Source: Polytrichum commune
Lineage: Eukaryota > Streptophyta > Polytrichopsida > Polytrichales > Polytrichaceae
DNA length: 64,000 nt
Reading direction: 5' to 3'
Assembly (NCBI GenBank): GCA_950295325.1
Contig: OX485803.1
Location: forward strand, 56,247,554-56,311,553
Positions within the stretch are counted from its first letter, which is position 1. The number at the start of each line of letters is the position of its first letter. Of this stretch, positions 1 through 64,000 are shown in pieces. The notes beneath the pieces were generated by a model. It ran no database searches. It was given only the letters and a program-made list of their open reading frames with translations, and was not told the DNA's origin. The translations under genes were made by a program, and so were the position numbers.

Positions 1-309
1 ACGAGCCGCTAGGGGCCAAAGGCCCGCCGCTGGTGGGAGAAGAAGTCCGTAAGGCAGTAGGCACGAAGGAAGTTGATGGCTGGCCCGGGGAGTGCTCTTA
101 AAGTTAAGACTATATATACACGTGAGTGCGTGTTAATGGCATACGCCCTCCGTAAATTGGCCTTAAAGTGGTTTTTAAATTAAGATTTTTTAAGTGGCAA
201 ATAATTATGTATATATCTATCATTTGGTATAAATTTTGAGACAAAAAGTTTCTAAAATATTATAAAACAAATGATAGAAGTTTGAACTAAAAAACGTTGA
301 TTTAAAAAT

Positions 310-720
310 TAAACCATGCCAAATTCCACAATTCAACCTGAGATTGTTCCAAAATGCAGCAGAAACCTTTGAAATACATCGGCGGCAATGTCTCTCACGA
401 AATTACATCAAACTATCCTCAAAAACTAAAATCTAAAAACCTTAAACCTCAAACCTCTGCAAATCTCATCATCGTGGCGAAGCAAAATTCCACAATTCAG
501 CCTCTAAATTTAGAATAGTGCAGCAGACACACCTCGGCAGAACCATCTCTCTCTCAGACTCCGGCAGCACAGCAGACTCTTTATTAAAAAGTACAAACAG
601 AATACCCTGAACCATGCAAAATTCCACAATTCAACCTGTATTTTTTCCAGAATGCGGCAGAAGAAACCATTGAAATACCTCGGCAGCACCACCCCTCACG
701 AAATGACAGCAGACTCTTCA
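310..720. repeat. Three degenerate direct repeats beside the ELP3 exon
   Basis: A motif starting AAATTCCACAATTCA occurs three times (about 319, 485 and 611), each followed by a CAGCAGA or CGGCAGAAG block; the first and third also share TTGAAATAC. The copies differ by substitutions and small indels. They lie downstream (minus-strand sense) of the ELP3 exon, so they may be duplicated intron or leader sequence. Confidence 0.45.
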
Positions 721-733
721 CGGAAACTACGCA

Positions 734-898
734 TCGACACGCATCGGACTTCAACGCATTCTCGCCACTCCGGCATCCCTGTATCATAGCTCCCACGATT
801 TCGGCAATGCATCGAACTCGAGCTTCATCCTCACTCAACAATGTCAAAACCCCGCCCCGCCCCGGCGTCGGCTTCTTCTTGGCTTTCTGCTTCGCCAT
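734..898 (-). pseudogene. ELP3: ELP3 (Elongator histone acetyltransferase-like subunit) first-exon fragment
   Basis: Translation from the ATG at 898 gives about 55 residues with the conserved N-terminal pattern of plant ELP3: a basic start, a PGRGG stretch, then [18 protein letters not shown] and [11 protein letters not shown]3 is the radical-SAM/acetyltransferase-fold catalytic subunit of Elongator, which modifies wobble uridines of tRNA. Compared with the family as I recall it, about four residues are missing between GEN and ALKSDACR, and no following exon is visible. Similarity ends at the Arg-Cys after that motif. It therefore looks like a captured or abandoned first exon inside an inverted-repeat element rather than a working gene. 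Identification rests on motif memory, not a search. Confidence 0.6.
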
Positions 899-936
899 GG
901 CTACTATTTCGTCTTCTACTCTAACTCGATTACTTA

Positions 937-1431
937 GGGGCGGTTTACACTATGGACCATGAAGTCGTCCCACGGCTGTCTAAGTGATGTGATTGGACGT
1001 TGAAGTCGTCCCGGGACGACTTGGGTTTATACCAAGGAAAAAATGGCAGAGTGACCACGGAGGTTGAGGTCCACAAATTTGTTTTTTTAAGCCTACTCTA
1101 TCCACTGCCATGGTCCAACGGGTTTTCCGTTGGGACAAGCAAAAGAGGTGGTCTAGGAAAAATAGCAAGGGCCCATGTCAGAAAAATGCCGTTTTAATGA
1201 TTTTTTTGTATTTTTTTAATGATTTTTTTCCAACATAGTTAATGACTCCACTTTTTGGTGCATGGTCATTCTTCATGGTCCACATTCGGTTTACACCTAG
1301 TGAAGGGCCCACGAACCATGAAAACTAATATTTTAGTAACTCGGACCATGGAGGTCGTCCCATGAAGTCGTCCCACGCAAAATAGGCCTCTTACGTGGGA
1401 CGACTTCATGGTCCATAGTGTAAACCGCCCC
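937..1431. mobile_element. PIF/Harbinger-type MITE
   Basis: A 495-bp element with near-perfect terminal inverted repeats of about 38 bp, beginning GGGGCGGTTTACACTATGG, flanked by the 3-bp target duplication TTA (934-936 and 1432-1434). A TTA duplication and G-rich termini are typical of Harbinger/Tourist elements. No coding capacity. It sits just upstream of the ELP3 exon's ATG. Confidence 0.85.
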
Positions 1432-1806
1432 TTACTCCACCATCGATTGCAACGGTCTCGAGGTTCTAAGTCAGTTATAATCAATTTAAAAATTATTTAC
1501 GATTGTTTTTTTTGAAATGTATACAACAAGAACTTTAGGTTGTGTTTAACAACTTCATATTTTTTTTACAATTTTTAGATGATTTTTTAGTACATACATA
1601 GGGGGGTCAAAAGTACGCACTCACGTGATTCGTAGTCATAACTTGAAGTGCACTCCCCGGGATGGCAAGATGCTTAATGGAAGTTGATGGCAAGGCAAGG
1701 CCTACATCCAAATCAGTTAATTAGAGTTGACTACTGCTTCTAAAAACTTATTAATAAAGTCAAACTCGAACAGCTAAGTTGGCTACATGACAAGTGGTCA
1801 TGCTCT

Positions 1807-1887
1807 TAGGATGCTCTTAGACACCTGCCTGTTGTTGAGAATGGGGAGGTGGTTGCACTCTTGAACATTACAAAGTGTCTGTATGAT
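1807..1887 (+). pseudogene. CBS-domain protein fragment (CBSCBSPB-like)
   Basis: One reading frame encodes LRHLPVVENGEVVALLNI followed by TKCLYDA. This closely matches the end of a CBS domain of plant CBS/PB1-domain proteins (the RHLPVV.NGEV.ALLDI.KCLYDA pattern). Similarity stops after YDA, where the family continues on another exon. There is no start codon, upstream domain or downstream PB1 domain nearby, so this is a lone exon fragment, probably carried by a transposon. Confidence 0.6.
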
Positions 1888-1977
1888 GCTACAGTATTCA
1901 AAGTGGATTCAACAAAAACCAATTGTGCACAAACATTCGCAATGTGTTGAGGCAGTGTGTCATAGGGTTGAATTACC

Positions 1978-2484
1978 TCAACTTCGGTGTGTCGGTGTCA
2001 CCCACACACCGGCAGACTTGGATGTTCCGTCTCCTCTACGCGCTGCGATCTCCTGCGGCCAACCTCCAAGAATTAGTTCCCGAAGACGATGTAGATCTCC
2101 CACGCTTAGCTCGTGTAGCGAGCTTGTGCATAGGTATTCCGGGATTGGTGAGTCTATCTTCCAATCCCTGGTGAAGACCTCCATGTTCATGTCAAACCCA
2201 TTAAGGGTATACGACATCTTTTCCATTGGAGATAAGTACCCCTTCATAAGCTGCACGTCATGGGACGCCAGCCGAAGCGCTGCAAGCTGCACCGTGTATG
2301 TAGCATTCTCCCAGGTCTTCGTCGAAACAGTCATCAAAGTTGCGAGCAACTTCAGCAATGCGCCTCGGTCCACGTGACGGTGCTCATAACGAACCCAAGG
2401 ACATTCACAAATGCAACAAAATTCAAGTACATATGCTAGTAGGGCATCACAAACAATATGTTGTCCATTAAATTTTATCATATC
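1978..2484 (-). CDS. Unrecognised ORF
   Basis: An open frame of about 168 codons from the ATG near 2484 on the minus strand. The product has cysteines near the start (CCICEC), a leucine-rich middle and no motif I recognise; no signal peptide or membrane segment is evident. It overlaps other open frames on the plus strand and lies between a CBS-domain fragment and a helicase fragment, so it may be a piece of a captured gene or a chance frame. The end was taken at the stop codon. Confidence 0.25.
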   Translation of the reverse strand, partial: DMIKFNGQHIVCDALLAYVLEFCCICECPWVRYEHRHVDRGALLKLLATLMTVSTKTWENATYTVQLAALRLASHDVQLMKGYLSPMEKMSYTLNGFDMNMEVFTRDWKIDSPIPEYLCTSSLHELSVGDLHRLRELILGGWPQEIAARRGDGTSKSAGVWVTPTHRS

Positions 2485-2939
2485 CATTGCAACAGGACAA
2501 GGACATGCATTCTTAATCAATGACGACAAGCCTCATGAATATAGACATAATAAAGGACAATACTAGGCAACAACTATGATGGCAATGGATGCAAGTAGAG
2601 TAAGGGGAGCGGTGTTAACCACTACAATTCTACCACTGAAGTGAAACTTCCAAATTGGAAAAGATAAAAAGAACCAGTCATGTGCTTCGCAACCGTAAGC
2701 CTTATCTCAAGAGTTATGCTTGTTGGACCCTTTGGATTACATGTTAAAGGATCACATAAGATGATAAAAATAAAGTACAACTACCTAGCACAACTACCTG
2801 CCATTTGTATGCATTCACCCAAATCTCCAGATATTTTGTGCAGAGGCTGTCACATCACATCTGCTCCGTGTTGGGCAACTGCAAAACATCACACATTGCG
2901 ACTGTCCATACGACATGCAACAGACCCCTCATAGTTACA

Positions 2940-3687
2940 ATTTTTGAACATTATAAGGGAACGAGTGCCTTCAAAACTTGAGATAGAAGCAGCTTTGACA
3001 GAATGCTTTGTAACTGAGGAACATTTGCAAGATCATATTCATGAAAACACAACCATATTGTGCTCACATCACGAGGATGTAATGAAGTACAATGAAATTG
3101 TTTTCAAGAAAAAATTCAATATTTCACAAACGATTTCTGTGAAATTGGACACAAATGTTCTTCCAGAAGATCACATGTAGTACTGGCTAGATGATACTCA
3201 CTTTCATCAACTACAGATTGTAGCTGTAGGTGCACTTGTAATGTTTACCGAAAACGTGAGCCTTCCAAAGGGAGCTGTAAATGGAGCCACCGCCACAGTG
3301 ACAAGTACAAATCTTGCCACGAATCAAAATGTAACAAGCATTACTGTTCAAATCACCAACACCGGAAAGCAAATGATCCTCAAACGAAGCACTTTTGAAC
3401 ATGTGTACACATTTGGGAAAAAATCCTACAAAAGTGGATTTCCCCTTGTGCTTGCATATGCAATGACAGGACACAAGTCACAAGGCGCAACTATCTCCAC
3501 AAATGTGGTTGTGGACATTCGCAATGCATTTGCACCGGGCCTAACATATGTCATGTTGTCAAGAGTAACAAATCGAACCAATTTGAAAATAAAAGGGCGA
3601 TTGTTACCATCAGACTTCATTCCTTGTACGCCCTCAGAGGCATCATCTTCAAATCCACTTCCAGGTACATTTGGAAAGGAACCCTAA
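2940..3687 (+). pseudogene. PIF1-like DNA helicase, C-terminal fragment
   Basis: The frame contains the late motifs of PIF1-family superfamily-1B helicases: ILCSHHEDVMKYNE (nucleotide/DNA-contact region), then a VGALVMFTENV...GAVNGATATV segment, and AMTGHKSQGATI with YVMLSRV (motifs V/VI). These helicases unwind DNA 5'-3' and are also the helicase half of Helitron Rep proteins. One in-frame TAG lies at 3178-3180; the frame continues unchanged after it. The Walker A/B half is absent upstream, so only about the last third survives. It could be a relic of a Helitron or of a cellular-type PIF1 gene; no Rep domain or Helitron terminus was seen. Confidence 0.8.
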
Positions 3688-3968
3688 CGGATTTCACTGC
3701 ATAGATTTGAATACAAGTGTTACTTTCAGTATGCTACTTGAATCAGTGTTATATGTCATTGTAGTTTATCTGGACATTTAGGTTTGAATTTGATATACTG
3801 GTGCTTCTTTGCTCTGTTTCATGCCTCAATTGTTTCTGCTAGAGGTTCCAGATTTATCCCTAAGTGGTAAGCTTAATTTCACAACATAGGAAAAGTTGGA
3901 GGGAATTGAGTTGGACGTTTGTGGTTTTGTTGTCTGGATTCAATACTTGCTTGTATATTTTAATGCAG

Positions 3969-4511
3969 GCATACAGAGCTCAAAGTTCCAGTGAAGCAAG
4001 GAGGGAAAATAGGGGGTGTGATAGGTTTGCATGCACGTGGCCTTCATATTGAACAAGTTCTGGTTGATGGCGTGGAAGCCCAGTTTGAGATAGAGGAATT
4101 TCATGCAAACATTCAACCGCCCCAAAGTTCCAAATCACTTGTGGAGACAGCAGATGATGCCTATCGCAAGTACTCAGAAGATCTCTATCTTGAGATGCAA
4201 CCTGAGCTGCTTATACATCCACATGCTTCCTCAACACCTGCAGGCGAGGACCCTAAAGACGCACAGGAGGTATATCCTGTACTTGTTTGAGGCTAATATC
4301 TGAGTCTGTTATCCATGCCCCACAATAGCAGAGGTAGTCTTGAGCCCTCAAAATCCTAGCTGGTCACTTGTCATGGGTGATTCTGCCAGATTAACTTCAT
4401 TGGACTATTGCATGATATATTAGGTTGCAGAGGGCAGAACCGTTGTTCGCCTCGCAGAGACTTCTTCTCGACAAGACTACTCATCTTACTCCTTCAAAAG
4501 AAGTAAACTAG
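3969..4511 (+). CDS. Two unrecognised exons, end of a gene
   Basis: An acceptor (TTTTAATGCAG) at 3968 opens a frame starting TELKVPVKQGGKIGG (first base is the third codon position). It runs through IGLHARGLHIEQVLVDGVEAQ to DAQE, where a GAG/GTATAT donor occurs at about 4269. The next acceptor (TAGGTTGCAG) at 4430 opens an exon in the same phase that ends at TAG 4509-4511. Together they give about 127 residues of a C-terminus. No family is recognised. The frame does not join the PIF1-like frame upstream in an obvious way. Gene model is inferred from splice signals only. Confidence 0.35.
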
Positions 4512-4519
4512 TTTGCATT

Positions 4520-5160
4520 TTGAAAATATTTGAGCAATATATATGCACAAATTTTCATGCAAACCCCATGACTTATCCAATGGTTAAAGATGACAATCTC
4601 CACCCGTTAGGTTTGTTTTGATAATCTTCGGAGCATTAGCCGAAAACAAGGCACTCATAGTCCTGGAGGTGATGCCCCACAATGATTTGCAAATTCATAC
4701 CATTTTTCAATAACACGTTGTCAGCCCTAAACCCCCACCCCTCATGCGCCTGTGTCCAGGTGAAGGCTAGAAACTCACATACATTGAACTACTCCCTTCT
4801 TCCCAACCAATCCATTTACTACTCCATGGAATGAAATCAATGTGCACACACACTTCATAATAAGAGAACACCATACACTAATGTTTTCATGACTGCTTGA
4901 AACCACACTAATCCTTCAACCCTAACCATAGCTAACTTTTGCTACACACATGTGAATCCACCCTATGATCATTCCAAATGCCCAAGTATTAACAAATACT
5001 TGAACTTGCCCAGGGTTAAGTGGATTCAAAGGCTGCGGCTCCAGCTCATTCACTAACATCAATTGTTCTCACTTTATTCACCCTAAACTACATTACTATC
5101 CCAAAACCCAACTAACAAACAACATTGTCACACCAAGCCACACCAATTCTACACTACACT
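4520..5160. other. Non-coding spacer
   Basis: AT-rich sequence with no convincing open frame or repeat; several TGAAACCACAC/CTAACCATAG-like stretches but no structure I can name. Confidence 0.4.
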
Positions 5161-6180
5161 GCAAGCCTCCACCTCCCGCACAGCTCCAGGGGGACCCCTG
5201 GAATTCGCAGCTCATCTGCACCTCCTACAATCTGATTCCGCCTCCGACCACTAGACAGAGTCCTCTCCCACCCAGAAGGGGTCGATCTCTCTACCCGCAG
5301 TGCAGACGCCTTCGCTTTGAATCAATTGGTTCTTCTGCTAGCCATTCACCGAATTCAGACTGAGCTGGGGTGAAGGAGATAACCTCCTCGAGGTTCGCCA
5401 CAGCTACGGCAACTCTGGGCAGCAACCCAATGCTGATTTCCCCTGCTCTTCACTCCTCATTCGAAACTCCCTTCCCAGTGTCAACAACTTCAACAGATGC
5501 TTTGCCTCCCACTATGTTCCTCTTTGGCTAATCCACAGGCTCTGACCTAGCTACAGCCTGAGTTCGAAATCGGAGATTCAGCGCCGAACTTGCATTTTGG
5601 GTTTGAATGATCAGACGTTAGCGACGTGAATCAACCTTGACCTCTCGGTGGCAGAGCAATTCCTTTTCAGCAGCTCGAATCAAGGGCCTCAGTCTCACAG
5701 ACTGTGTACCGGCATTTCGGACCGGCATTTCGGGTGAGCATCTCGACTTCGACATTGCTGCAATTATGTTACCTCCCGGTGCGATCAATCCAACTCGGAA
5801 GCTTTCCGCCAACCCCCTTTGTTGCGGTCTGAACCTCCTGGCTTCCTTCCGCTGGACAATTCACTGCATTCAGCCACAAATTCATTAGATCTCCCGTTCG
5901 CCCACCTCTTCGGCTCTTCATTCACATTTAGCACGACGTTGGCATTGCCCAACCTGGCCACTTCCTGAGAACGAGCAGCAATCCTCAACCATCCCAGCCC
6001 GGATCGGCATGCCGCCCTCGCCACAGCCGAATCCCCTGTTCTCTCTCGCAACCACCGCACTGTGACTCCTCTTTTCAAAAGAAAACAGCCGGAGTCTGCT
6101 CTCCCGGAGCCGCCGAGAGCCTCCTGGTCTCGAACTCGGAAAGTTATCCGAATCCCACAGGGACCCCCCTAATTCAAACA
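5160..6180. other. GC-rich block of unknown nature
   Basis: Base composition changes sharply to GC-rich, CpG-containing sequence, with overlapping short open frames on both strands (5618-6181) and none dominant. This resembles a plant first exon/5' leader or a captured gene fragment. No protein motif is recognised. It is followed directly by a TIR element at 6211. Confidence 0.35.
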
Positions 6181-6210
6181 CTAATCTTGGCCATAAACCA
6201 ACTAGCTCTA

Positions 6211-7020
6211 GGGTCCATTCACGGTTGGGGTACTACTTTTGGGACAAAGGACTTAAGGACTATGTCGCATTGGATCTCGATGTTTATCATGATTTACTAT
6301 TATTTGATCAATAAATTTTAAATAGATAAGTATGTAGTTCATAGGCTTTATCAAGAAAGATATTATTACTTATTAAATAATCACCAATAATGGATAAATT
6401 CCCTATGAAATGAGTAGATAAGTCATAAAACTTGTAAAGAGGTCATATGACTTGTTTGGGCCACATCAATGGCAATTTTTACTATTCAAGTGTACATCTG
6501 AGGTCAATTTTTTCATGTTTTGCATCCTAGTACCTTGGTGTAAGTGTCATGTGTCCATACATATATTTTTTTAATGTCCAACTCTAATACTAAACGTTCA
6601 TTTTTCATGTAGCCATGATTTTGTGTATTGTTGGCCATGTTTGGTGCCACATGTAAAGTTATAAAATTGGTATGCAATACATTTTTGGTTCTATTGGTAC
6701 ACACTTGAACGATGATTGTGAGGAAAAAAATTGGGATCGTTTCGATTAATTTTTATTGTCCTTTTCATTCCTTGATCCTAAGGTGAACAATTTTGACAGC
6801 ACCCATGAATGTCCTTTAAGGAATCAAAATGATATCTAAGATGACCCTATTCCTTGTAAATTAACTTTGTCGGTGTACTCAATATGGAGTATGAAATGTA
6901 GGTATGATCCAAAATATGCTCTACAATACAAATCTAAGCACACCAAGTATGTAAATTTGTCTAAAATAGTCCTTAAACCGTTAGACACCCAAAAGTAGTA
7001 CCCCAACCGTGAATGCCCCC
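6211..7020. mobile_element. TIR element, 0.8 kb, non-autonomous
   Basis: Inverted termini share CATTCACGGTTGGGGTACTA followed by CTTTTGGG; the first five bases differ (GGGTC left, GGGGG right). Flanked by TCTA on both sides (6207-6210 and 7021-7024), giving a 3-4 bp target duplication. The interior is AT-rich with no transposase frame. G-rich termini suggest a Harbinger-like origin, not proven. Confidence 0.7.
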
Positions 7021-7621
7021 TCTAAGCCTTACACAACCACTTGAAAAACTGCTTTACCATTTTCTTTTGGTTTTTTCTCTTTTAAACTCAAACCTAAACA
7101 CTTAACTCAACTATATCTAAACTAACTCAACTATATCTAAATTTTAACACATCACTCCTTTCTTATCTTTTTGACTACTCAAGCAAATATGAATTCTAAT
7201 GTTTTCGTAATTTTTTATGTTAAGTTGACATATGGGCACAATATTGGGCTCACACACGTTATCGTTTGATGGTTTGTTAAAGCACTATATTAGGTGATTT
7301 TATTTATTGGGCAATTTGAGAATTTTTATATTTAAGAAGATAGAAAATAGTCACATAAATATTAGGGAATGGTGTGTGAAATTCAAACATGTGAACATTT
7401 AAGAGTGATGATCTACATCAATTCATGCACAAATGAAGGCATGACTCAATCAAGAACTCATATTAGGATGGTTTTGGTAGGAGAAACCCAAACATGGGAC
7501 AATATTGGAGAAAAGAGATATTCATACTATGGGAAATAGAAAATACAAGGCTTGGTCAAAGAAATTAAGTAGCAAACAAGCGCCACATAACCATTATTGG
7601 ATAGTGCGACCTAAACCAAGC

Positions 7622-7930
7622 CTACTTATGTGCAATGTCTATCTTAACGTTGGACGTAATGGCTTTGGCTATCACTTCTTTTTCATTTACCACCGCTTCT
7701 TTTGCTCTCATGGACTCCATGTTCCGGAAAATCTTTGCTCTATGAATGTAGCCAAGGTCTAGATGCATGCCCACCATGATACATTTAGGAGGTCGATGAA
7801 AGCACAAGTTATAGGAGGATGAATTTAAATGGGATGTCATTTGGGAAGAAGATTGCCTTACACTTCTACGTAGAGCATAGAAGTGCTCCGATTCGATGGA
7901 TAAGGCGCCTTTGGAACAAATTGGTACCAA
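7622..7930 (-). pseudogene. Decayed copy of the coiled-coil cargo gene
   Basis: The frame contains NSSSYN, PPKCI and AKIFRNMESMRAKEA, matching the intact gene at 15579-15911 (SSSYN, NPKCV, AEIFRNVEAMRAKEA) in order and spacing. The Lys/Glu-rich coiled-coil tail of the intact copy is largely lost here. The homologous exons upstream (8400-8770) are separated by a CACTA-type insertion. Function unknown. Confidence 0.6.
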
Positions 7931-8023
7931 ATTGCAAGCAACCTACAAACCAACATAACAAGGGGGTTAGTTTGAGAAGGAATGTTGAAACCTATGATGG
8001 ACAAAAGGATCAGAGGAAACACA

Positions 8024-8355
8024 CACTAGTAGAAAACTATGCCAAAAAGAACCACATCCAAAATCAGTTGCAATGCTTATGACCAGCCTGATCTGAAGTT
8101 GCTAAACGACTGCATATTTTATTTTTGGGTTTCGAGACAAACAATTTAGGAATTTTGGGGCGTGTAATATACCTTTGGAAAGGTCTTGAAAAAACCTTTC
8201 CAACGGTATATTATACATCCCAAAAAAATTTAAAGTTGCAGTCACCAAATGAAAATGAAATATATGTAGTCGTTTAGCGACTGCATATTAGGCTGGCCAA
8301 AAAAACTGCAGCCCATTTTGGTTGCAGTTTTTTTGGGCATAGTTTTCTACTAGTG
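8024..8355. mobile_element. CACTA-type MITE
   Basis: A 332-bp element with termini CACTAGTAGAAAACTATGCC in inverted orientation; CACTA-AGAAAA termini are characteristic of EnSpm/CACTA elements. The interior is a large imperfect inverted repeat (complementary AAACGACTGCATATT-like and CCTTTCCAA-like blocks), so the transcript would fold into a hairpin. The flanking triplets (ACA, AAA) differ at one base. It lies inside the decayed cargo genes of the outer element. Confidence 0.75.
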
Positions 8356-8399
8356 AAAGGAAGGGAATTACAACTTGTGATAGGCTATAGTGTACCTTG

Positions 8400-8770
8400 A
8401 GACGTGTGACGGTTGAGGCAGAGTCGGCATGGGTGGGCAATGTGTTGTGGGAAGGAACAAAGCCGGATGCATTCGGTTTTGGTCGAACGTCCATCCGAAG
8501 TTGTCGGTGAGGTGCCATGTCACCGCCACACCAAGAGGGAGTCTTGGCCACAATCGCGCAAATGGGTGGCCCCTTTCAGTGGTAATGGGGATGGCGAGGG
8601 GTGGAAGATTTGCTTGGGCGGGGGGTTGTCCACGACACCAACATCTAGGGTCTTCTTGGAGTAGTCACTCGTGGACACCGTATTGTAGAAGAGGCTTTGC
8701 AAGTTGGAGTCACTGACAACTTGAACTGAATCATCAAAGAGTTAGTGGACAAGGAAGAATCCAAAACATG
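8400..8770 (-). pseudogene. Decayed N-terminal exon of the coiled-coil cargo gene
   Basis: Minus-strand translation gives VVSDSNLQSLFYNTV, DYSKKTLDVGVVDNPPPKQIF and PSPSPLPLKG, which match the inner copy at 16046-16399 (VSESNLGSFFYETV, DYSKEPIDAGVVYSPPPKQIF). Small indels shift the frame further on. The gene order relative to the phosphatase pseudogene is the same as in the inner element. Confidence 0.6.
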
Positions 8771-8861
8771 GGGACTCGGGGAGGAGGGGGAGAGGGGGGG
8801 GGGGGGGGGGAGAATAGGAAAACCAATATACATTCAAATCACAGTTACAAATGCCAGAAAA

Positions 8862-9615
8862 ATTATCTCAAATAAGTTTAATGTATTTTGTGTGAGCATA
8901 TAACTCTCTATACATGGAGTCCTTGGGATTCATGTATTTTTCCCCTATTGGATTACTCTATATAAATTGGGGAATGGGGAGCCTGTGTTTTATAAGCACC
9001 TCAAAGTATCTGACAAAGTCCATTAAAAAGAGGACTTGCACCTTCCCAACCGTCCACATGGGGCACAACTATGTAGTTGGAGGTGGGGTTCAAGATGTTC
9101 TTGGAGGGGTTGTCGTCCACCATGAGGGTGTTGTCACAGGTGGGCCGCATATCTTAGGGACACCCTATCATGATGGGGTGTTGGCCCTAAGATATGGGAT
9201 TCAACACCTTCAAGTACTAGTAAGTAGCAATGTTCCCCAGCTTCCTAACAACTCTTCCCTTTGGGATCAACAATGCATGACTCTTACCCTAAGACCATGC
9301 AAGGGGGCTCGATCCCCTTGAATATGAATTCTAAGACAACCTAAGTGTTCTCCGATTTCATGGAGCTCCAAATGGTCACCCACCATTTGGATTGGGCAAT
9401 CTAAAGGAAACAGCAAAGTATGTGTGAAAGGTAGACAAATTTTCTCTTGATTTACGTTGGGAGCCCGTAGTAGTACATGTTCTTGGGCGTAGGGAAGAGG
9501 ACTGTCAAAGCCCTAGACAATGCCCTAATTGGACCAAGACCCTGTTGAGGTCTAGAAACGTTCCTTAATTGTTGTGGTAAGGGTGGGAAGAATAAGGGGA
9601 GCAGCCATGCTATGC
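8862..9615 (-). pseudogene. FCP1-like phosphatase pseudogene of the outer element
   Basis: Nucleotide-level match over its whole length to the intact FCP1-like exon at 16519-17331. For example the segments encoding the C-terminal LYAH.KY.KLI-stop, the PTWTVEKVR region and the VDD motif are recognisable, but indels and stops break the frame. The stop codon at the C-terminus is in the same position as in the intact copy, which supports that stop as the true end of the phosphatase exon. Confidence 0.7.
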
Positions 9616-9637
9616 TTCGTATATGGGGGATGTTGAA

Positions 9638-9800
9638 GGTGGAGCAGTAGATTGCTCGTGATCAATAGAATTGTAATACTAGAAGGAATTGTAGAAGGTA
9701 GAGCATTAGATTGCTCATCCTAAAGAGAGATGTGATACTAGAAGGAATTATGGAAGGTAAAGCATTAGATTGCTCGTAGTCAATAAAAATGTAATGAAAG
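9638..9800. repeat. 59-bp tandem repeat, about 2.7 copies
   Basis: Units begin GGT(G/A)(G/A)AGCA at 9638, 9697 and 9756 and contain AGATTGCTC and ATACTAGAAGGAATT. Divergence among copies is moderate. Confidence 0.75.
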
Positions 9801-11070
9801 AGGCATGAGAAACAATAAGGTTAGAATAAGGACACAAGGTTGGTCCAAAAGGGATAAGAGTTATCCCATTTTGTTTGTATGAACCAAGGAAAAGAAGAAA
9901 AGCAATAAAAGGCAAAGCAAGGAGAGCATGAGACCATCTCACTCCAAGCAGTGTTCACATGCCTTTGTGTATGTGTATATGCTTGTACAATCTCATCTCT
10001 AGTCCTATTGACTTTCAATATCAATAAAGTTGTTGAAGACTTTTTCATCCCCCATATTTAATTTATAAGCATCGAAGTTTGCAATACTATATGCATAAAA
10101 GCTACCAAAATTGCAATTTTCTTTGTAAGTCTACCATCAAATGATCAATGAGATTGTATCCCCACTTGTTGTTGGGTCTTTTTTGATACCAACATAAGCC
10201 AAATTTATAAGAACTTATGCTATAAAGTCTAGTGACACTACCATAGAAGAGTTCCAAATATTATATATTTATTAGAAGTTCTTAGGCATACATCTACATA
10301 GCTACAACCTATAAAACATTGTGTAGCATATTTTCACATAATAACAAACGTCAAATTAATACCCCTTTTGTGCACTCACATATACTCATAGGTATTTAGT
10401 ACATGCATCCCCTAGGTTCATGTGTAAGCACTTTGTTCAATATGTGATTCATATTGGACCTCACAAAACCACACACCAATAAATTTCTTGAGTCCAATCA
10501 AGAAAAATAGCCAAATATTTTAACCACCATATCCTTTTGATGGATCTTGATTGGTTGCACCTTTCGACTACACTGTTTAGGGTATTTAATGATAAACACC
10601 TTCATCTTTAGTGTCACCACATGGCACTAGGTGACAAATGCGCTCATGCGCTCTTTAGTGTCACTCATGCCCCTAGGTTACACAATCTTAATCTACAAGT
10701 TGACAATGTGTACCCAAATGACACATGTCCGATTGGATTGAAACTTTGGGGTTATGTCAAGACGTGTATCACACACGTCCATGCCAATTTTGGCATCCTC
10801 ATTTCATTAATAGGTGGCCTCACTTTCAATTAGGGTGTCATGTTAGTATGTCAAGGGCTCATGTTCGCACCCCCAACTCCCTCTTACTATTACCAACCCA
10901 CCTAGAACATTTCATCCCTTCCCATTCGACCAAGGCCCTAAACGTCACCTCCCAACTTTAATTACAAAATTAAACCAATTCTACACTATGGTCTACCATC
11001 CTTTGCCAATCATTGGAGTAGAGATTGCATTAGTGAACTTAGATATGGACCCCTCTTTCTATAGGGTAAG
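9800..11070. other. Non-coding spacer of the outer element
   Basis: AT-rich, no supported gene. Occupies the place where the inner element has its ParB/methyltransferase exons, but no similarity to those was seen by eye. Confidence 0.4.
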
Positions 11071-11476
11071 GTTTGGGTTGACCAACCCAAAGTCATGCTT
11101 AAACTTATTAAGATGCTTAAGGGTTTGGGTCAACCGGTCCAAACCCTATAAAAGGGTTTGGTTTGTGGCTCTCCAAGGGTTTGGAACTTTGGACTATTTA
11201 ACACGAACCCTTGGCGTGTGGTTGGTCCACATCATCTCATACACCTCTTAGGCCTTAGGTCAATTGCATGTCATGAAGATGTTTGTGTTGAGTATTTGTT
11301 TCCACATTGAGATGCCTAATAATTGGTAACATTTAATAATGATAAATTTTTTATTCACAATGATAGTGTAAGATAACATAGTTGTTTGAATATGTTTCCA
11401 TGTTTCATGTGTGGACCACTTCCTTTTGGGTCGGTCGATTCTACCTCTAGCTTAGTTTGAGTCGGTCGCTCCAAAC
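11071..11476. repeat. Degenerate palindromes of the outer element
   Basis: Three members of the 22-bp palindrome family: 11071-11092 (arms GTTTGGGTT / AACCCAAAG around GACC), 11123-11144 and 11455-11476, plus a half-site near 11424. The first keeps a complementary pair change (C to T in the left arm, G to A in the right). They lie just upstream of the outer transposase, the same place as the palindrome array of the inner element. Confidence 0.65.
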
Positions 11477-11858
11477 ACTCAACAGATGGAGTTCAACAAT
11501 GTTGATTGTTCAGTCTACTTGTGTGTAGGCATTGATGCAATGGAGGGAATGAACGGAAGAGTTGATTGCTCCTATGAGAAGGAGGGCACTATCTCTCCGT
11601 CTAATTGAACTCGACATTGTCAGGGTGTGTGAGATTGATGACAACAAATAAAAAATGCACATGGAGAGTTCTTTGCCTTTAGTACTAATGAAGCCCATTA
11701 TCTAGTGTTTGGGGCTCTCAAGGTTGGAATGGGTTAATATGGAGGTGGTCCTCCTTAATGGTAGTGGAGTTCCTATCGTGAAGGGTATTTGTCATAATAC
11801 TCACCCACGCAATTCTGTTGACCAAAACCGCTTGGCAATGGAGATGTTGGTGTTGTCA

Positions 11859-12285
11859 TACGGGGAGGTCACTCCATTGTCAAGTTGAACACCATGTGCG
11901 AACAAAGTTTTCTACCCCTATATTACATGCCATAGATCATCTTAAAATTTATGATAATTTTTCTACATACACATAACCATTGATAGTATCTTTTGAATAT
12001 TTTTTTTGAAATTTTCAGTCATCGTCCTTTTTTGTAGTAATTTTTTTCGTTCAATTTTGTGTCATTCTAGTTAGAAACGGTGTGTTTTATTTTAAAAAAA
12101 CACAAATCATCAAATTTAGTTACCATTTTTTTCTATGTAATAGGTATTGTGTATATCTACTCATAAAAAAAATTGATGAAAGTTTGAACCATGTTGGTGA
12201 TGCTTTATGTAAAAAGTAGGATTTTTTTAGATGTAAAGTGTTCACACGTGGTTGTTCAACTTTACAATGGAGTGACATCCCCGTG
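11859..12285. mobile_element. hAT-like MITE (copy 1)
   Basis: A 427-bp element flanked by an exact 8-bp target duplication TGTTGTCA (11851-11858 and 12286-12293). Termini read TACGGGGAGGTCACTCCATT and, inverted, CACGGGGATGTCACTCCATT. Removing it restores colinearity with the intact transposase gene. 8-bp duplications fit hAT elements. No coding capacity. Confidence 0.85.
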
Positions 12286-14342
12286 TGTTGTCATTTTTGA
12301 GTCCCTTGCTCACTCTGATGTACATCCCACTCAAAGGTTTTTGCTCCATAGGTGGCCACTCCGGAATATTATGCTTGAGGGAGTTAGCTTACTTGATCAT
12401 GAGTGATGCCATATGTAAATCCAAGAACAACTGCAAGCCAACATGCAGCTATGCAAAGGCCTACAAAAGTGTGATTCATTGGCATGTGTTCCTCGCACTA
12501 CAAATGAGTGTAAATATCAAATATTCCTCACAAAAGAGTCCACTAGAGAAGTGGTCACAAGGAATTGTTATACTCACCATTGTTGCCGGTTGTTTCCATG
12601 GGAGAAATGAAATCTATTCGGAAAGAAATGTGGCTTGGAGAATTTTGCTTTATATCTTCAAAAAAAACTTGATGTTCGCCAGGGGATATATGTGAAAAAG
12701 ATGGAATGCAAGGTGGTCACACTTGAAAGCATGGATGTATGTTGTATGGCATGGTACATCAAATGTATCTCTAAAGCAAATTCTTATAGACAAGCAACTT
12801 ATGTTGAAGAAAGTTGTCGGTCCCATAACCATGTGAAATTGTATTGGAAGAAACCTAGGAAAGCAACATGACAAGCAGTTGCTACTCTAGTGACCATCAT
12901 TATGCCTCTTGCCGACACAATGGTACACAAAACATGTACACTTCCAACCGGGGAGAAGGTTGTTAAAAAAGATTTTCCCACATGAATGAAATAGAAAGAC
13001 CTCTTGTTGGATGTAAATGCGGTTGGTAAACATGTTGGTTTGAGGCCTAGTTATTGTCCATATTGAGCACAATTAAAAAAAAAACTTTTGCTAAATTACA
13101 AAAAAAAACCGCAATAACAAGTTTGTTTGGTATTCCAAATATGAGATGTTGAAGTGCCTTCGGAACGCACATATGATTGGAAACGAGTCTTATGTTGCAC
13201 ATCAATTGAATTATTTCAAGCATGTGAACATGTAAGAGGCACATCATAACAATTATCACACAAATAGAAGTTATTCATCACTTGGCCATTAGAGGTCCTC
13301 ACAATCATCCATGATAAAATGGACCATGCCAAAACAACCTCACATGTTTTGCTCATCGAATCAAGGCTCTGGATAAATTCTTTAAGCGACCCGTTTTTAT
13401 TACATATACTATGATTCTCTTTAATGTCTCATAGCTAGTGAATATTTATTTTGTAGGGTTCTATAATTTTATTTATTTGCTATGATACTTAGGAGCATAG
13501 GCGTAATCGATTTGGATTCATTACTCAACAATCAATTATTAGGTTGTTCTTGTAGGGATGATTGCCCATGACCATGGTGATGTCAAGTTTTCCAGTATGC
13601 TCATGATTTGTATTTGAAAAATTCAAACCACACCATTGGATCATTTGCAAAGTTTTTGTGTGATCTAAAGAAATTGTTTGCGTACTCTTCAAAATTGTTA
13701 TTTGAGAATGTCAAATCGACACCTCTATATGAGGTTGTGTTGGATGGAAACGATGCATGCTTGGATTCATTGCCAAAACCCTCTAATGACCCTGTAATTG
13801 CAAAGAAGTTATCCACCACTATGCAGGTCCAAATGGACAATTGCGCTAGCAACAATAATAGCATATTTGTGTTTGCCTATTGATCTTTGATGGTTGTAGA
13901 CAGTATTTTCAAGGAGGTGTTTGTATCATTTCTTTTGGTGGGCCACATGGACAATGATATTGATGCATCTTTTGGGTGGTGGAGCATGAAGTTGCATGAA
14001 GAGAATTTCCCAACAATTCCACTCTTGATGAAGTCGTACATGGATTTTAACAACATCCCCATCATCCCACATATGATTAAGGAGGTGCTAAACTTCAAAG
14101 CATTTATGAAACTGTATCTTCATAGTGAAGCTCACCGTTTGATTGAACACACAAAGGCTCAATAATTTTGGTTTTACATTCGTGATGACGGTATTCCAAC
14201 CATGTAGTACAAGCTATTATGCACAACGCAAGATTGGAGCCCATTAGAGGGGTTGTTTGTTTAGCGTGTTGACGAGGAGGGTAAAACAATATTGCCAAAT
14301 GGGAAGCCCAAACCTTCCCAACCAATACCCATGAAGTATGTA

Positions 14343-14844
14343 CGGTAATCTCCCACTTAAATATGCACTTTGAACCGGAGCCGTTGGTGCCCACTTAGTT
14401 GGTAGGTGCATACTTTACTCATATTGCTTCTAGACCCTCTAATTCGATGAATCGCAACGGGAAACGGATAAACCTAAGGCTATCCACTTGACCAAAATCC
14501 AACCTATCGAGGCATTGGCTGAATTTGAAAGTGCTACCGATTTCAAATGCTTTGAAGCTCTACACAACATTATCCTCCACATCGACGACCAATTGCTTTG
14601 CTTCGATGTTCAAACGGAAGTTGGACAAATGTATGATGAATTGTGATGATCGTTTGAGACGTTTCAAATAAATGTCAACAAATTGACATTGAACGTCATG
14701 CGAAAAAATGCATGCATATGTAGCAAATGATTATGCATGACATGTTCAAACAATAAAGTATGAACCCTTATTTTTGTCAAAAAAATTGTGCACTTAACCG
14801 AGATGCGTACTTAAACGGGTGCATACTTAAGCGGGAGACTACTG
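14343..14844 (+). mobile_element. pogo/Tc1-mariner-like element, internally deleted
   Basis: Inverted termini CGGTAATCTCCCACTTAA and CAGTAGTCTCCCGCTTAA sit between TA dinucleotides (14341-14342, 14845-14846). Excising the element plus one TA makes the outer transposase colinear with the inner copy. A frame at about 14440-14649 encodes IQPIEALAEFE, ALHNIILHIDDQ and QMYDEL before TGA, which may be the C-terminal tail of the element's own transposase (Tigger/pogo tails have helical sequences of this kind; weak). Confidence 0.75.
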
Positions 14845-15036
14845 TAGAGGATATTATAGAGGGCATATCAAACTTCACACAATATTGGGATTGTCTACAT
14901 GTGGCGGATGTTGGTGGATCATATCCACGAATATGGAACTTGGATAGGCTATTGGACACGTGTTCGTTTAGCTTTGGCAAACCTCCTTATTTTGATAGCC
15001 TTCTTATTTTGAGGCATGGTTTCTGGCCACAAAGTC

Positions 15037-15040
15037 ATGT
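15037..15040. other. Left target-site duplication of the inner element (ATGT)
   Basis: ATGT directly precedes the left terminal repeat and is matched by ATGT at 41689-41692 after the right terminal repeat. Confidence 0.85.
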
Positions 15041-15068
15041 AACACTATATTCGTTAAATTGAGACTTT
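15041..15068 (+). repeat. Left terminal inverted repeat of the inner element
   Basis: 28 bp, starts AACACTATATTCG and ends GAGACTTT; exact inverse of 41661-41688. Confidence 0.9.
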
Positions 15069-15202
15069 TTGGGCATTTTGAGATAATCACATAAATAAGA
15101 ACAAGGATAAATGGAACACATATTGGAGAAAGTTGTAAGATGCGAACACTTTGAAGCGGGTGTTTAGAACAAGAACCCCATTAATAACTCATATTTGGGA
15201 TT

Positions 15203-15440
15203 GTTTAGGGTGGGCAATCCAAACCTTAGGCCAAGTTGAAGGGGAAATCTTAAAACATTTATATTATCGCACAAAAACTTGTATGAATATGGTTTAGGTA
15301 GCGCAATCCAAACCATAGATCATATTGAAGGGGAAATATGTGAACCAATATAATATAACATACAAAATATTCCAAACTCATATTTGTGCTGGTTTAGGTA
15401 GGGCAATCCAAACCTTAGACCATATTGAAGGGGAAATCAT
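15203..15440. repeat. Subterminal direct repeats of the inner element
   Basis: Three copies of about 45 bp at roughly 15203, 15291 and 15390, each with GGTTTAGG(T/G)(A/T/G)G(C/G)GCAATCCAAACC-like core followed by CATATTGAAGGGGAAAT. The cores have short inverted ends GGTTT/AAACC. Subterminal repeats near a TIR are often transposase-binding sites; here that is inference. A single related copy is present in the MITE at 63703-63960. Confidence 0.65.
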
Positions 15441-15578
15441 GTGACACTTATATTATTGCAAAAAAAACATACAAATTATGGCATGTAAAATGCATAGCAT
15501 GCTAACACCACACATCCATTGGATAGTGCGACCCAAAATGTTCTTGCCTATGGCTCACAACCCTACGCCTACTATGGC

Positions 15579-16399
15579 CTATCTAGCCTCAGAGATTACC
15601 TCTTTTTCTTTTGCTTCATTTTCTTTTGCTTTTTTTTCTTTTGCCTCTTTTTCTTTTGCCTCTTTTTCTTTTGCTGCGGCTTCTTTTGCTCGCATTGCTT
15701 CAACATTCCTGAAAATCTCCGCCCCGCGACTATAGCCATTCTTGGGGTGACCGCCATCAATAACACATTTTGGATTCCGTCGGCCGCCCGAATTATACGA
15801 CGAAGAATTCGAATACGATGAAGTGGACTGTCTTGCATTTCTGGTCATGGAGTAGAAACGCTCCAACTCGACGGAAGCACTAGCCCGCATAGGTCTACGG
15901 GTGGGAGCAACCTGCAACGCGTGAATGCAAGAACACACGTGTTAGTTTAGGGAGGAAGACCCAAACGTGTCACACGTTCATTTTTTAAGTGCCGGATGAT
16001 TGTAATGCGCGGTTAACCATGTTTTGGGGGGGGGGGGGGGTTCACCTTGTCACCGGGGGCGTTCCCGTCGGAGTCGGCGAGGAGGGGCAATGCGTCCCGC
16101 AAAGGAATAGGAAGGGTGCCACTCTTCGTAGGCCAAGCGTCCATCCGCAGCCGCCGTTGAGGTGTACTACTGCCGCTGGGCCGAGACGGGGACGTCCGGA
16201 CGCATTTGCGATTTATGCCCTTGAGCGGCGACGGGGACGGAGATGGCCGGAAGATTTGCTTGGGTGGGGGGCTATAGACGACGCCGGCGTCAATAGGCTC
16301 CTTGGAGTAGTCGATGGTGGACGCGGCATCGTAGACGGTCTCGTAGAAGAAGCTCCCCAAGTTTGATTCGCTGACGATGTCAATCGAGGGCTCCAAACG
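15579..16399 (-). CDS. Coiled-coil cargo protein of unknown function (two exons seen)
   Basis: Exon 16399-16046 is bounded by an acceptor after a long pyrimidine tract (CCCATCAG) and a donor AAG/GTGAAC. Exon 15911-15579 follows the acceptor GTTGCAG and keeps phase, giving about 228 residues. The first exon encodes LGSFFYETV, DYSKEPIDAGVVYSPPPKQIF and a Pro/Ser-rich stretch. The second contains SSSYNSGGRRNPKCV and AEIFRNVEAMRAKEAAAKEKE, then a Lys/Glu/Ala coiled coil to the stop. No initiator ATG was found in this exon, so the start lies upstream. A decayed copy with the same exon order exists in the outer element, which shows the gene is a stable part of this family. Function not recognised; a DNA- or protein-binding accessory role is only a guess. 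Confidence 0.55.
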
Positions 16400-16518
16400 C
16401 TGATGGGAAAATTAAAACAAACAAAACCCAAGGGGAGGGGGGCAGGGGGGGAGCATGAGAAAATCGATATACAATTGAGGCATACTATATCACACACAAT
16501 GGCACACCATGTAGTATC

Positions 16519-17331
16519 TCAAATGAGTTTATTATATTTCGCGTGAGCGTACAACTCTCTGTACATATAGTCCTTCGGATCCATGTATCTTTCGCCTATC
16601 GGATTACAACTAAGGAACCGGGGCACGGGTAGTCCGCTCCCCACGAGCGTTTGAATGTACTTAAGTAGGTCTAACAAAAAGCGGTCTCGGACCTTCTCGA
16701 CCGTCCACGTGGGGCAAACTATGAAGTTCGAGGTCGGGTTCAAAATGTTCTTGGAAGCGCTGTCGTCCACCATCAACGTGTTGTCACGGGTGGGGCGAAC
16801 GTCGTAGGGACAACCGACCATGGTCGGACGCTGATCCCATACGACTGGCTTCAAGACCTTAAGAAATTGGTTTACGGCGGGGTTGTTGGGCTTCTTCACA
16901 ACCCTGCCCTCGGGGGTGTACAATGTTTTACAAGAATCCTGTCCTAGGACCAAGCACGGGGGTTGGAGTCCCTTGAAGATGAACTCCACGACGGCCTGGG
17001 TGTTCTCGGACTTCATGGAGCTCCACACGATCACCCACCATTTGGATAGGGCGACCTGCAGGAAGCGCCGAAGCCACGGGCGGAGGTACACTAGCTTGCT
17101 TTTGATGTACGCGGGGGGACCATCGTAGTTCCCGTCCTCGGGCTTGCAGAAAGGCACCGTGGGGACCTTGGGACAGTGCACGCACTGGACGAGGACCCCG
17201 TTGAGGTCTAGCACCAGGAACCGTGTCTTGGGCGGCGGAGACGGGGAGGGCAAAATCGGGGGGACCACCGCGCTGTCCTCCACGCTCCTCGGGGAGGACC
17301 GGTGGGGAGCCACGACGCTATGCTCCGATCC
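16519..17331 (-). CDS. FCP1/NIF-like phosphatase domain exon (HAD superfamily)
   Basis: The exon starts after a strong acceptor (TTCTCTCGCTCGTCGCCGCAG region) and ends at TGA 16519; the frame has no ATG in it, so it is not an independent gene start. It encodes a HAD-type FCP1 homology domain: FLVLDLNGVLVQ (motif 1), WWVIVWSSM (motif 2), a PNNPAVNQFLKVLKPVVWDQR region, and LMVDDSASKNILNPTSNFI (motifs 3/4). FCP1-type enzymes dephosphorylate phosphoserine proteins such as the RNA polymerase II tail. The catalytic DxDx(T/V) motif reads DLNGV: the second Asp, the general acid/base, is Asn. Activity is therefore doubtful. Its phase matches the exon ending at 17795, so it may be the C-terminal domain of the ParB/methyltransferase-like protein. 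Confidence 0.75.
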   Translation of the reverse strand, partial: GSEHSVVAPHRSSPRSVEDSAVVPPILPSPSPPPKTRFLVLDLNGVLVQCVHCPKVPTVPFCKPEDGNYDGPPAYIKSKLVYLRPWLRRFLQVALSKWWVIVWSSMKSENTQAVVEFIFKGLQPPCLVLGQDSCKTLYTPEGRVVKKPNNPAVNQFLKVLKPVVWDQRPTMVGCPYDVRPTRDNTLMVDDSASKNILNPTSNFIVCPTWTVEKVRDRFLLDLLKYIQTLVGSGLPVPRFLSCNPIGERYMDPKDYMYRELYAHAKYNKLI

Positions 17332-17751
17332 CTGCGGCGACGAGCGAGAGAAGGCGGCGAGGACTATGTTATGCTATGTTTAATTCAAGCAGAACGGAAA
17401 TTTTGTGCAAACACAAGAAGAATTGGACCATTGGTGGCAACAAAAACATACAAGGGGAACAACATACATTGGGACACGGATGCTAACATATGGGCGCCAA
17501 AAATAATAATTTTATTGTTACAAATCTCTATGTACAATTTGAGGGGGGGGGGGGCGCGGTGAACGAGGGCATTCACACTATCCTAATTGTACATCTACAA
17601 AATTGGTTGCGCGCCGCCAAGGTTGAGCGTAGTCGAGTGAGGTGAGACGAAGGGGATCGCGGGGGGAGCACGTTGTTGGGTGCGTCGGGGGGGTGTAGTT
17701 CCTCATAGCTAGGGGGGACAAGACCACGCCAACAAGACAATGACCAAGGAG

Positions 17752-17773
17752 GTTTGGGTCGGTCGACCCAAAC
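17752..17773. repeat. 22-bp palindrome in a predicted intron
   Basis: Arms GTTTGGGTC and GACCCAAAC around GGTC. Lies within the predicted intron 17332-17794. Confidence 0.9.
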
Positions 17774-17794
17774 TGGGAGGGCTCAGTGTGTTAC

Positions 17795-19279
17795 CTCGCC
17801 CTGGTCATGTCTCGACGATGTGGATGCCTCCACCGTCCCCGGTGCCCCACCTCTCTCGCCACCGCCTTCTCCGCCTACGTCAGGGACCTTGTCCTGCAAA
17901 GGTTGAGCATCAGGCCCTTGTCCTAAACCAATCTCCGCATATGCATCATGCATGGGTTCATCGATTTGGTTAGGATTAGAGGTATCACCAGGCCCTTGGA
18001 GGCCTTCAACATCTAACATGGTTGTGTCTCTTTGAGACACAAGTTCGTCAAGGGAGGACTGAGCTGCTCCGGGGTTTGGGTCGGGCGACCCAAACTGTCC
18101 TGCATCGGGGGAGGCGCCTTGGGGCACTACAGTCGAGGGTGGGTTTGGGTCGGTCGACCCAAACATCCTGGGATCGTCCGGCTGGTGAGGGGGCGCCATC
18201 ACTATGGGGGGTCGTAGTGGTGGAGGGCCCAATGGGGAGGAGGCTCCAGATACGCGCCAGATGTTGGGATCGTCCACTTGTTGGACCGGCGCGTACGGAA
18301 CATGGGGCGGCCGCATCATGTGCTGGAAGCTGAATGACCCTTGCGACACTGGGTGCTGAGGGATGCTCTGCGCTGGGAAACCGGGGGGCAAGTGCGGAAA
18401 CGAGCTGGATGGAGCCACCACCAATCCTTGCGCCCACATCCCTTGTATGACTTGCGATATCAAGTCGGCGCTGGATGGAGGTTGGGCCATCGCCCTTAGT
18501 CTTTCTTGTTCCAAGAGGAGAGCCCTCAGCTCTGCGACCTCGTTCCGCACGGAGGGTTCTTCCGCGGCAGCCCTCTGCAGGCGGACGCGCTGCTCCTCGT
18601 CTCTACGCATCTTCTCGTTGGCTTCCTCCACAGTGAGGACTTCGGGTTTCACCCTAACCATGCCTGCGAACGCTGTCGGGGAGGGGGGATCCGATCTGAG
18701 CCGTTTGGCGAGCTCAATGTCGTCGTCGTCCTCGCTGCTAATGGCAATGGTCTCCTCCAATGCGTAATCGCCATAGAGCTTCTTTCCCTTTAACTTCCTC
18801 CTCTCCCGGAACGTGGCAGTCGCGTCCCTGGAGTACATGTCCCTCGCATCGTCCACCGTAAGGACGGGCATCATCTTACTCTGCGGGGTTGCCACACGCA
18901 TAGCCTTCTTCCTCTGAGGGGCTTCAGATTCTTGCGTGAATCCGGTTGCCCCTTCCTCCACATCCCCCTCCTTTTCCTCCTCTCCGTGTTCTTCTTCTTC
19001 CTCCTCCTCTTCCACCTCTCCACCTCCTGTACGGGACGGATTGCCCGGATGCAACCCGACTAGAGGTTCGGGTAATTGGGTTGTTGCCCTCATCGCAATT
19101 TCTTCCGGGTTGATCCGCCTCGCCCTATCAAGAGGGTTCTCACCCCCCTCAACAACCTCGTCCACGTAGCTTCCCGGGATCCAATCGAGGATATCCATCT
19201 TCTTTGCCAGCGATTTCTACGTCCTGTAAAATTGCAGATCGCTATCCTCTATGTACGAGTAGATGTTCAACCCCAACAT
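17795..19279 (-). CDS. Cargo gene exon 3: end of methyltransferase motif plus acidic/proline-rich tail
   Basis: The exon opens at acceptor TTGTGTAG (19280) with MLGLNIYSYIED, the residues that follow motif I in DNA methyltransferases. After 20 codons comes an in-frame TAG (19217-19219). The same frame then runs for a further 474 codons to a GAG/GTAACA donor at 17795. The tail has an acidic run (EEEEEEEEHGEEEKEG), a Lys-rich stretch, a short coiled-coil region (RVRLQRAAAEEP...ELRALLLEQERLRAM) and a Pro/Gln-rich disordered part. Two palindromes lie in frame here and encode FGSTDPN and FGSPDPN. If the TAG is a true stop, the first ATG for a separate tail protein is at 19198. The frame continuity suggests the TAG is a recent nonsense change. 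Confidence 0.5.
18074..18164. repeat. Two palindromes inside coding sequence
   Basis: 18074-18095 (centre GGGC) and 18143-18164 (centre GGTC). On the minus strand they encode FGSPDPN and FGSTDPN in frame within the disordered tail. Confidence 0.85.
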
Positions 19280-19347
19280 CTACACAATCCAAGTTATATA
19301 GAAATTAGAATTTGCAAGACAAAAAACAAGACCAAAAACAATATCTA

Positions 19348-19405
19348 GTTTGGGTCGACCGACCCAAACCAAGAGAGAGACTAGTTTGGGTCGACCGACC
19401 CAAAC
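19348..19405. repeat. Two palindromes in intron 19280-19433
   Basis: 19348-19369 and 19384-19405, both with centre GACC, 36 bp apart, inside a 154-bp intron bounded by GTAAGT and GTGTAG. Confidence 0.9.
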
Positions 19406-19433
19406 TGCGCAAGAGCTAAAGAATGTAACTTAC

Positions 19434-20765
19434 CATGGCAGCATAGAGGGGTTTCGAGCCCCCGAACACGTTGAAGATACAGTCCCCTCTCCTAGTCAGC
19501 GTCCTCAGCATCCACATGTAGAATTCCATCCGCAGCTCATCTACAGGATAGTTTGCGTATTTGGCCTCGTCGTATAGGCATTTGCTGGAACCTAACCCAT
19601 CTGGAACTTGGAAGAGCTTGTCCATCCGGGATATAGGGTGGTTCAGCACCTTCAACAACTCCGCTTTGTACACGAAGTACAAACACAGGACGTTGACGAC
19701 CTTGGTCTTCTTGTCCTTCAACGACGTGTAGGCCCCCTCCGCCGGTGCGGCGATGTAGTGAGACTTGGAGACTGCATACTCCGGCTGCAATTTTCGGACA
19801 AGGTCGTACACCTGCTCCGCCCTCCTATCCTCGACTATCCATAGCCAGACATCAACCTCCCTGAACTTAGGACTCGCATAATCGACGAACTTAGATAGGA
19901 AGGGGTCGTAAAACAGTGTGCTCATCGTACCCTCAAATGAGCTTCCAGGAATGTTCCTGAAATCTATCATTCCGAATGGGAAACGCCCCCCTGCTTTCGT
20001 CCTTATCGCCATTCTGGCGTCTTGACCTGGCCAGCCCTGAATTTTCAAAGGCTCGAAGGTGACAAGGTTGAAGTAAGCGTCCCCTTCAAACCGGACAATC
20101 TTCTTCTCCTTGATGAAGTTCGAGAACGCACGCGCTGTGTGATCCGGAAGCGCCCGGTTCTTCCCACCCTTCACCATCTTGGCCCGCAAGAAGTCATCCC
20201 CCGCTTCCCTTATTAGAGCCGCCATGGAGGCACTGGTGAACTTATATTCAGCTTTGAATGCTCTCCAGTTAGCCTCATGAACCTCGCCGTCCACGACAAT
20301 ATTCCTCTCCGGCACCAATTTATGCAGCTCCTGCACTATAGTTGTCTTCTTTTTCCTATTCTCAGTCCATTCCTTCATGGTGTAGCATGAAGGGACGAAG
20401 GATTTGGGCTTTAAGAAGACAATCTTCGGGTGCACCCAGCACCTTTTCGCCGTGGGCGTGAAATGCAGGATGTGCGCCACCGCCTTCTCCATCTCCGTCT
20501 CGGAAAGGCCTTGAAGAGTTCTAAAGAACTCTCTCACGAGAGGCTTCATTTGTTTGAAGCGCGTGGTTTGGTTGAAGAAAATTCCTGTGTCCGGGTCGAT
20601 GAGCTCACCCGTCTCATGCTTCTCAAATACACTCTTCCACTTCATCCAAACGGAGTCGGATGCTATTATTAAATAAATCTCCCCTCTAAGCTCGTTGTAT
20701 TTCTTCTGTTTGTGACTAGCATTATCAATGGAGGAGAATTTATTTATCATTTGGTATTTGAAGTC
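19434..20765 (-). CDS. Cargo gene exon 2: DNA methyltransferase-like domain
   Basis: 444 codons between acceptor CACATGCAG (20766) and donor ATG/GTAAGT (19433), both in phase 0 with neighbours. The C-terminal part reads YANYPVDELRMEFYMWMLRTLTRRGDCIFNVFGGSKPLYAAM and, across the intron, MLGLNIYSYIED. This matches motif I of beta-class N6/N4 DNA methyltransferases (DPFxGSGTTLxAA..LGR..IGIE), where the SAM-binding FxGxG motif lies after the catalytic DPPY. Here GSGT is replaced by GSKP. The expected DPPY position, before VDVWLWIVEDRRAEQVYDLVRKL, has no clear DPPY, so catalysis is doubtful. The N-terminal half (KWKSVFEKHETGE, WVHPKIVFLKPKSFVPSCY) is unrecognised. A DNA-binding or degenerate methylase role is plausible; a search against ParB-linked methylases would test it. 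Confidence 0.5.
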
Positions 20766-20854
20766 CTGCATGTGATCAAAACAATCATTTGAATGCATGT
20801 TAGATATGAACATGTGATTTCCAAAACATATCATGACCAATGTCTGCACCAAGA

Positions 20855-21106
20855 GTTTGGGTCGATCGACCCAAACTAAAAAAAACATGACTGCAACAAG
20901 AGTTTGGATCGATCGACCCAAACTAAAAAAACATGACTGCAACAAGAGTTTGGGTCGATCGACCCAAACTAAAAAAACATGACTACAACAAGACTTTGGG
21001 TCGAGCGACCCAAACTAAAAAACATGACTGCAACAAGACTTTGGGTCGAGCGACCCAAAGTACACAAATAAAGCTGCAAAAAGAGTTTGGGTCGATCGAC
21101 CCAAAC
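20855..21106. repeat. Array of six palindromes filling intron 20766-21115
   Basis: Starts at 20855, 20902, 20948, 20994, 21039 and 21085, spaced 45-47 bp. Centres are GATC (first three and last) and GAGC (fourth and fifth). Between them is A-rich spacer with ACATGACTGCAACAAGA. The intron is bounded by GAG/GTGAGT and ATGCAG. Confidence 0.95.
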
Positions 21107-21115
21107 AATACTCAC

Positions 21116-22441
21116 CTCCCACTTGGGATTCTTGTCCTTTGCATTCTCCCTCTGTTTGGGAGGCCTACCATAGAACTCCCACACCTCCCGCGAGGCCATG
21201 ATATTCCTTATCCAGGAAGCTTGGTAGGCCCTTTTCTTATTCCCCATGTTAAAGTAACGGGAGATGTCGCTCAGTCGGGTCTCATCGTCAGACCACACCA
21301 CCAGTGTCTTCCACACCTTCAACTTCTCCTTCTGATGGTTGGGATCGTCCCACTCAGTCATCAGTTGGATTTTCTTGGAAGCCTCAACGCTGTGTTGGCC
21401 GTCTATGAGCCAAAAATCGCCTTTCTGAATTGTCGCCCACATTTCAGGGGTAGGCATTTTCTTCAGTCCCTGGGGCATCACTACAATGGTTTGCCTGTCG
21501 TCTTTGAATTGTTCGCTAACGATCTGCGCGATTATCCAATCGACGTAGACGTCTTCTTTTGCCCGGACACATTTTTCTGGTGGCGCGAGATGACACTGAC
21601 TGATGTTCACGTCGAATTTGAAATCCCTGCCCATGAAAAAGCAATGGGAGCACTTGGTCGTGAAATTGTTCACGATTTTTTGGATCTCCCCTGCATCCAC
21701 TTCCTGCCCTGGCTTCGGCATGCGCAATTCTAGAGAGACTGGCTCGTCAGTCATCACAGATGACTCTCTCGCCCTCTTGGAGGGAGTTGTTTGGCGGCTG
21801 CCAGAAGGCGTAGGAGTCTGGCTATCCGCCGGTGTCTCTGATGGAGTGGTTCGTCTTGAGCTAGCCGGGACTGGTTGCGGCATCCTCACTGATTGAGGCC
21901 TTGACGACCCTGCACCTTCCTCAGTGGGTACCTTCCGCCTGACGGCTTGCTGAGACTTCGTTTTGCTCTGCAGGGCTTTGTTGAGCACGCTGATTGCATG
22001 CTTTAGTTTCGTAAACCGGCTCGAGACCTTTGTGTTCGATGTACTGGCATCGATGAAAATTGTCTCGGGTTTGATTACATCAAGTTCGACACATGACTCC
22101 CTTGCATATGTAGCGTCAAAGGGTTCGACGAACTGGTGCAGAAACATATGAGCATTCTGCACAGCGTTGTTCTCAAGGATGACGTCTGCGTAGTCTCCAA
22201 AAGACTGGACCGACGCCACCTCCCATCCCGTAAGAGTCGCCCAGGTATGTTTTTCCACGGTCCCTACTTTGACAACGAATATCAGTTTGTAAATGGAGGT
22301 TTTTACTACTTGAATTGACCAAGCGAGGACAAGCCCGTCCTTAGGGACATATGAGTCATCATGAGGTGTTTCGTGCTCCTGCCATAACACGTCTGGCGCA
22401 AGCATGAACCACCTTTCTCCTGGTCTTTTCTTTGGGGCCAT
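21116..22441 (-). CDS. Cargo gene exon 1: ParB-like domain
   Basis: 442 codons from the ATG at 22441, directly after acceptor-like TTTCTTTGCAG, to a perfect GAG/GTGAGT donor. Residues 1-150 (MAPKKRPGERW...) are unrecognised; 160-245 are Ser/Thr/Pro-rich and probably disordered. From about residue 265 the sequence follows a ParB/Srx-fold pattern: VNISQCHLAPPEKCVR, then an alpha/beta region, FWLIDGQHSVEAS (the DGxHR-like box, with Ser for Arg), KLKVWKTLVVWSDDETRLSDISRYFN. ParB-family domains bind or hydrolyse CTP/DNA in partition proteins, and occur next to DNA methylases in phages and integrative elements. The following exon is methyltransferase-like, which supports the assignment. The Arg of the box is missing, so nuclease or CTPase activity cannot be assumed. 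Expressed product not shown. Confidence 0.5.
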
Positions 22442-22984
22442 CTGCAAAGAAAGAAGCAAGGATGTTAGTTTCGGTCGTTCGACCCAAACTTCTTCACAAT
22501 AGATTAGATGTCACGTGATGGAAGGGAAATGTAATGCATCAACGCATTTATTTTTGGATTGTGTCTTGTTATTTTAGAACTTCATTTATATGTTTATATG
22601 GTATTTCGTTATCTTGGGTGGATTTGCGTTTTATATTGTCATCAAGGATTTCTTGAAAAATTTATACTGTAGAGGTTGCGTTTGGGTCGACCGACCCAAA
22701 CAGCAGGATGTGCTTTGGGTCGATCGACCCAAACTATAGGCTGTGTTTAGGGTTTAGGGACCCAAAGCACATCGTGTTGTTTGGATCGATCGACCCAAAG
22801 CACATCCTGCTGTTTGGGTCGATCGACCCAAACTATAGGCTGTGTTTGGGTCGTCTCCCCAAACTGTTCTATTTTAATATAGTTTTTTAAACTTGGCATG
22901 TAGCATATACAATGCTTATGCATTGTGTATGCTACAACACTGTCAATTAAGAAACACATATTGGAACCCCTTGAAAAACAATAC
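22442..22984 (-). other. Predicted 5' leader intron with seven palindromes
   Basis: RC of 22984 reads AAG/GTATTG (donor) and the 3' end is TTTCTTTGCAG just before the ATG. Palindromes or degenerate copies start at 22468 (GTTTCGGTC arm), 22680, 22713, 22745 (very degenerate), 22779, 22812 and 22843. The leader exon would lie upstream of 22985. Confidence 0.5.
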
Positions 22985-23880
22985 CTTTGCTGAGGGTTTC
23001 TGTTGTAGTCGTTGTAGATGGTTGCTTTTGAACAAGTGCTCTTCTTCGACTAAGACAGAATCAGTGAATTCCTATTCGCAGACACGCTAAAACTCACAAA
23101 CAACTACCAAAGATTTCAAACCTTTCTTGAATCTCTCAATAAACCCACAATCTCTCACACAACTCCTGAGTCTCTTCAGAATCACTCAAACAACAATTGT
23201 AACTCTCAAACAACAACTGAGTCTGTTAAAACAACAACTGAATCTCTCAAAACAATAACTAAATCTCTGAAAGCACTTTTGTATCACTTTTGTATCTCTT
23301 ATAGAACTTCCTAATCTGACAACCACTCACAAGCACTCACATGCACTCATAAGCACTCACATGCACTCACAAGCCCTCACATGCACTCACAAGCACTCAC
23401 ATGCACTCACAAGCACTCACATGTACTCACAAGCACTCACATGCACTCACAAGCACTCACATGCACTCACAAGCACTCATCCGCACTTCGAACTCTCGCA
23501 AGCACTGCCTAAAGCTCACACAGAATGTTGGAAAACCCTTCAACAATCTGGAAAACACTTCAACAATGCTATATATTGCAACACTAGTGCAATCTCCCGC
23601 TACAGCAAGAGAAGGGAGGGAAGGAGAAGAAAAAAGGGTGGAGAAGGAATGTAAAGAAAAGCGCCACCCTGAATCGCCACGGCGCTTCAGGAGAGGCGGC
23701 GCTTCCACAAGAGGCGCGGAGCGAAAGGTTGGCGGGAGAGAGAGAGAGAGAAAGGAGGAGAATGCTTGGCGGCTGGGGTTTTGTTACCCTCAGGAATTGG
23801 CCCCCAACCGCGCGAATAGGGTGCCAACGTGATTAGGGCAGCAACGGGAATAGGGTTACGGGGAACCCTAACTCCCATCC
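22985..23880 (-). promoter_or_regulatory. Probable 5' leader/promoter region of the cargo gene
   Basis: Upstream of the predicted leader exon. Contains CAACAACTGA-type imperfect repeats (23170-23270), a CACTCACA minisatellite (23323-23482) and then a GC-rich, CpG-rich block (23580-23870) unlike the AT-rich surroundings. A GC-rich island at the 5' end of a plant gene is common; no TATA box was assigned. Confidence 0.35.
23323..23482. repeat. 10/20-bp minisatellite (CACTCACAAG / CACTCACATG)
   Basis: About sixteen 10-bp units alternating CACTCACAAG and CACTCACATG, nearly perfect over 160 bp. Confidence 0.9.
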
Positions 23881-24363
23881 CTCTAAGGAGTAAACCCTTA
23901 GTGGGTAGTACAATTTTGAATAGACTTTGGAGTAGCCTAAGGTATACATCAAATGAGGTATTCTAAAAAACTAAACCATTTATACAACTAATTCATCTTT
24001 ACAACGCAACTTTATGCTAACACTAATACTTAATTCCTACTTACATGACACCATTAACTAAATTTTCCAAACAAGTTGAAGTCATTGGTTTCTCGTTTGT
24101 TTGAGCACGTTATAAAAAAAATACAATTACGTGCCAAATACAATAGACTTTACCATTGATGCCAACAACTCACACAATATGCAATGAATAAAAAAGACAA
24201 TCCCCACCCCCCAACATGAAATTCGGAAATTGAGGATATTTGAATGTGGAGCCTAAATGAATACCTTCCCCAAGTGCATATTGTGAGGGTTTGGAATTGC
24301 ATGATCTTTATTTCAAAATGCTAACATGCTCAAGTTTTATAGGGTATCCCCTAGATATTCACT

Positions 24364-25200
24364 TTGATGAATCACATAGTCGCCAATAAACCATGGATCG
24401 TGATATATGTACTTGGAATGTGATATAAAAGCAAATCGGAGAACCACAACATCATATGAAGCCCTTCAAGCAATCATGTTGTTATTGAAGGTTCGCTCCA
24501 AGTATATTAGATAATGGCGCAAGACAAACTTGATGTTGTTTGTATATGGAGGTAGCACTGAACAACTACAAGATTTGGGGTTTAGGGTTTAGGGTTTAGG
24601 GTTTAGGAGTCATGGTTATAACATATTAATCTATCCAATATTAACGTACAACATTGACTTACTGGTGAGAAGAGTCTTATAGGAAGGTTATAGTAAAGAT
24701 GATGTTGAGTATGTTAAGTTGTTATTTGGGACGTTTAAACGTGATATACTAATTGGTCTTGTGTTTATTCAAATAGCATTTCATGTTGTGGATGTTATTA
24801 GGACTTAGGGGTCTAACTTTGGATGTTTTGCTCCTTTTGATGAATCACATAGTCGCCAATAAACTATGGTTCATGATGTATTTAATATATGGAATGTGAT
24901 ATAAACGTAAATCGGTTAAGCACAACATCAAATGAAGCCATGCAAGCAATCGTGTTGTTGTTCATTGTTCCCTCCACGTATATTAGATAATGGAGAAAGA
25001 TATAAGAAATGTTGTTTATATATTAAGAAGAGTCTAATAGGAAGGTTATAGTGACCACAATCTTGATCATGTGAATATGTTATTTGGAACGTCTAAACAT
25101 GATATACTAATTGGTGTATGGTTTAGTCAATACGTATAATTTCATGTTGTGGATGTTATAAGGGTTTAGGGTTCAACTTTGGATGTTTTGTTCACACACA
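24364..25200. repeat. Degenerate tandem duplication (~474 bp)
   Basis: Both units share ATCACATAGTCGCCAATAAA, GATATACTAATTGGT, TTTCATGTTGTGGATGTTAT and AACTTTGGATGTTTTG in the same order; the second is shorter. Confidence 0.75.
24574..24608. repeat. Short interstitial telomere-like repeat (TTTAGGG)
   Basis: About four TTTAGGG units. Further short tracts with two or three units occur at 25350-25368 and 25782-25801, each at the same place in related duplicated sequence. Confidence 0.85.
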
Positions 25201-25660
25201 TTAGTAAGCTTGAAGTGAACTTGAGGATGGATTCAATTAGCATGGAAATATTGAACTAAAAAGCGACATTGGTAGTTAGTATCCCCTTATCGACGTCCAC
25301 ATACATTCGTCATTGCCACACTTGCATGCGAGAGAAGAGGACAATATTGTAGGGTTTAGGGTTTAGGGATGACAACATATTATATATAAAAGCTCTTGTC
25401 ACTTGCATTGTTGCAAATTCAGATTTGGAACAATAAATGAACTTTGTCATGACATAATTTGATTTCAAAATTAATAATTCCCCTTGCGAGGATCTTCATA
25501 ACCACTTTAACTATTGTATTTAGTGACTCTTACCATAAGGCGTTACACAATGTTTAGACTTCTTTTGTCTACATATTGGTTAATGCCATACCGTAATGTT
25601 TGAATTAAAGTAGATCAATATCATCATTTAATATGTATATGATGCATTAGGGTGACATTG

Positions 25661-25730
25661 TAGAAGTTTTTGTTTGATCCATATATTAATTTGAGACTAG
25701 AGAAAGTCTGAATTTAACGAATATAGTGTT
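25661..25730. repeat. Internal relic of a right element terminus
   Basis: About 60 bp nearly identical to the right end of the inner element (41620-41688): GTTTGATCCATATATTAATTT, GAGACTAGAGAAAGTCT and the terminal repeat ending ATATAGTGTT. One base differs in the TIR. No matching left terminus was found nearby. It is followed by ACAT. Confidence 0.75.
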
Positions 25731-26049
25731 ACATACGTTTATCATTGCCACACTTCCATGCGAGATAATAGAGCAATGTTCTAGGGTTTAGGGTTTAGGG
25801 GAGACAAATAAATAATTTTATTCATCATGACAATGGCCTCAAGCCTTGGAAACTCTCTCATAATTGCAGCCTCCAAATGGCCCCAACCCCACCGAAATAG
25901 GTTTGCACTTGAAAGCATTGAATGGAGTTGTGGTTGGGTATACATATTGGTTAAAATATACCGTTGTGACACTTGAAAAAATTAATGTGGCCGCCACCCT
26001 TCCTCCCAATGTCGTATGTCATATACACACAAAACCAAAAAAAGATTAA

Positions 26050-26448
26050 ATATCATAGACTAAATCATATGACGGCTGGGGTATGAGAGGGGCATTGAAA
26101 GATGCGCATTTTCTACAATAAACAGAAAACGGGGAATTCTGTCAGGAGGTTTGAAATAACAAGGCGGGAAAGGCATCCAATAAGGAAGTCGGGCAAGTGG
26201 AGGTGGATAGTATAAAGGGGCGCACCCCCCAAAAGTTGGTTTTTTTTTGCTCTTCCCCCACTCCTGAATTCGTAGAGAGAACTCTTAGTCGGAGCTGTAC
26301 TTCGAGGTTCGTTCACGCTGCTGTTCATGAGGACCTATCCACAGCATGCAAGTCCGCAGTGAACTTTGCAATGAGCTGAAATTCCACACACCTCTCAATA
26401 TCCGCTGCATTATACGCCGCATTATACGCTGTATTATACGTCGGTCGA
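26050..26448. other. Spacer with possible plus-strand TATA element
   Basis: Contains GTATAAAGGGG at about 26209 and three CATTATACGC-like short repeats (26402-26440). If the transposase has an upstream leader exon it could start here; this is speculative. Confidence 0.2.
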
Positions 26449-26664
26449 CACTAGTGTTGGCGGGTTCCAGTCTGACCCTTGTGAGGTTTGGGTCGGTCGA
26501 CCCAAACCCCTCCAGTAGTGTGGGCGGGTTCTAGTCTCACCCTTGTGAGGTTTGGGTCGGTCGACCCAAACCCCTTCACTAGTGTTGGGGGGAGTCTACT
26601 CTGACCCTTGTGAGGTTTGGGTCGGTCGACCCAAACCCCTTCACTAGTGTTGGGGGGGGGGTCT
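26449..26664. repeat. Palindrome minisatellite, left part
   Basis: About 65-bp units: TAGTGTTGG(C/G)GGG...TCTGACCCTTGTGAG followed by a palindrome. Palindromes at 26486-26507, 26550-26571 and 26615-26636, all with centre GGTC. The array is cut at 26664 by the retrotransposon and resumes at 37275. Confidence 0.9.
26660..26664. other. Target-site duplication of the retrotransposon (GGTCT)
   Basis: GGTCT at 26660-26664 is repeated exactly at 37275-37279, directly outside the two LTRs. Confidence 0.95.
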
Positions 26665-28364
26665 TGTGAGGCCAAACCCCCCACCCTTAAGCGTCCGTAG
26701 TCCGAGTAGTGGGTTTGGGCTCACATTCCTCCGCGGTATTGGATTTGGACTTGGATGAGTCCATAGTGCAAGGTTCACCCTTCAAGTGGTCTTGGATTTA
26801 ACTAGCTCCTTCATAAACCCAGCTCCTTCATAAACCCAGCTTCTTAGCTTCTAACTAAACAAACCCAGCTCCTTCATAAATCCAGCTCCTTCATGAACCC
26901 AGCTCCTTAGCTTCTAACTAAACAAACTCAGGTCCTTCATAAACCCAGCTCTTTACTTTCTAACTAAACAAACCCAGCTCCTTCATAAACCCAGCTCTTT
27001 ACTTTCTAACTAAACAAACCCAGCTCCTTCATGAACCCAGCTCCTTAGCTTCTAACTAAACAAACCCAGGTCCTTCATAAACCCAGCTCTTTACTTTCTA
27101 ACTAAACAAACCCAGCTCCTTCATAAACCCAGCTCCTTCATGAACCCACAACTTTGTAGTTGTAATCCCCAACTACCTCACTAATTATTCAAGCCCTTAA
27201 CTAATCTTCCTACCTAATTTCCCTAATTCTACTAACAACCCCTTTCTAATCACACAATTCTTCTCTAATCCTAAAATCCTAAAATCCTAGAGAGGAGAGG
27301 GGGAGAGAGAATTTCCTAACTTCACTAAGACTAACTAATCCACACAAGTATATTTTTGCACTCATCACAACATCAAGTGCTCAACTCTTAAACATGGAAC
27401 TTGCAACCACGTGTATTCAAAACATGAACTTTAAGTACCACAAATTGGAATCATGAATTAACTTTAAAATCCTTCACGTCAACACTAATTCTACCAAGAG
27501 GTCAAGCCCTCTTCAAGGCTAACAAGCCTTGGCTCTCAAACTAAAAACTAAGCACACACATGTGCTCCAATATGGCTTCCCACACCCACACTTATAACTC
27601 GTGGGGTGCCTTGGAGCACAAAGGAAAGAGAGGATGAGTGAGGGAAGAATGAGGGATTATATAGTAAGCTTGAGGGGGTGAGCACCCTCAAGGCTCACGA
27701 TAAGCCCTTGAGATTTCCTCCTACTTAGTAGGCGCCAATCCTATCTTCTAAGCCTTCCTCCCTCAAATGATCAACAAGGATCATAATTCGAACATTTAAC
27801 TAGCCTTGGCTTTCTACCTACCACACTTTACCAAACTTGGGATGCTTCAACCCAAACTTAGCCTCCTTCGCTTTCCGCCGCCATAACTTTCTCCCCTTAC
27901 TTTCCCAAATCGTCGCTCACCACTTAATTCAAACCACGATGCTTAACTCGTGATTTGATTGGTGCTTTGAGAATTTGCTTATCCTCCACCTTGCATTCTT
28001 CCTTGGGCCTTCCCCATTAAGTGGCCATGATGAGGTGGTCCACTTGTGCGCTCCATGTGATCCTCCATTCATCCCAATTCGAATGCACTTGCCTCTTGAG
28101 TCACTTTGGTTGTCTCCATCCATTTGTACTAGCCTACTCACTAACTATTCAATCCAAGTTCTCCTTACCTATCCTCATTCACTCAAATCCTTCCGAAGGT
28201 AAAAACACAATAACAACTCACATCCTAGCCTCTTACAACATGGTACTTCTAAGACTAACATTTCACTCTTTTTATATTTTTGTGAAGTAACATGCTACTT
28301 CAAAGTGCATCAACTAACGTTTCAAGGGTCTAAGACTAAATGTGGGCACCCTTTTGGGCTCACA
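26665..28364 (-). repeat. 3' LTR
   Basis: 1,700 bp; same length and almost the same sequence as 35575-37274. Contains internal tandem repeats of CCCAGCTCCTTCATAAA / CTTTCTAACTAAACAAA (about 26803-27150). Confidence 0.95.
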
Positions 28365-28425
28365 TAATTGGCGACCATCGGGGGATGAATCCAAACATCT
28401 CTTGCTCCAAGGGTAAGTTGCCTAG
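28365..28425 (-). other. 3' junction; no clear polypurine tract
   Basis: The segment between the pol stop and the 3' LTR is not purine-rich on the coding strand. On the plus strand it reads ATTGGCGACCATCGGGGGAT, resembling a primer-binding site for a tRNA ending in CCA. Confidence 0.45.
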
Positions 28426-31400
28426 TCAAGCTCGGTACTCCTTACATCTACTTCCCGATGTACGGGTAGGAAAGAGCTCACCATTCAACGTTTCCAATTG
28501 AATTGAATTATTAGGAAAGACCTCATAGACAAGGTAAGGTCCTAACCATACCGCATTGAATTTCGCCGGAAATTCAAGCTTTCGTGCGTCTTGAATCATG
28601 ACCATCATTCCCGGTGTTAGGGCCCTTCTCTTATGTCGTTTGTCGAAAGTAATCTTTCTCCTTCTTTGGATTGCCTCAATATGTTGAGCCGCCATTCTCC
28701 TCCCTTCGTCAAGTGCTTCCAAATCGGTTAGTCGATTTCGTAAGGATTGACTTTCGGTAAGTCTCGTACTCACGGCCACCCTAAGTGACTCGACTTCATA
28801 TTCGATTGGTAGTGTCGCTTCAAGACCATAGACTAAGGAAAATGGTGTAGCACGCGTAGTTACCTTATAGGTTGTACGGTATGCCCAAAGTGCCGCCGTT
28901 AGTTTCGTATCCCAATCCCGCTTCGAGTCTATAACCGTCTTGCGTAGTATACTCACCAAAATTCCGTTAACCCTTTCCGTTTGTCCATTGGTTTGTGGGT
29001 GGTAGGGAGTAGTCTTCCGGTGATCAATTTTAAATTTCTCTGTCATCTCTCGAATCAAGTCATTCAAAAAGTGAGTACCCCTATCGCTTACTAGGATCTT
29101 CGGCACCCCGAACCGCGAAATTATGTTTTCGTACATAAATGTTGCCGCGTGTTCCGCCGTGTCGGTCTTCACCGCTTTGGCTTCCGCCCACTTGGTGAGG
29201 TACTCGGTTGCCACCACAATATATTTCATTCCTTTTGAAGATTGGGGATGGACCTCACCCATATAGTCGATGCCCCATTTTTCGAAAGGAATTAAGGGTA
29301 ATGACACATGTAAAGGCATCTCCATTCTAAGGTCGTCTCGGGCATACCGTTGGCAAGCGTCGCATTTCCTTACATAGTTATGGGCGTCCTTAAATAGTGT
29401 AGGCCAAAAGTAGCCCGCTCTAAGTATTTTTTGCCCGGTGAGTTGACCTGAGAAGTGACCGCCGCAAGTGCTATCGTGGCAAGCGATTAAAATCGCTTCA
29501 ACCTCCGTTTTTGACACGCATCGTCGTAAAATACCATCGGACCCCCTTCTAAACAACCTATGGCCCACTACAACAAATTGCCTACTATTTACCCTCACCT
29601 TCCTTCTCTCTTCTTTTGTCCACTCTTTGGGCAACTTGTGGGTTGTTAGAAATTCCACTATGCCCGCATACCACTCCGGTGTAGAAGTGACCACAAAGAG
29701 GCTATCATCTACTAACATATCATTTACCGGATTTTTTCCTATCTCCTCCGACAACCTAGACAAGTGGTCCGCTTGTAAATGCATACGACCCGGTTTATAT
29801 TCCACCGTGTAGTCGAATTCTTCTAATAACAAAACCCACCTAGCTAACCTACCACTTAACTCCGCCTTGTTAATTAGATACTTGATAGCCATGTGGTCAA
29901 CAAAAAATACAACCGGGTTGCACATGAGGTAATGCCTAAACTTTTTAACGGAAAACACCATGGCTAGGCACTCCCTCTCCGTTGTAGAGTAGTTTCTTTC
30001 GGCGGGGGTCAATTGCTTACTCGCATAAGCTATAGGTTGATCCTTCTCTTTTTCTCCCGTTGCTTGACAAAGCGCACTCCCTATTGCCACATTACTAGCA
30101 TCACAATAGACGTGAAAAGGTTTACCCCAATTGGGTGGTATCAACACCGGATAGGTGCTCAACCTATCCCGCAATTCCTCAAAGGCTTTTTGACAAGCAT
30201 CCGTCCACTCGAATTTGACATCCTTTTTGAGCAAATGGGTAATGGGCACCGCTATCTTTGAAAAATTAGGAATAAGTTTCCGGTACCATCCCACATGTCC
30301 TAACAACTTAGAGATCCCCTTGGAATTGGTTGGAGTTGCCAAGTCGCTTATGGCCGCAATCTTATCCGGATCGGGTTCTCTACCTTTCTCACTAACAACA
30401 TAACCCAACAACACTCCCTTATTCACTCCCAAAAATGTCTTATCCGGGTTCAATGCTAACCTCATCTTCCTACACCTAACCAATGCCTCCCTAACACAAT
30501 GTAGGTGATCATCCACATTACTTTGTGTGCTAAAATCGTCCACAAAGACGGTCATGGATTTGAACAACAAGTCGGTGAAGATATACATTACTAATCGTTG
30601 GAAAGTAGCCGGGGCATTACATAACCCAAATGGCATCACTACCCACACAAAAGTACCCCAAGGTGTAGTAAAAGCCGTTTTATGGATATCTTGGAGGGCT
30701 ATGGAAATTTGATTATAACCCGCATACCCATCCATAAAGGTATATCGCGAATGACCTCCAACCTCCTCAAGCAACAAGGTGATAAAAGGTAAGGGGAAGT
30801 GATCCTTTTGTGTGCACGAATTCAATTTCCTATAGTCGACACAAACCCTTAATTTCCCATTTTTTTTCTTTACTAAGACCATAGGAGAAACCCAATCCGT
30901 GATTTCCACCGGCTTGATAAACCCGGCCTTCAATAACCTTTCCAATTCCGCTTTCACCAACAATTGCAATTGAGGATTCATCCTCCTCTCCTTTTGTCTA
31001 ATTGGCCTCGCCCCCGGAATTAAAGGAATCCGGTGCTCTACCATTTCCCTAGGAATTCCCTTAAGCTCATCGTAGGACCATGCAAAAGTATCACTAAACT
31101 CATCCACCAAATTGCTATACTCCCTAACCTCTTTCTCCCCCAATTTGGAGCCCATCTTCATTTGTCGGGTTTTTCCATTCTTTAATTTCACATCCACGTA
31201 CCGCCAATCCGCTTCCGACACATGTGCTTGTTCGTCTTTGTTCCGATACCAATCGGAAGGCACATTGGGGTAATCTTTCACATCTTGACCTACAACTATC
31301 CCCGTAGACGTGGTCTTGAAATGTAAAGGCTCCTCCAATTTCGATGACTCAATAATCACATCCTCCTCTTGAGTCCCATCTACATGAATTAAACTAACCT

Positions 31401-34400
31401 CACCCTCTTCCACGTCATCTACCCAAGGTGTTAACCCACCGCTAACCCACTCTTCCTCGGTGAGCACCTCACATGGCTCCAACAATGAGCCCTCTCCTAA
31501 ACTAACACTAGGAAATTCACTCCCTAAGCCTACTTGGTGAAATGCAACCATTACATCAACCTCGGACTCGGGGTACTCCCTTAGCCATTGGGCATAATCC
31601 CCATTATCCCCATAATTGTAAAAATTAGGACCTAGACTTCCCGAGCCCGAATCTATAACAACCCTTTGACCTTCGGGATGGACGACTCCCACCAATGCCT
31701 TGCCAATCTCATTCTCGTTTAAGTCATCAATTTCCTTCTCCAATGGCAAATACATCTCCTTCTTCATCCATCCTTCTAATGAACCAATGGACACTATGAC
31801 CCTATTACCCTCCGGACCATAAGTGATGGATGGTTTAGGTCCACCCCAATTGACCATAGCATTCGCCATCCGCAACCAAGGCCTACCTAGCAAAATGGGG
31901 AAGGTGTCATTGTTGGAGTGCATTTTAATGACATGGAAGGTGACCAAGTACTCCTCACCTCCCGTAGTCATTCTACAATCCTTGATCATCCCCAAAGGCG
32001 TAGTCGAACTTTGATTTGCCATATTTATGACCAAAGGTGAAGGCCCCGTGAGTCCAAGTCCCAATTTTTTCATAGTATCCTCCGGTAGTATATTTAGACT
32101 ACTCCCTCCGTCGACTAGCACATTAGGAACCACCTTATCTACTATAACAACTTCTATTTCTATAGCTTTCACGTCTCTTCCACCTTGTGATTGGATCCTA
32201 GCGGCTATTTTAGCTTTCACCTTCCTCATCCTCTTGTGTACCGGCATTCCCTCCTTTAATGTTTTCCTTGCCGTGGGTGAAATTTCCAATAGTTGGCCGA
32301 AAGTAATATCCGCCTTGAGTGTACTAAGGTCCGCCCACAAGTCGTACCCGGTAGATCTTTCCACCTTAGAATTACCCACTACGTCGAATTCGTCTACGAG
32401 AACCCCCGGTCCTTCCCATTCACCCACATCGCTATTATCCAAGTCATGTACCGCATTAGTCCTCTCCCTATCTTGTAAAATTATATTTTCCCTCTCCACA
32501 TCCTTAGTAGCTCTTCTAGCTACCCTATCCAACTCGGAGAGATTAATCTCTTCATCTGAAGAGTAATTTCCTTGCTCTCCTATTCCTACCTCCAACGGGG
32601 CATCCCCTCTCCTAGCCCTAGTAGTTACCGCTAGTGCAGGTGCTTCTTCAACCACACCCTTACCCTTCACTAACTCATATGTAATAGCATTGGTGTGAGG
32701 AGGCCATTGACTTTGCTCCTCTCCAATTCTCGTTGGGAGAGGAAGCATGTCATCACATGTGGCTTCCAACACTCCATCCATGAACCTAACATCTTGGGAG
32801 TTAGATGGTCCCGGATCCGTTGGAGGCGCTTGTCTCCCGTTACTACCATTAGGTGGAACTCCTTGTCTATTTTGTATTGGAATGTAACCGGTTGTAGTTT
32901 GCAAGCCCGCCGGTGGATGAAAAGTTTGCCTAGCATTACTATGGTCATAGTATAAGTTAGGTGGCCTAAGTTCATTGGCCGGTACTCCTTGTGGCCTAGC
33001 ACCTCGCATATTATCCCTTGCTTGTTGTTGTGGATTAGCCACCGGGTAAGGGACATTAATTATTTTGTCCGGTTGGCGACACGTATCCGAGGGATGACTT
33101 CCTCCACAATTGCTACAATTAAACTCTTGACCTTCGGACCAACATTGTCCTTGAGCGTGCCACCTTCCACAAAAGGGATGAAATTCCTTCTTCTCTAAAT
33201 TTTGGCCACCTTGCCCTCTAGGTTGTGGTCCTCTATTGCTTCCATTTCCATAGTGAGGTGGCGCTTGACCTCGTTGATTTTGTTGAGGTGGGTTACCGTT
33301 TCCTCTTTGGTCACGGTTTTGTCCACTTCTACAAAATTGACGCGTGTGGCCCGGTTGGCCACATTGGACACACCATAATCCGGAAGAATGCCTACCCGAC
33401 TCAACCGGGGGTGGAGGCCCCGGTTGTTGACTCCGGATCATTAATGACATTTGATCCGTGAGGCTTTGTATTTGTTTTATCATAGCCTCTTGGAATCCTA
33501 GTTGGCTAGCACCTAGTCTTCTCTCAACCTCCTCCAAGTGTGGATCCGTTCTAGGGGCCGGTAGTGCCAAAAGAGGTGCCGGTTCCCTAACCGCTAAAGG
33601 TCGGGGACCGGTGTCCACAATGGCATATGGAATTTGGTTCTCATACTTAGCGGGTTCTACCGCTACCACCCTAGGGCGTATGGGGATGAATTGTGGGATT
33701 AATTCATCCTCCCTTCTCCATAGCCTTTCGTGATCTTTATCCAAGTTTTCAATATCTCTAGCCGCACGCTTGGCATCCGCCAAGGTCAAGGGATTCCTTT
33801 CTAGAATACCCCTAATAGTTCCGGACTTAAAAAACCCTTGAATGAAAAATTGCTTTAGCGTGTCGTCGTTGAGCATGGTACCCACGAATCTAGTGCACAC
33901 TAAATCAAACCTCCTAATGTAAGCCGAAATTTCTTCCTCCCTTCCTTGCTTCAATGACGACAATGCCCTTAATGCGGTACTTTGACCCACTTCCGGCCTA
34001 AATTCGTTAAGAAACTCCCTTTGTAATTGTTCCCATCCCCTAAAATGTCCCTCGGCATGATCCCGATACCATTCATAGGCTTCCCCCTCTAGAGTGGTAG
34101 GAAACCACACTAACCAATAACCCGGGTCGGTTATGAGGGAGCTAGCCAACCGTTCGATATACCGTTCCATGTGCCGAGAGGGGTCCTCATCCTTGGTCCC
34201 ATAAAATTTAGGGAGATGAGATGGCATATCCATCGCCGCTAAATTTTGTGGAACCACAATTGGTAGGCCTCTTGGCCTAACCAATGGGTCTATTGGAGGT
34301 ATAGGAGGTATGGGCGGAATTGGGGGTATGGGTGGTGGATCCATCCCCCGTTCCTCGGCCATGGTGACCGGTGAACTATTCAACAATCCCCTATCAACTT

Positions 34401-34665
34401 CTACCGGGAATTCTTTTCTAAGTGTGTAATTTTCCGAAGAAGTTTCACCACTCAATTTGGAGGGAGTGATCTCCTCTTCAAGTTGAGCTTCAAGTTCTAA
34501 GGTGTCTAGAATTGACCTAGTCCTAGGTTCGACGTTCAAACAACTCTCTATTCTAACATTATCTTGTTCTAATCTATCACTGATTTTAGAGGACCGCCTC
34601 TTTCGAGTAGATTTCTCTAGTCCTACTATCAAACTTGGTTTTTGTGAGCGAGTCCTACCTTGCAT
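28426..34665 (-). CDS. gag-pol: Gag-Pol polyprotein, Ty3/gypsy (non-chromovirus type)
   Basis: 2,079 codons without a stop. Order: Gag (about 145-330, LPKFYGTKDEDPSRHMERYI), CCHC knuckles at about 432-445 (CVQCGQPGHTRQFC) and 517-529 (CSNCGGSHPSDTC), aspartic protease with VDGGSSLNIL at about 851 (DGG where DSG/DTG is usual), reverse transcriptase (about 1230-1420; catalytic FVDD at 1374-1377), RNase H (YCDAS at 1520), integrase with HHCC zinc site (H1730, H1737, C1768, C1771) and catalytic D1800, D1861, E1897. The C-terminus ends in a GPYLVYEVFPNNSIQLETLNGE fold without an evident chromodomain, as in Tat/Athila-type lineages. PR-RT-RH-INT order defines Ty3/gypsy. The uninterrupted frame and near-identical LTRs suggest the copy may still be competent. 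Confidence 0.97.
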   Translation of the reverse strand: MQGRTRSQKPSLIVGLEKSTRKRRSSKISDRLEQDNVRIESCLNVEPRTRSILDTLELEAQLEEEITPSKLSGETSSENYTLRKEFPVEVDRGLLNSSPVTMAEERGMDPPPIPPIPPIPPIPPIDPLVRPRGLPIVVPQNLAAMDMPSHLPKFYGTKDEDPSRHMERYIERLASSLITDPGYWLVWFPTTLEGEAYEWYRDHAEGHFRGWEQLQREFLNEFRPEVGQSTALRALSSLKQGREEEISAYIRRFDLVCTRFVGTMLNDDTLKQFFIQGFFKSGTIRGILERNPLTLADAKRAARDIENLDKDHERLWRREDELIPQFIPIRPRVVAVEPAKYENQIPYAIVDTGPRPLAVREPAPLLALPAPRTDPHLEEVERRLGASQLGFQEAMIKQIQSLTDQMSLMIRSQQPGPPPPVESGRHSSGLWCVQCGQPGHTRQFCRSGQNRDQRGNGNPPQQNQRGQAPPHYGNGSNRGPQPRGQGGQNLEKKEFHPFCGRWHAQGQCWSEGQEFNCSNCGGSHPSDTCRQPDKIINVPYPVANPQQQARDNMRGARPQGVPANELRPPNLYYDHSNARQTFHPPAGLQTTTGYIPIQNRQGVPPNGSNGRQAPPTDPGPSNSQDVRFMDGVLEATCDDMLPLPTRIGEEQSQWPPHTNAITYELVKGKGVVEEAPALAVTTRARRGDAPLEVGIGEQGNYSSDEEINLSELDRVARRATKDVERENIILQDRERTNAVHDLDNSDVGEWEGPGVLVDEFDVVGNSKVERSTGYDLWADLSTLKADITFGQLLEISPTARKTLKEGMPVHKRMRKVKAKIAARIQSQGGRDVKAIEIEVVIVDKVVPNVLVDGGSSLNILPEDTMKKLGLGLTGPSPLVINMANQSSTTPLGMIKDCRMTTGGEEYLVTFHVIKMHSNNDTFPILLGRPWLRMANAMVNWGGPKPSITYGPEGNRVIVSIGSLEGWMKKEMYLPLEKEIDDLNENEIGKALVGVVHPEGQRVVIDSGSGSLGPNFYNYGDNGDYAQWLREYPESEVDVMVAFHQVGLGSEFPSVSLGEGSLLEPCEVLTEEEWVSGGLTPWVDDVEEGEVSLIHVDGTQEEDVIIESSKLEEPLHFKTTSTGIVVGQDVKDYPNVPSDWYRNKDEQAHVSEADWRYVDVKLKNGKTRQMKMGSKLGEKEVREYSNLVDEFSDTFAWSYDELKGIPREMVEHRIPLIPGARPIRQKERRMNPQLQLLVKAELERLLKAGFIKPVEITDWVSPMVLVKKKNGKLRVCVDYRKLNSCTQKDHFPLPFITLLLEEVGGHSRYTFMDGYAGYNQISIALQDIHKTAFTTPWGTFVWVVMPFGLCNAPATFQRLVMYIFTDLLFKSMTVFVDDFSTQSNVDDHLHCVREALVRCRKMRLALNPDKTFLGVNKGVLLGYVVSEKGREPDPDKIAAISDLATPTNSKGISKLLGHVGWYRKLIPNFSKIAVPITHLLKKDVKFEWTDACQKAFEELRDRLSTYPVLIPPNWGKPFHVYCDASNVAIGSALCQATGEKEKDQPIAYASKQLTPAERNYSTTERECLAMVFSVKKFRHYLMCNPVVFFVDHMAIKYLINKAELSGRLARWVLLLEEFDYTVEYKPGRMHLQADHLSRLSEEIGKNPVNDMLVDDSLFVVTSTPEWYAGIVEFLTTHKLPKEWTKEERRKVRVNSRQFVVVGHRLFRRGSDGILRRCVSKTEVEAILIACHDSTCGGHFSGQLTGQKILRAGYFWPTLFKDAHNYVRKCDACQRYARDDLRMEMPLHVSLPLIPFEKWGIDYMGEVHPQSSKGMKYIVVATEYLTKWAEAKAVKTDTAEHAATFMYENIISRFGVPKILVSDRGTHFLNDLIREMTEKFKIDHRKTTPYHPQTNGQTERVNGILVSILRKTVIDSKRDWDTKLTAALWAYRTTYKVTTRATPFSLVYGLEATLPIEYEVESLRVAVSTRLTESQSLRNRLTDLEALDEGRRMAAQHIEAIQRRRKITFDKRHKRRALTPGMMVMIQDARKLEFPAKFNAVWLGPYLVYEVFPNNSIQLETLNGELFPTRTSGSRCKEYRA

Positions 34666-35574
34666 TCCATAAGAATCGATCGACCCTCACTTGACCACAC
34701 ATAATCCTAGCAATTCCCCTCTTAATATTTTCACTTGTCTTGGTGTGGTTATAATTTTTTTAGGAGGTGAGGAAAAGAACCTGCAAGCCCACTTAGGTGA
34801 AAGAATCCCAATAGGGGATAGGCATGTTCATGTTAATTTTTTGGTTAAGTCGGAGCATCACCTCCGCACCTTCCCGCAAATTAACACTCACCACAATACC
34901 GATTGTGAGGGGGTGACCTTCCGAGTAGATTATGTTAAAAGTCGAGGCTTCACCCTTCAACTTCTCACACCATCCACAATTCGGGAATTACCCTTTACAA
35001 CGGATAACAACAATCACGAGTACAAAAGGCATTCCTTAATTAGTTAATGAGTTCACTTTGAAGAAATAAACATACCTTGAGCAATCGCATCCCCCTGTGA
35101 GTTAGCACTCCCCTCAATCGTGACTCAATGTAACAACACCATAAACTTTGTGAAATATTAATTTAATCTAGAGCATGAAATGACAACTCCCAAAACTTTG
35201 AGACTCACCCCGAGGTGAGTGTCAAAGTTCAATGTCCTAAGGTGAATTTACCCTCTAATGTTTTAATGAGCTACTCGGTTATAGGTTCCTTTTAAGTTCT
35301 TAGCAAATCCCCAAAAAGGTTGAGGACGTACCTTCGCCGCGCTCCTTCCTCAAAAATGAATTTGCGTAATTGACAATGCAATTCATTCCAAGGAATAGTT
35401 GAAATACAATGAATTCAAATGTAACCCAAAGAGAGAATACTTACCGAATTTCGGGTGCTCCTTCCCTTCTCTCAAGTTTGTGTCTCCAATTTTTCCTAGT
35501 TGCCTCCAAGTCTCCTAGTCGCCTCCAAGTCTTGTAACTACCTTCTGCTTCGCTCCCGGCGGACGCACCAATTA
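34666..35574 (-). other. Retrotransposon leader between 5' LTR and gag
   Basis: 909 bp of untranslated leader on the coding strand. A 118-codon antisense frame (34691-35047, plus strand) has no recognised motif and is probably chance. Confidence 0.6.
35553..35570 (-). promoter_or_regulatory. Primer-binding site
   Basis: Four bases inside the 5' LTR the coding strand reads TGGTGCGTCCGCCGGGAG, the complement of a tRNA 3' end with CCA. The tRNA species is not identified. Confidence 0.65.
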
Positions 35575-37274
35575 TGTGAGGCCAAACCCCCCACCCTTAA
35601 GCGTCCGTAGTCCGAGTAGTGGGTTTGGGCTCACATTCCTCCGCGGTATTGGATTTGGACTTGGATGAGTCCATAGTGCAAGGTTCACCCTTCAAGTGGT
35701 CTTGGATTTAACTAGCTCCTTCATAAACCCAGCTCCTTCATAAACCCAGCTTCTTAGCTTCTAACTAAACAAACCCAGCTCCTTCATAAATCCAGCTCCT
35801 TCATGAACCCAGCTCCTTAGCTTCTAACTAAACAAACTCAGGTCCTTCATAAACCCAGCTCTTTACTTTCTAACTAAACAAACCCAGCTCCTTCATAAAC
35901 CCAGCTCTTTACTTTCTAACTAAACAAACCCAGCTCCTTCATAAACCCAGCTCCTTAGCTTCTAACTAAACAAACCCAGGTCCTTCATAAACCCAGCTCT
36001 TTACTTTCTAACTAAACAAACCCAGCTCCTTCATAAACCCAGCTCCTTCATGAACCCACAACTTTGTAGTTGTAATCCCCAACTACCTCACTAATTATTC
36101 AAGCCCTTAACTAATCTTCCTACCTAATTTCCCTAATTCTACTAACAACCCCTTTCTAATCACACAATTCTTCTCTAATCCTAAAATCCTAAAATCCTAG
36201 AGAGGAGAGGGGGAGAGAGAATTTCCTAACTTCACTAAGACTAACTAATCCACACAAGTATATTTTTGCACTCATCACAACATCAAGTGCTCAACTCTTA
36301 AACATGGAACTTGCAACCACGTGTATTCAAAACATGAACTTTAAGTACCACAAATTGGAATCATGAATTAACTTTAAAATCCTTCACGTCAACACTAATT
36401 CTACCAAGAGGTCAAGCCCTCTTCAAGGCTAACAAGCCTTGGCTCTCAAACTAAAAACTAAGCACACACATGTGCTCCAATATGGCTTCCCACACCCACA
36501 CTTATAACTCGTGGGGTGCCTTGGAGCACAAAGGAAAGAGAGGATGAGTGAGGGAAGAATGAGGGATTATATAGTAAGCTTGAGGGGGTGAGCACCCTCA
36601 AGGCTCACGATAAGCCCTTGAGATTTCCTCCTACTTAGTAGGCGCCAATCCTATCTTCTAAGCCTTCCTCCCTCAAATGATCAACAAGGATCATAATTCG
36701 AACATTTAACTAGCCTTGGCTTTCTACCTACCACACTTTACCAAACTTGGGATGCTTCAACCCAAACTTAGCCTCCTTCGCTTTCCGCCGCCATAACTTT
36801 CTCCCCTTACTTTCCCAAATCGTCGCTCACCACTTAATTCAAACCACGATGCTTAACTCGTGATTTGATTGGTGCTTTGAGAATTTGCTTATCCTCCACC
36901 TTGCATTCTTCCTTGGGCCTTCCCCATTAAGTGGCCATGATGAGGTGGTCCACTTGTGCGCTCCATGTGATCCTCCATTCATCCCAATTCGAATGCACTT
37001 GCCTCTTGAGTCACTTTGGTTGTCTCCATCCATTTGTACTAGCCTACTCACTAACTATTCAATCCAAGTTCTCCTTACCTATCCTCATTCACTCAAATCC
37101 TTCCGAAGGTAAAAACACAATAACAACTCACATCCTAGCCTCTTACAACATGGTACTTCTAAGACTAACATTTCACTCTTTTTATATTTTTGTGAAGTAA
37201 CATGCTACTTCAAAGTGCATCAACTAACGTTTCAAGGGTCTAAGACTAAATGTGGGCACCCTTTTGGGCTCACA
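35575..37274 (-). repeat. 5' LTR
   Basis: 1,700 bp, TGTGAG...CTCACA. Contains a possible TATA box on the coding strand (CTATATAA, 36567-36574). Confidence 0.95.
36567..36574 (-). promoter_or_regulatory. Putative LTR TATA box
   Basis: CTATATAA on the minus strand about 700 bp into the 5' LTR, the best TATA match in the LTR; the same site exists in the 3' LTR at 27657-27664. Confidence 0.4.
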
Positions 37275-37888
37275 GGTCTACTCTGACCCTTGTGAGGTTT
37301 GGGTCGGTCGATCCAAACCCCTTCACTAGTGTTGGGGGGGGGTCTACTCTGACCCTTGTGAGGTTTGGGTCGGTCGACCCAAACTTTTTCGCACATCGTG
37401 AACGAATTGTTAATGGCCCTTACCCAAGGTACTCAGAAGGTTTGGACGGACAGAGTAGGAACCTTATCCCATCATATGTAATGTTTGGGTCGAGCGACCC
37501 AAACCTCATCCCAGTGTGGGTGGATTTACACTGTGAAAGTTTGGGTCGACCGACCCAAACCCTTTCCCGGTGTGGGTGGACTTACCCTGTGAAAGTTTGG
37601 GTCGACCGACCCAAACCCCTTCTGAGTGTGGGTGGGTTTACCCTGTGAAAGTTTGGGTCGGTCGGCCCAAACCCCTTCCCCAGTTTCGGCGGTTGTAGTT
37701 GACCATGACAAGGATTGGGTCGGTCGACCCAAAGTTTTCCCCACAGTGTGATGGAATTCTAAATGGCCTTCAACCCATCATTGTACAAGGTTTGAGTCGG
37801 TCGACCGGAACCCGACCCTATCCCACGGGCAAGGTGGGGATGGCCCTCAATCCCTGGTGCCACAGGGTTTAGGTCGGCCGACCCAAAC
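37275..37888. repeat. Palindrome minisatellite, right part
   Basis: Palindromes start at 37297, 37363, 37483, 37539, 37595, 37651, 37713, 37790 and 37867. The first two continue the 65-bp array left of the retrotransposon. The 37539-37651 members sit in 56-bp units with GTGGGTGG(A/G)(T/C)TTA(C/A)(C/A)CTGTGAAA. Centres vary (GGTC, GAGC, GACC, GGCC) while arms stay conserved; the last ones are degenerate. The array lies directly upstream of the transposase. Confidence 0.9.
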
Positions 37889-38067
37889 TCCCACCCAAAA
37901 TATTTTGTGGAACATTTTGTGGACTGGCGCACAGTATTGGGAGCTCACATTGCATTTGTGTTGCAAATGTCTTGATCCTCAGTGTCCCCATTCATCGTGA
38001 TGTTTTGCATTTTTCAATATTTGATTCTTTTGGACCCTTACGTTGTGTCCATGTTTGTTGAGGTTTC

Positions 38068-38990
38068 ATGTGCATGTGTGTAGGCGTAATGGAGGGAGTT
38101 GGTGGAAGAGGGGATTCCTTCTCTGAAGACATGGGCAGCACCCAATCTCTGTCTGGGGATGAGCTAGACATTGTCGGGGAGGATAGTTTTGATGACAGTG
38201 CAGATGAAGGTCATTTGGGGAGTCCTTCGCCATCTGACCCTTTTTGCCCCATTGTGGAATGTGCGGGGCTTTCACGAGCTTCATGGGTGAATTTGGATGT
38301 GGTACTTGTTAATGACAGTGGAGTTGCTGTGGCGGAGGGTATTTGTCGTAACACACATCCACAAGATTGCATTGATGAACACCCCCTTGGCACCGAGGAC
38401 GTTGGAGTTGTTATATTAGAATCACTCGTACATTCGGAAGTCAATCCAACTCATAGGTTCTCGTTGCGAAGGTGGCCGTTGAGGAATGTGACAATTGAGG
38501 GGGTTAGCTTGCGCGACCATGAGCGACGACACGTCCAAATCCAACAGGAGCTCCAAGCAAACATTCGGCCACGCAAAGGCCTTCGGAAGTACGAAACATT
38601 GACACGTCCTACTCCGTCTGCAAATAAGTGTAAACGTCAAAGGTTGCTCTGTGAGGAGTCTATTAGAGAAGTTGCTACGAAGGATTGTTGTGTACATCGT
38701 TGTTGCCAATTGTTCCCAAGAGATAAATTGAAGGCCATCCGTGAAGAAATGCGGCTTGGAGATTTCCGTCTAAGATCCACCAAAAAACTTGATGTCCATA
38801 GGGCGATACATGTGAACGGAGCGGGTCGCAAGGTCATCACCCTTGAGAGCATAGACGTGTGTTGTACAGCATGGTACACCATTCATGGTGTACCGAAAGC
38901 GGAATTTTATAGACAAGCCGCGTATGCCAATGAAGGCCGCCGTGCCCGTCACCATGGGAACATGGGCTTAAAGAAACCAAGAGAAGCAAC
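38068..38990 (+). CDS. Inner transposase, N-terminal part (DUF7869-associated)
   Basis: The frame follows an acceptor-like TGTGTGTAG; the likely start is ATG 38089 (MEGVGGRGD) or 38068. It has an acidic N-terminus, then HPTHRFSLRRWPLRN-type sequence, a basic region, a Cys-rich stretch (DCCVHRCCQLFPRDKL, a possible zinc site) and VITLESIDVCCTAWYTIHGVPKAEFYRQA. The layout matches N-terminal regions of large DUF7869 proteins in plants and animals. At about 38990 a one-base deletion relative to the outer copy puts the rest of the protein in another frame (this frame runs on to 39138 without similarity). The protein would bind element ends if functional. The decayed homologue at 11490-12870 confirms it as part of the element. 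Confidence 0.7.
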
Positions 38991-41156
38991 GAGAAAGCAA
39001 CAGCCACTTTGGCAACCATCATTGTCCCCCTTGCCGATGCAATGCCGCACAAAACACGCACACTCGCAACCGGTGAAAAGGTTGTGGAGAAGGTTCTTCC
39101 TACAGGCACGAAATGGAAAGACATATTGTTGGACGTAAACGCAGTTGGCGAGAAGGCCGGGTTGGATCCAATTTCGTTGTCGAAATTGAGTGCTATCAAA
39201 AAATCTCACTTTAGCGAATACATCACAAAAAGACGAGGCGACAAATTTGCCCGTTGTTCCAAATGCGAGAAGTTGAAACGCCTTCGAGATGCACACACGA
39301 TGGGAACAGAGTCCTATGCCGCACATCAAATGAACTATTTCAAGCATGTGAACATGCAAGAGGCACACCGTAATGATTACTACACAAATAGAGCTTTGTC
39401 CATCTCCAGGCCTTTGGAAGTCCTTACAATCATCCATGACAAGATGGACCATGCCAAAACAGCCTCACCATGTTTTGCAAATCGAATAAAAGCCACGGAC
39501 GGCTTTTTTAAGCTTCCTGTTTCGGTTACAGGTGATTTTGATAACAATTGCATTGCATTACCTAAACACAAATTTGTGCGTTTAGGTTTGTACTTGGGGC
39601 CATACATGTACACCATGTGAATGTTTTGGTGTTATAGTTGAATATTAAACCATTGGGTTGCCTTTGCAGGAATGATTACACATGGGCATGGTGATGTCAA
39701 ATATGCTCATTATGCTCTTGATTTGTATCCGGCGGATTCAAACCACACGATAGGGTCATTTGCAAAGCTTTTACGTGATTTGGAGAAACCGCCGTCCTAT
39801 TCATCAAGATTGTTATTTGAAAACTCGGGATCAACACCTCTATATGAAGCGGTCTTGGATGGAAAAGATGTATGCGTGCACTCATTGCCGGAGCCACCAA
39901 GTGAAGATGTGATTGCCAAGAAGTTGCCCCCAACTCTGCGTGTCCAATTGGACAATTGTGCGAAGGACAATAAAAGTAGATATGTTTTTGCATATTGGTC
40001 GTTGTTGGTTGCGAAAGGCATTTTCAAGGAGGTTTTTGTGTCCTTTCTATTGGTAGGCCATACGCACGATGATATTGATGCGTCCTTTGGGTGGTGGAGC
40101 ATGAAGTTGCGCGAGGAGGATTTTCCAACAATCCCATTGTTGATGAAGTCGTACATGGATTTGGAGAACATTCCCGTCATCCCCCATATGATCGAGGAGG
40201 TTCCAGACTTCAAGGCATTTATAGAACCGTATATTCGAAGCGGAGCTCACCGATTGATCGGGCATACGAAGGCACAACAATTTCGGTTCTACGTGCGTGA
40301 CGATGGTGTCCCCGCCATGCAATACAAGTTGTTGTGCACATCACAAGACTGGAGCCCGCCGGAGGGTCTCCTTGTATGGCGTGTTGATGGGGAAGGAAGG
40401 ACGATGTTGCATGACGGAGAGCCTAAGCCTTGCAAACCAATACCCATGAAGAATTTGGAGGACATTTGTAAAGGCATATCAGGCTTCATACAATATTGGG
40501 AGAGTTTGAGGGTAGCGGATGTTGGTGGATCGTGTTGGCTTCGTTACGGAAGTTGGATACAATATTGGACACGTGTTCGTGGCGCTTTGGCAAACCTTCA
40601 TCAAGATACACCCCTTACTTTAAGGCATGGGTTTTGGCCACAAACACGTGTCAGTGTACAAGCTTCGGAGGCTAGTCTTTTGGGAAATGGAGAGGTTCGA
40701 GAGGAGTTTGATGTGGACGACCATTACGTGGGGCCTGCTAGTAGTCGTCCGCCACCATCTTTCCGCATTGCAGTGGATTGTCATGAAGGTTATATGCTCA
40801 TTTTGCGTCCTAGAGATGAGACATATGCAAAGCCAGTGTGGGTGGCAAGAGCTTTGTCCAAACCAAATTTTGTAACTTCCAGCCCTCATTTTCGACAAAT
40901 ACAAGTAGAGTACTACCGACCGACAGCACGGAATGAAGATGTTGTTCGGCATTATACAGGCTGGGATACAAACCCTAACTTTCGGTGGAAGGTGGATTCT
41001 GAGCATGGTCCATCTTGGGTAGATACAGATTCCATATTCATAGCATGGAAACCACGGAAAAATCATAGTGGATCAGTGTCCATCCCTCAAAAGTACATAA
41101 CTTTTGCAAAAGACAACCTTGCTCGGATCGCAGAAGAAGCAACCCACGTTGAATGA
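38991..41156 (+). CDS. Inner transposase, C-terminal part with DDE/RNase H-like (DUF7869-like) domain
   Basis: Frame from 38991 through VTG at 39531, intron 39532-39669 (G/GTGATT...TTTGCAG, phase 1), then 39670-41156 to TGA. It encodes KFARCSKCEKLKRLRD (zinc-like CxxC), GMITHGHGDVKYAHYALDLYP, RVQLDNCAKDNKSRYVFAY and FVSFLLVGHTHDDIDASFG. The QxDNC...N...VGHTHxDID pattern is the hallmark of DUF7869 proteins, whose fold is thought to be RNase H/DDE transposase-like. The outer element has the same gene as a pseudogene (13608-15040 plus 41693-42190). The 1-bp frameshift at 38990 separates this part from its N-terminus, so this copy may be inactive unless the shift is bypassed. Catalytic acidic residues are proposed, not proven. 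Confidence 0.75.
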
Positions 41157-41660
41157 GAAGTTGGTAGGATTGTGTTAGCATGATTATAGTGTAAACTGTA
41201 ATTCGACGAATATATATTACTCATATGTATGCTCCTCAAACTTGGGGCAAAGTTTGGGTAGAACTTGCGAATGCTATATTGTTTGGGGTTGGATGAATAT
41301 CCATTTACTATATTTCAATACAGTTGTGAAGTTCATTTTTTTTATTAAGTTTGGGACTAAATTTTCCATTGAAGAAAAATGCATTTATTGCATGCACTTT
41401 GTATGTTGCAATGTCTATATTTTATTGACCATGCTAATAATAGAAATCATTTTATATGTTTCTTGGGTGAAACTAGTTTGGAGTGCTCTACCCAAAGTGT
41501 TTTTGTAGATGAAGTTGGTGTTGAGTGCTCTACCACATGTGCTTATGTCCACACATAATAGATTTGGGATATTAGAACATATAATATATTTGAGATCGTT
41601 CTCAATATAGTTTCGGAACACGGAATGTTGTTTGATCCATATATTAATTTGAGACTAGAG
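41157..41660. other. Right subterminal region of the inner element
   Basis: AT-rich, no gene. GAGTGCTCTACC occurs twice (about 41480 and 41525) followed by CAAAGTG/ACATGTG. It is homologous to the outer element's right end (42885-43260). Confidence 0.55.
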
Positions 41661-41688
41661 AAAGTCTCAATTTAACGAATATAGTGTT
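41661..41688 (-). repeat. Right terminal inverted repeat of the inner element
   Basis: Exact inverse of 15041-15068; followed by ATGT (41689-41692). Confidence 0.9.
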
Positions 41689-41692
41689 ATGT

Positions 41693-42190
41693 GGACATTC
41701 CTACATTAGAGGCTAGGCTTTGAGGCGATGGGGAGGTTTGTGAGTTCAACGAGGACGGCCATTACATTGGGCCTCCTTGTAAGTGTCCCCCACCGTCTTT
41801 CCATGTTGCAATGGATTGTCATGAAGGTTATATACTCATATTGAGTCTTGGAGATGTGACATATGCTAAATTGGTTTTGGAGGCAAGAGATTTGTCTTAA
41901 CCAAATTTTGTAAATTATAGTCCTTATTTCCAACATATTCAAGTGGAGTACTACCAACCAACAACATGTAATAAAGATGTGATCCATCAATACACGGGTT
42001 GGGGTATACTTTGTAATTTTCATTGGAGGGTGGATTTCGAGCATGGTTCAAGCTAGATAGACACATTGTCCATATTTATAGCATGGAAACCACAAAAGAA
42101 TCATTGTGGGTCTCTATCCATTCCCTAAAGATACATAACATTTGCAAAAGACACCTTGCTCGTCTCATGGGTGAATCATGCCAATAAGAA
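41693..42190 (+). pseudogene. Outer transposase, 3' part (continues from 15040)
   Basis: Homologous to 40650-41156 of the inner gene: segments for GPP(C/S)..PPPSFH, VDCHEGYMLIL and QVEYYRP are recognisable with stops and frame changes. It continues the pseudogene interrupted at 15040 by the inner element. Confidence 0.8.
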
Positions 42191-42315
42191 CTTGGTAGAA
42201 GTCAAGTTGTTTGGTTGTAAACAACCACCAACAATATCCAAATAGTTTTGTACTTAATCTATCATTATAAATTTATGATGTTTAATACTATTGTAGACTA
42301 CTAGTAAGTCTATGT

Positions 42316-42876
42316 CACGGGTAGGTCACTTAGTGCATTTTAAAAACGACGTGCGGCATAATATAGAGAGGATTAAAATCATTTGAAATAAAAATTATAA
42401 AGGAATTCCAAATAATGAAGGGGCCATTAAATGTAGACAATCCCATTATAAGTAAGGTAGATGGACATAAAATGTGGGCCATTAATTTTTTGTAAAATTA
42501 ATATAGGAGCTAAAGATAAGGATTCTAGAAGGTATGTTTAGTATGTTTGCTATGGTCTCCTATGTATTTTCTTCATAACTTTGTTTGCAATGATATTACT
42601 GTTTGCACCCTTCTTTGTTTCCATGGTTTCCCTTAACACTCGTCAATGCGTTAGGAAGTAGATTAGCTTTTATTACTTAAAAGGAATATAGAGTACAAAA
42701 AATTGCAATGACTTGGACAATATAAGTAATGGAAGGGTGCAAACAAATGGGCCATTTTTGAAATTTAAGTAATTATAGGGAGGCTTTAATTCAGCCCTTG
42801 AAGGTAAATAGCCCCAAAACAAAAAACCCCCAGCCGCACGTGGTGCACAAAAATGCCTTAGAGTGACCTACCCGTG
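42316..42876. mobile_element. hAT-like MITE (copy 2)
   Basis: 561 bp, termini CACGGGTAGGTCACT, exact 8-bp target duplication GTCTATGT (42308-42315 and 42877-42884). Inserted in the right region of the outer element. Nearly the reverse complement of the copy at 46384. Confidence 0.9.
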
Positions 42877-43260
42877 GTCTATGTGCATTGTGCGTTCAAT
42901 ACAATTGGGCTAGACTTTGGGTTACTTACAAATCCTATTATGTTTGGGTTTGGATGAATATCCAATGCATATGAGATGTATTTTGATGCTTTGTTTGGAC
43001 AAAACTCCTATGTTGCAATCAACATGCATTTATTACACTCTAGTTTTGTAGGCTAAAGGATTGGGGGTTTATTCTATATTCAAACGCATGTATTTCCTTG
43101 ATTTTATGTTGAAGTAGGTTTCAAGTGCGCTCTACCCAATGTGCTTATATCGGTCAACCATAAAATTTGGGATTGGGCTATATATTTCTTGTTGATATAC
43201 CGTAGCCTATGTTTAGGGCGACATCATGTTGTTATCATCCATATATTAATTTGAAACAAT

Positions 43261-43289
43261 GGAACGTCTCAAATTACCTAATATAGTGT
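43261..43289 (-). repeat. Right terminus of the outer element
   Basis: Inverted it reads ACACTATATTAGGTAATTTG followed by AGACGTTCC, sharing the TTAGGT variant with the left end at 7281. Followed by TTAATG. Confidence 0.65.
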
Positions 43290-43559
43290 TTAATGTGTGC
43301 CAATTATGTAATCTACCATATTTGTGATATGTCAAATCCGTTATTTATGTAGATTAAACCAAACCATTCAACTAGCGACAATGAATGAAATGATGACACA
43401 TGTACCTCACTTCTCCCAAGCGACTTCAAAATCAGCTTGAAACTACTAATAGATTCACACAATGCACCATAGATCGTAGAACATTGAGAGATGAGTTTGA
43501 CCCTCACTAGTTGTTAGACATAATCTGAAGCATTAGATGTTAGCATTTGGCCAAGTTTC

Positions 43560-44110
43560 TAAATTGAAACCCTTGTTGTTCTTGTAAGGTCACATGGCTC
43601 GCAAAAGAGATTCAATTGCCAAGAAGTCTCCACAAAATTGGAAGAAGTTTACGTATAATAGCTGTGCTCTGTTGCTTAGTGTATGTAAAATAGTGCACTG
43701 GACACTGCAGATGCCAGTAACAAGACTCCCGATTCAGAAGAAGTATTGAGTATGAGTTCATGTAATAAGATTTCAAGAAATGATCATAATTCAACTTCAA
43801 AACTCTTTTGGGGCCAAGACTTCCAAAATGCAGATGGTGTAGGCTATGAGACTACAGGTTATGTCCGCCAATGATCGGGGAGAAGCGGCTGCTAGTTACC
43901 GATGAACTGGTTGAGTTTGAGAAACAACCGGTTGAAGTTCAAGGCTTCAAGAGAATTACTAACCGTTTTACGGAATGTAACCCAATCTAATAAAAAGAAA
44001 AACCGAAAATGTGAACATGTAACCAGCTGGCCTTGGAACACTATGATGATATCCATCGATTATGCCTAAAAATCTTCATGGACACTGATGTCAGCAATTT
44101 TTTTTGAAAG
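43560..44110. repeat. Dispersed repeat, copy A
   Basis: Shares CACATGGCT, GAACTGGTTGA...GAGAAA, CGGTTGAAGTTC, a GAAAAACCGAAA block and AAATCTTCATGGACA with 51220-51840. Copy A has one unit of the motif that is tandemly repeated in copy B. Confidence 0.6.
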
Positions 44111-45195
44111 TGTTTTATAATAGTGCCATGCAGATGATATCCGAAGCTCAAATTCAAGTCCCCTCATAAATTCAGGTTTGCCAAAAACACACCTGAACAA
44201 GAAGACAATAAAGCCTCTCCAAACTTGAGGCTGCAAACAGTCACTAGCTGGGCATTATACCTTATAATAACCTAGCCTAACCTAGCCTAACCTAGCCTCT
44301 CAGGCTCTCTCTCTCTCCTTGTGGCCCTCAAGCTCAGGCGTGGCTCATCTTGCAAACTGCCACGTGGACCCATCTCATTCGTCGAGACCTACGTGGGACC
44401 CAGGTGGCCAGCCATGGATGAGTTTCATACACTAATTAAGTATCTATTGAGCATGCAGAAGGCCAGGATGTATGATGGTCATTTGTCCTGTTGGGAAAGC
44501 TTGGGATTGATTCGGCCTGCATCTGGATCGACTGCCGTGTCCGTAACCAACCCATTACAAAAAAAAACAAACAAAAAAAACGGTTTTAAAAGGAAAGGAG
44601 GATATTTAGTGTGTAGGCGTGGCACAATGGCTTCATTTGTGCATGTAATTTGAATGGATTTTGTAAGGTAGATGGTTTGGAATGGTTACTCATCCCAACT
44701 AACTTAGCGCACGTCTCCGAGGATACGAAACATGCGATTAGTACAAAATAATTAGCGAATCCACATTGAGGTTGTAAGTCGCTTTCCTCGTAGATTTTGG
44801 ATCGGAGCTTATATGAATATCTTATTTATCAATGGCATGAGTTAAGGTACATGTGCAGGTGTGACCAATAGTTTTCAAATCTTATTAATTTACTTTGAAT
44901 CCAATAGCGAACACGAACTATTCAATGATGAAATGAGGGGAGGCTTGATTGTCAATCTAGATTTGGTTGATGTGTCATTGTAGGTTTGCCATTACGACAT
45001 AAATTTTGAAGATGTTTCATCAACAAAAGATGAAAACTGGAAAAAAACTAACCGAATAACACCCACATATTTCAGGGCGTTCTTTCCTCTTTGAACATGC
45101 TCTAGAGTTAGAGGTGTGTGGCTTTGTTATGGCACTTCCACTTGCACATATAATATTGGCCATCAAATCATATCAATAATTGCTTCATCAATCAG
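44110..45195. other. Non-coding, low-complexity patches
   Basis: CCTAGCCTAA repeat (44272-44298) followed by (CT)n. A 110-codon frame at 44321-44653 has no recognised motif. No other structure seen. Confidence 0.35.
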
Positions 45196-45198
45196 TAA

Positions 45199-45726
45199 GG
45201 GCCAGTTTACACTAGTGACTAGTGATTGTGATCATTTCTTTCTAGAATCTCTCATTGGTTGAGAATTAAGTGGCAGTCCGACTTCATTTTACACATCGTC
45301 TCCAAACATAGAAGTGATCATGGGTCGGAAAATGAATGAGAATGTGACTTGAAATCCTACATGTTCAAAATCGGATAACATTTGGTGGTCAAATGGATTT
45401 GACGGCTAGAGATTCCAAATAGGTTGCCTCACCGGGAAATACGGGTGACCATGCTATAAAAAGAGTTATATTTTAGTGCATTGTATTATATGTGTATATA
45501 CATATTGGAAATTGTATTTGTAGTCATCTTCAATTTCCAATTTTATTAAAAACACTACGTCCTAGTCTATGTCCGCTTCATAATATGACGCGTGACCAAA
45601 GCTTTCAATATCTAACATGGATTCCTTTCAGCCTTTGTCTTCAGACCACCGACCATGTCCACAATCAATCATAAACCATTTTTTTTCCTCATGATCATTG
45701 TGCAATCACATGGTGTAAAATGGCCC
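45199..45726. mobile_element. PIF/Harbinger-type MITE
   Basis: 528 bp; inverted termini GGGCCAGTTTACACTAGTGA and GGGCCATTTTACACCATGTG, flanked by TAA (45196-45198) and TAG (45727-45729), a 3-bp duplication with one change. Confidence 0.7.
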
Positions 45727-45729
45727 TAG

Positions 45730-46375
45730 TTATAATCACACACACTACAATTTGAATTGCCCAAAATTAGAGTTGGATGTAAAAGTCATTTCAAGATCAA
45801 AGTGAATATTCTATTTCTATTTGAGGAATCGCATACACCTCTCCAAATGTGTTCATAATTCGAAGTATAATGCTTATTACATTATAAGCACATAGTCAAA
45901 TCTCATCATAACACATGGTCTTTCTAGTGTCCATTTTTAAGGACAAACCTTGTCATACACCACTCAAATATAGGTACTCAATTAAGAAGAATGATGACAT
46001 GTGACTCACATAACTTGTGTCTGAGATTCCCCAGAGGCAGAATGGCTTCCTTTGTCCATGTTGTTTCAATGGAAACACATGGTTGCATTGAAGGAGGACA
46101 AGTATCTATTTATAAATGCCACCTTAAGAGCTTGTTTCCAAATCACATTCAGTGTGTTTAAACTCCTGTTACCAGAGGTCACTACCCAATATGCTTAATA
46201 ATAATAATAATAATAATACAATAATACAATAAATTTCAGCGTGAAAATCATGATGAGCCACAAATTTCTAAATACTTGGGGGCTGAGCCACCCTCCACCT
46301 ACACGAACTTGTCCCCCATAGGTTTGAGTTTAAGTCATCGGAATCTCATTTCACTTAGGTGTGCGGGTCTTATGT
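45730..46375. other. Non-coding spacer with (AAT)n
   Basis: No gene. An AAT microsatellite at 46196-46218. Confidence 0.5.
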
Positions 46376-46383
46376 AGTCACTT

Positions 46384-46886
46384 CACGGGTAGATCACTCT
46401 AAGGCATTTTTGTGCACCACGTGCGGCTGGGGTTTTTTTGTTTTGGGGCTATTTACCTTCAAGGGCTGAATTAAAGCCTCCCTATAATTACTTAAATTTT
46501 AAAAATGGCCCATTTGTTTGCACCCTTCCATTACTTGTATTGTCCAAGTCACTGCAATTTTTTGTACTCTATTATTCCTTTTAAGTAATTTTGGACAGAC
46601 ATAAATCCCAATTATCATTCATCCCCATGAGTCCTAAACCCATTTACATACCTAAACATACTAAACATACCTTCTAGGATCCTTATCTTCAGCCTCTATA
46701 TTAATTTTACAAAAAAATAATGGCCCATGTTTTATGTTCATCTAACTTACTTATAATGGGATTGTCTACATTTAATGGCCCCTTCATTATTTGGAATTCC
46801 TTTATAATTTTTATTTCAAATGATTTTAATCCTCTCTATATTATGCCGCACGTTGTTTTTAAAATGCACTAAGTGATCTACCCGTG
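46384..46886. mobile_element. hAT-like MITE (copy 3)
   Basis: 503 bp, exact 8-bp target duplication AGTCACTT (46376-46383 and 46887-46894), termini CACGGGTAGATCACT. High similarity to the reverse complement of 42316-42876. Confidence 0.9.
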
Positions 46887-47147
46887 AGTCACTTCTTTTT
46901 AACTGGACACCTATGACTTGGACGTATATGTAAGTGTAATGTGCAAAAGGAAAAAAGGAAAAAACAAAAAACAAAAAACAAAAAAATAACAACAACAACT
47001 AGTCTGACGTGAATTTGAGCCCGTTGGCCCTACCCTGCTCAAGAACCCCTTTAGTACATGGTGGGGTTTACTGCCTACCTCGTAGGTAATGTGTCAACGG
47101 ATTTTGTTTACAATGACTACACTGATTATACCAATAAGTGGGTGTTC

Positions 47148-47289
47148 CTATTCGGAGCTACGCAATGCTATAACTATTTATTGAAAATGTAATATTTTTT
47201 CCAAGCAAAGTCATTTATGTTTTATAGTGTCCAAACACCTATTGAGCATTTTTTTAGTAAAAATTGACTCATTGCGTAACTCCGAATAG
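47148..47289. mobile_element. Small MITE, TIR CTATTCGGAG (copy 1)
   Basis: 142 bp with inverted termini CTATTCGGAGCTACGCAATG and CTATTCGGAGTTACGCAATG. The related copy at 51859 shares TTTTATA(G/A)TGTCCAAAC inside. Confidence 0.7.
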
Positions 47290-47804
47290 TAACATGCACT
47301 AATTAGGATAATGGGGGATAACCAGTGTAGCATTGATCTAATGTGAATGATTTGAGAGATAAATAGCTCTCTCCAACTCGAGATATGGGGGGAGGTAGAT
47401 CTCTTCCACTAGAGGCATGGGGGGAACACTATAAGGGAGAGGAGAAGAGCTAGGGCTCTCACTCTCTCTCTCTAGAGATGAGCATTGCTCCAACCTCCTC
47501 TCTATAGGCTCATGATTGGGAGGTTCAACATGTCAATAGATCCTTATATTAGCTACCATATTACACAAAAAGGCTCATAGTGTACGAATGGACACCCAAA
47601 ACGATTGTGTAAAGATGAGATTGGCCTATGTGCTAAAAATAGAGGCACCATTCTAGATGTCATTGTGATTTAAAATTATGGGTCAAAGAAGACCCCAAGG
47701 GTTTGGTTGTTTGCTACATAGCGAGATCTCCCACAACTATTATACAAAAAGGATGCTCTATGGGATCACTCGATGAAGGACAATCTTCACTTTGACTTCC
47801 TAGA
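47290..47804. other. Non-coding spacer
   Basis: No gene or named element; short (CT)n at 47455-47475. Confidence 0.4.
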
Positions 47805-47808
47805 AACT

Positions 47809-48059
47809 ATCACTATATTCGTTAATTGGAGACTTTTTCATGATTTGGAGACTAATCAAAGATTTCAAATCTAATATTTAGTGCATGTTTTGATTATGAT
47901 ATAGATACTTATTATATTTAAAAATATATATAATCCTCATGCATGAATATGTAGAAAGTTCATTACCAATGTTCCCCACGTTCACAATATTGCATCCCAA
48001 ACTATGAGTATAGTCTATTTTGAGACTTTCCAAAGTCTCCAATTAACGAATATAGTGAT
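47809..48059. mobile_element. MITE with inner-element type termini
   Basis: 251 bp; inverted termini ATCACTATATTCGTTAATTG continuing GAGACTTT, flanked by exact 4-bp duplication AACT (47805-47808 and 48060-48063). Termini and duplication length match the DUF7869-type elements at 7281 and 15041, so it is a likely non-autonomous family member. Confidence 0.85.
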
Positions 48060-48063
48060 AACT

Positions 48064-49130
48064 TGTGCATCTCAACTCCAATTTTAAAACTTGAAATGAT
48101 GATTTGAGTTATTCGCAATTACTAACCAATTGAGATGAGTCCCAATCCAATGTAAATGTGAGAATTGTTCTTGGTGTGAGAAGTGCCTGAAACAAGGTCA
48201 AGTAGGTACCTTATTCTAGAAAACTAATTATGGATTTTTATTGCTATTTTCAAGATGAATTCATTACAATTTTCACCATAGAGGTGGAAAGAAGCCTTGG
48301 ACAATGCTTGGACGGAAGATATGGGCCACAGATTCATGTTGTCTAGGTAAACTTGTTTAGTAGGAAGGTGAAAACATAGACAATTATTCTCTAACCTATA
48401 AATATAATTTTCTCCGAAAATAACATTACAGACCCCAAAATGAACATTAAAGATCTAATTGGAATGATATGGCCTTCCACCTGTAGGCTTTGTTTCTACT
48501 AGAACTCCTTCATCCATGATGGATGAGTTTACATTGATACCATGAACCCTAAGCCGATTTCTATGTCCACATTAAAGTGTACATTACTGTCCCATTTGGA
48601 CCGTTTTGAATCGAACAATGGCATGCTTATTATACATCTAGAAATAGACTCAAGCAAACTAGAATATTTATGTTTTCCCAAGAAGTTTCTTGTCAAGTTT
48701 CATTTCTCAAAAATAGAATGTATGTACATTTTGGTATTTTATGAAATAATATAAAATGTCCATTGAAGTTGCCCAAGTAGGATGGCATGTTGTACTTGGG
48801 AGTTGGTATGTCCATACATAAGTTATTGGACCTCAAATATAATCATAGTGTGAACACAAAGTGGGGTTGCTAACTTTTTAGGCAAGTGGGTGCAAAATAG
48901 GACAAAGAGGAAACTACAAGTGAAGGCTTTGGTATGACTATGGCCTACTACTAACACTTGAACTAGCCAATGAGTATTGCCAAGTCAACAAAAAGTGCCT
49001 TGTTGTCTTATCCTCTCTTTGTTGAGGTGGAATTCATGCCGCCCAAATGACATGGACATTACGATTGGATCCACCATGGATTAAATTTTGGATTTGGGCA
49101 TGGGCCAAGGTTTCTTTTGATACACTACTA
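48064..49130. other. Non-coding spacer
   Basis: AT-rich; only short open frames without motifs. Confidence 0.4.
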
Positions 49131-49133
49131 AAA

Positions 49134-50260
49134 TCATATTTGCATCCATTGTTCATGACTAAAATACCCTATACTTTTGGATATGAAAAATGATGCATGT
49201 AAATCTCTTCCGATAGAAATAAATTCATTCTCTCTCTCTATATATATATATATATACATATTTTGGAGATGAACCTCCAAACGACTAGGTAGTGCTAATG
49301 AATTAAGAGCCAAGAGGGCACACCCACTTGGAGAGAAGGCAAAGCTTTTCAAGCATGCCATGTAAAGGTAAAAAGAACCAACACCCAAGAAAGATCCACA
49401 ACAAGGAGACCCCAAACCAAAAACAAGGGTACTTGATCGCCATATCATTCACCAAAACAAAATGCAAGGAGCCCTACATGAGTCCTAAGTGGCCTTTGTA
49501 TTTACATGAGTGACCACTCCCAAAAGATTTTCCACGAGGAAATCACATTGTCCAAATATAAGTGTATGTACAAGGAAAACACAAGTTTTGTTTTTGCTTC
49601 TCTACATTAGTCCGAGTCAGTATTTTCCTAAGACCTTGTCTCTAGAATTGCTTTCCATGCTACAACTACACCATTTATGGTATTTAGTACCATGTAGATG
49701 ATCTGCAAAGGGCCTAAACTACATGCCTAGAGGTCTCAAAGTGTCACGTCCACTAATTGCCAATATGATATTATTTGCCAAAATAAGTGAAATCTTAAGG
49801 CGGTTTTTTTTTTACACTATGGCATTTGGCATAGCACGTTCGATACTTGACATGATAATTTTGCATTTAAGTATGCAAGGGGAAGACATTATTAAGCATA
49901 CTAATGGCAAGTGTCATGTGATTACATTATAATATGTATGAAGTAGATATTTTTGAGCATACAAATGCCAAGTGTCATTTAAGTACATTGTAGTCATCTT
50001 GTACACTATCATGTAACACAAGCATACAACTCATAACACTAATGAACATACTCAAGACATTAGTAAGCGCACTTGATCGCCAAGTGTCATGAGGTGACAC
50101 TAACGATGAAGTTGTTGATCATGAATATAACCTAACATGCACCTCAAAATAGGGTAAGTGACACTATTACATATGTGACACTAAAAACCATTAGCGATGT
50201 ACATCTACCTTTCTTCAATTAATCACTGAGAAGGCTCTATCTCCAAACACGTGCCTGAAA
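49134..50260. other. Non-coding region with (TC)n(TA)n microsatellite
   Basis: Microsatellite at 49227-49257. A minus-strand frame at 49134-49448 and plus-strand frames at 49328-49932 have no recognised motif. The 49860-50160 part has recurrent AAGTGTCAT(G/T)T(G/A) and GTGACACTA words. Confidence 0.35.
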
Positions 50261-50264
50261 CATC

Positions 50265-50653
50265 TAAGGTAGGGGTGGCAATTTCCGTCCAAATTTCAGA
50301 TGTGCCTAGTTGGGATGCTGAAACTATTTTTGTATAAATTTCGAACGCTCTGCAAAGCTGGTGCAAGAGCAACTATGAAAAAATCAAAATTGTCCAGCAT
50401 GTTTATGATTTCCTACAAATTTTTAAAGGAAACCTTGTAGAGTGACCAACACTCGCACATAGGGTACATGGTATATTCACAGGGTGGATTTCTAAAACCG
50501 ACCGCTGGCAGCCAATGAAACGATGGCAGTGCTGTGAACGGTAAAAGCACCTTGATAGGTGCTTTTGTAAACCCAGGTAAAAACACCTAAATAGGTGCTT
50601 CCGACAGAGGGGTCGACTTTAGGACCCGCACGGAAATTGCCACCCCTACCTTA
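50265..50653. mobile_element. Inverted-repeat MITE, TIR TAGGGGTGGCAATTTCCGT
   Basis: Inverted termini TAAGGTAGGGGTGGCAATTT at both ends, 389 bp. TAGGGGTGGCAA-like termini occur in plant hAT elements, but no 8-bp duplication is visible. Interior holds a pair of GCACCT(T/A)(G/A)ATAGGTGCTT palindromes (about 50549-50602). Confidence 0.6.
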
Positions 50654-51179
50654 CTTTTGCTGCTCTCATTCTTGGATTCGATTCCAAGATATCCACAATG
50701 CAGTACGAAATCAACTACATTGATTATCTCATTTAGTACGTGTGGTTCCGATTATCGAAACACGCACTACGTTGTCAAATCTCAAAATTGTTGAGGCTTG
50801 GAATGTTTACCAAGTGATACTAAATTCATGAAGAGACATCTTCATTTACCATCCATTTCAAGATGATTAGTGCGTATTCTAACGTGTTTGTAGAGTGCAG
50901 AATTTGTTTTGGTGAGCTGAAGAGGGTTCTTTCACTTCTTTTTAGCAAGTGCCACTCACTCTTGAGGCATCTTCTAAACATGAAAGAACTAAAAAGACTT
51001 TGCATTGAGAGTTTCCAACACTGTGACACTTTGGGCTCCCCAAACCCTTCATATTATGGTGGCACTAATTTCTTAGTGTAAAGAAATTTGGTATCAACTT
51101 CACTAATTTCCCACACACATTATTAGCCCACCCTCTCTAAATAGGATTATCATTATAGAAAAAACACAATAAACACCCA

Positions 51180-51840
51180 AACTGCCAAAAACCAACAAAC
51201 CCAACAAAAGTTTACCTCACCACATGGCTTACAAAAGTTGTTGATTGAGAAACTTATAGGCCGCCCACACATACTAGTGGTCGGCAACAATGAACGGGCG
51301 AACTCCGTTCACTACCACAAGTATGTGTGGGCCTATGTTCGGGGAGAATTGGCCGTTCCGTACAGATGACCTGGTTGAGTTCGAGAAATAACTTGAAGTT
51401 ACAAAGACAAACTGGTTGATTTTGAGAAATGACCCGGTTGAAGTTCGAAACTTCACGAGAATTCGGTACCTAAAGTTACAAAGATGAACTGGTTGATTTT
51501 GAGAAATGACCCGGTTGAAGTTCGAGACTTCACGAGAATTTGGTACCTAAGTTACAAAGATGAACTGGTTGATTTTGAGAAATGACCCGGTTGAAGTTCA
51601 AGACTTCATGAGAATTTTGTACCTTAAGATACAAAGATGAACCGGTGAGTTTGAGAAATAACCCGGTTGAACAAGACCTCACAAAACTTATCAAGCATTC
51701 TAGAGGAATATAGAGAATATGCCTCAAATTAATAAAGAAAAAACCGAAAGTTCACACAACATGTAACCAATAGGACTTGGAAAGAATAGAAATTTAACCG
51801 ATCATACCAAAAAAATCTTCATGGACAATTAGTCAAATAT
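51180..51840. repeat. Dispersed repeat, copy B, with hairpin and minisatellite
   Basis: Homologous to 43560-44110. An imperfect palindrome lies at 51256-51336 (arms CCCACACATAC / GTATGTGTGGG with a nested GAACGG/CCGTTC stem). It is followed by about four units of 76-77 bp (51362-51670) with ACTGGTTGATTTTGAGAAAT and CCGGTTGAAGTTC. Confidence 0.7.
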
Positions 51841-51858
51841 GATATTTAGCGTGACTTA

Positions 51859-52019
51859 CTATTTGGATTTACACGGTGCTATATCATTTTACTAATGAAA
51901 TAAGTTTTTACCAAGTAAAGTTGTCAATGTTTTATAATGTCCAAACTACCAATTTAACATTTGTTGGTACAATATGAAATGTAAAGTAAATAGATATGAC
52001 ATTGCGTAATTCCACATAG
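51859..52019. mobile_element. Small MITE, TIR CTATTTGGA (copy 2)
   Basis: 161 bp; inverted termini CTATTTGGATTTACACGGTG and CTATGTGGAATTACGCAATG, flanked by TTA and TAA. Related to 47148-47289. Confidence 0.6.
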
Positions 52020-55000
52020 TAAGCTTTGCCTAAATGTCATATTCAATGTAGTTATAAAGAAATATGAATTCATGGCCTGCAAACTCACTCATTGCGAAAG
52101 TGAAAACGTAGTGAATTCTCTTGCTTGAAACTATCCAAAAGTGCGGAATTATCTCGCTCTATATTATCTTGTTCCAGATTATCATATAGTACGAAATTAT
52201 CCGACGTGTGAAATTTTCGAATGCAGCAGCAAACGAGCGAGTGGCAGGACCGATGCGACCAGTCGCTGCCACTGTTATAAAGTTAATGTAAAGTGTGACC
52301 CTACTGGTGGGAGCCGGCGACTGGCCTCACCACCAGCAGGTGTGGGGAGGCTATTAGTCTTGTAGTCAAGTAAGGTTTACCTTTCTTGAAAGAAAAAAAA
52401 ATGTTTTTTGTTTGCTTAGCCAACCCTGGTTAATCGTTAGTTGCTCATGCAACCCAAAGTGGGTTGTCACTTAATATTGTCATGGGGTTTGCAATCTACT
52501 AGGTGACAAGCTGCATGGATGGAAGGTATGTATAGGTTTAGAGTGTTTCCCACTATCATGTGGGCTAAAATAGCATATATAAAAGCCATACTCCAAGCAT
52601 GTAGGATTTTTTGAGGGTTTGGAACTACATGTTTTGGGAGGTGGTCCCATGAGCTCCTCACAGTGTGTGAAGTTCAAATATAACCACATGTGACGTTTAT
52701 AGTTTGCAACCTATATACTTTAGCCAACATGTTTGAATTGGGTCAGATTTTTGTTGTTGTTGTTGCATTGAACAAGATCATGGTTGTGCATGACTCCGGC
52801 GGATAGATTTGGCAAACTTTGAGTTCACATGTTGAAGACCTTAGTCAAATGGTAAATCTCAAAAGAATTCATGATTTGGCCCTTCAACTTTGAGGGTGAC
52901 GGACTTGAAATAAATTTCATCAAAAAACCTAATTTCTTGGGAGGATTTCACTTGAAAACCAAATACTATTCTATGGCCAAATTTCTAGCTTGCTAAAATT
53001 TTGCCTTGACCCAAATGGACATCAAACAAAAAATTTCAGAGTTTTTTTGAAGTTGCTCCCCCTAATGAAGGCCCTAGTTACATGCTAGTCGAACCTTGTG
53101 GATGTGGTATGATTGACTCCAAATTTTCACATCTTGAATATATGATAGTGTAGTTCACATCTATACAGTTAGAATTGAAAAAAAAAACAAATTCTCTTTT
53201 GTGACATGATTAAAAATTCAAGCACTGATGCTAGACCTGCCCGAAAATGGAATGTGAACGCTTGAGCATTTAGGGTTTAAGTCTTAATGAACACATGGTT
53301 CTTAATTTACGGCCATATACAAAATTTATATTGGCTTCACCAAGTTCAAAATTCATACTTTATATATTTAAGAGTCTGAACCTTATTACATAAATTCTCT
53401 TATGTCAAGGAGAAAATCAAAATATACTCATAGTAGACACTGAAGATCAAAATACAATGTATGTATGTGCATCCAAGGACACCCATGCTACTATATCAAA
53501 GTGTTTAACTTAAAGTCTTGAATGATATCAAAATGTTCAACTTATTCAAATAATGCTCTTGAATAATAAGTTGATTTTAGATAGGGCCATTTTTGACATA
53601 ATTAACTTAAAATGATGTAGTTCAATACACTATTTTCTCCTTGGAGAAGCCCAATCCAGGCCTCTTAGATGCTTAAGGGTTAAGTATAACTTGAATTGCT
53701 TGAAACTTTTGTTGCGATTGTTAGAAATTGCTTATTGTGTAGTAAGTTGGAGCCCTTAGTATGGGTTGGACTCCCCTCTAAAGGGGGAGATAACCAATGA
53801 TGTACATAAACCCCTCCCAAAAGAGGTTGTATTTAGTTGTCACACACCCCTCACAAATGCATGACAATTTTTCCCACACTCTTGGAAAGACCCTCTTAGA
53901 ATGCATTTAAATACAACCTCAACAACATTAAAGTAGAGTGTTTACAAACAAATGGTCATGTAGCTCCTTTACTATGTCCAATATGTGTAAGCATTGCTAG
54001 ATAAAGGGCCCCAGTAACAACAATTCCCCTGCAAGTCGAGGGTCGATTCGGGCCAATTGGATTCCATAAGACCAATTCAAAATCTTTGATACCATCTTTG
54101 GAGTTAAATTAATCTAGAAGTTCAATCATTTCCAGACTATAAAATATTATGTTGCATTTTCACCTTCCCAATGAACGAGTTTACGTAGACATCACAAATC
54201 CTTGGCATTGGGATTATGTCTAATCACTTCTTCAGGGTGGATGAAATCAACTCTCCACCATCTCTCATTCACACCACCTAGCCCATCCATCCATCCATCC
54301 ATTCATCCATTCATCCATCCACTCCAAAGCTTTGTTTGAACTTTGAGGAAACCTCGGAGGAATAGTTAGGGTTTTAGTTGTGGTTTCGGGTTCTTTTCAA
54401 CCAAATTGGCCAAGAAATCGCACACAATCTCACTTTTCTGAAACATGACAAAATGCTATGACTAGGCATAGCAGATGAATTACTATGTATATATCTGGAA
54501 ACCTAGTAGCATATGTGATGTATATCCACAAATCTACCTCTGGGCCCTACCCTTTGTCAGACTACAGAAATTTCCTCCAATAAGGGGCGCGCACGTGGCA
54601 CCTTCTGTGAGGGCCACGCCTAGGGCCTAAATGCCACTAAACCTAAGCTTATTAAAACCTTTGATGGTCAAGGGTGTTTGTTGAAAATTGAAATGACTTA
54701 CACGGTGGAAGACTTTCAGTGCGCAAGTATTGTTTAACATATTCATAGAGAATCGGGTACATATCGCCTAAAGGCTAAGGTAGACAACCCTTATTCAGTT
54801 ATTTTTCTTATTATGACACTAAGCTTACATCTGAGTGAGGGATGGTGTGTGGATTAGTGGTTCTAAAAACATATACCAAAAAGACATGTGTTTCAAAGAG
54901 ATTGGATTGTGTGTTCAAAACATGATACTCAATAGAGATTCACTAGTCAACATAATTGGGAGGCCTATATGACCATTTAATGAGCACAAAAATCTCCACT

Positions 55001-55735
55001 TTCATAATGAATAAGACATTCATACGAGCTCCGAAAACTATGAGGAAACATGTTATGCCCTCAATTTGGATTTGTTAACAATCTTGCACTAATTGCATGT
55101 TACATATACTGGGAGAAATGGATTAGTTGGGATGAGTGACCATTTAAGACTTGTCTACCTTAAATCCATGCAGTTGAAAGTTCAGTTTAACATCTTATGA
55201 TGCCAAAAATTCATATGTTAAATTTTGATAGCAAATTTTCATAAAACATTCATTGCACTGTGTTGTTCCATGGAATTATGTCCTTTGTGTGGAAAACATA
55301 AACCACTATGTATGTTGGACCTTAAGGTTCATAACTAATCTGAAAGTTGCAAACAATACAATTACCATGGAAATGGTGTTTCAAAACGCTCGATATTCCA
55401 GAGATTGTATGTTGGACTCCTTCACTTGCTTGATTGTATATTGCATCCTAATTTCAATTAGTTCTTTGTATGGGGAACATCGTTATGAGGAGACAAATAT
55501 CTCGAGAATAATAATTTTCTAAGAAATATGTGACAATAAGGTTACTAACAATATATTTTCTTTTTCTTCTTCCAAAGGCCTGTTGGGACTTAGTTTGCGT
55601 TGCAGGGTTAAATTTAATGTCCTCTAAGCACATATAACTCCCATGGCATTAAGATACCATAATGTGCTATCAATCTTCATATAAAAAACATTCGGTATTA
55701 TTTCTTTTCATTTTCTTTTTTTTGGACAAATAAAA
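52020..55735. other. Long non-coding region
   Basis: AT-rich, no supported gene. Short simple repeats: (TTG)n at about 52751 and CATC/CATT repeats at 54282-54320. A GC-richer patch at 52220-52350 has no recognised motif. Open frames (52141, 52467, 55253) are short and lack motifs. Confidence 0.4.
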
Positions 55736-55739
55736 CGAA

Positions 55740-56830
55740 TTTCATTGCTGGAAAATCGAGCAAAACATCAACTAGCACCTAACCGGGTGAACACCAAAAG
55801 AAACTAGTATAACAAGCCAACATTTGGACGACTAGGATTCCAAACCACTTTGAGGCCCATCTTGATGCGGAGAACTTGATGAGATCGAAATGGTTGAAGA
55901 ACTCAAGGCAACCAATGTTAGGGGCCTTCATGTATGTCTTGAGCCTTTTCTCCCACTGAATTCTACCATTGTTTTGCCAACCGACTCCATGCAATGGAAT
56001 CTATCCTCCATCCATCTCTCGTTCTCAAAAACTAGTCGGTTACATTCCTTCCATCATGACTAGAGGATGAAGTTGAAACTAACAATGAAATGGCCTTGAG
56101 TTGGTTACATATGCCATGGAACCTCTTGTTTGTATTAAAGAGATATCCTTAAAGAGAGAATACATGTCATGGAAGCATGTCACCAAGAAGGTCATACATG
56201 ACTACAATGTGGCACTCCAAAGCACAACAACATGCTTCCAAATCCAAGCCCCACCAAGCACTCCAAGGTTGTTTAGAGCGCACCATTAGAGGTTCCTTAC
56301 CATTTCATACGGGGTCGCATTTGGAGCATGTGGCGCAACAAAACTTCCAAATTGGATTGACCAAGAAAAATGGCAAAGATGATCATCAACGCAACCATAC
56401 TCTTTCTTGGGTTGTCATGCTCAAAACTCCATGTTTCTTTTGCATTGTACACTCCATCAAATCATCTTAGATAAATGCAATAGGTATAGGCATAACCCAT
56501 GTCTTGATGTTTTTGATAAGTCTTTATGATTTTTGTCTAGTTCCAATGAAGTAGCAAAGAGAGGAAAGCAAGACATAGTTCACCAGTAAGATTCTTCATG
56601 CAAGAGAGAGGCGAGCTTTGACCCAAAAGTCGAGCTTCTTCTTCACTTGGTTCAATAGAAACTCATCAACATTCAAGATCCCGGGTGGAGGCCAAAAGGT
56701 GTACCAAGCAAATTGGAGAGCTTCCCACATGGTTGGTTCAAGGTCATGAACCAATAAGCCATACTTTTGTTCATGGTAATCTTGGGCTTGCTACACAATT
56801 GAACTTCTCCTGAACCTCCACTTGGAATTT
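55740..56830 (-). pseudogene. LINE fragment: end of reverse transcriptase and zf-RVT-like region
   Basis: Minus-strand translation in shifting frames gives an ARILLVNYVLLSSL-like stretch (56580-56640; the 'GR..LVN.VL.S..Y' motif after the RT core of plant L1 LINEs) and, further on, CALECHIVV and W.KRF...SLLVS-like pieces typical of the zf-RVT tail. Many stops. Homologous to 59879-60025 of the second LINE. Truncated, no poly(A) end assigned. Confidence 0.5.
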
Positions 56831-59135
56831 ACACGGGGAGGTGACTATTGAAATTTTAGAAACCACGTGAGATAAAAAATAGGGTCAATTTAATTCATCG
56901 AGGGTAAATTTTACAAATTTGTTAGATCTACCATAGCATTGGAAATATGTCCTCTACATGATTATTTGTAAAATAGGGTGGTGAATAATTCCTTCATTTT
57001 AGTAATCAGTAGAAAAAAAATAGGGTATTAGATATTGGATCCCCCCAAATGTGTGTAGTAGGATCAATAGAATAATTATGGGTTTGACTACTTGGATGAA
57101 GAATTGTGTAAATTTTGTCCAAATTTGAATGAAACACGTTAGTATGGAGGAAAATGTTGTGGATTTTTTTGGGGGAAGGAATGTTGTGACTTTTCAATGG
57201 CCCTTGGCTTGCTTAGGGTTGGGCAAGCACAGTGGCGTGAAGGCGGTGAAGCGTTCGGGTAGGAGGTCTTGCGTTGGTGAAGTGTGGCGCATAGGCGGTA
57301 GGTAAGACACATTTTTTGGAGTTTTCTTCTTTGCTTCATAACGTTCACATAAGGTGTTTCATGAGCGCCAAATATTCAGCTTGCTCCGCTTACATGCGGT
57401 AAGAATTGATTTCAAACTCCAACTCCTTGATTTTTCCCTTCCACCGTCCGTTTTTTGACGACATGCTATTGATTTCCGACGCCCTCCTAAATGTGAGATG
57501 TATAATGATGAAGAGTTATAAAACATGAATGTGAGTGTAGAAAGATAAGATGCTTTCCAGGTTATTCTGTACTTGTATCTTGTTCTTTGAGACATCTACC
57601 TCAAGTGGGATGTTCTGATGTCGCTACCAATAGTTGTAAAAATGTGTACGTTTTGATGAGATGTGTCATTCGGATTTTGTGTAACATGTGGTTTCGTAGT
57701 TAGAGGACGAGGTCATACTGGAGATTGCAGTGTTATTCCATGAGAGGCCAATTTTGTCATCGAACTGGAACTAATGTCGTGGAAACTAGGAGATTACTCA
57801 GATGAAAAAGAAATTAAGAAAAATTCGTGAGGTTGGAATTGGGTTCTAGAAAGGCCGATATTGGGATCATCTCGGAAATGTGAGCCAATTTTTTTCATAT
57901 GATCCTTTCCAACTCTAGAATTATAGGTTTCTTTCGAAGATTTCAAACATAAAATTACAAACTCCATTATGTAATCATAGTAATGCTAGTAGTGTCCAAT
58001 ATGCCAACATTCTATTGATTATGTTTTTGCTACAACAATCTTTTGTAGATGATCGATGATGCGCTACAACATTTGGCAATGTCACCGTGGTAGATGTAGA
58101 GGATTGCGCTTTGCCTTGCACTCTGCCTTGGAAGAAGACTTGGTGGAGTGGTTGGAGACTTCAAAGATTACCCGCCTCATGCCATCAATTAGCTTTAGTT
58201 ATTCGTCATTATTGGTGTTAAGCAAATCTCTCCAAAAATTTTAGTCTTATCATGACATTGTAGATGATATTGATATGTATTGGAGGGTGCATAGTTACAT
58301 CCTAACCCTTCACATTGTAAATATTTGGTACAAGGTTGAATGTGTTTGTGAACACAATTGAAGTAAATGTTTTCAATTTGTGTATTTAACTTTCTTTCAT
58401 TTGAATGCAATCTTTTGTTTTTGGAGTACATAGTTGTGCAAAAAATCATGTTTTGTGATAATTGATTGTGTTTCTTGTTTTGTTCTATCCGTTTTTACAA
58501 CTTATCTATGTTAGCTTGTACATTTTGTTATCTCCATGTTTATTGATAACCTTTTAAATAATATCCAAGTGTTATTGATTGTGTTTTGAACGGCATTTTG
58601 AATGGTTTAGCATTGGTAAAACTAATTGAAACCGATTAAATGACAAGATAGATGCTATGGAACGTTTGTTGCTCACATAGTCAACTTTGCAATACTATAG
58701 TATTCCGTCTACTATTTGGCACTTGTACGATTTATAAAAAAAATATGATGCCAAAAATTAGCATTTCTAAATAATTACAAATAAATATAGGGTGTTTAAA
58801 AATACGTCAAAGTAGCTTTATATCTACATATAGGGAGGGAAAAAATATTGAGAGGTGCATAAATATCCCCCCATTAAATACCCCATTATCGCACGTGGTT
58901 ACAAAATGTAAGGGGGTGTGATCCCCCCATGGGAATTTAACTACTTCCGTCTCATCTTTCATGGTAAAGGATGTTATCTCCATATTGCAAGATCACATCC
59001 TGGGATCTTTGATCAAGCAAAGATGTGCCTTGTAAGTCCTTTCTTGCCACCAAATATCATTATATTTCTTTTTTTGGCATAATTGAAAATTCAATTGTAG
59101 TCCATCACATATCATTTCACTTGGTTGAGAGCTTC
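56830..59135. other. Non-coding region
   Basis: AT-rich with small unrecognised frames at 57139-57348, 57359-57595 (both minus) and 58056-58244 (plus; EEDLVEWLETSKITRLMPS). No element ends seen. Confidence 0.35.
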
Positions 59136-59139
59136 AACA

Positions 59140-62100
59140 ATTAGAATGGAGAGATAGGGTGCAAATTAAAGGACATCCTTGGCGCACTCCTCTCTAATGA
59201 GAAATGGCCGGTGGGTTTTCTATTCAAACTAATTGTGGCATTCACATCACAAAATGAAAGCATGACCATGCCTAAAAATTGCTCACGCATGCCATGTTTA
59301 TGCATCATTTTGGAAAAAATATTTGCACCATTTTGTAATAAGCTTTCACAGAAATGAGCTTCAAGACGAGACAATTTTGTCTAGATTTTTTTGATCATTA
59401 TAGAGCCTCATGCCAAAGGTTAATGTTCTCCACAATATACACCTCATAGCAAGGAACTTCATTTATCCATGTCACCTTCACCTATAGAATATGTTGCTAG
59501 ACTCTTGATCCACCTTCATAAGAGAAAGAGGGAGTGGAAAACCAGAGAGAAGAAGTCCATTTACCATGAGAGGAAGGTTGCAATTGATAAATATGATACC
59601 TTAGGATAAGTTGGAGATTGACCCGGCTAGAATGGAGTGCATGTACCCCCCATTTGCTATCAAGGAGGTCATATCGTCCTCTGGGCAGATGAGACTCAAC
59701 CCTCCCACTTTCTTCTATATTGTACAATCATCCTAGTTGACTTTCACCTTGGTGGAATTCTGTATACTACCGGTAGACCATATTTAATCCCAATGAGAAC
59801 CTTCACCTATCTAAGGACCTTCTTAGAACATGCCCAAACTAAAATGAAGTACCAAGGAGAGGACATTAACACATAGTTGACAATAAAGATTCCACCCTGC
59901 CAAAGACAAATGCGATGTGCTATAAGTAAGTGAGTTTCCATTTCACCTTGTTGATGAGAAAATTGTCCACATTGAGGAGGTTTAGGTGAAGCCCAAAAAT
60001 GTCTTGGACAATTTTTTTTTAGCAAATGTCCAATGATAATCCATAAGCCATGCTAGTTTATTATTCTTGCTATATGCAACACTCTTGGTCTAGTTGACAT
60101 GAAGTCCTTAGGCATTGCTAAAAGTGTGAAGGATCTGGATCGATTTCTTTACATATATATTGTTTCTCAACCTTAGTGGTAAAAAAGACATCATCAACAT
60201 ATTGGCCAATTATCTATTATGCAGTAATAGAGGGGAGAATAATATCCTTCAGCGAGTTATTATGGACAATTGCCCTCATTGCTGCATTAAGAGCATCCAA
60301 GACAACGAGAAATAGGTGAGGTGCTAGTGGACAACCTTGTCTAACCCCACCGTGAAATTGGAAGGACTTCTTGGCATAATTGTTAATGTTGATTGAGGCC
60401 TCAACGTTTGCAAACATGATGGGAATCATACTAACAAATACACTTGGCATGACTATTTTCACCATGACTTTGAACATGAAGTCCCGAGACACCCTATCAT
60501 ATGTTTTGCTAAAGTCCAATTTAAGGAAATTAACATCTTGCTTAGACTCCTCTGCACACCTAAGTGTTTCATTTGTAAGGAGGATATTGTCCAAAACATA
60601 CCTAAGAAGGAGGAACGTTGTTTGATTATTATCAATAACTTCTACCAAGAGTGGTTGTAGTTGGCGTTGGAGGATTTTGGCAAAAATCTTGTAAGTAGTA
60701 TTAAATAAAGTGATCAATCTATGGCTACTAAGCTTTAATCTTATGTCTTCTTTGATATGTATAGCAATTAGACCTCATGTAATGCAAGGTGAAAATGGCC
60801 TTTAAGTAGTGAGTCATCACCATGTTATTGAAATTCTCACAAATAAAACTCTAGTAAGTTTTAAAGAACACATAGGTAAGTCCATTTTGTCTTGGGCCTT
60901 TGCCTCTAGCTAAAGTATTTATCACCTTGGTCATCTCTTCTGTTGTGATAGGTTGCTCCAACATTTGTTGTGCTTTAATTGAGAATTTCTAGTGAACAAA
61001 GACCAAGATTTGGGCACATTCTTGTTTATGGTTCGTAAAGACCTAAGGGGCGGCATATAATTCAGAATAAGAGGTGGCGCAAACTTCTTCCAATTGCTCT
61101 CTAGAGGAGAGTGCTTGGTTGTTTTTATTATATAGTCTTGTAATGAGGCTAACATCCGGTCTTTCCTCATGGACAAAAATAAGTGTTTGTTCATCCTATC
61201 TCCAAATTGCATCCACTTAGTTCGGGTGCTTATCCTCTGTTCATTTTTTTCCCGATATAATCTAGAGTGTCGTTCTCAAAATTTTAAATCCCGATTTATA
61301 CGTTTCATTTTGTAAATCTTTGTGTAGCTTGGCTAGTAGAGATTCAAGGGCACTACACAACATATTATGCTCAAATTGGGGTGCAAATGCCATAACGTCT
61401 ATCGTAACAAATACTTTTCCTAAGTTAAGTGAAGAACAACATTTGAGGAGGTTGGGCAACCCATACTTTGTGCATACTATCTTTGGCTCCTATCACGAAC
61501 CTAGAATTGACCTTTCAAGAGGAGCCTTTCCACATATTGTTGCTCTAGTTAATTTGAAAGGATACAGGGTGGTGGTTTTAGAATGTTGAGTCACCCTGGA
61601 TTTTATAGCTAACCACATGAGACTAAGGACTTTGAATTGAACTAGACAAAAGGTAGGATTCATCTAGCCAAGCAAACACGCTAATGCCATCATTCCACAA
61701 ATTTTCCCAAGAGAAGGTGGGGCCTAAGTCTCTATTGAAGTAGTCTTCCAATTGGAACTTTGCTTTAACTGCAGTCTAGAAGAGTTGCTCTCTTAACCCT
61801 ATGAGCCTACTACATGAGGAGGATGACCTATTAATAGAACTTTCCACAATATTAAAATCCATCATGAATAGCCATCTATAACCATTGGATTGTTCAATGA
61901 GGATTTCTTTTACATAACACAATGCTCTCCAACCATGTTAGTGGCAGGTTGAGAATGTCAATGCTATCCTAATGTCATTCGTTTTATTACTTGGAGTCAC
62001 TTCAATCGACCAAAAAGCATCCGACCTCCACAACATCTTTACTATCCTGTCTTTGTTTACACCTCTGAGTTTGTGCTCTTTTACGCAAAGGAAACCAATT

Positions 62101-62460
62101 TTGGGAATAGTCGGGTTAATGTAATCACAAATTACTCCAACACTTTGCTCATTATTGACACCCCAAACAAAAATTGAGAGGAGGTATAGTTTCATAGGGA
62201 AGGATGGAACCCATGTCATTTCCACTTATGTCTTCAAGTGAGGACCTGCTAAAGTTGTTCCACAAGTTGATGCTCAGAGCTACCACTCCATTTTGTTGTG
62301 TCTTTCTACAAGCTAAGGACTTCATCCCCCGGATGTTCGATGCATTGGGCACCATTCTTCGTGTGTTGTTGTGCATGAGTAGAAAACTCCACATTCCCAG
62401 AGCTTCCAGTGCTTCAAGTAGTCATGTCAGTATGCATGGGTGTCGATCCTCTCCTCTTTG
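59140..62460 (-). pseudogene. Decayed L1-like LINE (endonuclease and reverse transcriptase)
   Basis: Several frames on the minus strand follow LINE ORF2 order. 62394-61938 has endonuclease-like pieces (LSINLWNNF, WGVNNEQSVGVICDYINP). 61212-60931 has FGDRMNKHLFLSMRKDR, like the linker before RT (GDRNTKFFH). 60717-60217 is reverse transcriptase. 60025-59879 has GGIFIVNYVLMSSPWYF. 59727-59497 resembles the C-terminal region. Stops and frameshifts throughout; no intact copy. Confidence 0.7.
60217..60717 (-). pseudogene. LINE reverse transcriptase core
   Basis: 166 codons: ITLFNTTYKIFAKILQRQLQ, NNQTTFLLLRYVLDNILLTNE, NFLKLDFSKTYDRVSRDF and FHGGVRQGCPLAPHLFLVVLDAL, corresponding to RT motifs 1-4 of plant L1 elements (LLN..YKI..K.L, Q..F..GR.I.D, LDFSKAYDRV, GVRQGCPLSP). 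The catalytic FADD segment lies beyond the stop (IIGQYVDDVF read around 60190-60220). It is part of the LINE above. Confidence 0.8.
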
Positions 62461-62763
62461 ATCCTGTAGTTATTCTTGAGAAGGATAATCTTGCAACATT
62501 AACGAAGAGGGTGTGCAATGTTCATCAACAGCATCAACAAACTTCTTTAATTCACCTTCTGTTTCTATACCAATGTGTTTGAGAATAGCCAGAGAGCTTG
62601 CATTAGTGAAATTGAGAGGAAGAGAAGTTACGGAATTAACAAGAGCAACAACATTAGGTGTGAGGGATACTGAATCCCTTGGCAAGTCTTCGTCTCGTGT
62701 GGAAAGGTTGGCAAGGATATGGACCTCCTCCTAAGGAGAGATGTATGAATAGGAATAGTGGTA

Positions 62764-63180
62764 CTACACCTCATCGCCTTCATCGTTGTCGGCCACTCTT
62801 GCTCCATGGATACTCAACAATTGTGGGACTTCTAGGAGCAACACGGAGTCATGTCCAGTTTCATGGTGAACTAGGGCCAATAAGGAATCTAGTATTTGCG
62901 AAAAAAGGAACAATAGCAAGAGCATGGGCACAACCACTTTCCTCTTCCTCTTGATCTTAACCCACTTCATATGCCATTCGCTAGCCTTGTGCACATGAAC
63001 GCCCACCGGCCAGTGCATCAAGTGGTGGGCGATGAGTTTCATCCGGGAGCGGATGGCAACCCTCCCTCCGCCAGCTAAAGGTGGTGGAGTAGTCCGCCCC
63101 AACCCGGAAGGGATGGGTGTGCCTCCCTCCGCCGGGGTTAATTCCATGAAATTTCCTTGGTACTTACAATAACCACCCAC
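62764..63180 (-). CDS. Unrecognised ORF upstream of the LINE
   Basis: 138 codons with GLGRTTPPPLAGGGR, a basic stretch (VKIKRKRKV) and a leucine-rich segment. GC-rich 5' part contains TGGCGGAGGGAGG twice. It could belong to LINE ORF1 or be chance; no motif seen. Confidence 0.25.
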   Translation of the reverse strand: MGGYCKYQGNFMELTPAEGGTPIPSGLGRTTPPPLAGGGRVAIRSRMKLIAHHLMHWPVGVHVHKASEWHMKWVKIKRKRKVVVPMLLLLFLFSQILDSLLALVHHETGHDSVLLLEVPQLLSIHGARVADNDEGDEV

Positions 63181-63293
63181 TAATTACAGTGGTCTAAGAC
63201 TCTCGGAAGCAACCTTAAGAAGAGTTTGCACACCCTTAAACTCCCACTTATTTTCATTCTCTCTCACATTCACCAATGCATATTGGGGTTTTA

Positions 63294-63378
63294 AAAATTA
63301 TCTATGACATGTAATATAGGGGTAGCAATCTTTGTTTGCACGTGGTGTTCAACTTGACAATGGAGTGACCTGCCCGTG
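63294..63378. repeat. Relic end of a hAT-like MITE
   Basis: Reverse complement of the left 85 bp of the MITE at 11859 (GTTCAACTTGACAATGGAGT, GACCTGCCCGTG at the end). The partner terminus was not found. Confidence 0.6.
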
Positions 63379-63702
63379 GGTGAAGCTCTCTCGGTTATAG
63401 CGGATGCACCCGGCTATCCCAATGCACCTACAAGATCTTGCTCTAGAAATTTCCGAGTTTGTTTTACGTTAGTATTTTTCACACATGTTCATTGTTTTAT
63501 CTACCAAGCAATGACATGTTGAATAGTTTTTGTCCCATTCCCAAATGCCTTACTACTCATCTATCTTACCATCAATTTTGAAAATGAAGCTCCTTGTGCC
63601 CTCATAGCCAAGACTAAAAGCAACCAATCACAAGGGTGGGAGGCGACACTTTCAAGGGTCCTACATTCTTGCCTCAAATGTACGTATTGCTTAGTGTTCA
63701 AG

Positions 63703-63960
63703 ATTGACTATATTCGTTAATTTGAGACTTTCTCTTGTCTCAAATTAATATATGGACCACAACAACATGGTCTAATGTTTGGGTTGTCCTACCTAAACCA
63801 TCTTGATATGAGTTCTTAATTGGGTTCTTGATATGATCACCCGCTTCAAAGTATTTGCATCTTACAACACACTCCAATATCTGTGTGATTTTATCCATAT
63901 TCTTATATTTGTAACTGTCTCAAAATGCCGAGAAAGTCCCAAATTAACGAATATAGTGAT
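63703..63960. mobile_element. MITE: deletion derivative of the inner-element family
   Basis: 258 bp. Right end inverted reads ATCACTATATTCGTTAATTT; left end is GACTATATTCGTTAATTTGA. Flanks CAAG and TAAG fit a 4-bp duplication with one change. The right 200 bp is the reverse complement of the inner element's left 200 bp (15041-15240), and the left 50 bp matches its right end. It is thus an internal deletion product. Confidence 0.8.
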
Positions 63961-64000
63961 TAAGTCTTCAATGCCCTTCAAACACGATTTGGCCCTTCAA

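Follow-up and report, generated by a model that had tools for sequence, protein, structure and literature searches.

A high-copy DNA transposon of 16 kb is present in the genome of Polytrichum commune, and its most unusual feature, which a first reading had missed, is a set of strictly conserved palindromes. The element was analyzed in a stretch of 64,000 nt (GCA_950295325.1, contig OX485803.1, positions 56,247,554-56,311,553 of the forward strand), which is referred to as the window. The overall interpretation, for which we regard the chances as evenly balanced, is that of a large cut-and-paste transposon, one that most likely belongs to Sola-1, with a DUF7869 transposase and an accessory protein that would bind about 25 palindromes of its own element and act against host silencing. 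The element and its surroundings are composed as follows.

15041..41688, plus strand: transposon as it stands (16.0-kb element plus 10.6-kb nested retrotransposon; perfect terminal inverted repeats, 4-bp duplication, same ends genome-wide)
15041..15068, plus strand: left terminal inverted repeat, 28 bp, AACACTATATTCGTTAAATTGAGACTTT (end comparison, other copies, genome count)
41661..41688, minus strand: right terminal inverted repeat, 28 bp, complement of AACACTATATTCGTTAAATTGAGACTTT (end comparison, other copies, genome count)
15037..15040, no strand: target-site duplication ATGT, left copy (read directly)
41689..41692, no strand: target-site duplication ATGT, right copy (read directly)
25670..25731, no strand: fossil right end within the element, handed down in the family
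26665..37274, minus strand: nested LTR retrotransposon (LTRs 26665-28364 and 35575-37274, duplication GGTCT, polyprotein ORF 28426-34686)
7281..43290, plus strand: older relative, host of the insertion (degraded ends without clear duplication; NIF remnant 8587-9555; DUF7869 remnants 12287-15033 and 41709-42162)
47809..48059, no strand: short non-autonomous, MITE-like relative (duplication AACT)

The two transposon ends are identical over 28 of 28 bp (29, if one shared flank base is counted) and ATGT is found on both sides, which confirms the precise ends and the perfect 4-bp duplication of the original prediction. Its claim that the interrupted outer gene is reconstituted exactly holds as well. 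The outer gene aligns with the inner gene at 14862-15033 (inner 40473-40644) and 41709-42162 (inner 40668-41125), and upon removal of one ATGT copy, 23 outer bases (15034-15040 plus 41693-41708) face 23 inner bases (40645-40667). In the outer relic, 17 of the 119 inner CpGs survive and 70 now read TG or CA, a decay that suggests host methylation; the older relative also contains decayed palindromes (2-4 mismatches) at 11072-11475. An element ending at the fossil right end (15041-25731) was rejected, because its flanks, ATGT and ACAT, do not form a direct repeat and seven of the ten fetched copies share this fossil.

While the delimitation of the predicted 26.6-kb transposon stands, its size does not, since a nested LTR retrotransposon accounts for 10,610 of the 26,648 bp, which leaves 16.0 kb for the transposon proper. 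That the whole 26.6 kb would be one composite cargo transposon without nesting agrees with ends that enclose all of it, but is a practically negligible option in view of the two 1700-bp LTRs (1 mismatch in 1700), the GGTCT duplication and the gag-protease-RT-RNase H-integrase content of the polyprotein ORF, and it is already refuted by the copies c1, c4, c5, c6, and c10, from which the retrotransposon is missing. The retrotransposon is young and a later insertion. Apart from the window copy, five copies without it are 15.9-16.2 kb long.

The exact 28-bp end occurs 672 times (330 + 342) in the 408-Mb host genome and not once in the reversed control; the shared ends are therefore not due to chance. 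Among 90 ends listed on C1, 34 convergent neighbor pairs lie within less than 60 kb, 21 of which span 14-19 kb, while none of 35 divergent neighbors are that close. Both ends were available for eight copies, namely, the window copy and seven of the ten fetched ones; a perfect 4-bp duplication, different in each case (ATGT, TGTT, AAAT, TCAT, ACAT), flanks five of them, and in the remaining three (c1, c2, and c10) the duplication does not match. Thus, the proposed genome search did yield further copies with 4-bp duplications. Inverted ends, a duplication of fixed length (in the said five of eight copies) and many dispersed copies are the marks of a cut-and-paste transposon with terminal inverted repeats. 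The cargo had been assigned to the element correctly, since 98% identity extends over all 16 kb in c1, c4, c5, c6, and c10, and the minus-strand genes are an integral part of the transposon. Three genes were recognized.

38062..41156, plus strand: DUF7869 transposase gene, two exons (PF25273 match, best stretch 39915-40340)
17783..22441, minus strand: ParB-like/methyltransferase-like/coiled-coil gene, exons about 21116-22441, 19434-20765, and 17783-19279 (splice signals, spliced models, hhalign, dN/dS)
16519..17373, minus strand: NIF/FCP-type (HAD) phosphatase ORF (PF03031, E 1.2e-13; TIGR02251 match below its cut-off)

The predicted DUF7869 protein is indeed encoded (PF25273, E 4.9e-41). It would be the transposase and, as such, catalyze the transposition. 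The intron of its gene (about 39532-39669, GT-AG, read from the sequence) is missing in the homologue of L014, a distant relative described below, and the frame of exon 1 is broken in the window copy and open in copy c4. Conserved motifs are HDKMD (SDGM in two relatives), QxDN/QxDG, and GHTHxDID. DUF7869 is the only domain of the transposase ORFs above the Pfam cut-off; TNP2-type, KDZ, and MULE/VANC domains were not found. Searching the PDB gave no match up to E 1 with the protein sequence and, with the DUF7869 profile, a weak best match to a ribosomal protein (E 0.65). Two AlphaFold2 models of the DUF7869 region are of low confidence (pLDDT 36.6 and 40.9), too poor for judging an RNase H fold. 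No literature on DUF7869 was found by search.

The predicted cargo layout has to be changed: according to splice signals and spliced models, the ParB-like, methyltransferase-like, and coiled-coil parts form a single gene, from which the phosphatase is separate. The accessory protein has 1384 amino acids in one intact copy; the spliced models of c4, c5, and c8 are shorter, and a premature stop leaves 906 amino acids in the window copy. With c4 as the reference and the diverged copies c2 and c8 representing other subfamilies, dN/dS values are 0.05 for the ParB exon (c8; c2 is saturated at synonymous sites), 0.06 (c2) and 0.10 (c8) for the methyltransferase exon, 0.09 (c2, residues 1-260 of 434) and 0.15 (c8) for the coiled coil, and 0.22 (c2) and 0.11 (c8) for the phosphatase. 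Judged by these values, purifying selection acts on both the accessory gene and the phosphatase between subfamilies. In the recent 98% copies, where changes are few, dN/dS is scattered, reaching 1.14 (ParB, c9) and 0.62-0.82 (coiled coil), and several copies have single stops.

In hhalign, the ParB-like part scores 24.9 against ParB at FWLIDGQHSVEAS, compared with a maximum of 18.9 in 60 column shuffles, at a probability of only 7%; a wrong-family decoy, the ParB exon against the methyltransferase set, comes near to this with 21.4. The methyltransferase-like part scores 19.7, within its shuffles (maximum 25.9), and aligns best on an FGGS motif. By eye, the position where a DPPY motif is expected reads DPF. 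Neither exon has a Pfam match or a useful match in Phrogs, NCBIfam, or the PDB; the best Phrogs match is phrog_9311 (function unknown; E 0.0014) at the start of the second ORF. A kinship to ParB is thus weakly suggested, and the methyltransferase assignment more weakly still, while the accessory protein is probably a DNA-binding protein.

The palindrome TTTGGGTCG-NN-CGACCCAAA is distributed over the element as follows.

17753..18163, no strand: three sites, one directly after the stop, two within the coiled-coil exon
19349..19404, no strand: two sites, intron 2 of the ParB/methyltransferase gene
20856..21105, no strand: six sites (at most one mismatch), 46-bp tandem array, intron 1 of the same gene
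22469..22832, no strand: five sites (at most one mismatch) ahead of the ParB coding start, with a 33-bp array at 22673-22864
26487..26635, no strand: three sites, 64-65-bp array, separated from the next array by the retrotransposon
37298..37887, no strand: eight sites (at most one mismatch) upstream of the transposase, a 56-bp array among them

The same core recurs in arrays of differing unit length, and each fetched copy has 23-36 sites. In the 408-Mb genome, 9,731 exact sites are found, with none in the reversed control and none for the arms with a 3-nt spacer. Between c4 and c2, 160 of 162 arm bases (98.8%; nine sites) are kept versus 60% in the flanks; for c8, the values are 98.0% (14 sites) versus 76.5%. 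The spacer is changed at nine of ten ungapped left-half c2 sites; four of the 14 left-half c4 sites correspond to gaps or poor alignment in c2. Because the arms are kept far above the flanks while the spacer varies, the palindromes, whose character as sites is evident from their conservation, are candidate sites of a symmetric protein dimer. The idea of selfish tandem or hairpin repeats that have no protein partner and are propagated through slippage and conversion would explain why tandem arrays hold most of the strict sites and why site number differs between copies; it is nevertheless quite improbable, given arms that are identical between subfamilies despite differing spacers, the lack of exact 3-nt-spacer sites in the genome, and single palindromes, including two in a coding exon, that are kept at matching places between subfamilies.

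Of 26 stretches found by a motif scan of genome contigs, three (L014, L027, and L030) encode relatives. All three come from bacterial MAGs, in which they are probably contaminants of eukaryotic origin. The L014 element, which shares 52% and 46% identity with the Polytrichum element in two pieces and probably belongs to another organism, has a palindrome version of its own, TTTAGCTCG with 3-nt spacing in place of TTTGGGTCG with 2-nt spacing, at six sites, each with no more than 3 mismatches in 18 positions and none within its ORF. In viral contigs, no relatives were detected by protein scans or with the ParB exon as query, and four stretches from the motif scan contained no relative by tblastn.

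If a dimer is bound, its identity has to be considered. Regulatory sites for a host transcription factor driving the element genes would be in keeping with the positions in introns and with those in front of the two divergent transcription units. Such a role is unlikely, since all 27 sites with at most one mismatch in the 64-kb window lie inside the transposon and none outside; moreover, an element-encoded partner fits better because the L014 palindrome has diverged with another spacing. Binding by the transposase itself, with the ParB/methyltransferase protein in another role, is a minor but real possibility. Subterminal transposase-binding repeats are common in DNA transposons, the transposase gene is preceded by 11 of the 27 strict sites, and in L014 the sites flank the transposase ORF. 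Against this, the strict sites begin only 2.7 kb inside the left end and stop 3.8 kb short of the right end, and 13 of the 27 are in introns or directly upstream of the accessory gene.

In the scenario preferred here, the plus-strand DUF7869 protein would act on the AACACTATATTCG ends, which are observed along with the duplications, and make a 4-bp staggered insertion. The minus strand would supply the long accessory protein and the NIF-type phosphatase. The approximately 25 TTTGGGTCG-NN-CGACCCAAA sites, which precede both transcription units and also lie in the accessory introns, would be bound by a symmetric dimer, most likely the ParB-like protein of the element itself, which would then mark or open the element DNA against host cytosine methylation, by analogy with VANC on VANDAL elements. 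More specifically, and with somewhat less than an even chance of being correct, this could constitute a self-recognition system, in which a ParB-like and methyltransferase-like protein reads the palindrome in the transposon that encodes it and marks or clears the DNA chemically, countering host methylation, with sites and protein co-diverging between hosts, as the two palindrome versions may indicate. It would resemble a ParB-parS or restriction-modification pair of bacteria that has been taken over by a parasite of plant genomes. ParB-methyltransferase proteins of algal transposons have been suggested to bind and modify their own element, target sites not being named in the accessible part of that report (PMC12477816). 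The palindrome offers a concrete candidate target: it is short, exactly spaced, countable genome-wide and conserved where the flanks are not, and it sits in an element with an intact accessory-gene copy, which opens the idea of self-binding to gel shift assays and methylation maps.

With regard to known superfamilies, EnSpm/CACTA elements can likewise be large and have CACTA near their ends (here 2 bp inside), but are characterized by a 3-bp duplication and a TNP2-type transposase; the present element has a 4-bp duplication in five of eight copies (none clear in three) and DUF7869 as the sole domain above the Pfam cut-off. KDZ membership was dismissed, as no KDZ domain was found in the Pfam search. 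Neither a MULE transposase, the superfamily of VANDAL, nor VANC was matched in Pfam, so that the element is no VANDAL member; VANDAL differs in transposase superfamily and accessory protein, and the likeness is one of layout alone. The 4-bp duplication seen in five of eight copies is typical of Sola1, and a putative assignment to Sola-1 is the most likely one. Among the matches listed, a literature search on Polytrichum and Sola gave nothing relevant. A 4-bp target duplication is reported for Sola2 (PMC3627910), and Sola1 is recorded in the moss Physcomitrella (PMC9033089).

The architecture had been predicted to be undescribed, which is not fully so, because the Ectocarpus element Sola1-1_Ec32 (21.5 kb) has its transposase on one strand and a ParB-like and DNA methyltransferase gene on the other (PMC12477816); among the matches listed for ParB and for moss cargo genes, it is the only case noticed from a eukaryotic transposon. 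Both are giant elements, with a gene of this putative kind in the Polytrichum element; target palindromes, a coiled-coil extension, and a NIF phosphatase are not mentioned for Sola1-1_Ec32 in the accessible text (PMC12477816). TET/JBP-carrying fungal elements are also DNA transposons with a DNA-modification enzyme, albeit a dioxygenase in place of the ParB/methyltransferase-like protein, and have other transposases; palindromic arrays are not mentioned in the accessible text (PMC12730594). Similar in layout is the VANC21 system of Arabidopsis, where an element-encoded protein targets a short motif, enriched in its own element family, that lies in changing tandem repeats in accessory-gene introns and upstream of VANA21 (PMC5735166). 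The VANC motif has 9 bases in the same orientation, whereas the Polytrichum site is a 20-bp palindrome. Anti-silencing has been shown for VANC and is a proposed function here. If true, the Polytrichum element could join VANC as another, unrelated example of sequence-specific anti-silencing.

The ends of the element were predicted exactly: the perfect 28-bp TIRs lie at 15041 and 41688, ATGT is found on either flank, and upon removal of the element with one ATGT copy the interrupted outer gene closes exactly, 23 bases standing opposite 23 in the inner homologue. The size of 26.6 kb given for a single element in the original prediction had to be revised. It is that of a 16-kb element with a young retrotransposon insertion, since five genomic copies that are 98% identical to it over the full length (c1, c4, c5, c6, c10) lack the retrotransposon and measure 15.9-16.2 kb. 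The following features accompany it.

26665-37274, LTR retrotransposon; 1700-bp LTRs differing at 1 base; GGTCT duplication; gag-protease-RT-RNase H-integrase ORF
25670-25731, fossil right end, regarded as inherited because it is internal to seven of the ten fetched copies
Ends near 7281 and 43290, surrounding older element, no clear duplication
47809, short relative, duplication AACT
About 63704, short relative, duplication not clear-cut

The NIF and DUF7869 genes of the surrounding older element are decaying. As in the window, the insertion site of copy c8 (C7:2277574-2297573) is the DUF7869 gene of a relative that has diverged more strongly (33-1431 and 19110-19833 in oriented coordinates); such insertions are seen in two of 11 copies, most with only ~1-3 kb of flank visible. 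The left part of the outer element holds a 330-bp imperfect, MITE-like hairpin (8024-8355), and inverted copies of a ~500-bp sequence, 95-97% identical and probably another short repeat family, lie at 42315-42876 and 46384-46887, one of them in its right part. A 76-bp tandem repeat (51396-51671, 3.6 copies) is located beyond the element, and a short TTTAGGG repeat is also present.

The exact 28-mer end occurs 672 times in the genome (330 on one strand, 342 on the other), while its reversed sequence is found nowhere in the whole genome. Among the 90 ends listed on the large sequence C1, 34 convergent neighbour pairs are closer than 60 kb (21 of 14-19 kb, 12 longer, one shorter), and none of 35 divergent neighbours is within 60 kb. 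Both ends are visible in seven of the ten fetched copies (20 kb each) and in the window; five of these eight carry perfect 4-bp duplications, all different, and c1, c2 and c10 have no matching duplication.

The plus-strand gene matches PF25273/DUF7869 (E 4.9e-41), in agreement with its original assignment. The 60 genomic matches scored among 2,673 candidates, on seven large sequences, comprise the window's own and 59 at 95-97% identity; the 1040-aa frame is present in 47, and 41 are free of stops besides two intronic ones over the part searched. The frame of exon 1 is broken in the window copy and open in c4. Three motifs recur in the homologues on contigs L014 (full length), L027 and L030 (both partial) from other records: HDKMD (replaced by SDGM in two), QxDN/QxDG and GHTHxDID. 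They may form a DDD triad. AlphaFold2 models reached pLDDT 36.6 (five sequences) and 40.9 (six sequences), too low to judge an RNase H fold. L014 (CADCWO010000071.1) is a cyanobacterial MAG contig encoding a eukaryote-type protein, which likely reflects contamination.

On the minus strand, the cargo parts are grouped differently from the original prediction: the coiled coil is spliced onto the ParB-like/methyltransferase-like portion, and the NIF phosphatase (PF03031, E 1.2e-13) stands apart. The exons of this accessory gene appear as separate ORFs connected by splice signals. The c6 product comprises 1384 aa, in the order ParB-like, methyltransferase-like and acidic coiled-coil tail; those of c4, c5 and c8 measure 958, 1347 and 1313 aa, and the window product stops at 906 aa. 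The ParB-like match at FWLIDGQHSVEAS scores 24.9, versus a maximum of 18.9 among 60 column-shuffled controls and 21.4 for a wrong-family decoy (hhalign), with an hhalign probability of only 7%. The methyltransferase alignment falls at the right motif (19.7), but the shuffle maximum is 25.9. In c2 and c8 the transposase is nearly the same and the cargo older and diverged, which suggests recombination between subfamilies. With c4 as reference, dN/dS is 0.05 for the ParB exon (c8; c2 synonymous sites saturated), 0.06 (c2) and 0.10 (c8) for the methyltransferase exon, 0.09 (c2, residues 1-260) and 0.15 (c8) for the coiled coil, and 0.22 (c2) and 0.11 (c8) for NIF. The cargo is maintained as functional genes over the longer term. 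Among recent 98% copies, dN/dS is scattered up to 1.14, resting on few changes, and several carry one or two stops.

The palindrome TTTGGGTCG-NN-CGACCCAAA, which is absent from the original prediction, occurs at 27 window sites (≤1 mismatch), every one within the element. Each fetched copy holds 23-36 inside (left end beyond reach for c3, c7, c9), and c2 has five more just beyond its end. Genome-wide, 9,731 exact sites were counted, versus none for the reversed sequence and no exact site with a 3-nt spacer. Thirteen of the 27 lie in two introns of the accessory gene or just upstream of its coding start, three fall within its last exon or shortly beyond it, and the other 11 occupy the interval that separates the divergent genes. 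Many are arrayed in units of 33, 46, 56 and 64-65 bp, and the retrotransposon cut one array in two. At 18075-18163, two palindromes in the coiled-coil exon are translated as FGSxDPNP peptides; at C1:616089-617357, an array of 17 sites with ~78-bp spacing lies inside an 18.1-kb TIR pair. Between c4 and c2 the arms match at 160/162 bases and the flanks at 60% (nine of 14 left-half c4 sites; four gapped or poorly aligned, one short of flank); between c4 and c8 the values are 98.0% and 76.5% (all 14). The spacer is changed in nine of ten ungapped left-half c2 sites, and conserved arms around a varying spacer look like a rigid symmetric dimer site. L014 carries six sites TTTAGCTCG-N3-CGAGCTAAA (≤3 mismatches of 18), none in its ORF; a stricter count gave three recurring palindromes versus at most one in 100 shuffles.

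In the relic, 17 of 119 CpGs are kept and 70 are now TG or CA, compared with C-to-T at 95 of 436 positions outside CpG; this decay suggests methylation of the family by the host. The tandem arrays in accessory-gene introns and upstream of the transposase resemble the layout reported for VANC21 targets (PMC5735166). In view of both, the accessory protein would most likely bind the palindromic sites and, once bound, protect or mark the element. The element itself, its genes, the selection on them and the sites are demonstrated here; binder, modification and effect are all inferred.

Physcomitrella is among the carriers of Sola1 listed in PMC9033089. The nearest published element found is Sola1-1_Ec32 of Ectocarpus (21.5 kb), which, according to PMC12477816, encodes a ParB-like and methyltransferase protein (1104 aa, opposite strand); its authors raise the possibility that proteins of this kind bind the transposon that encodes them and modify it.
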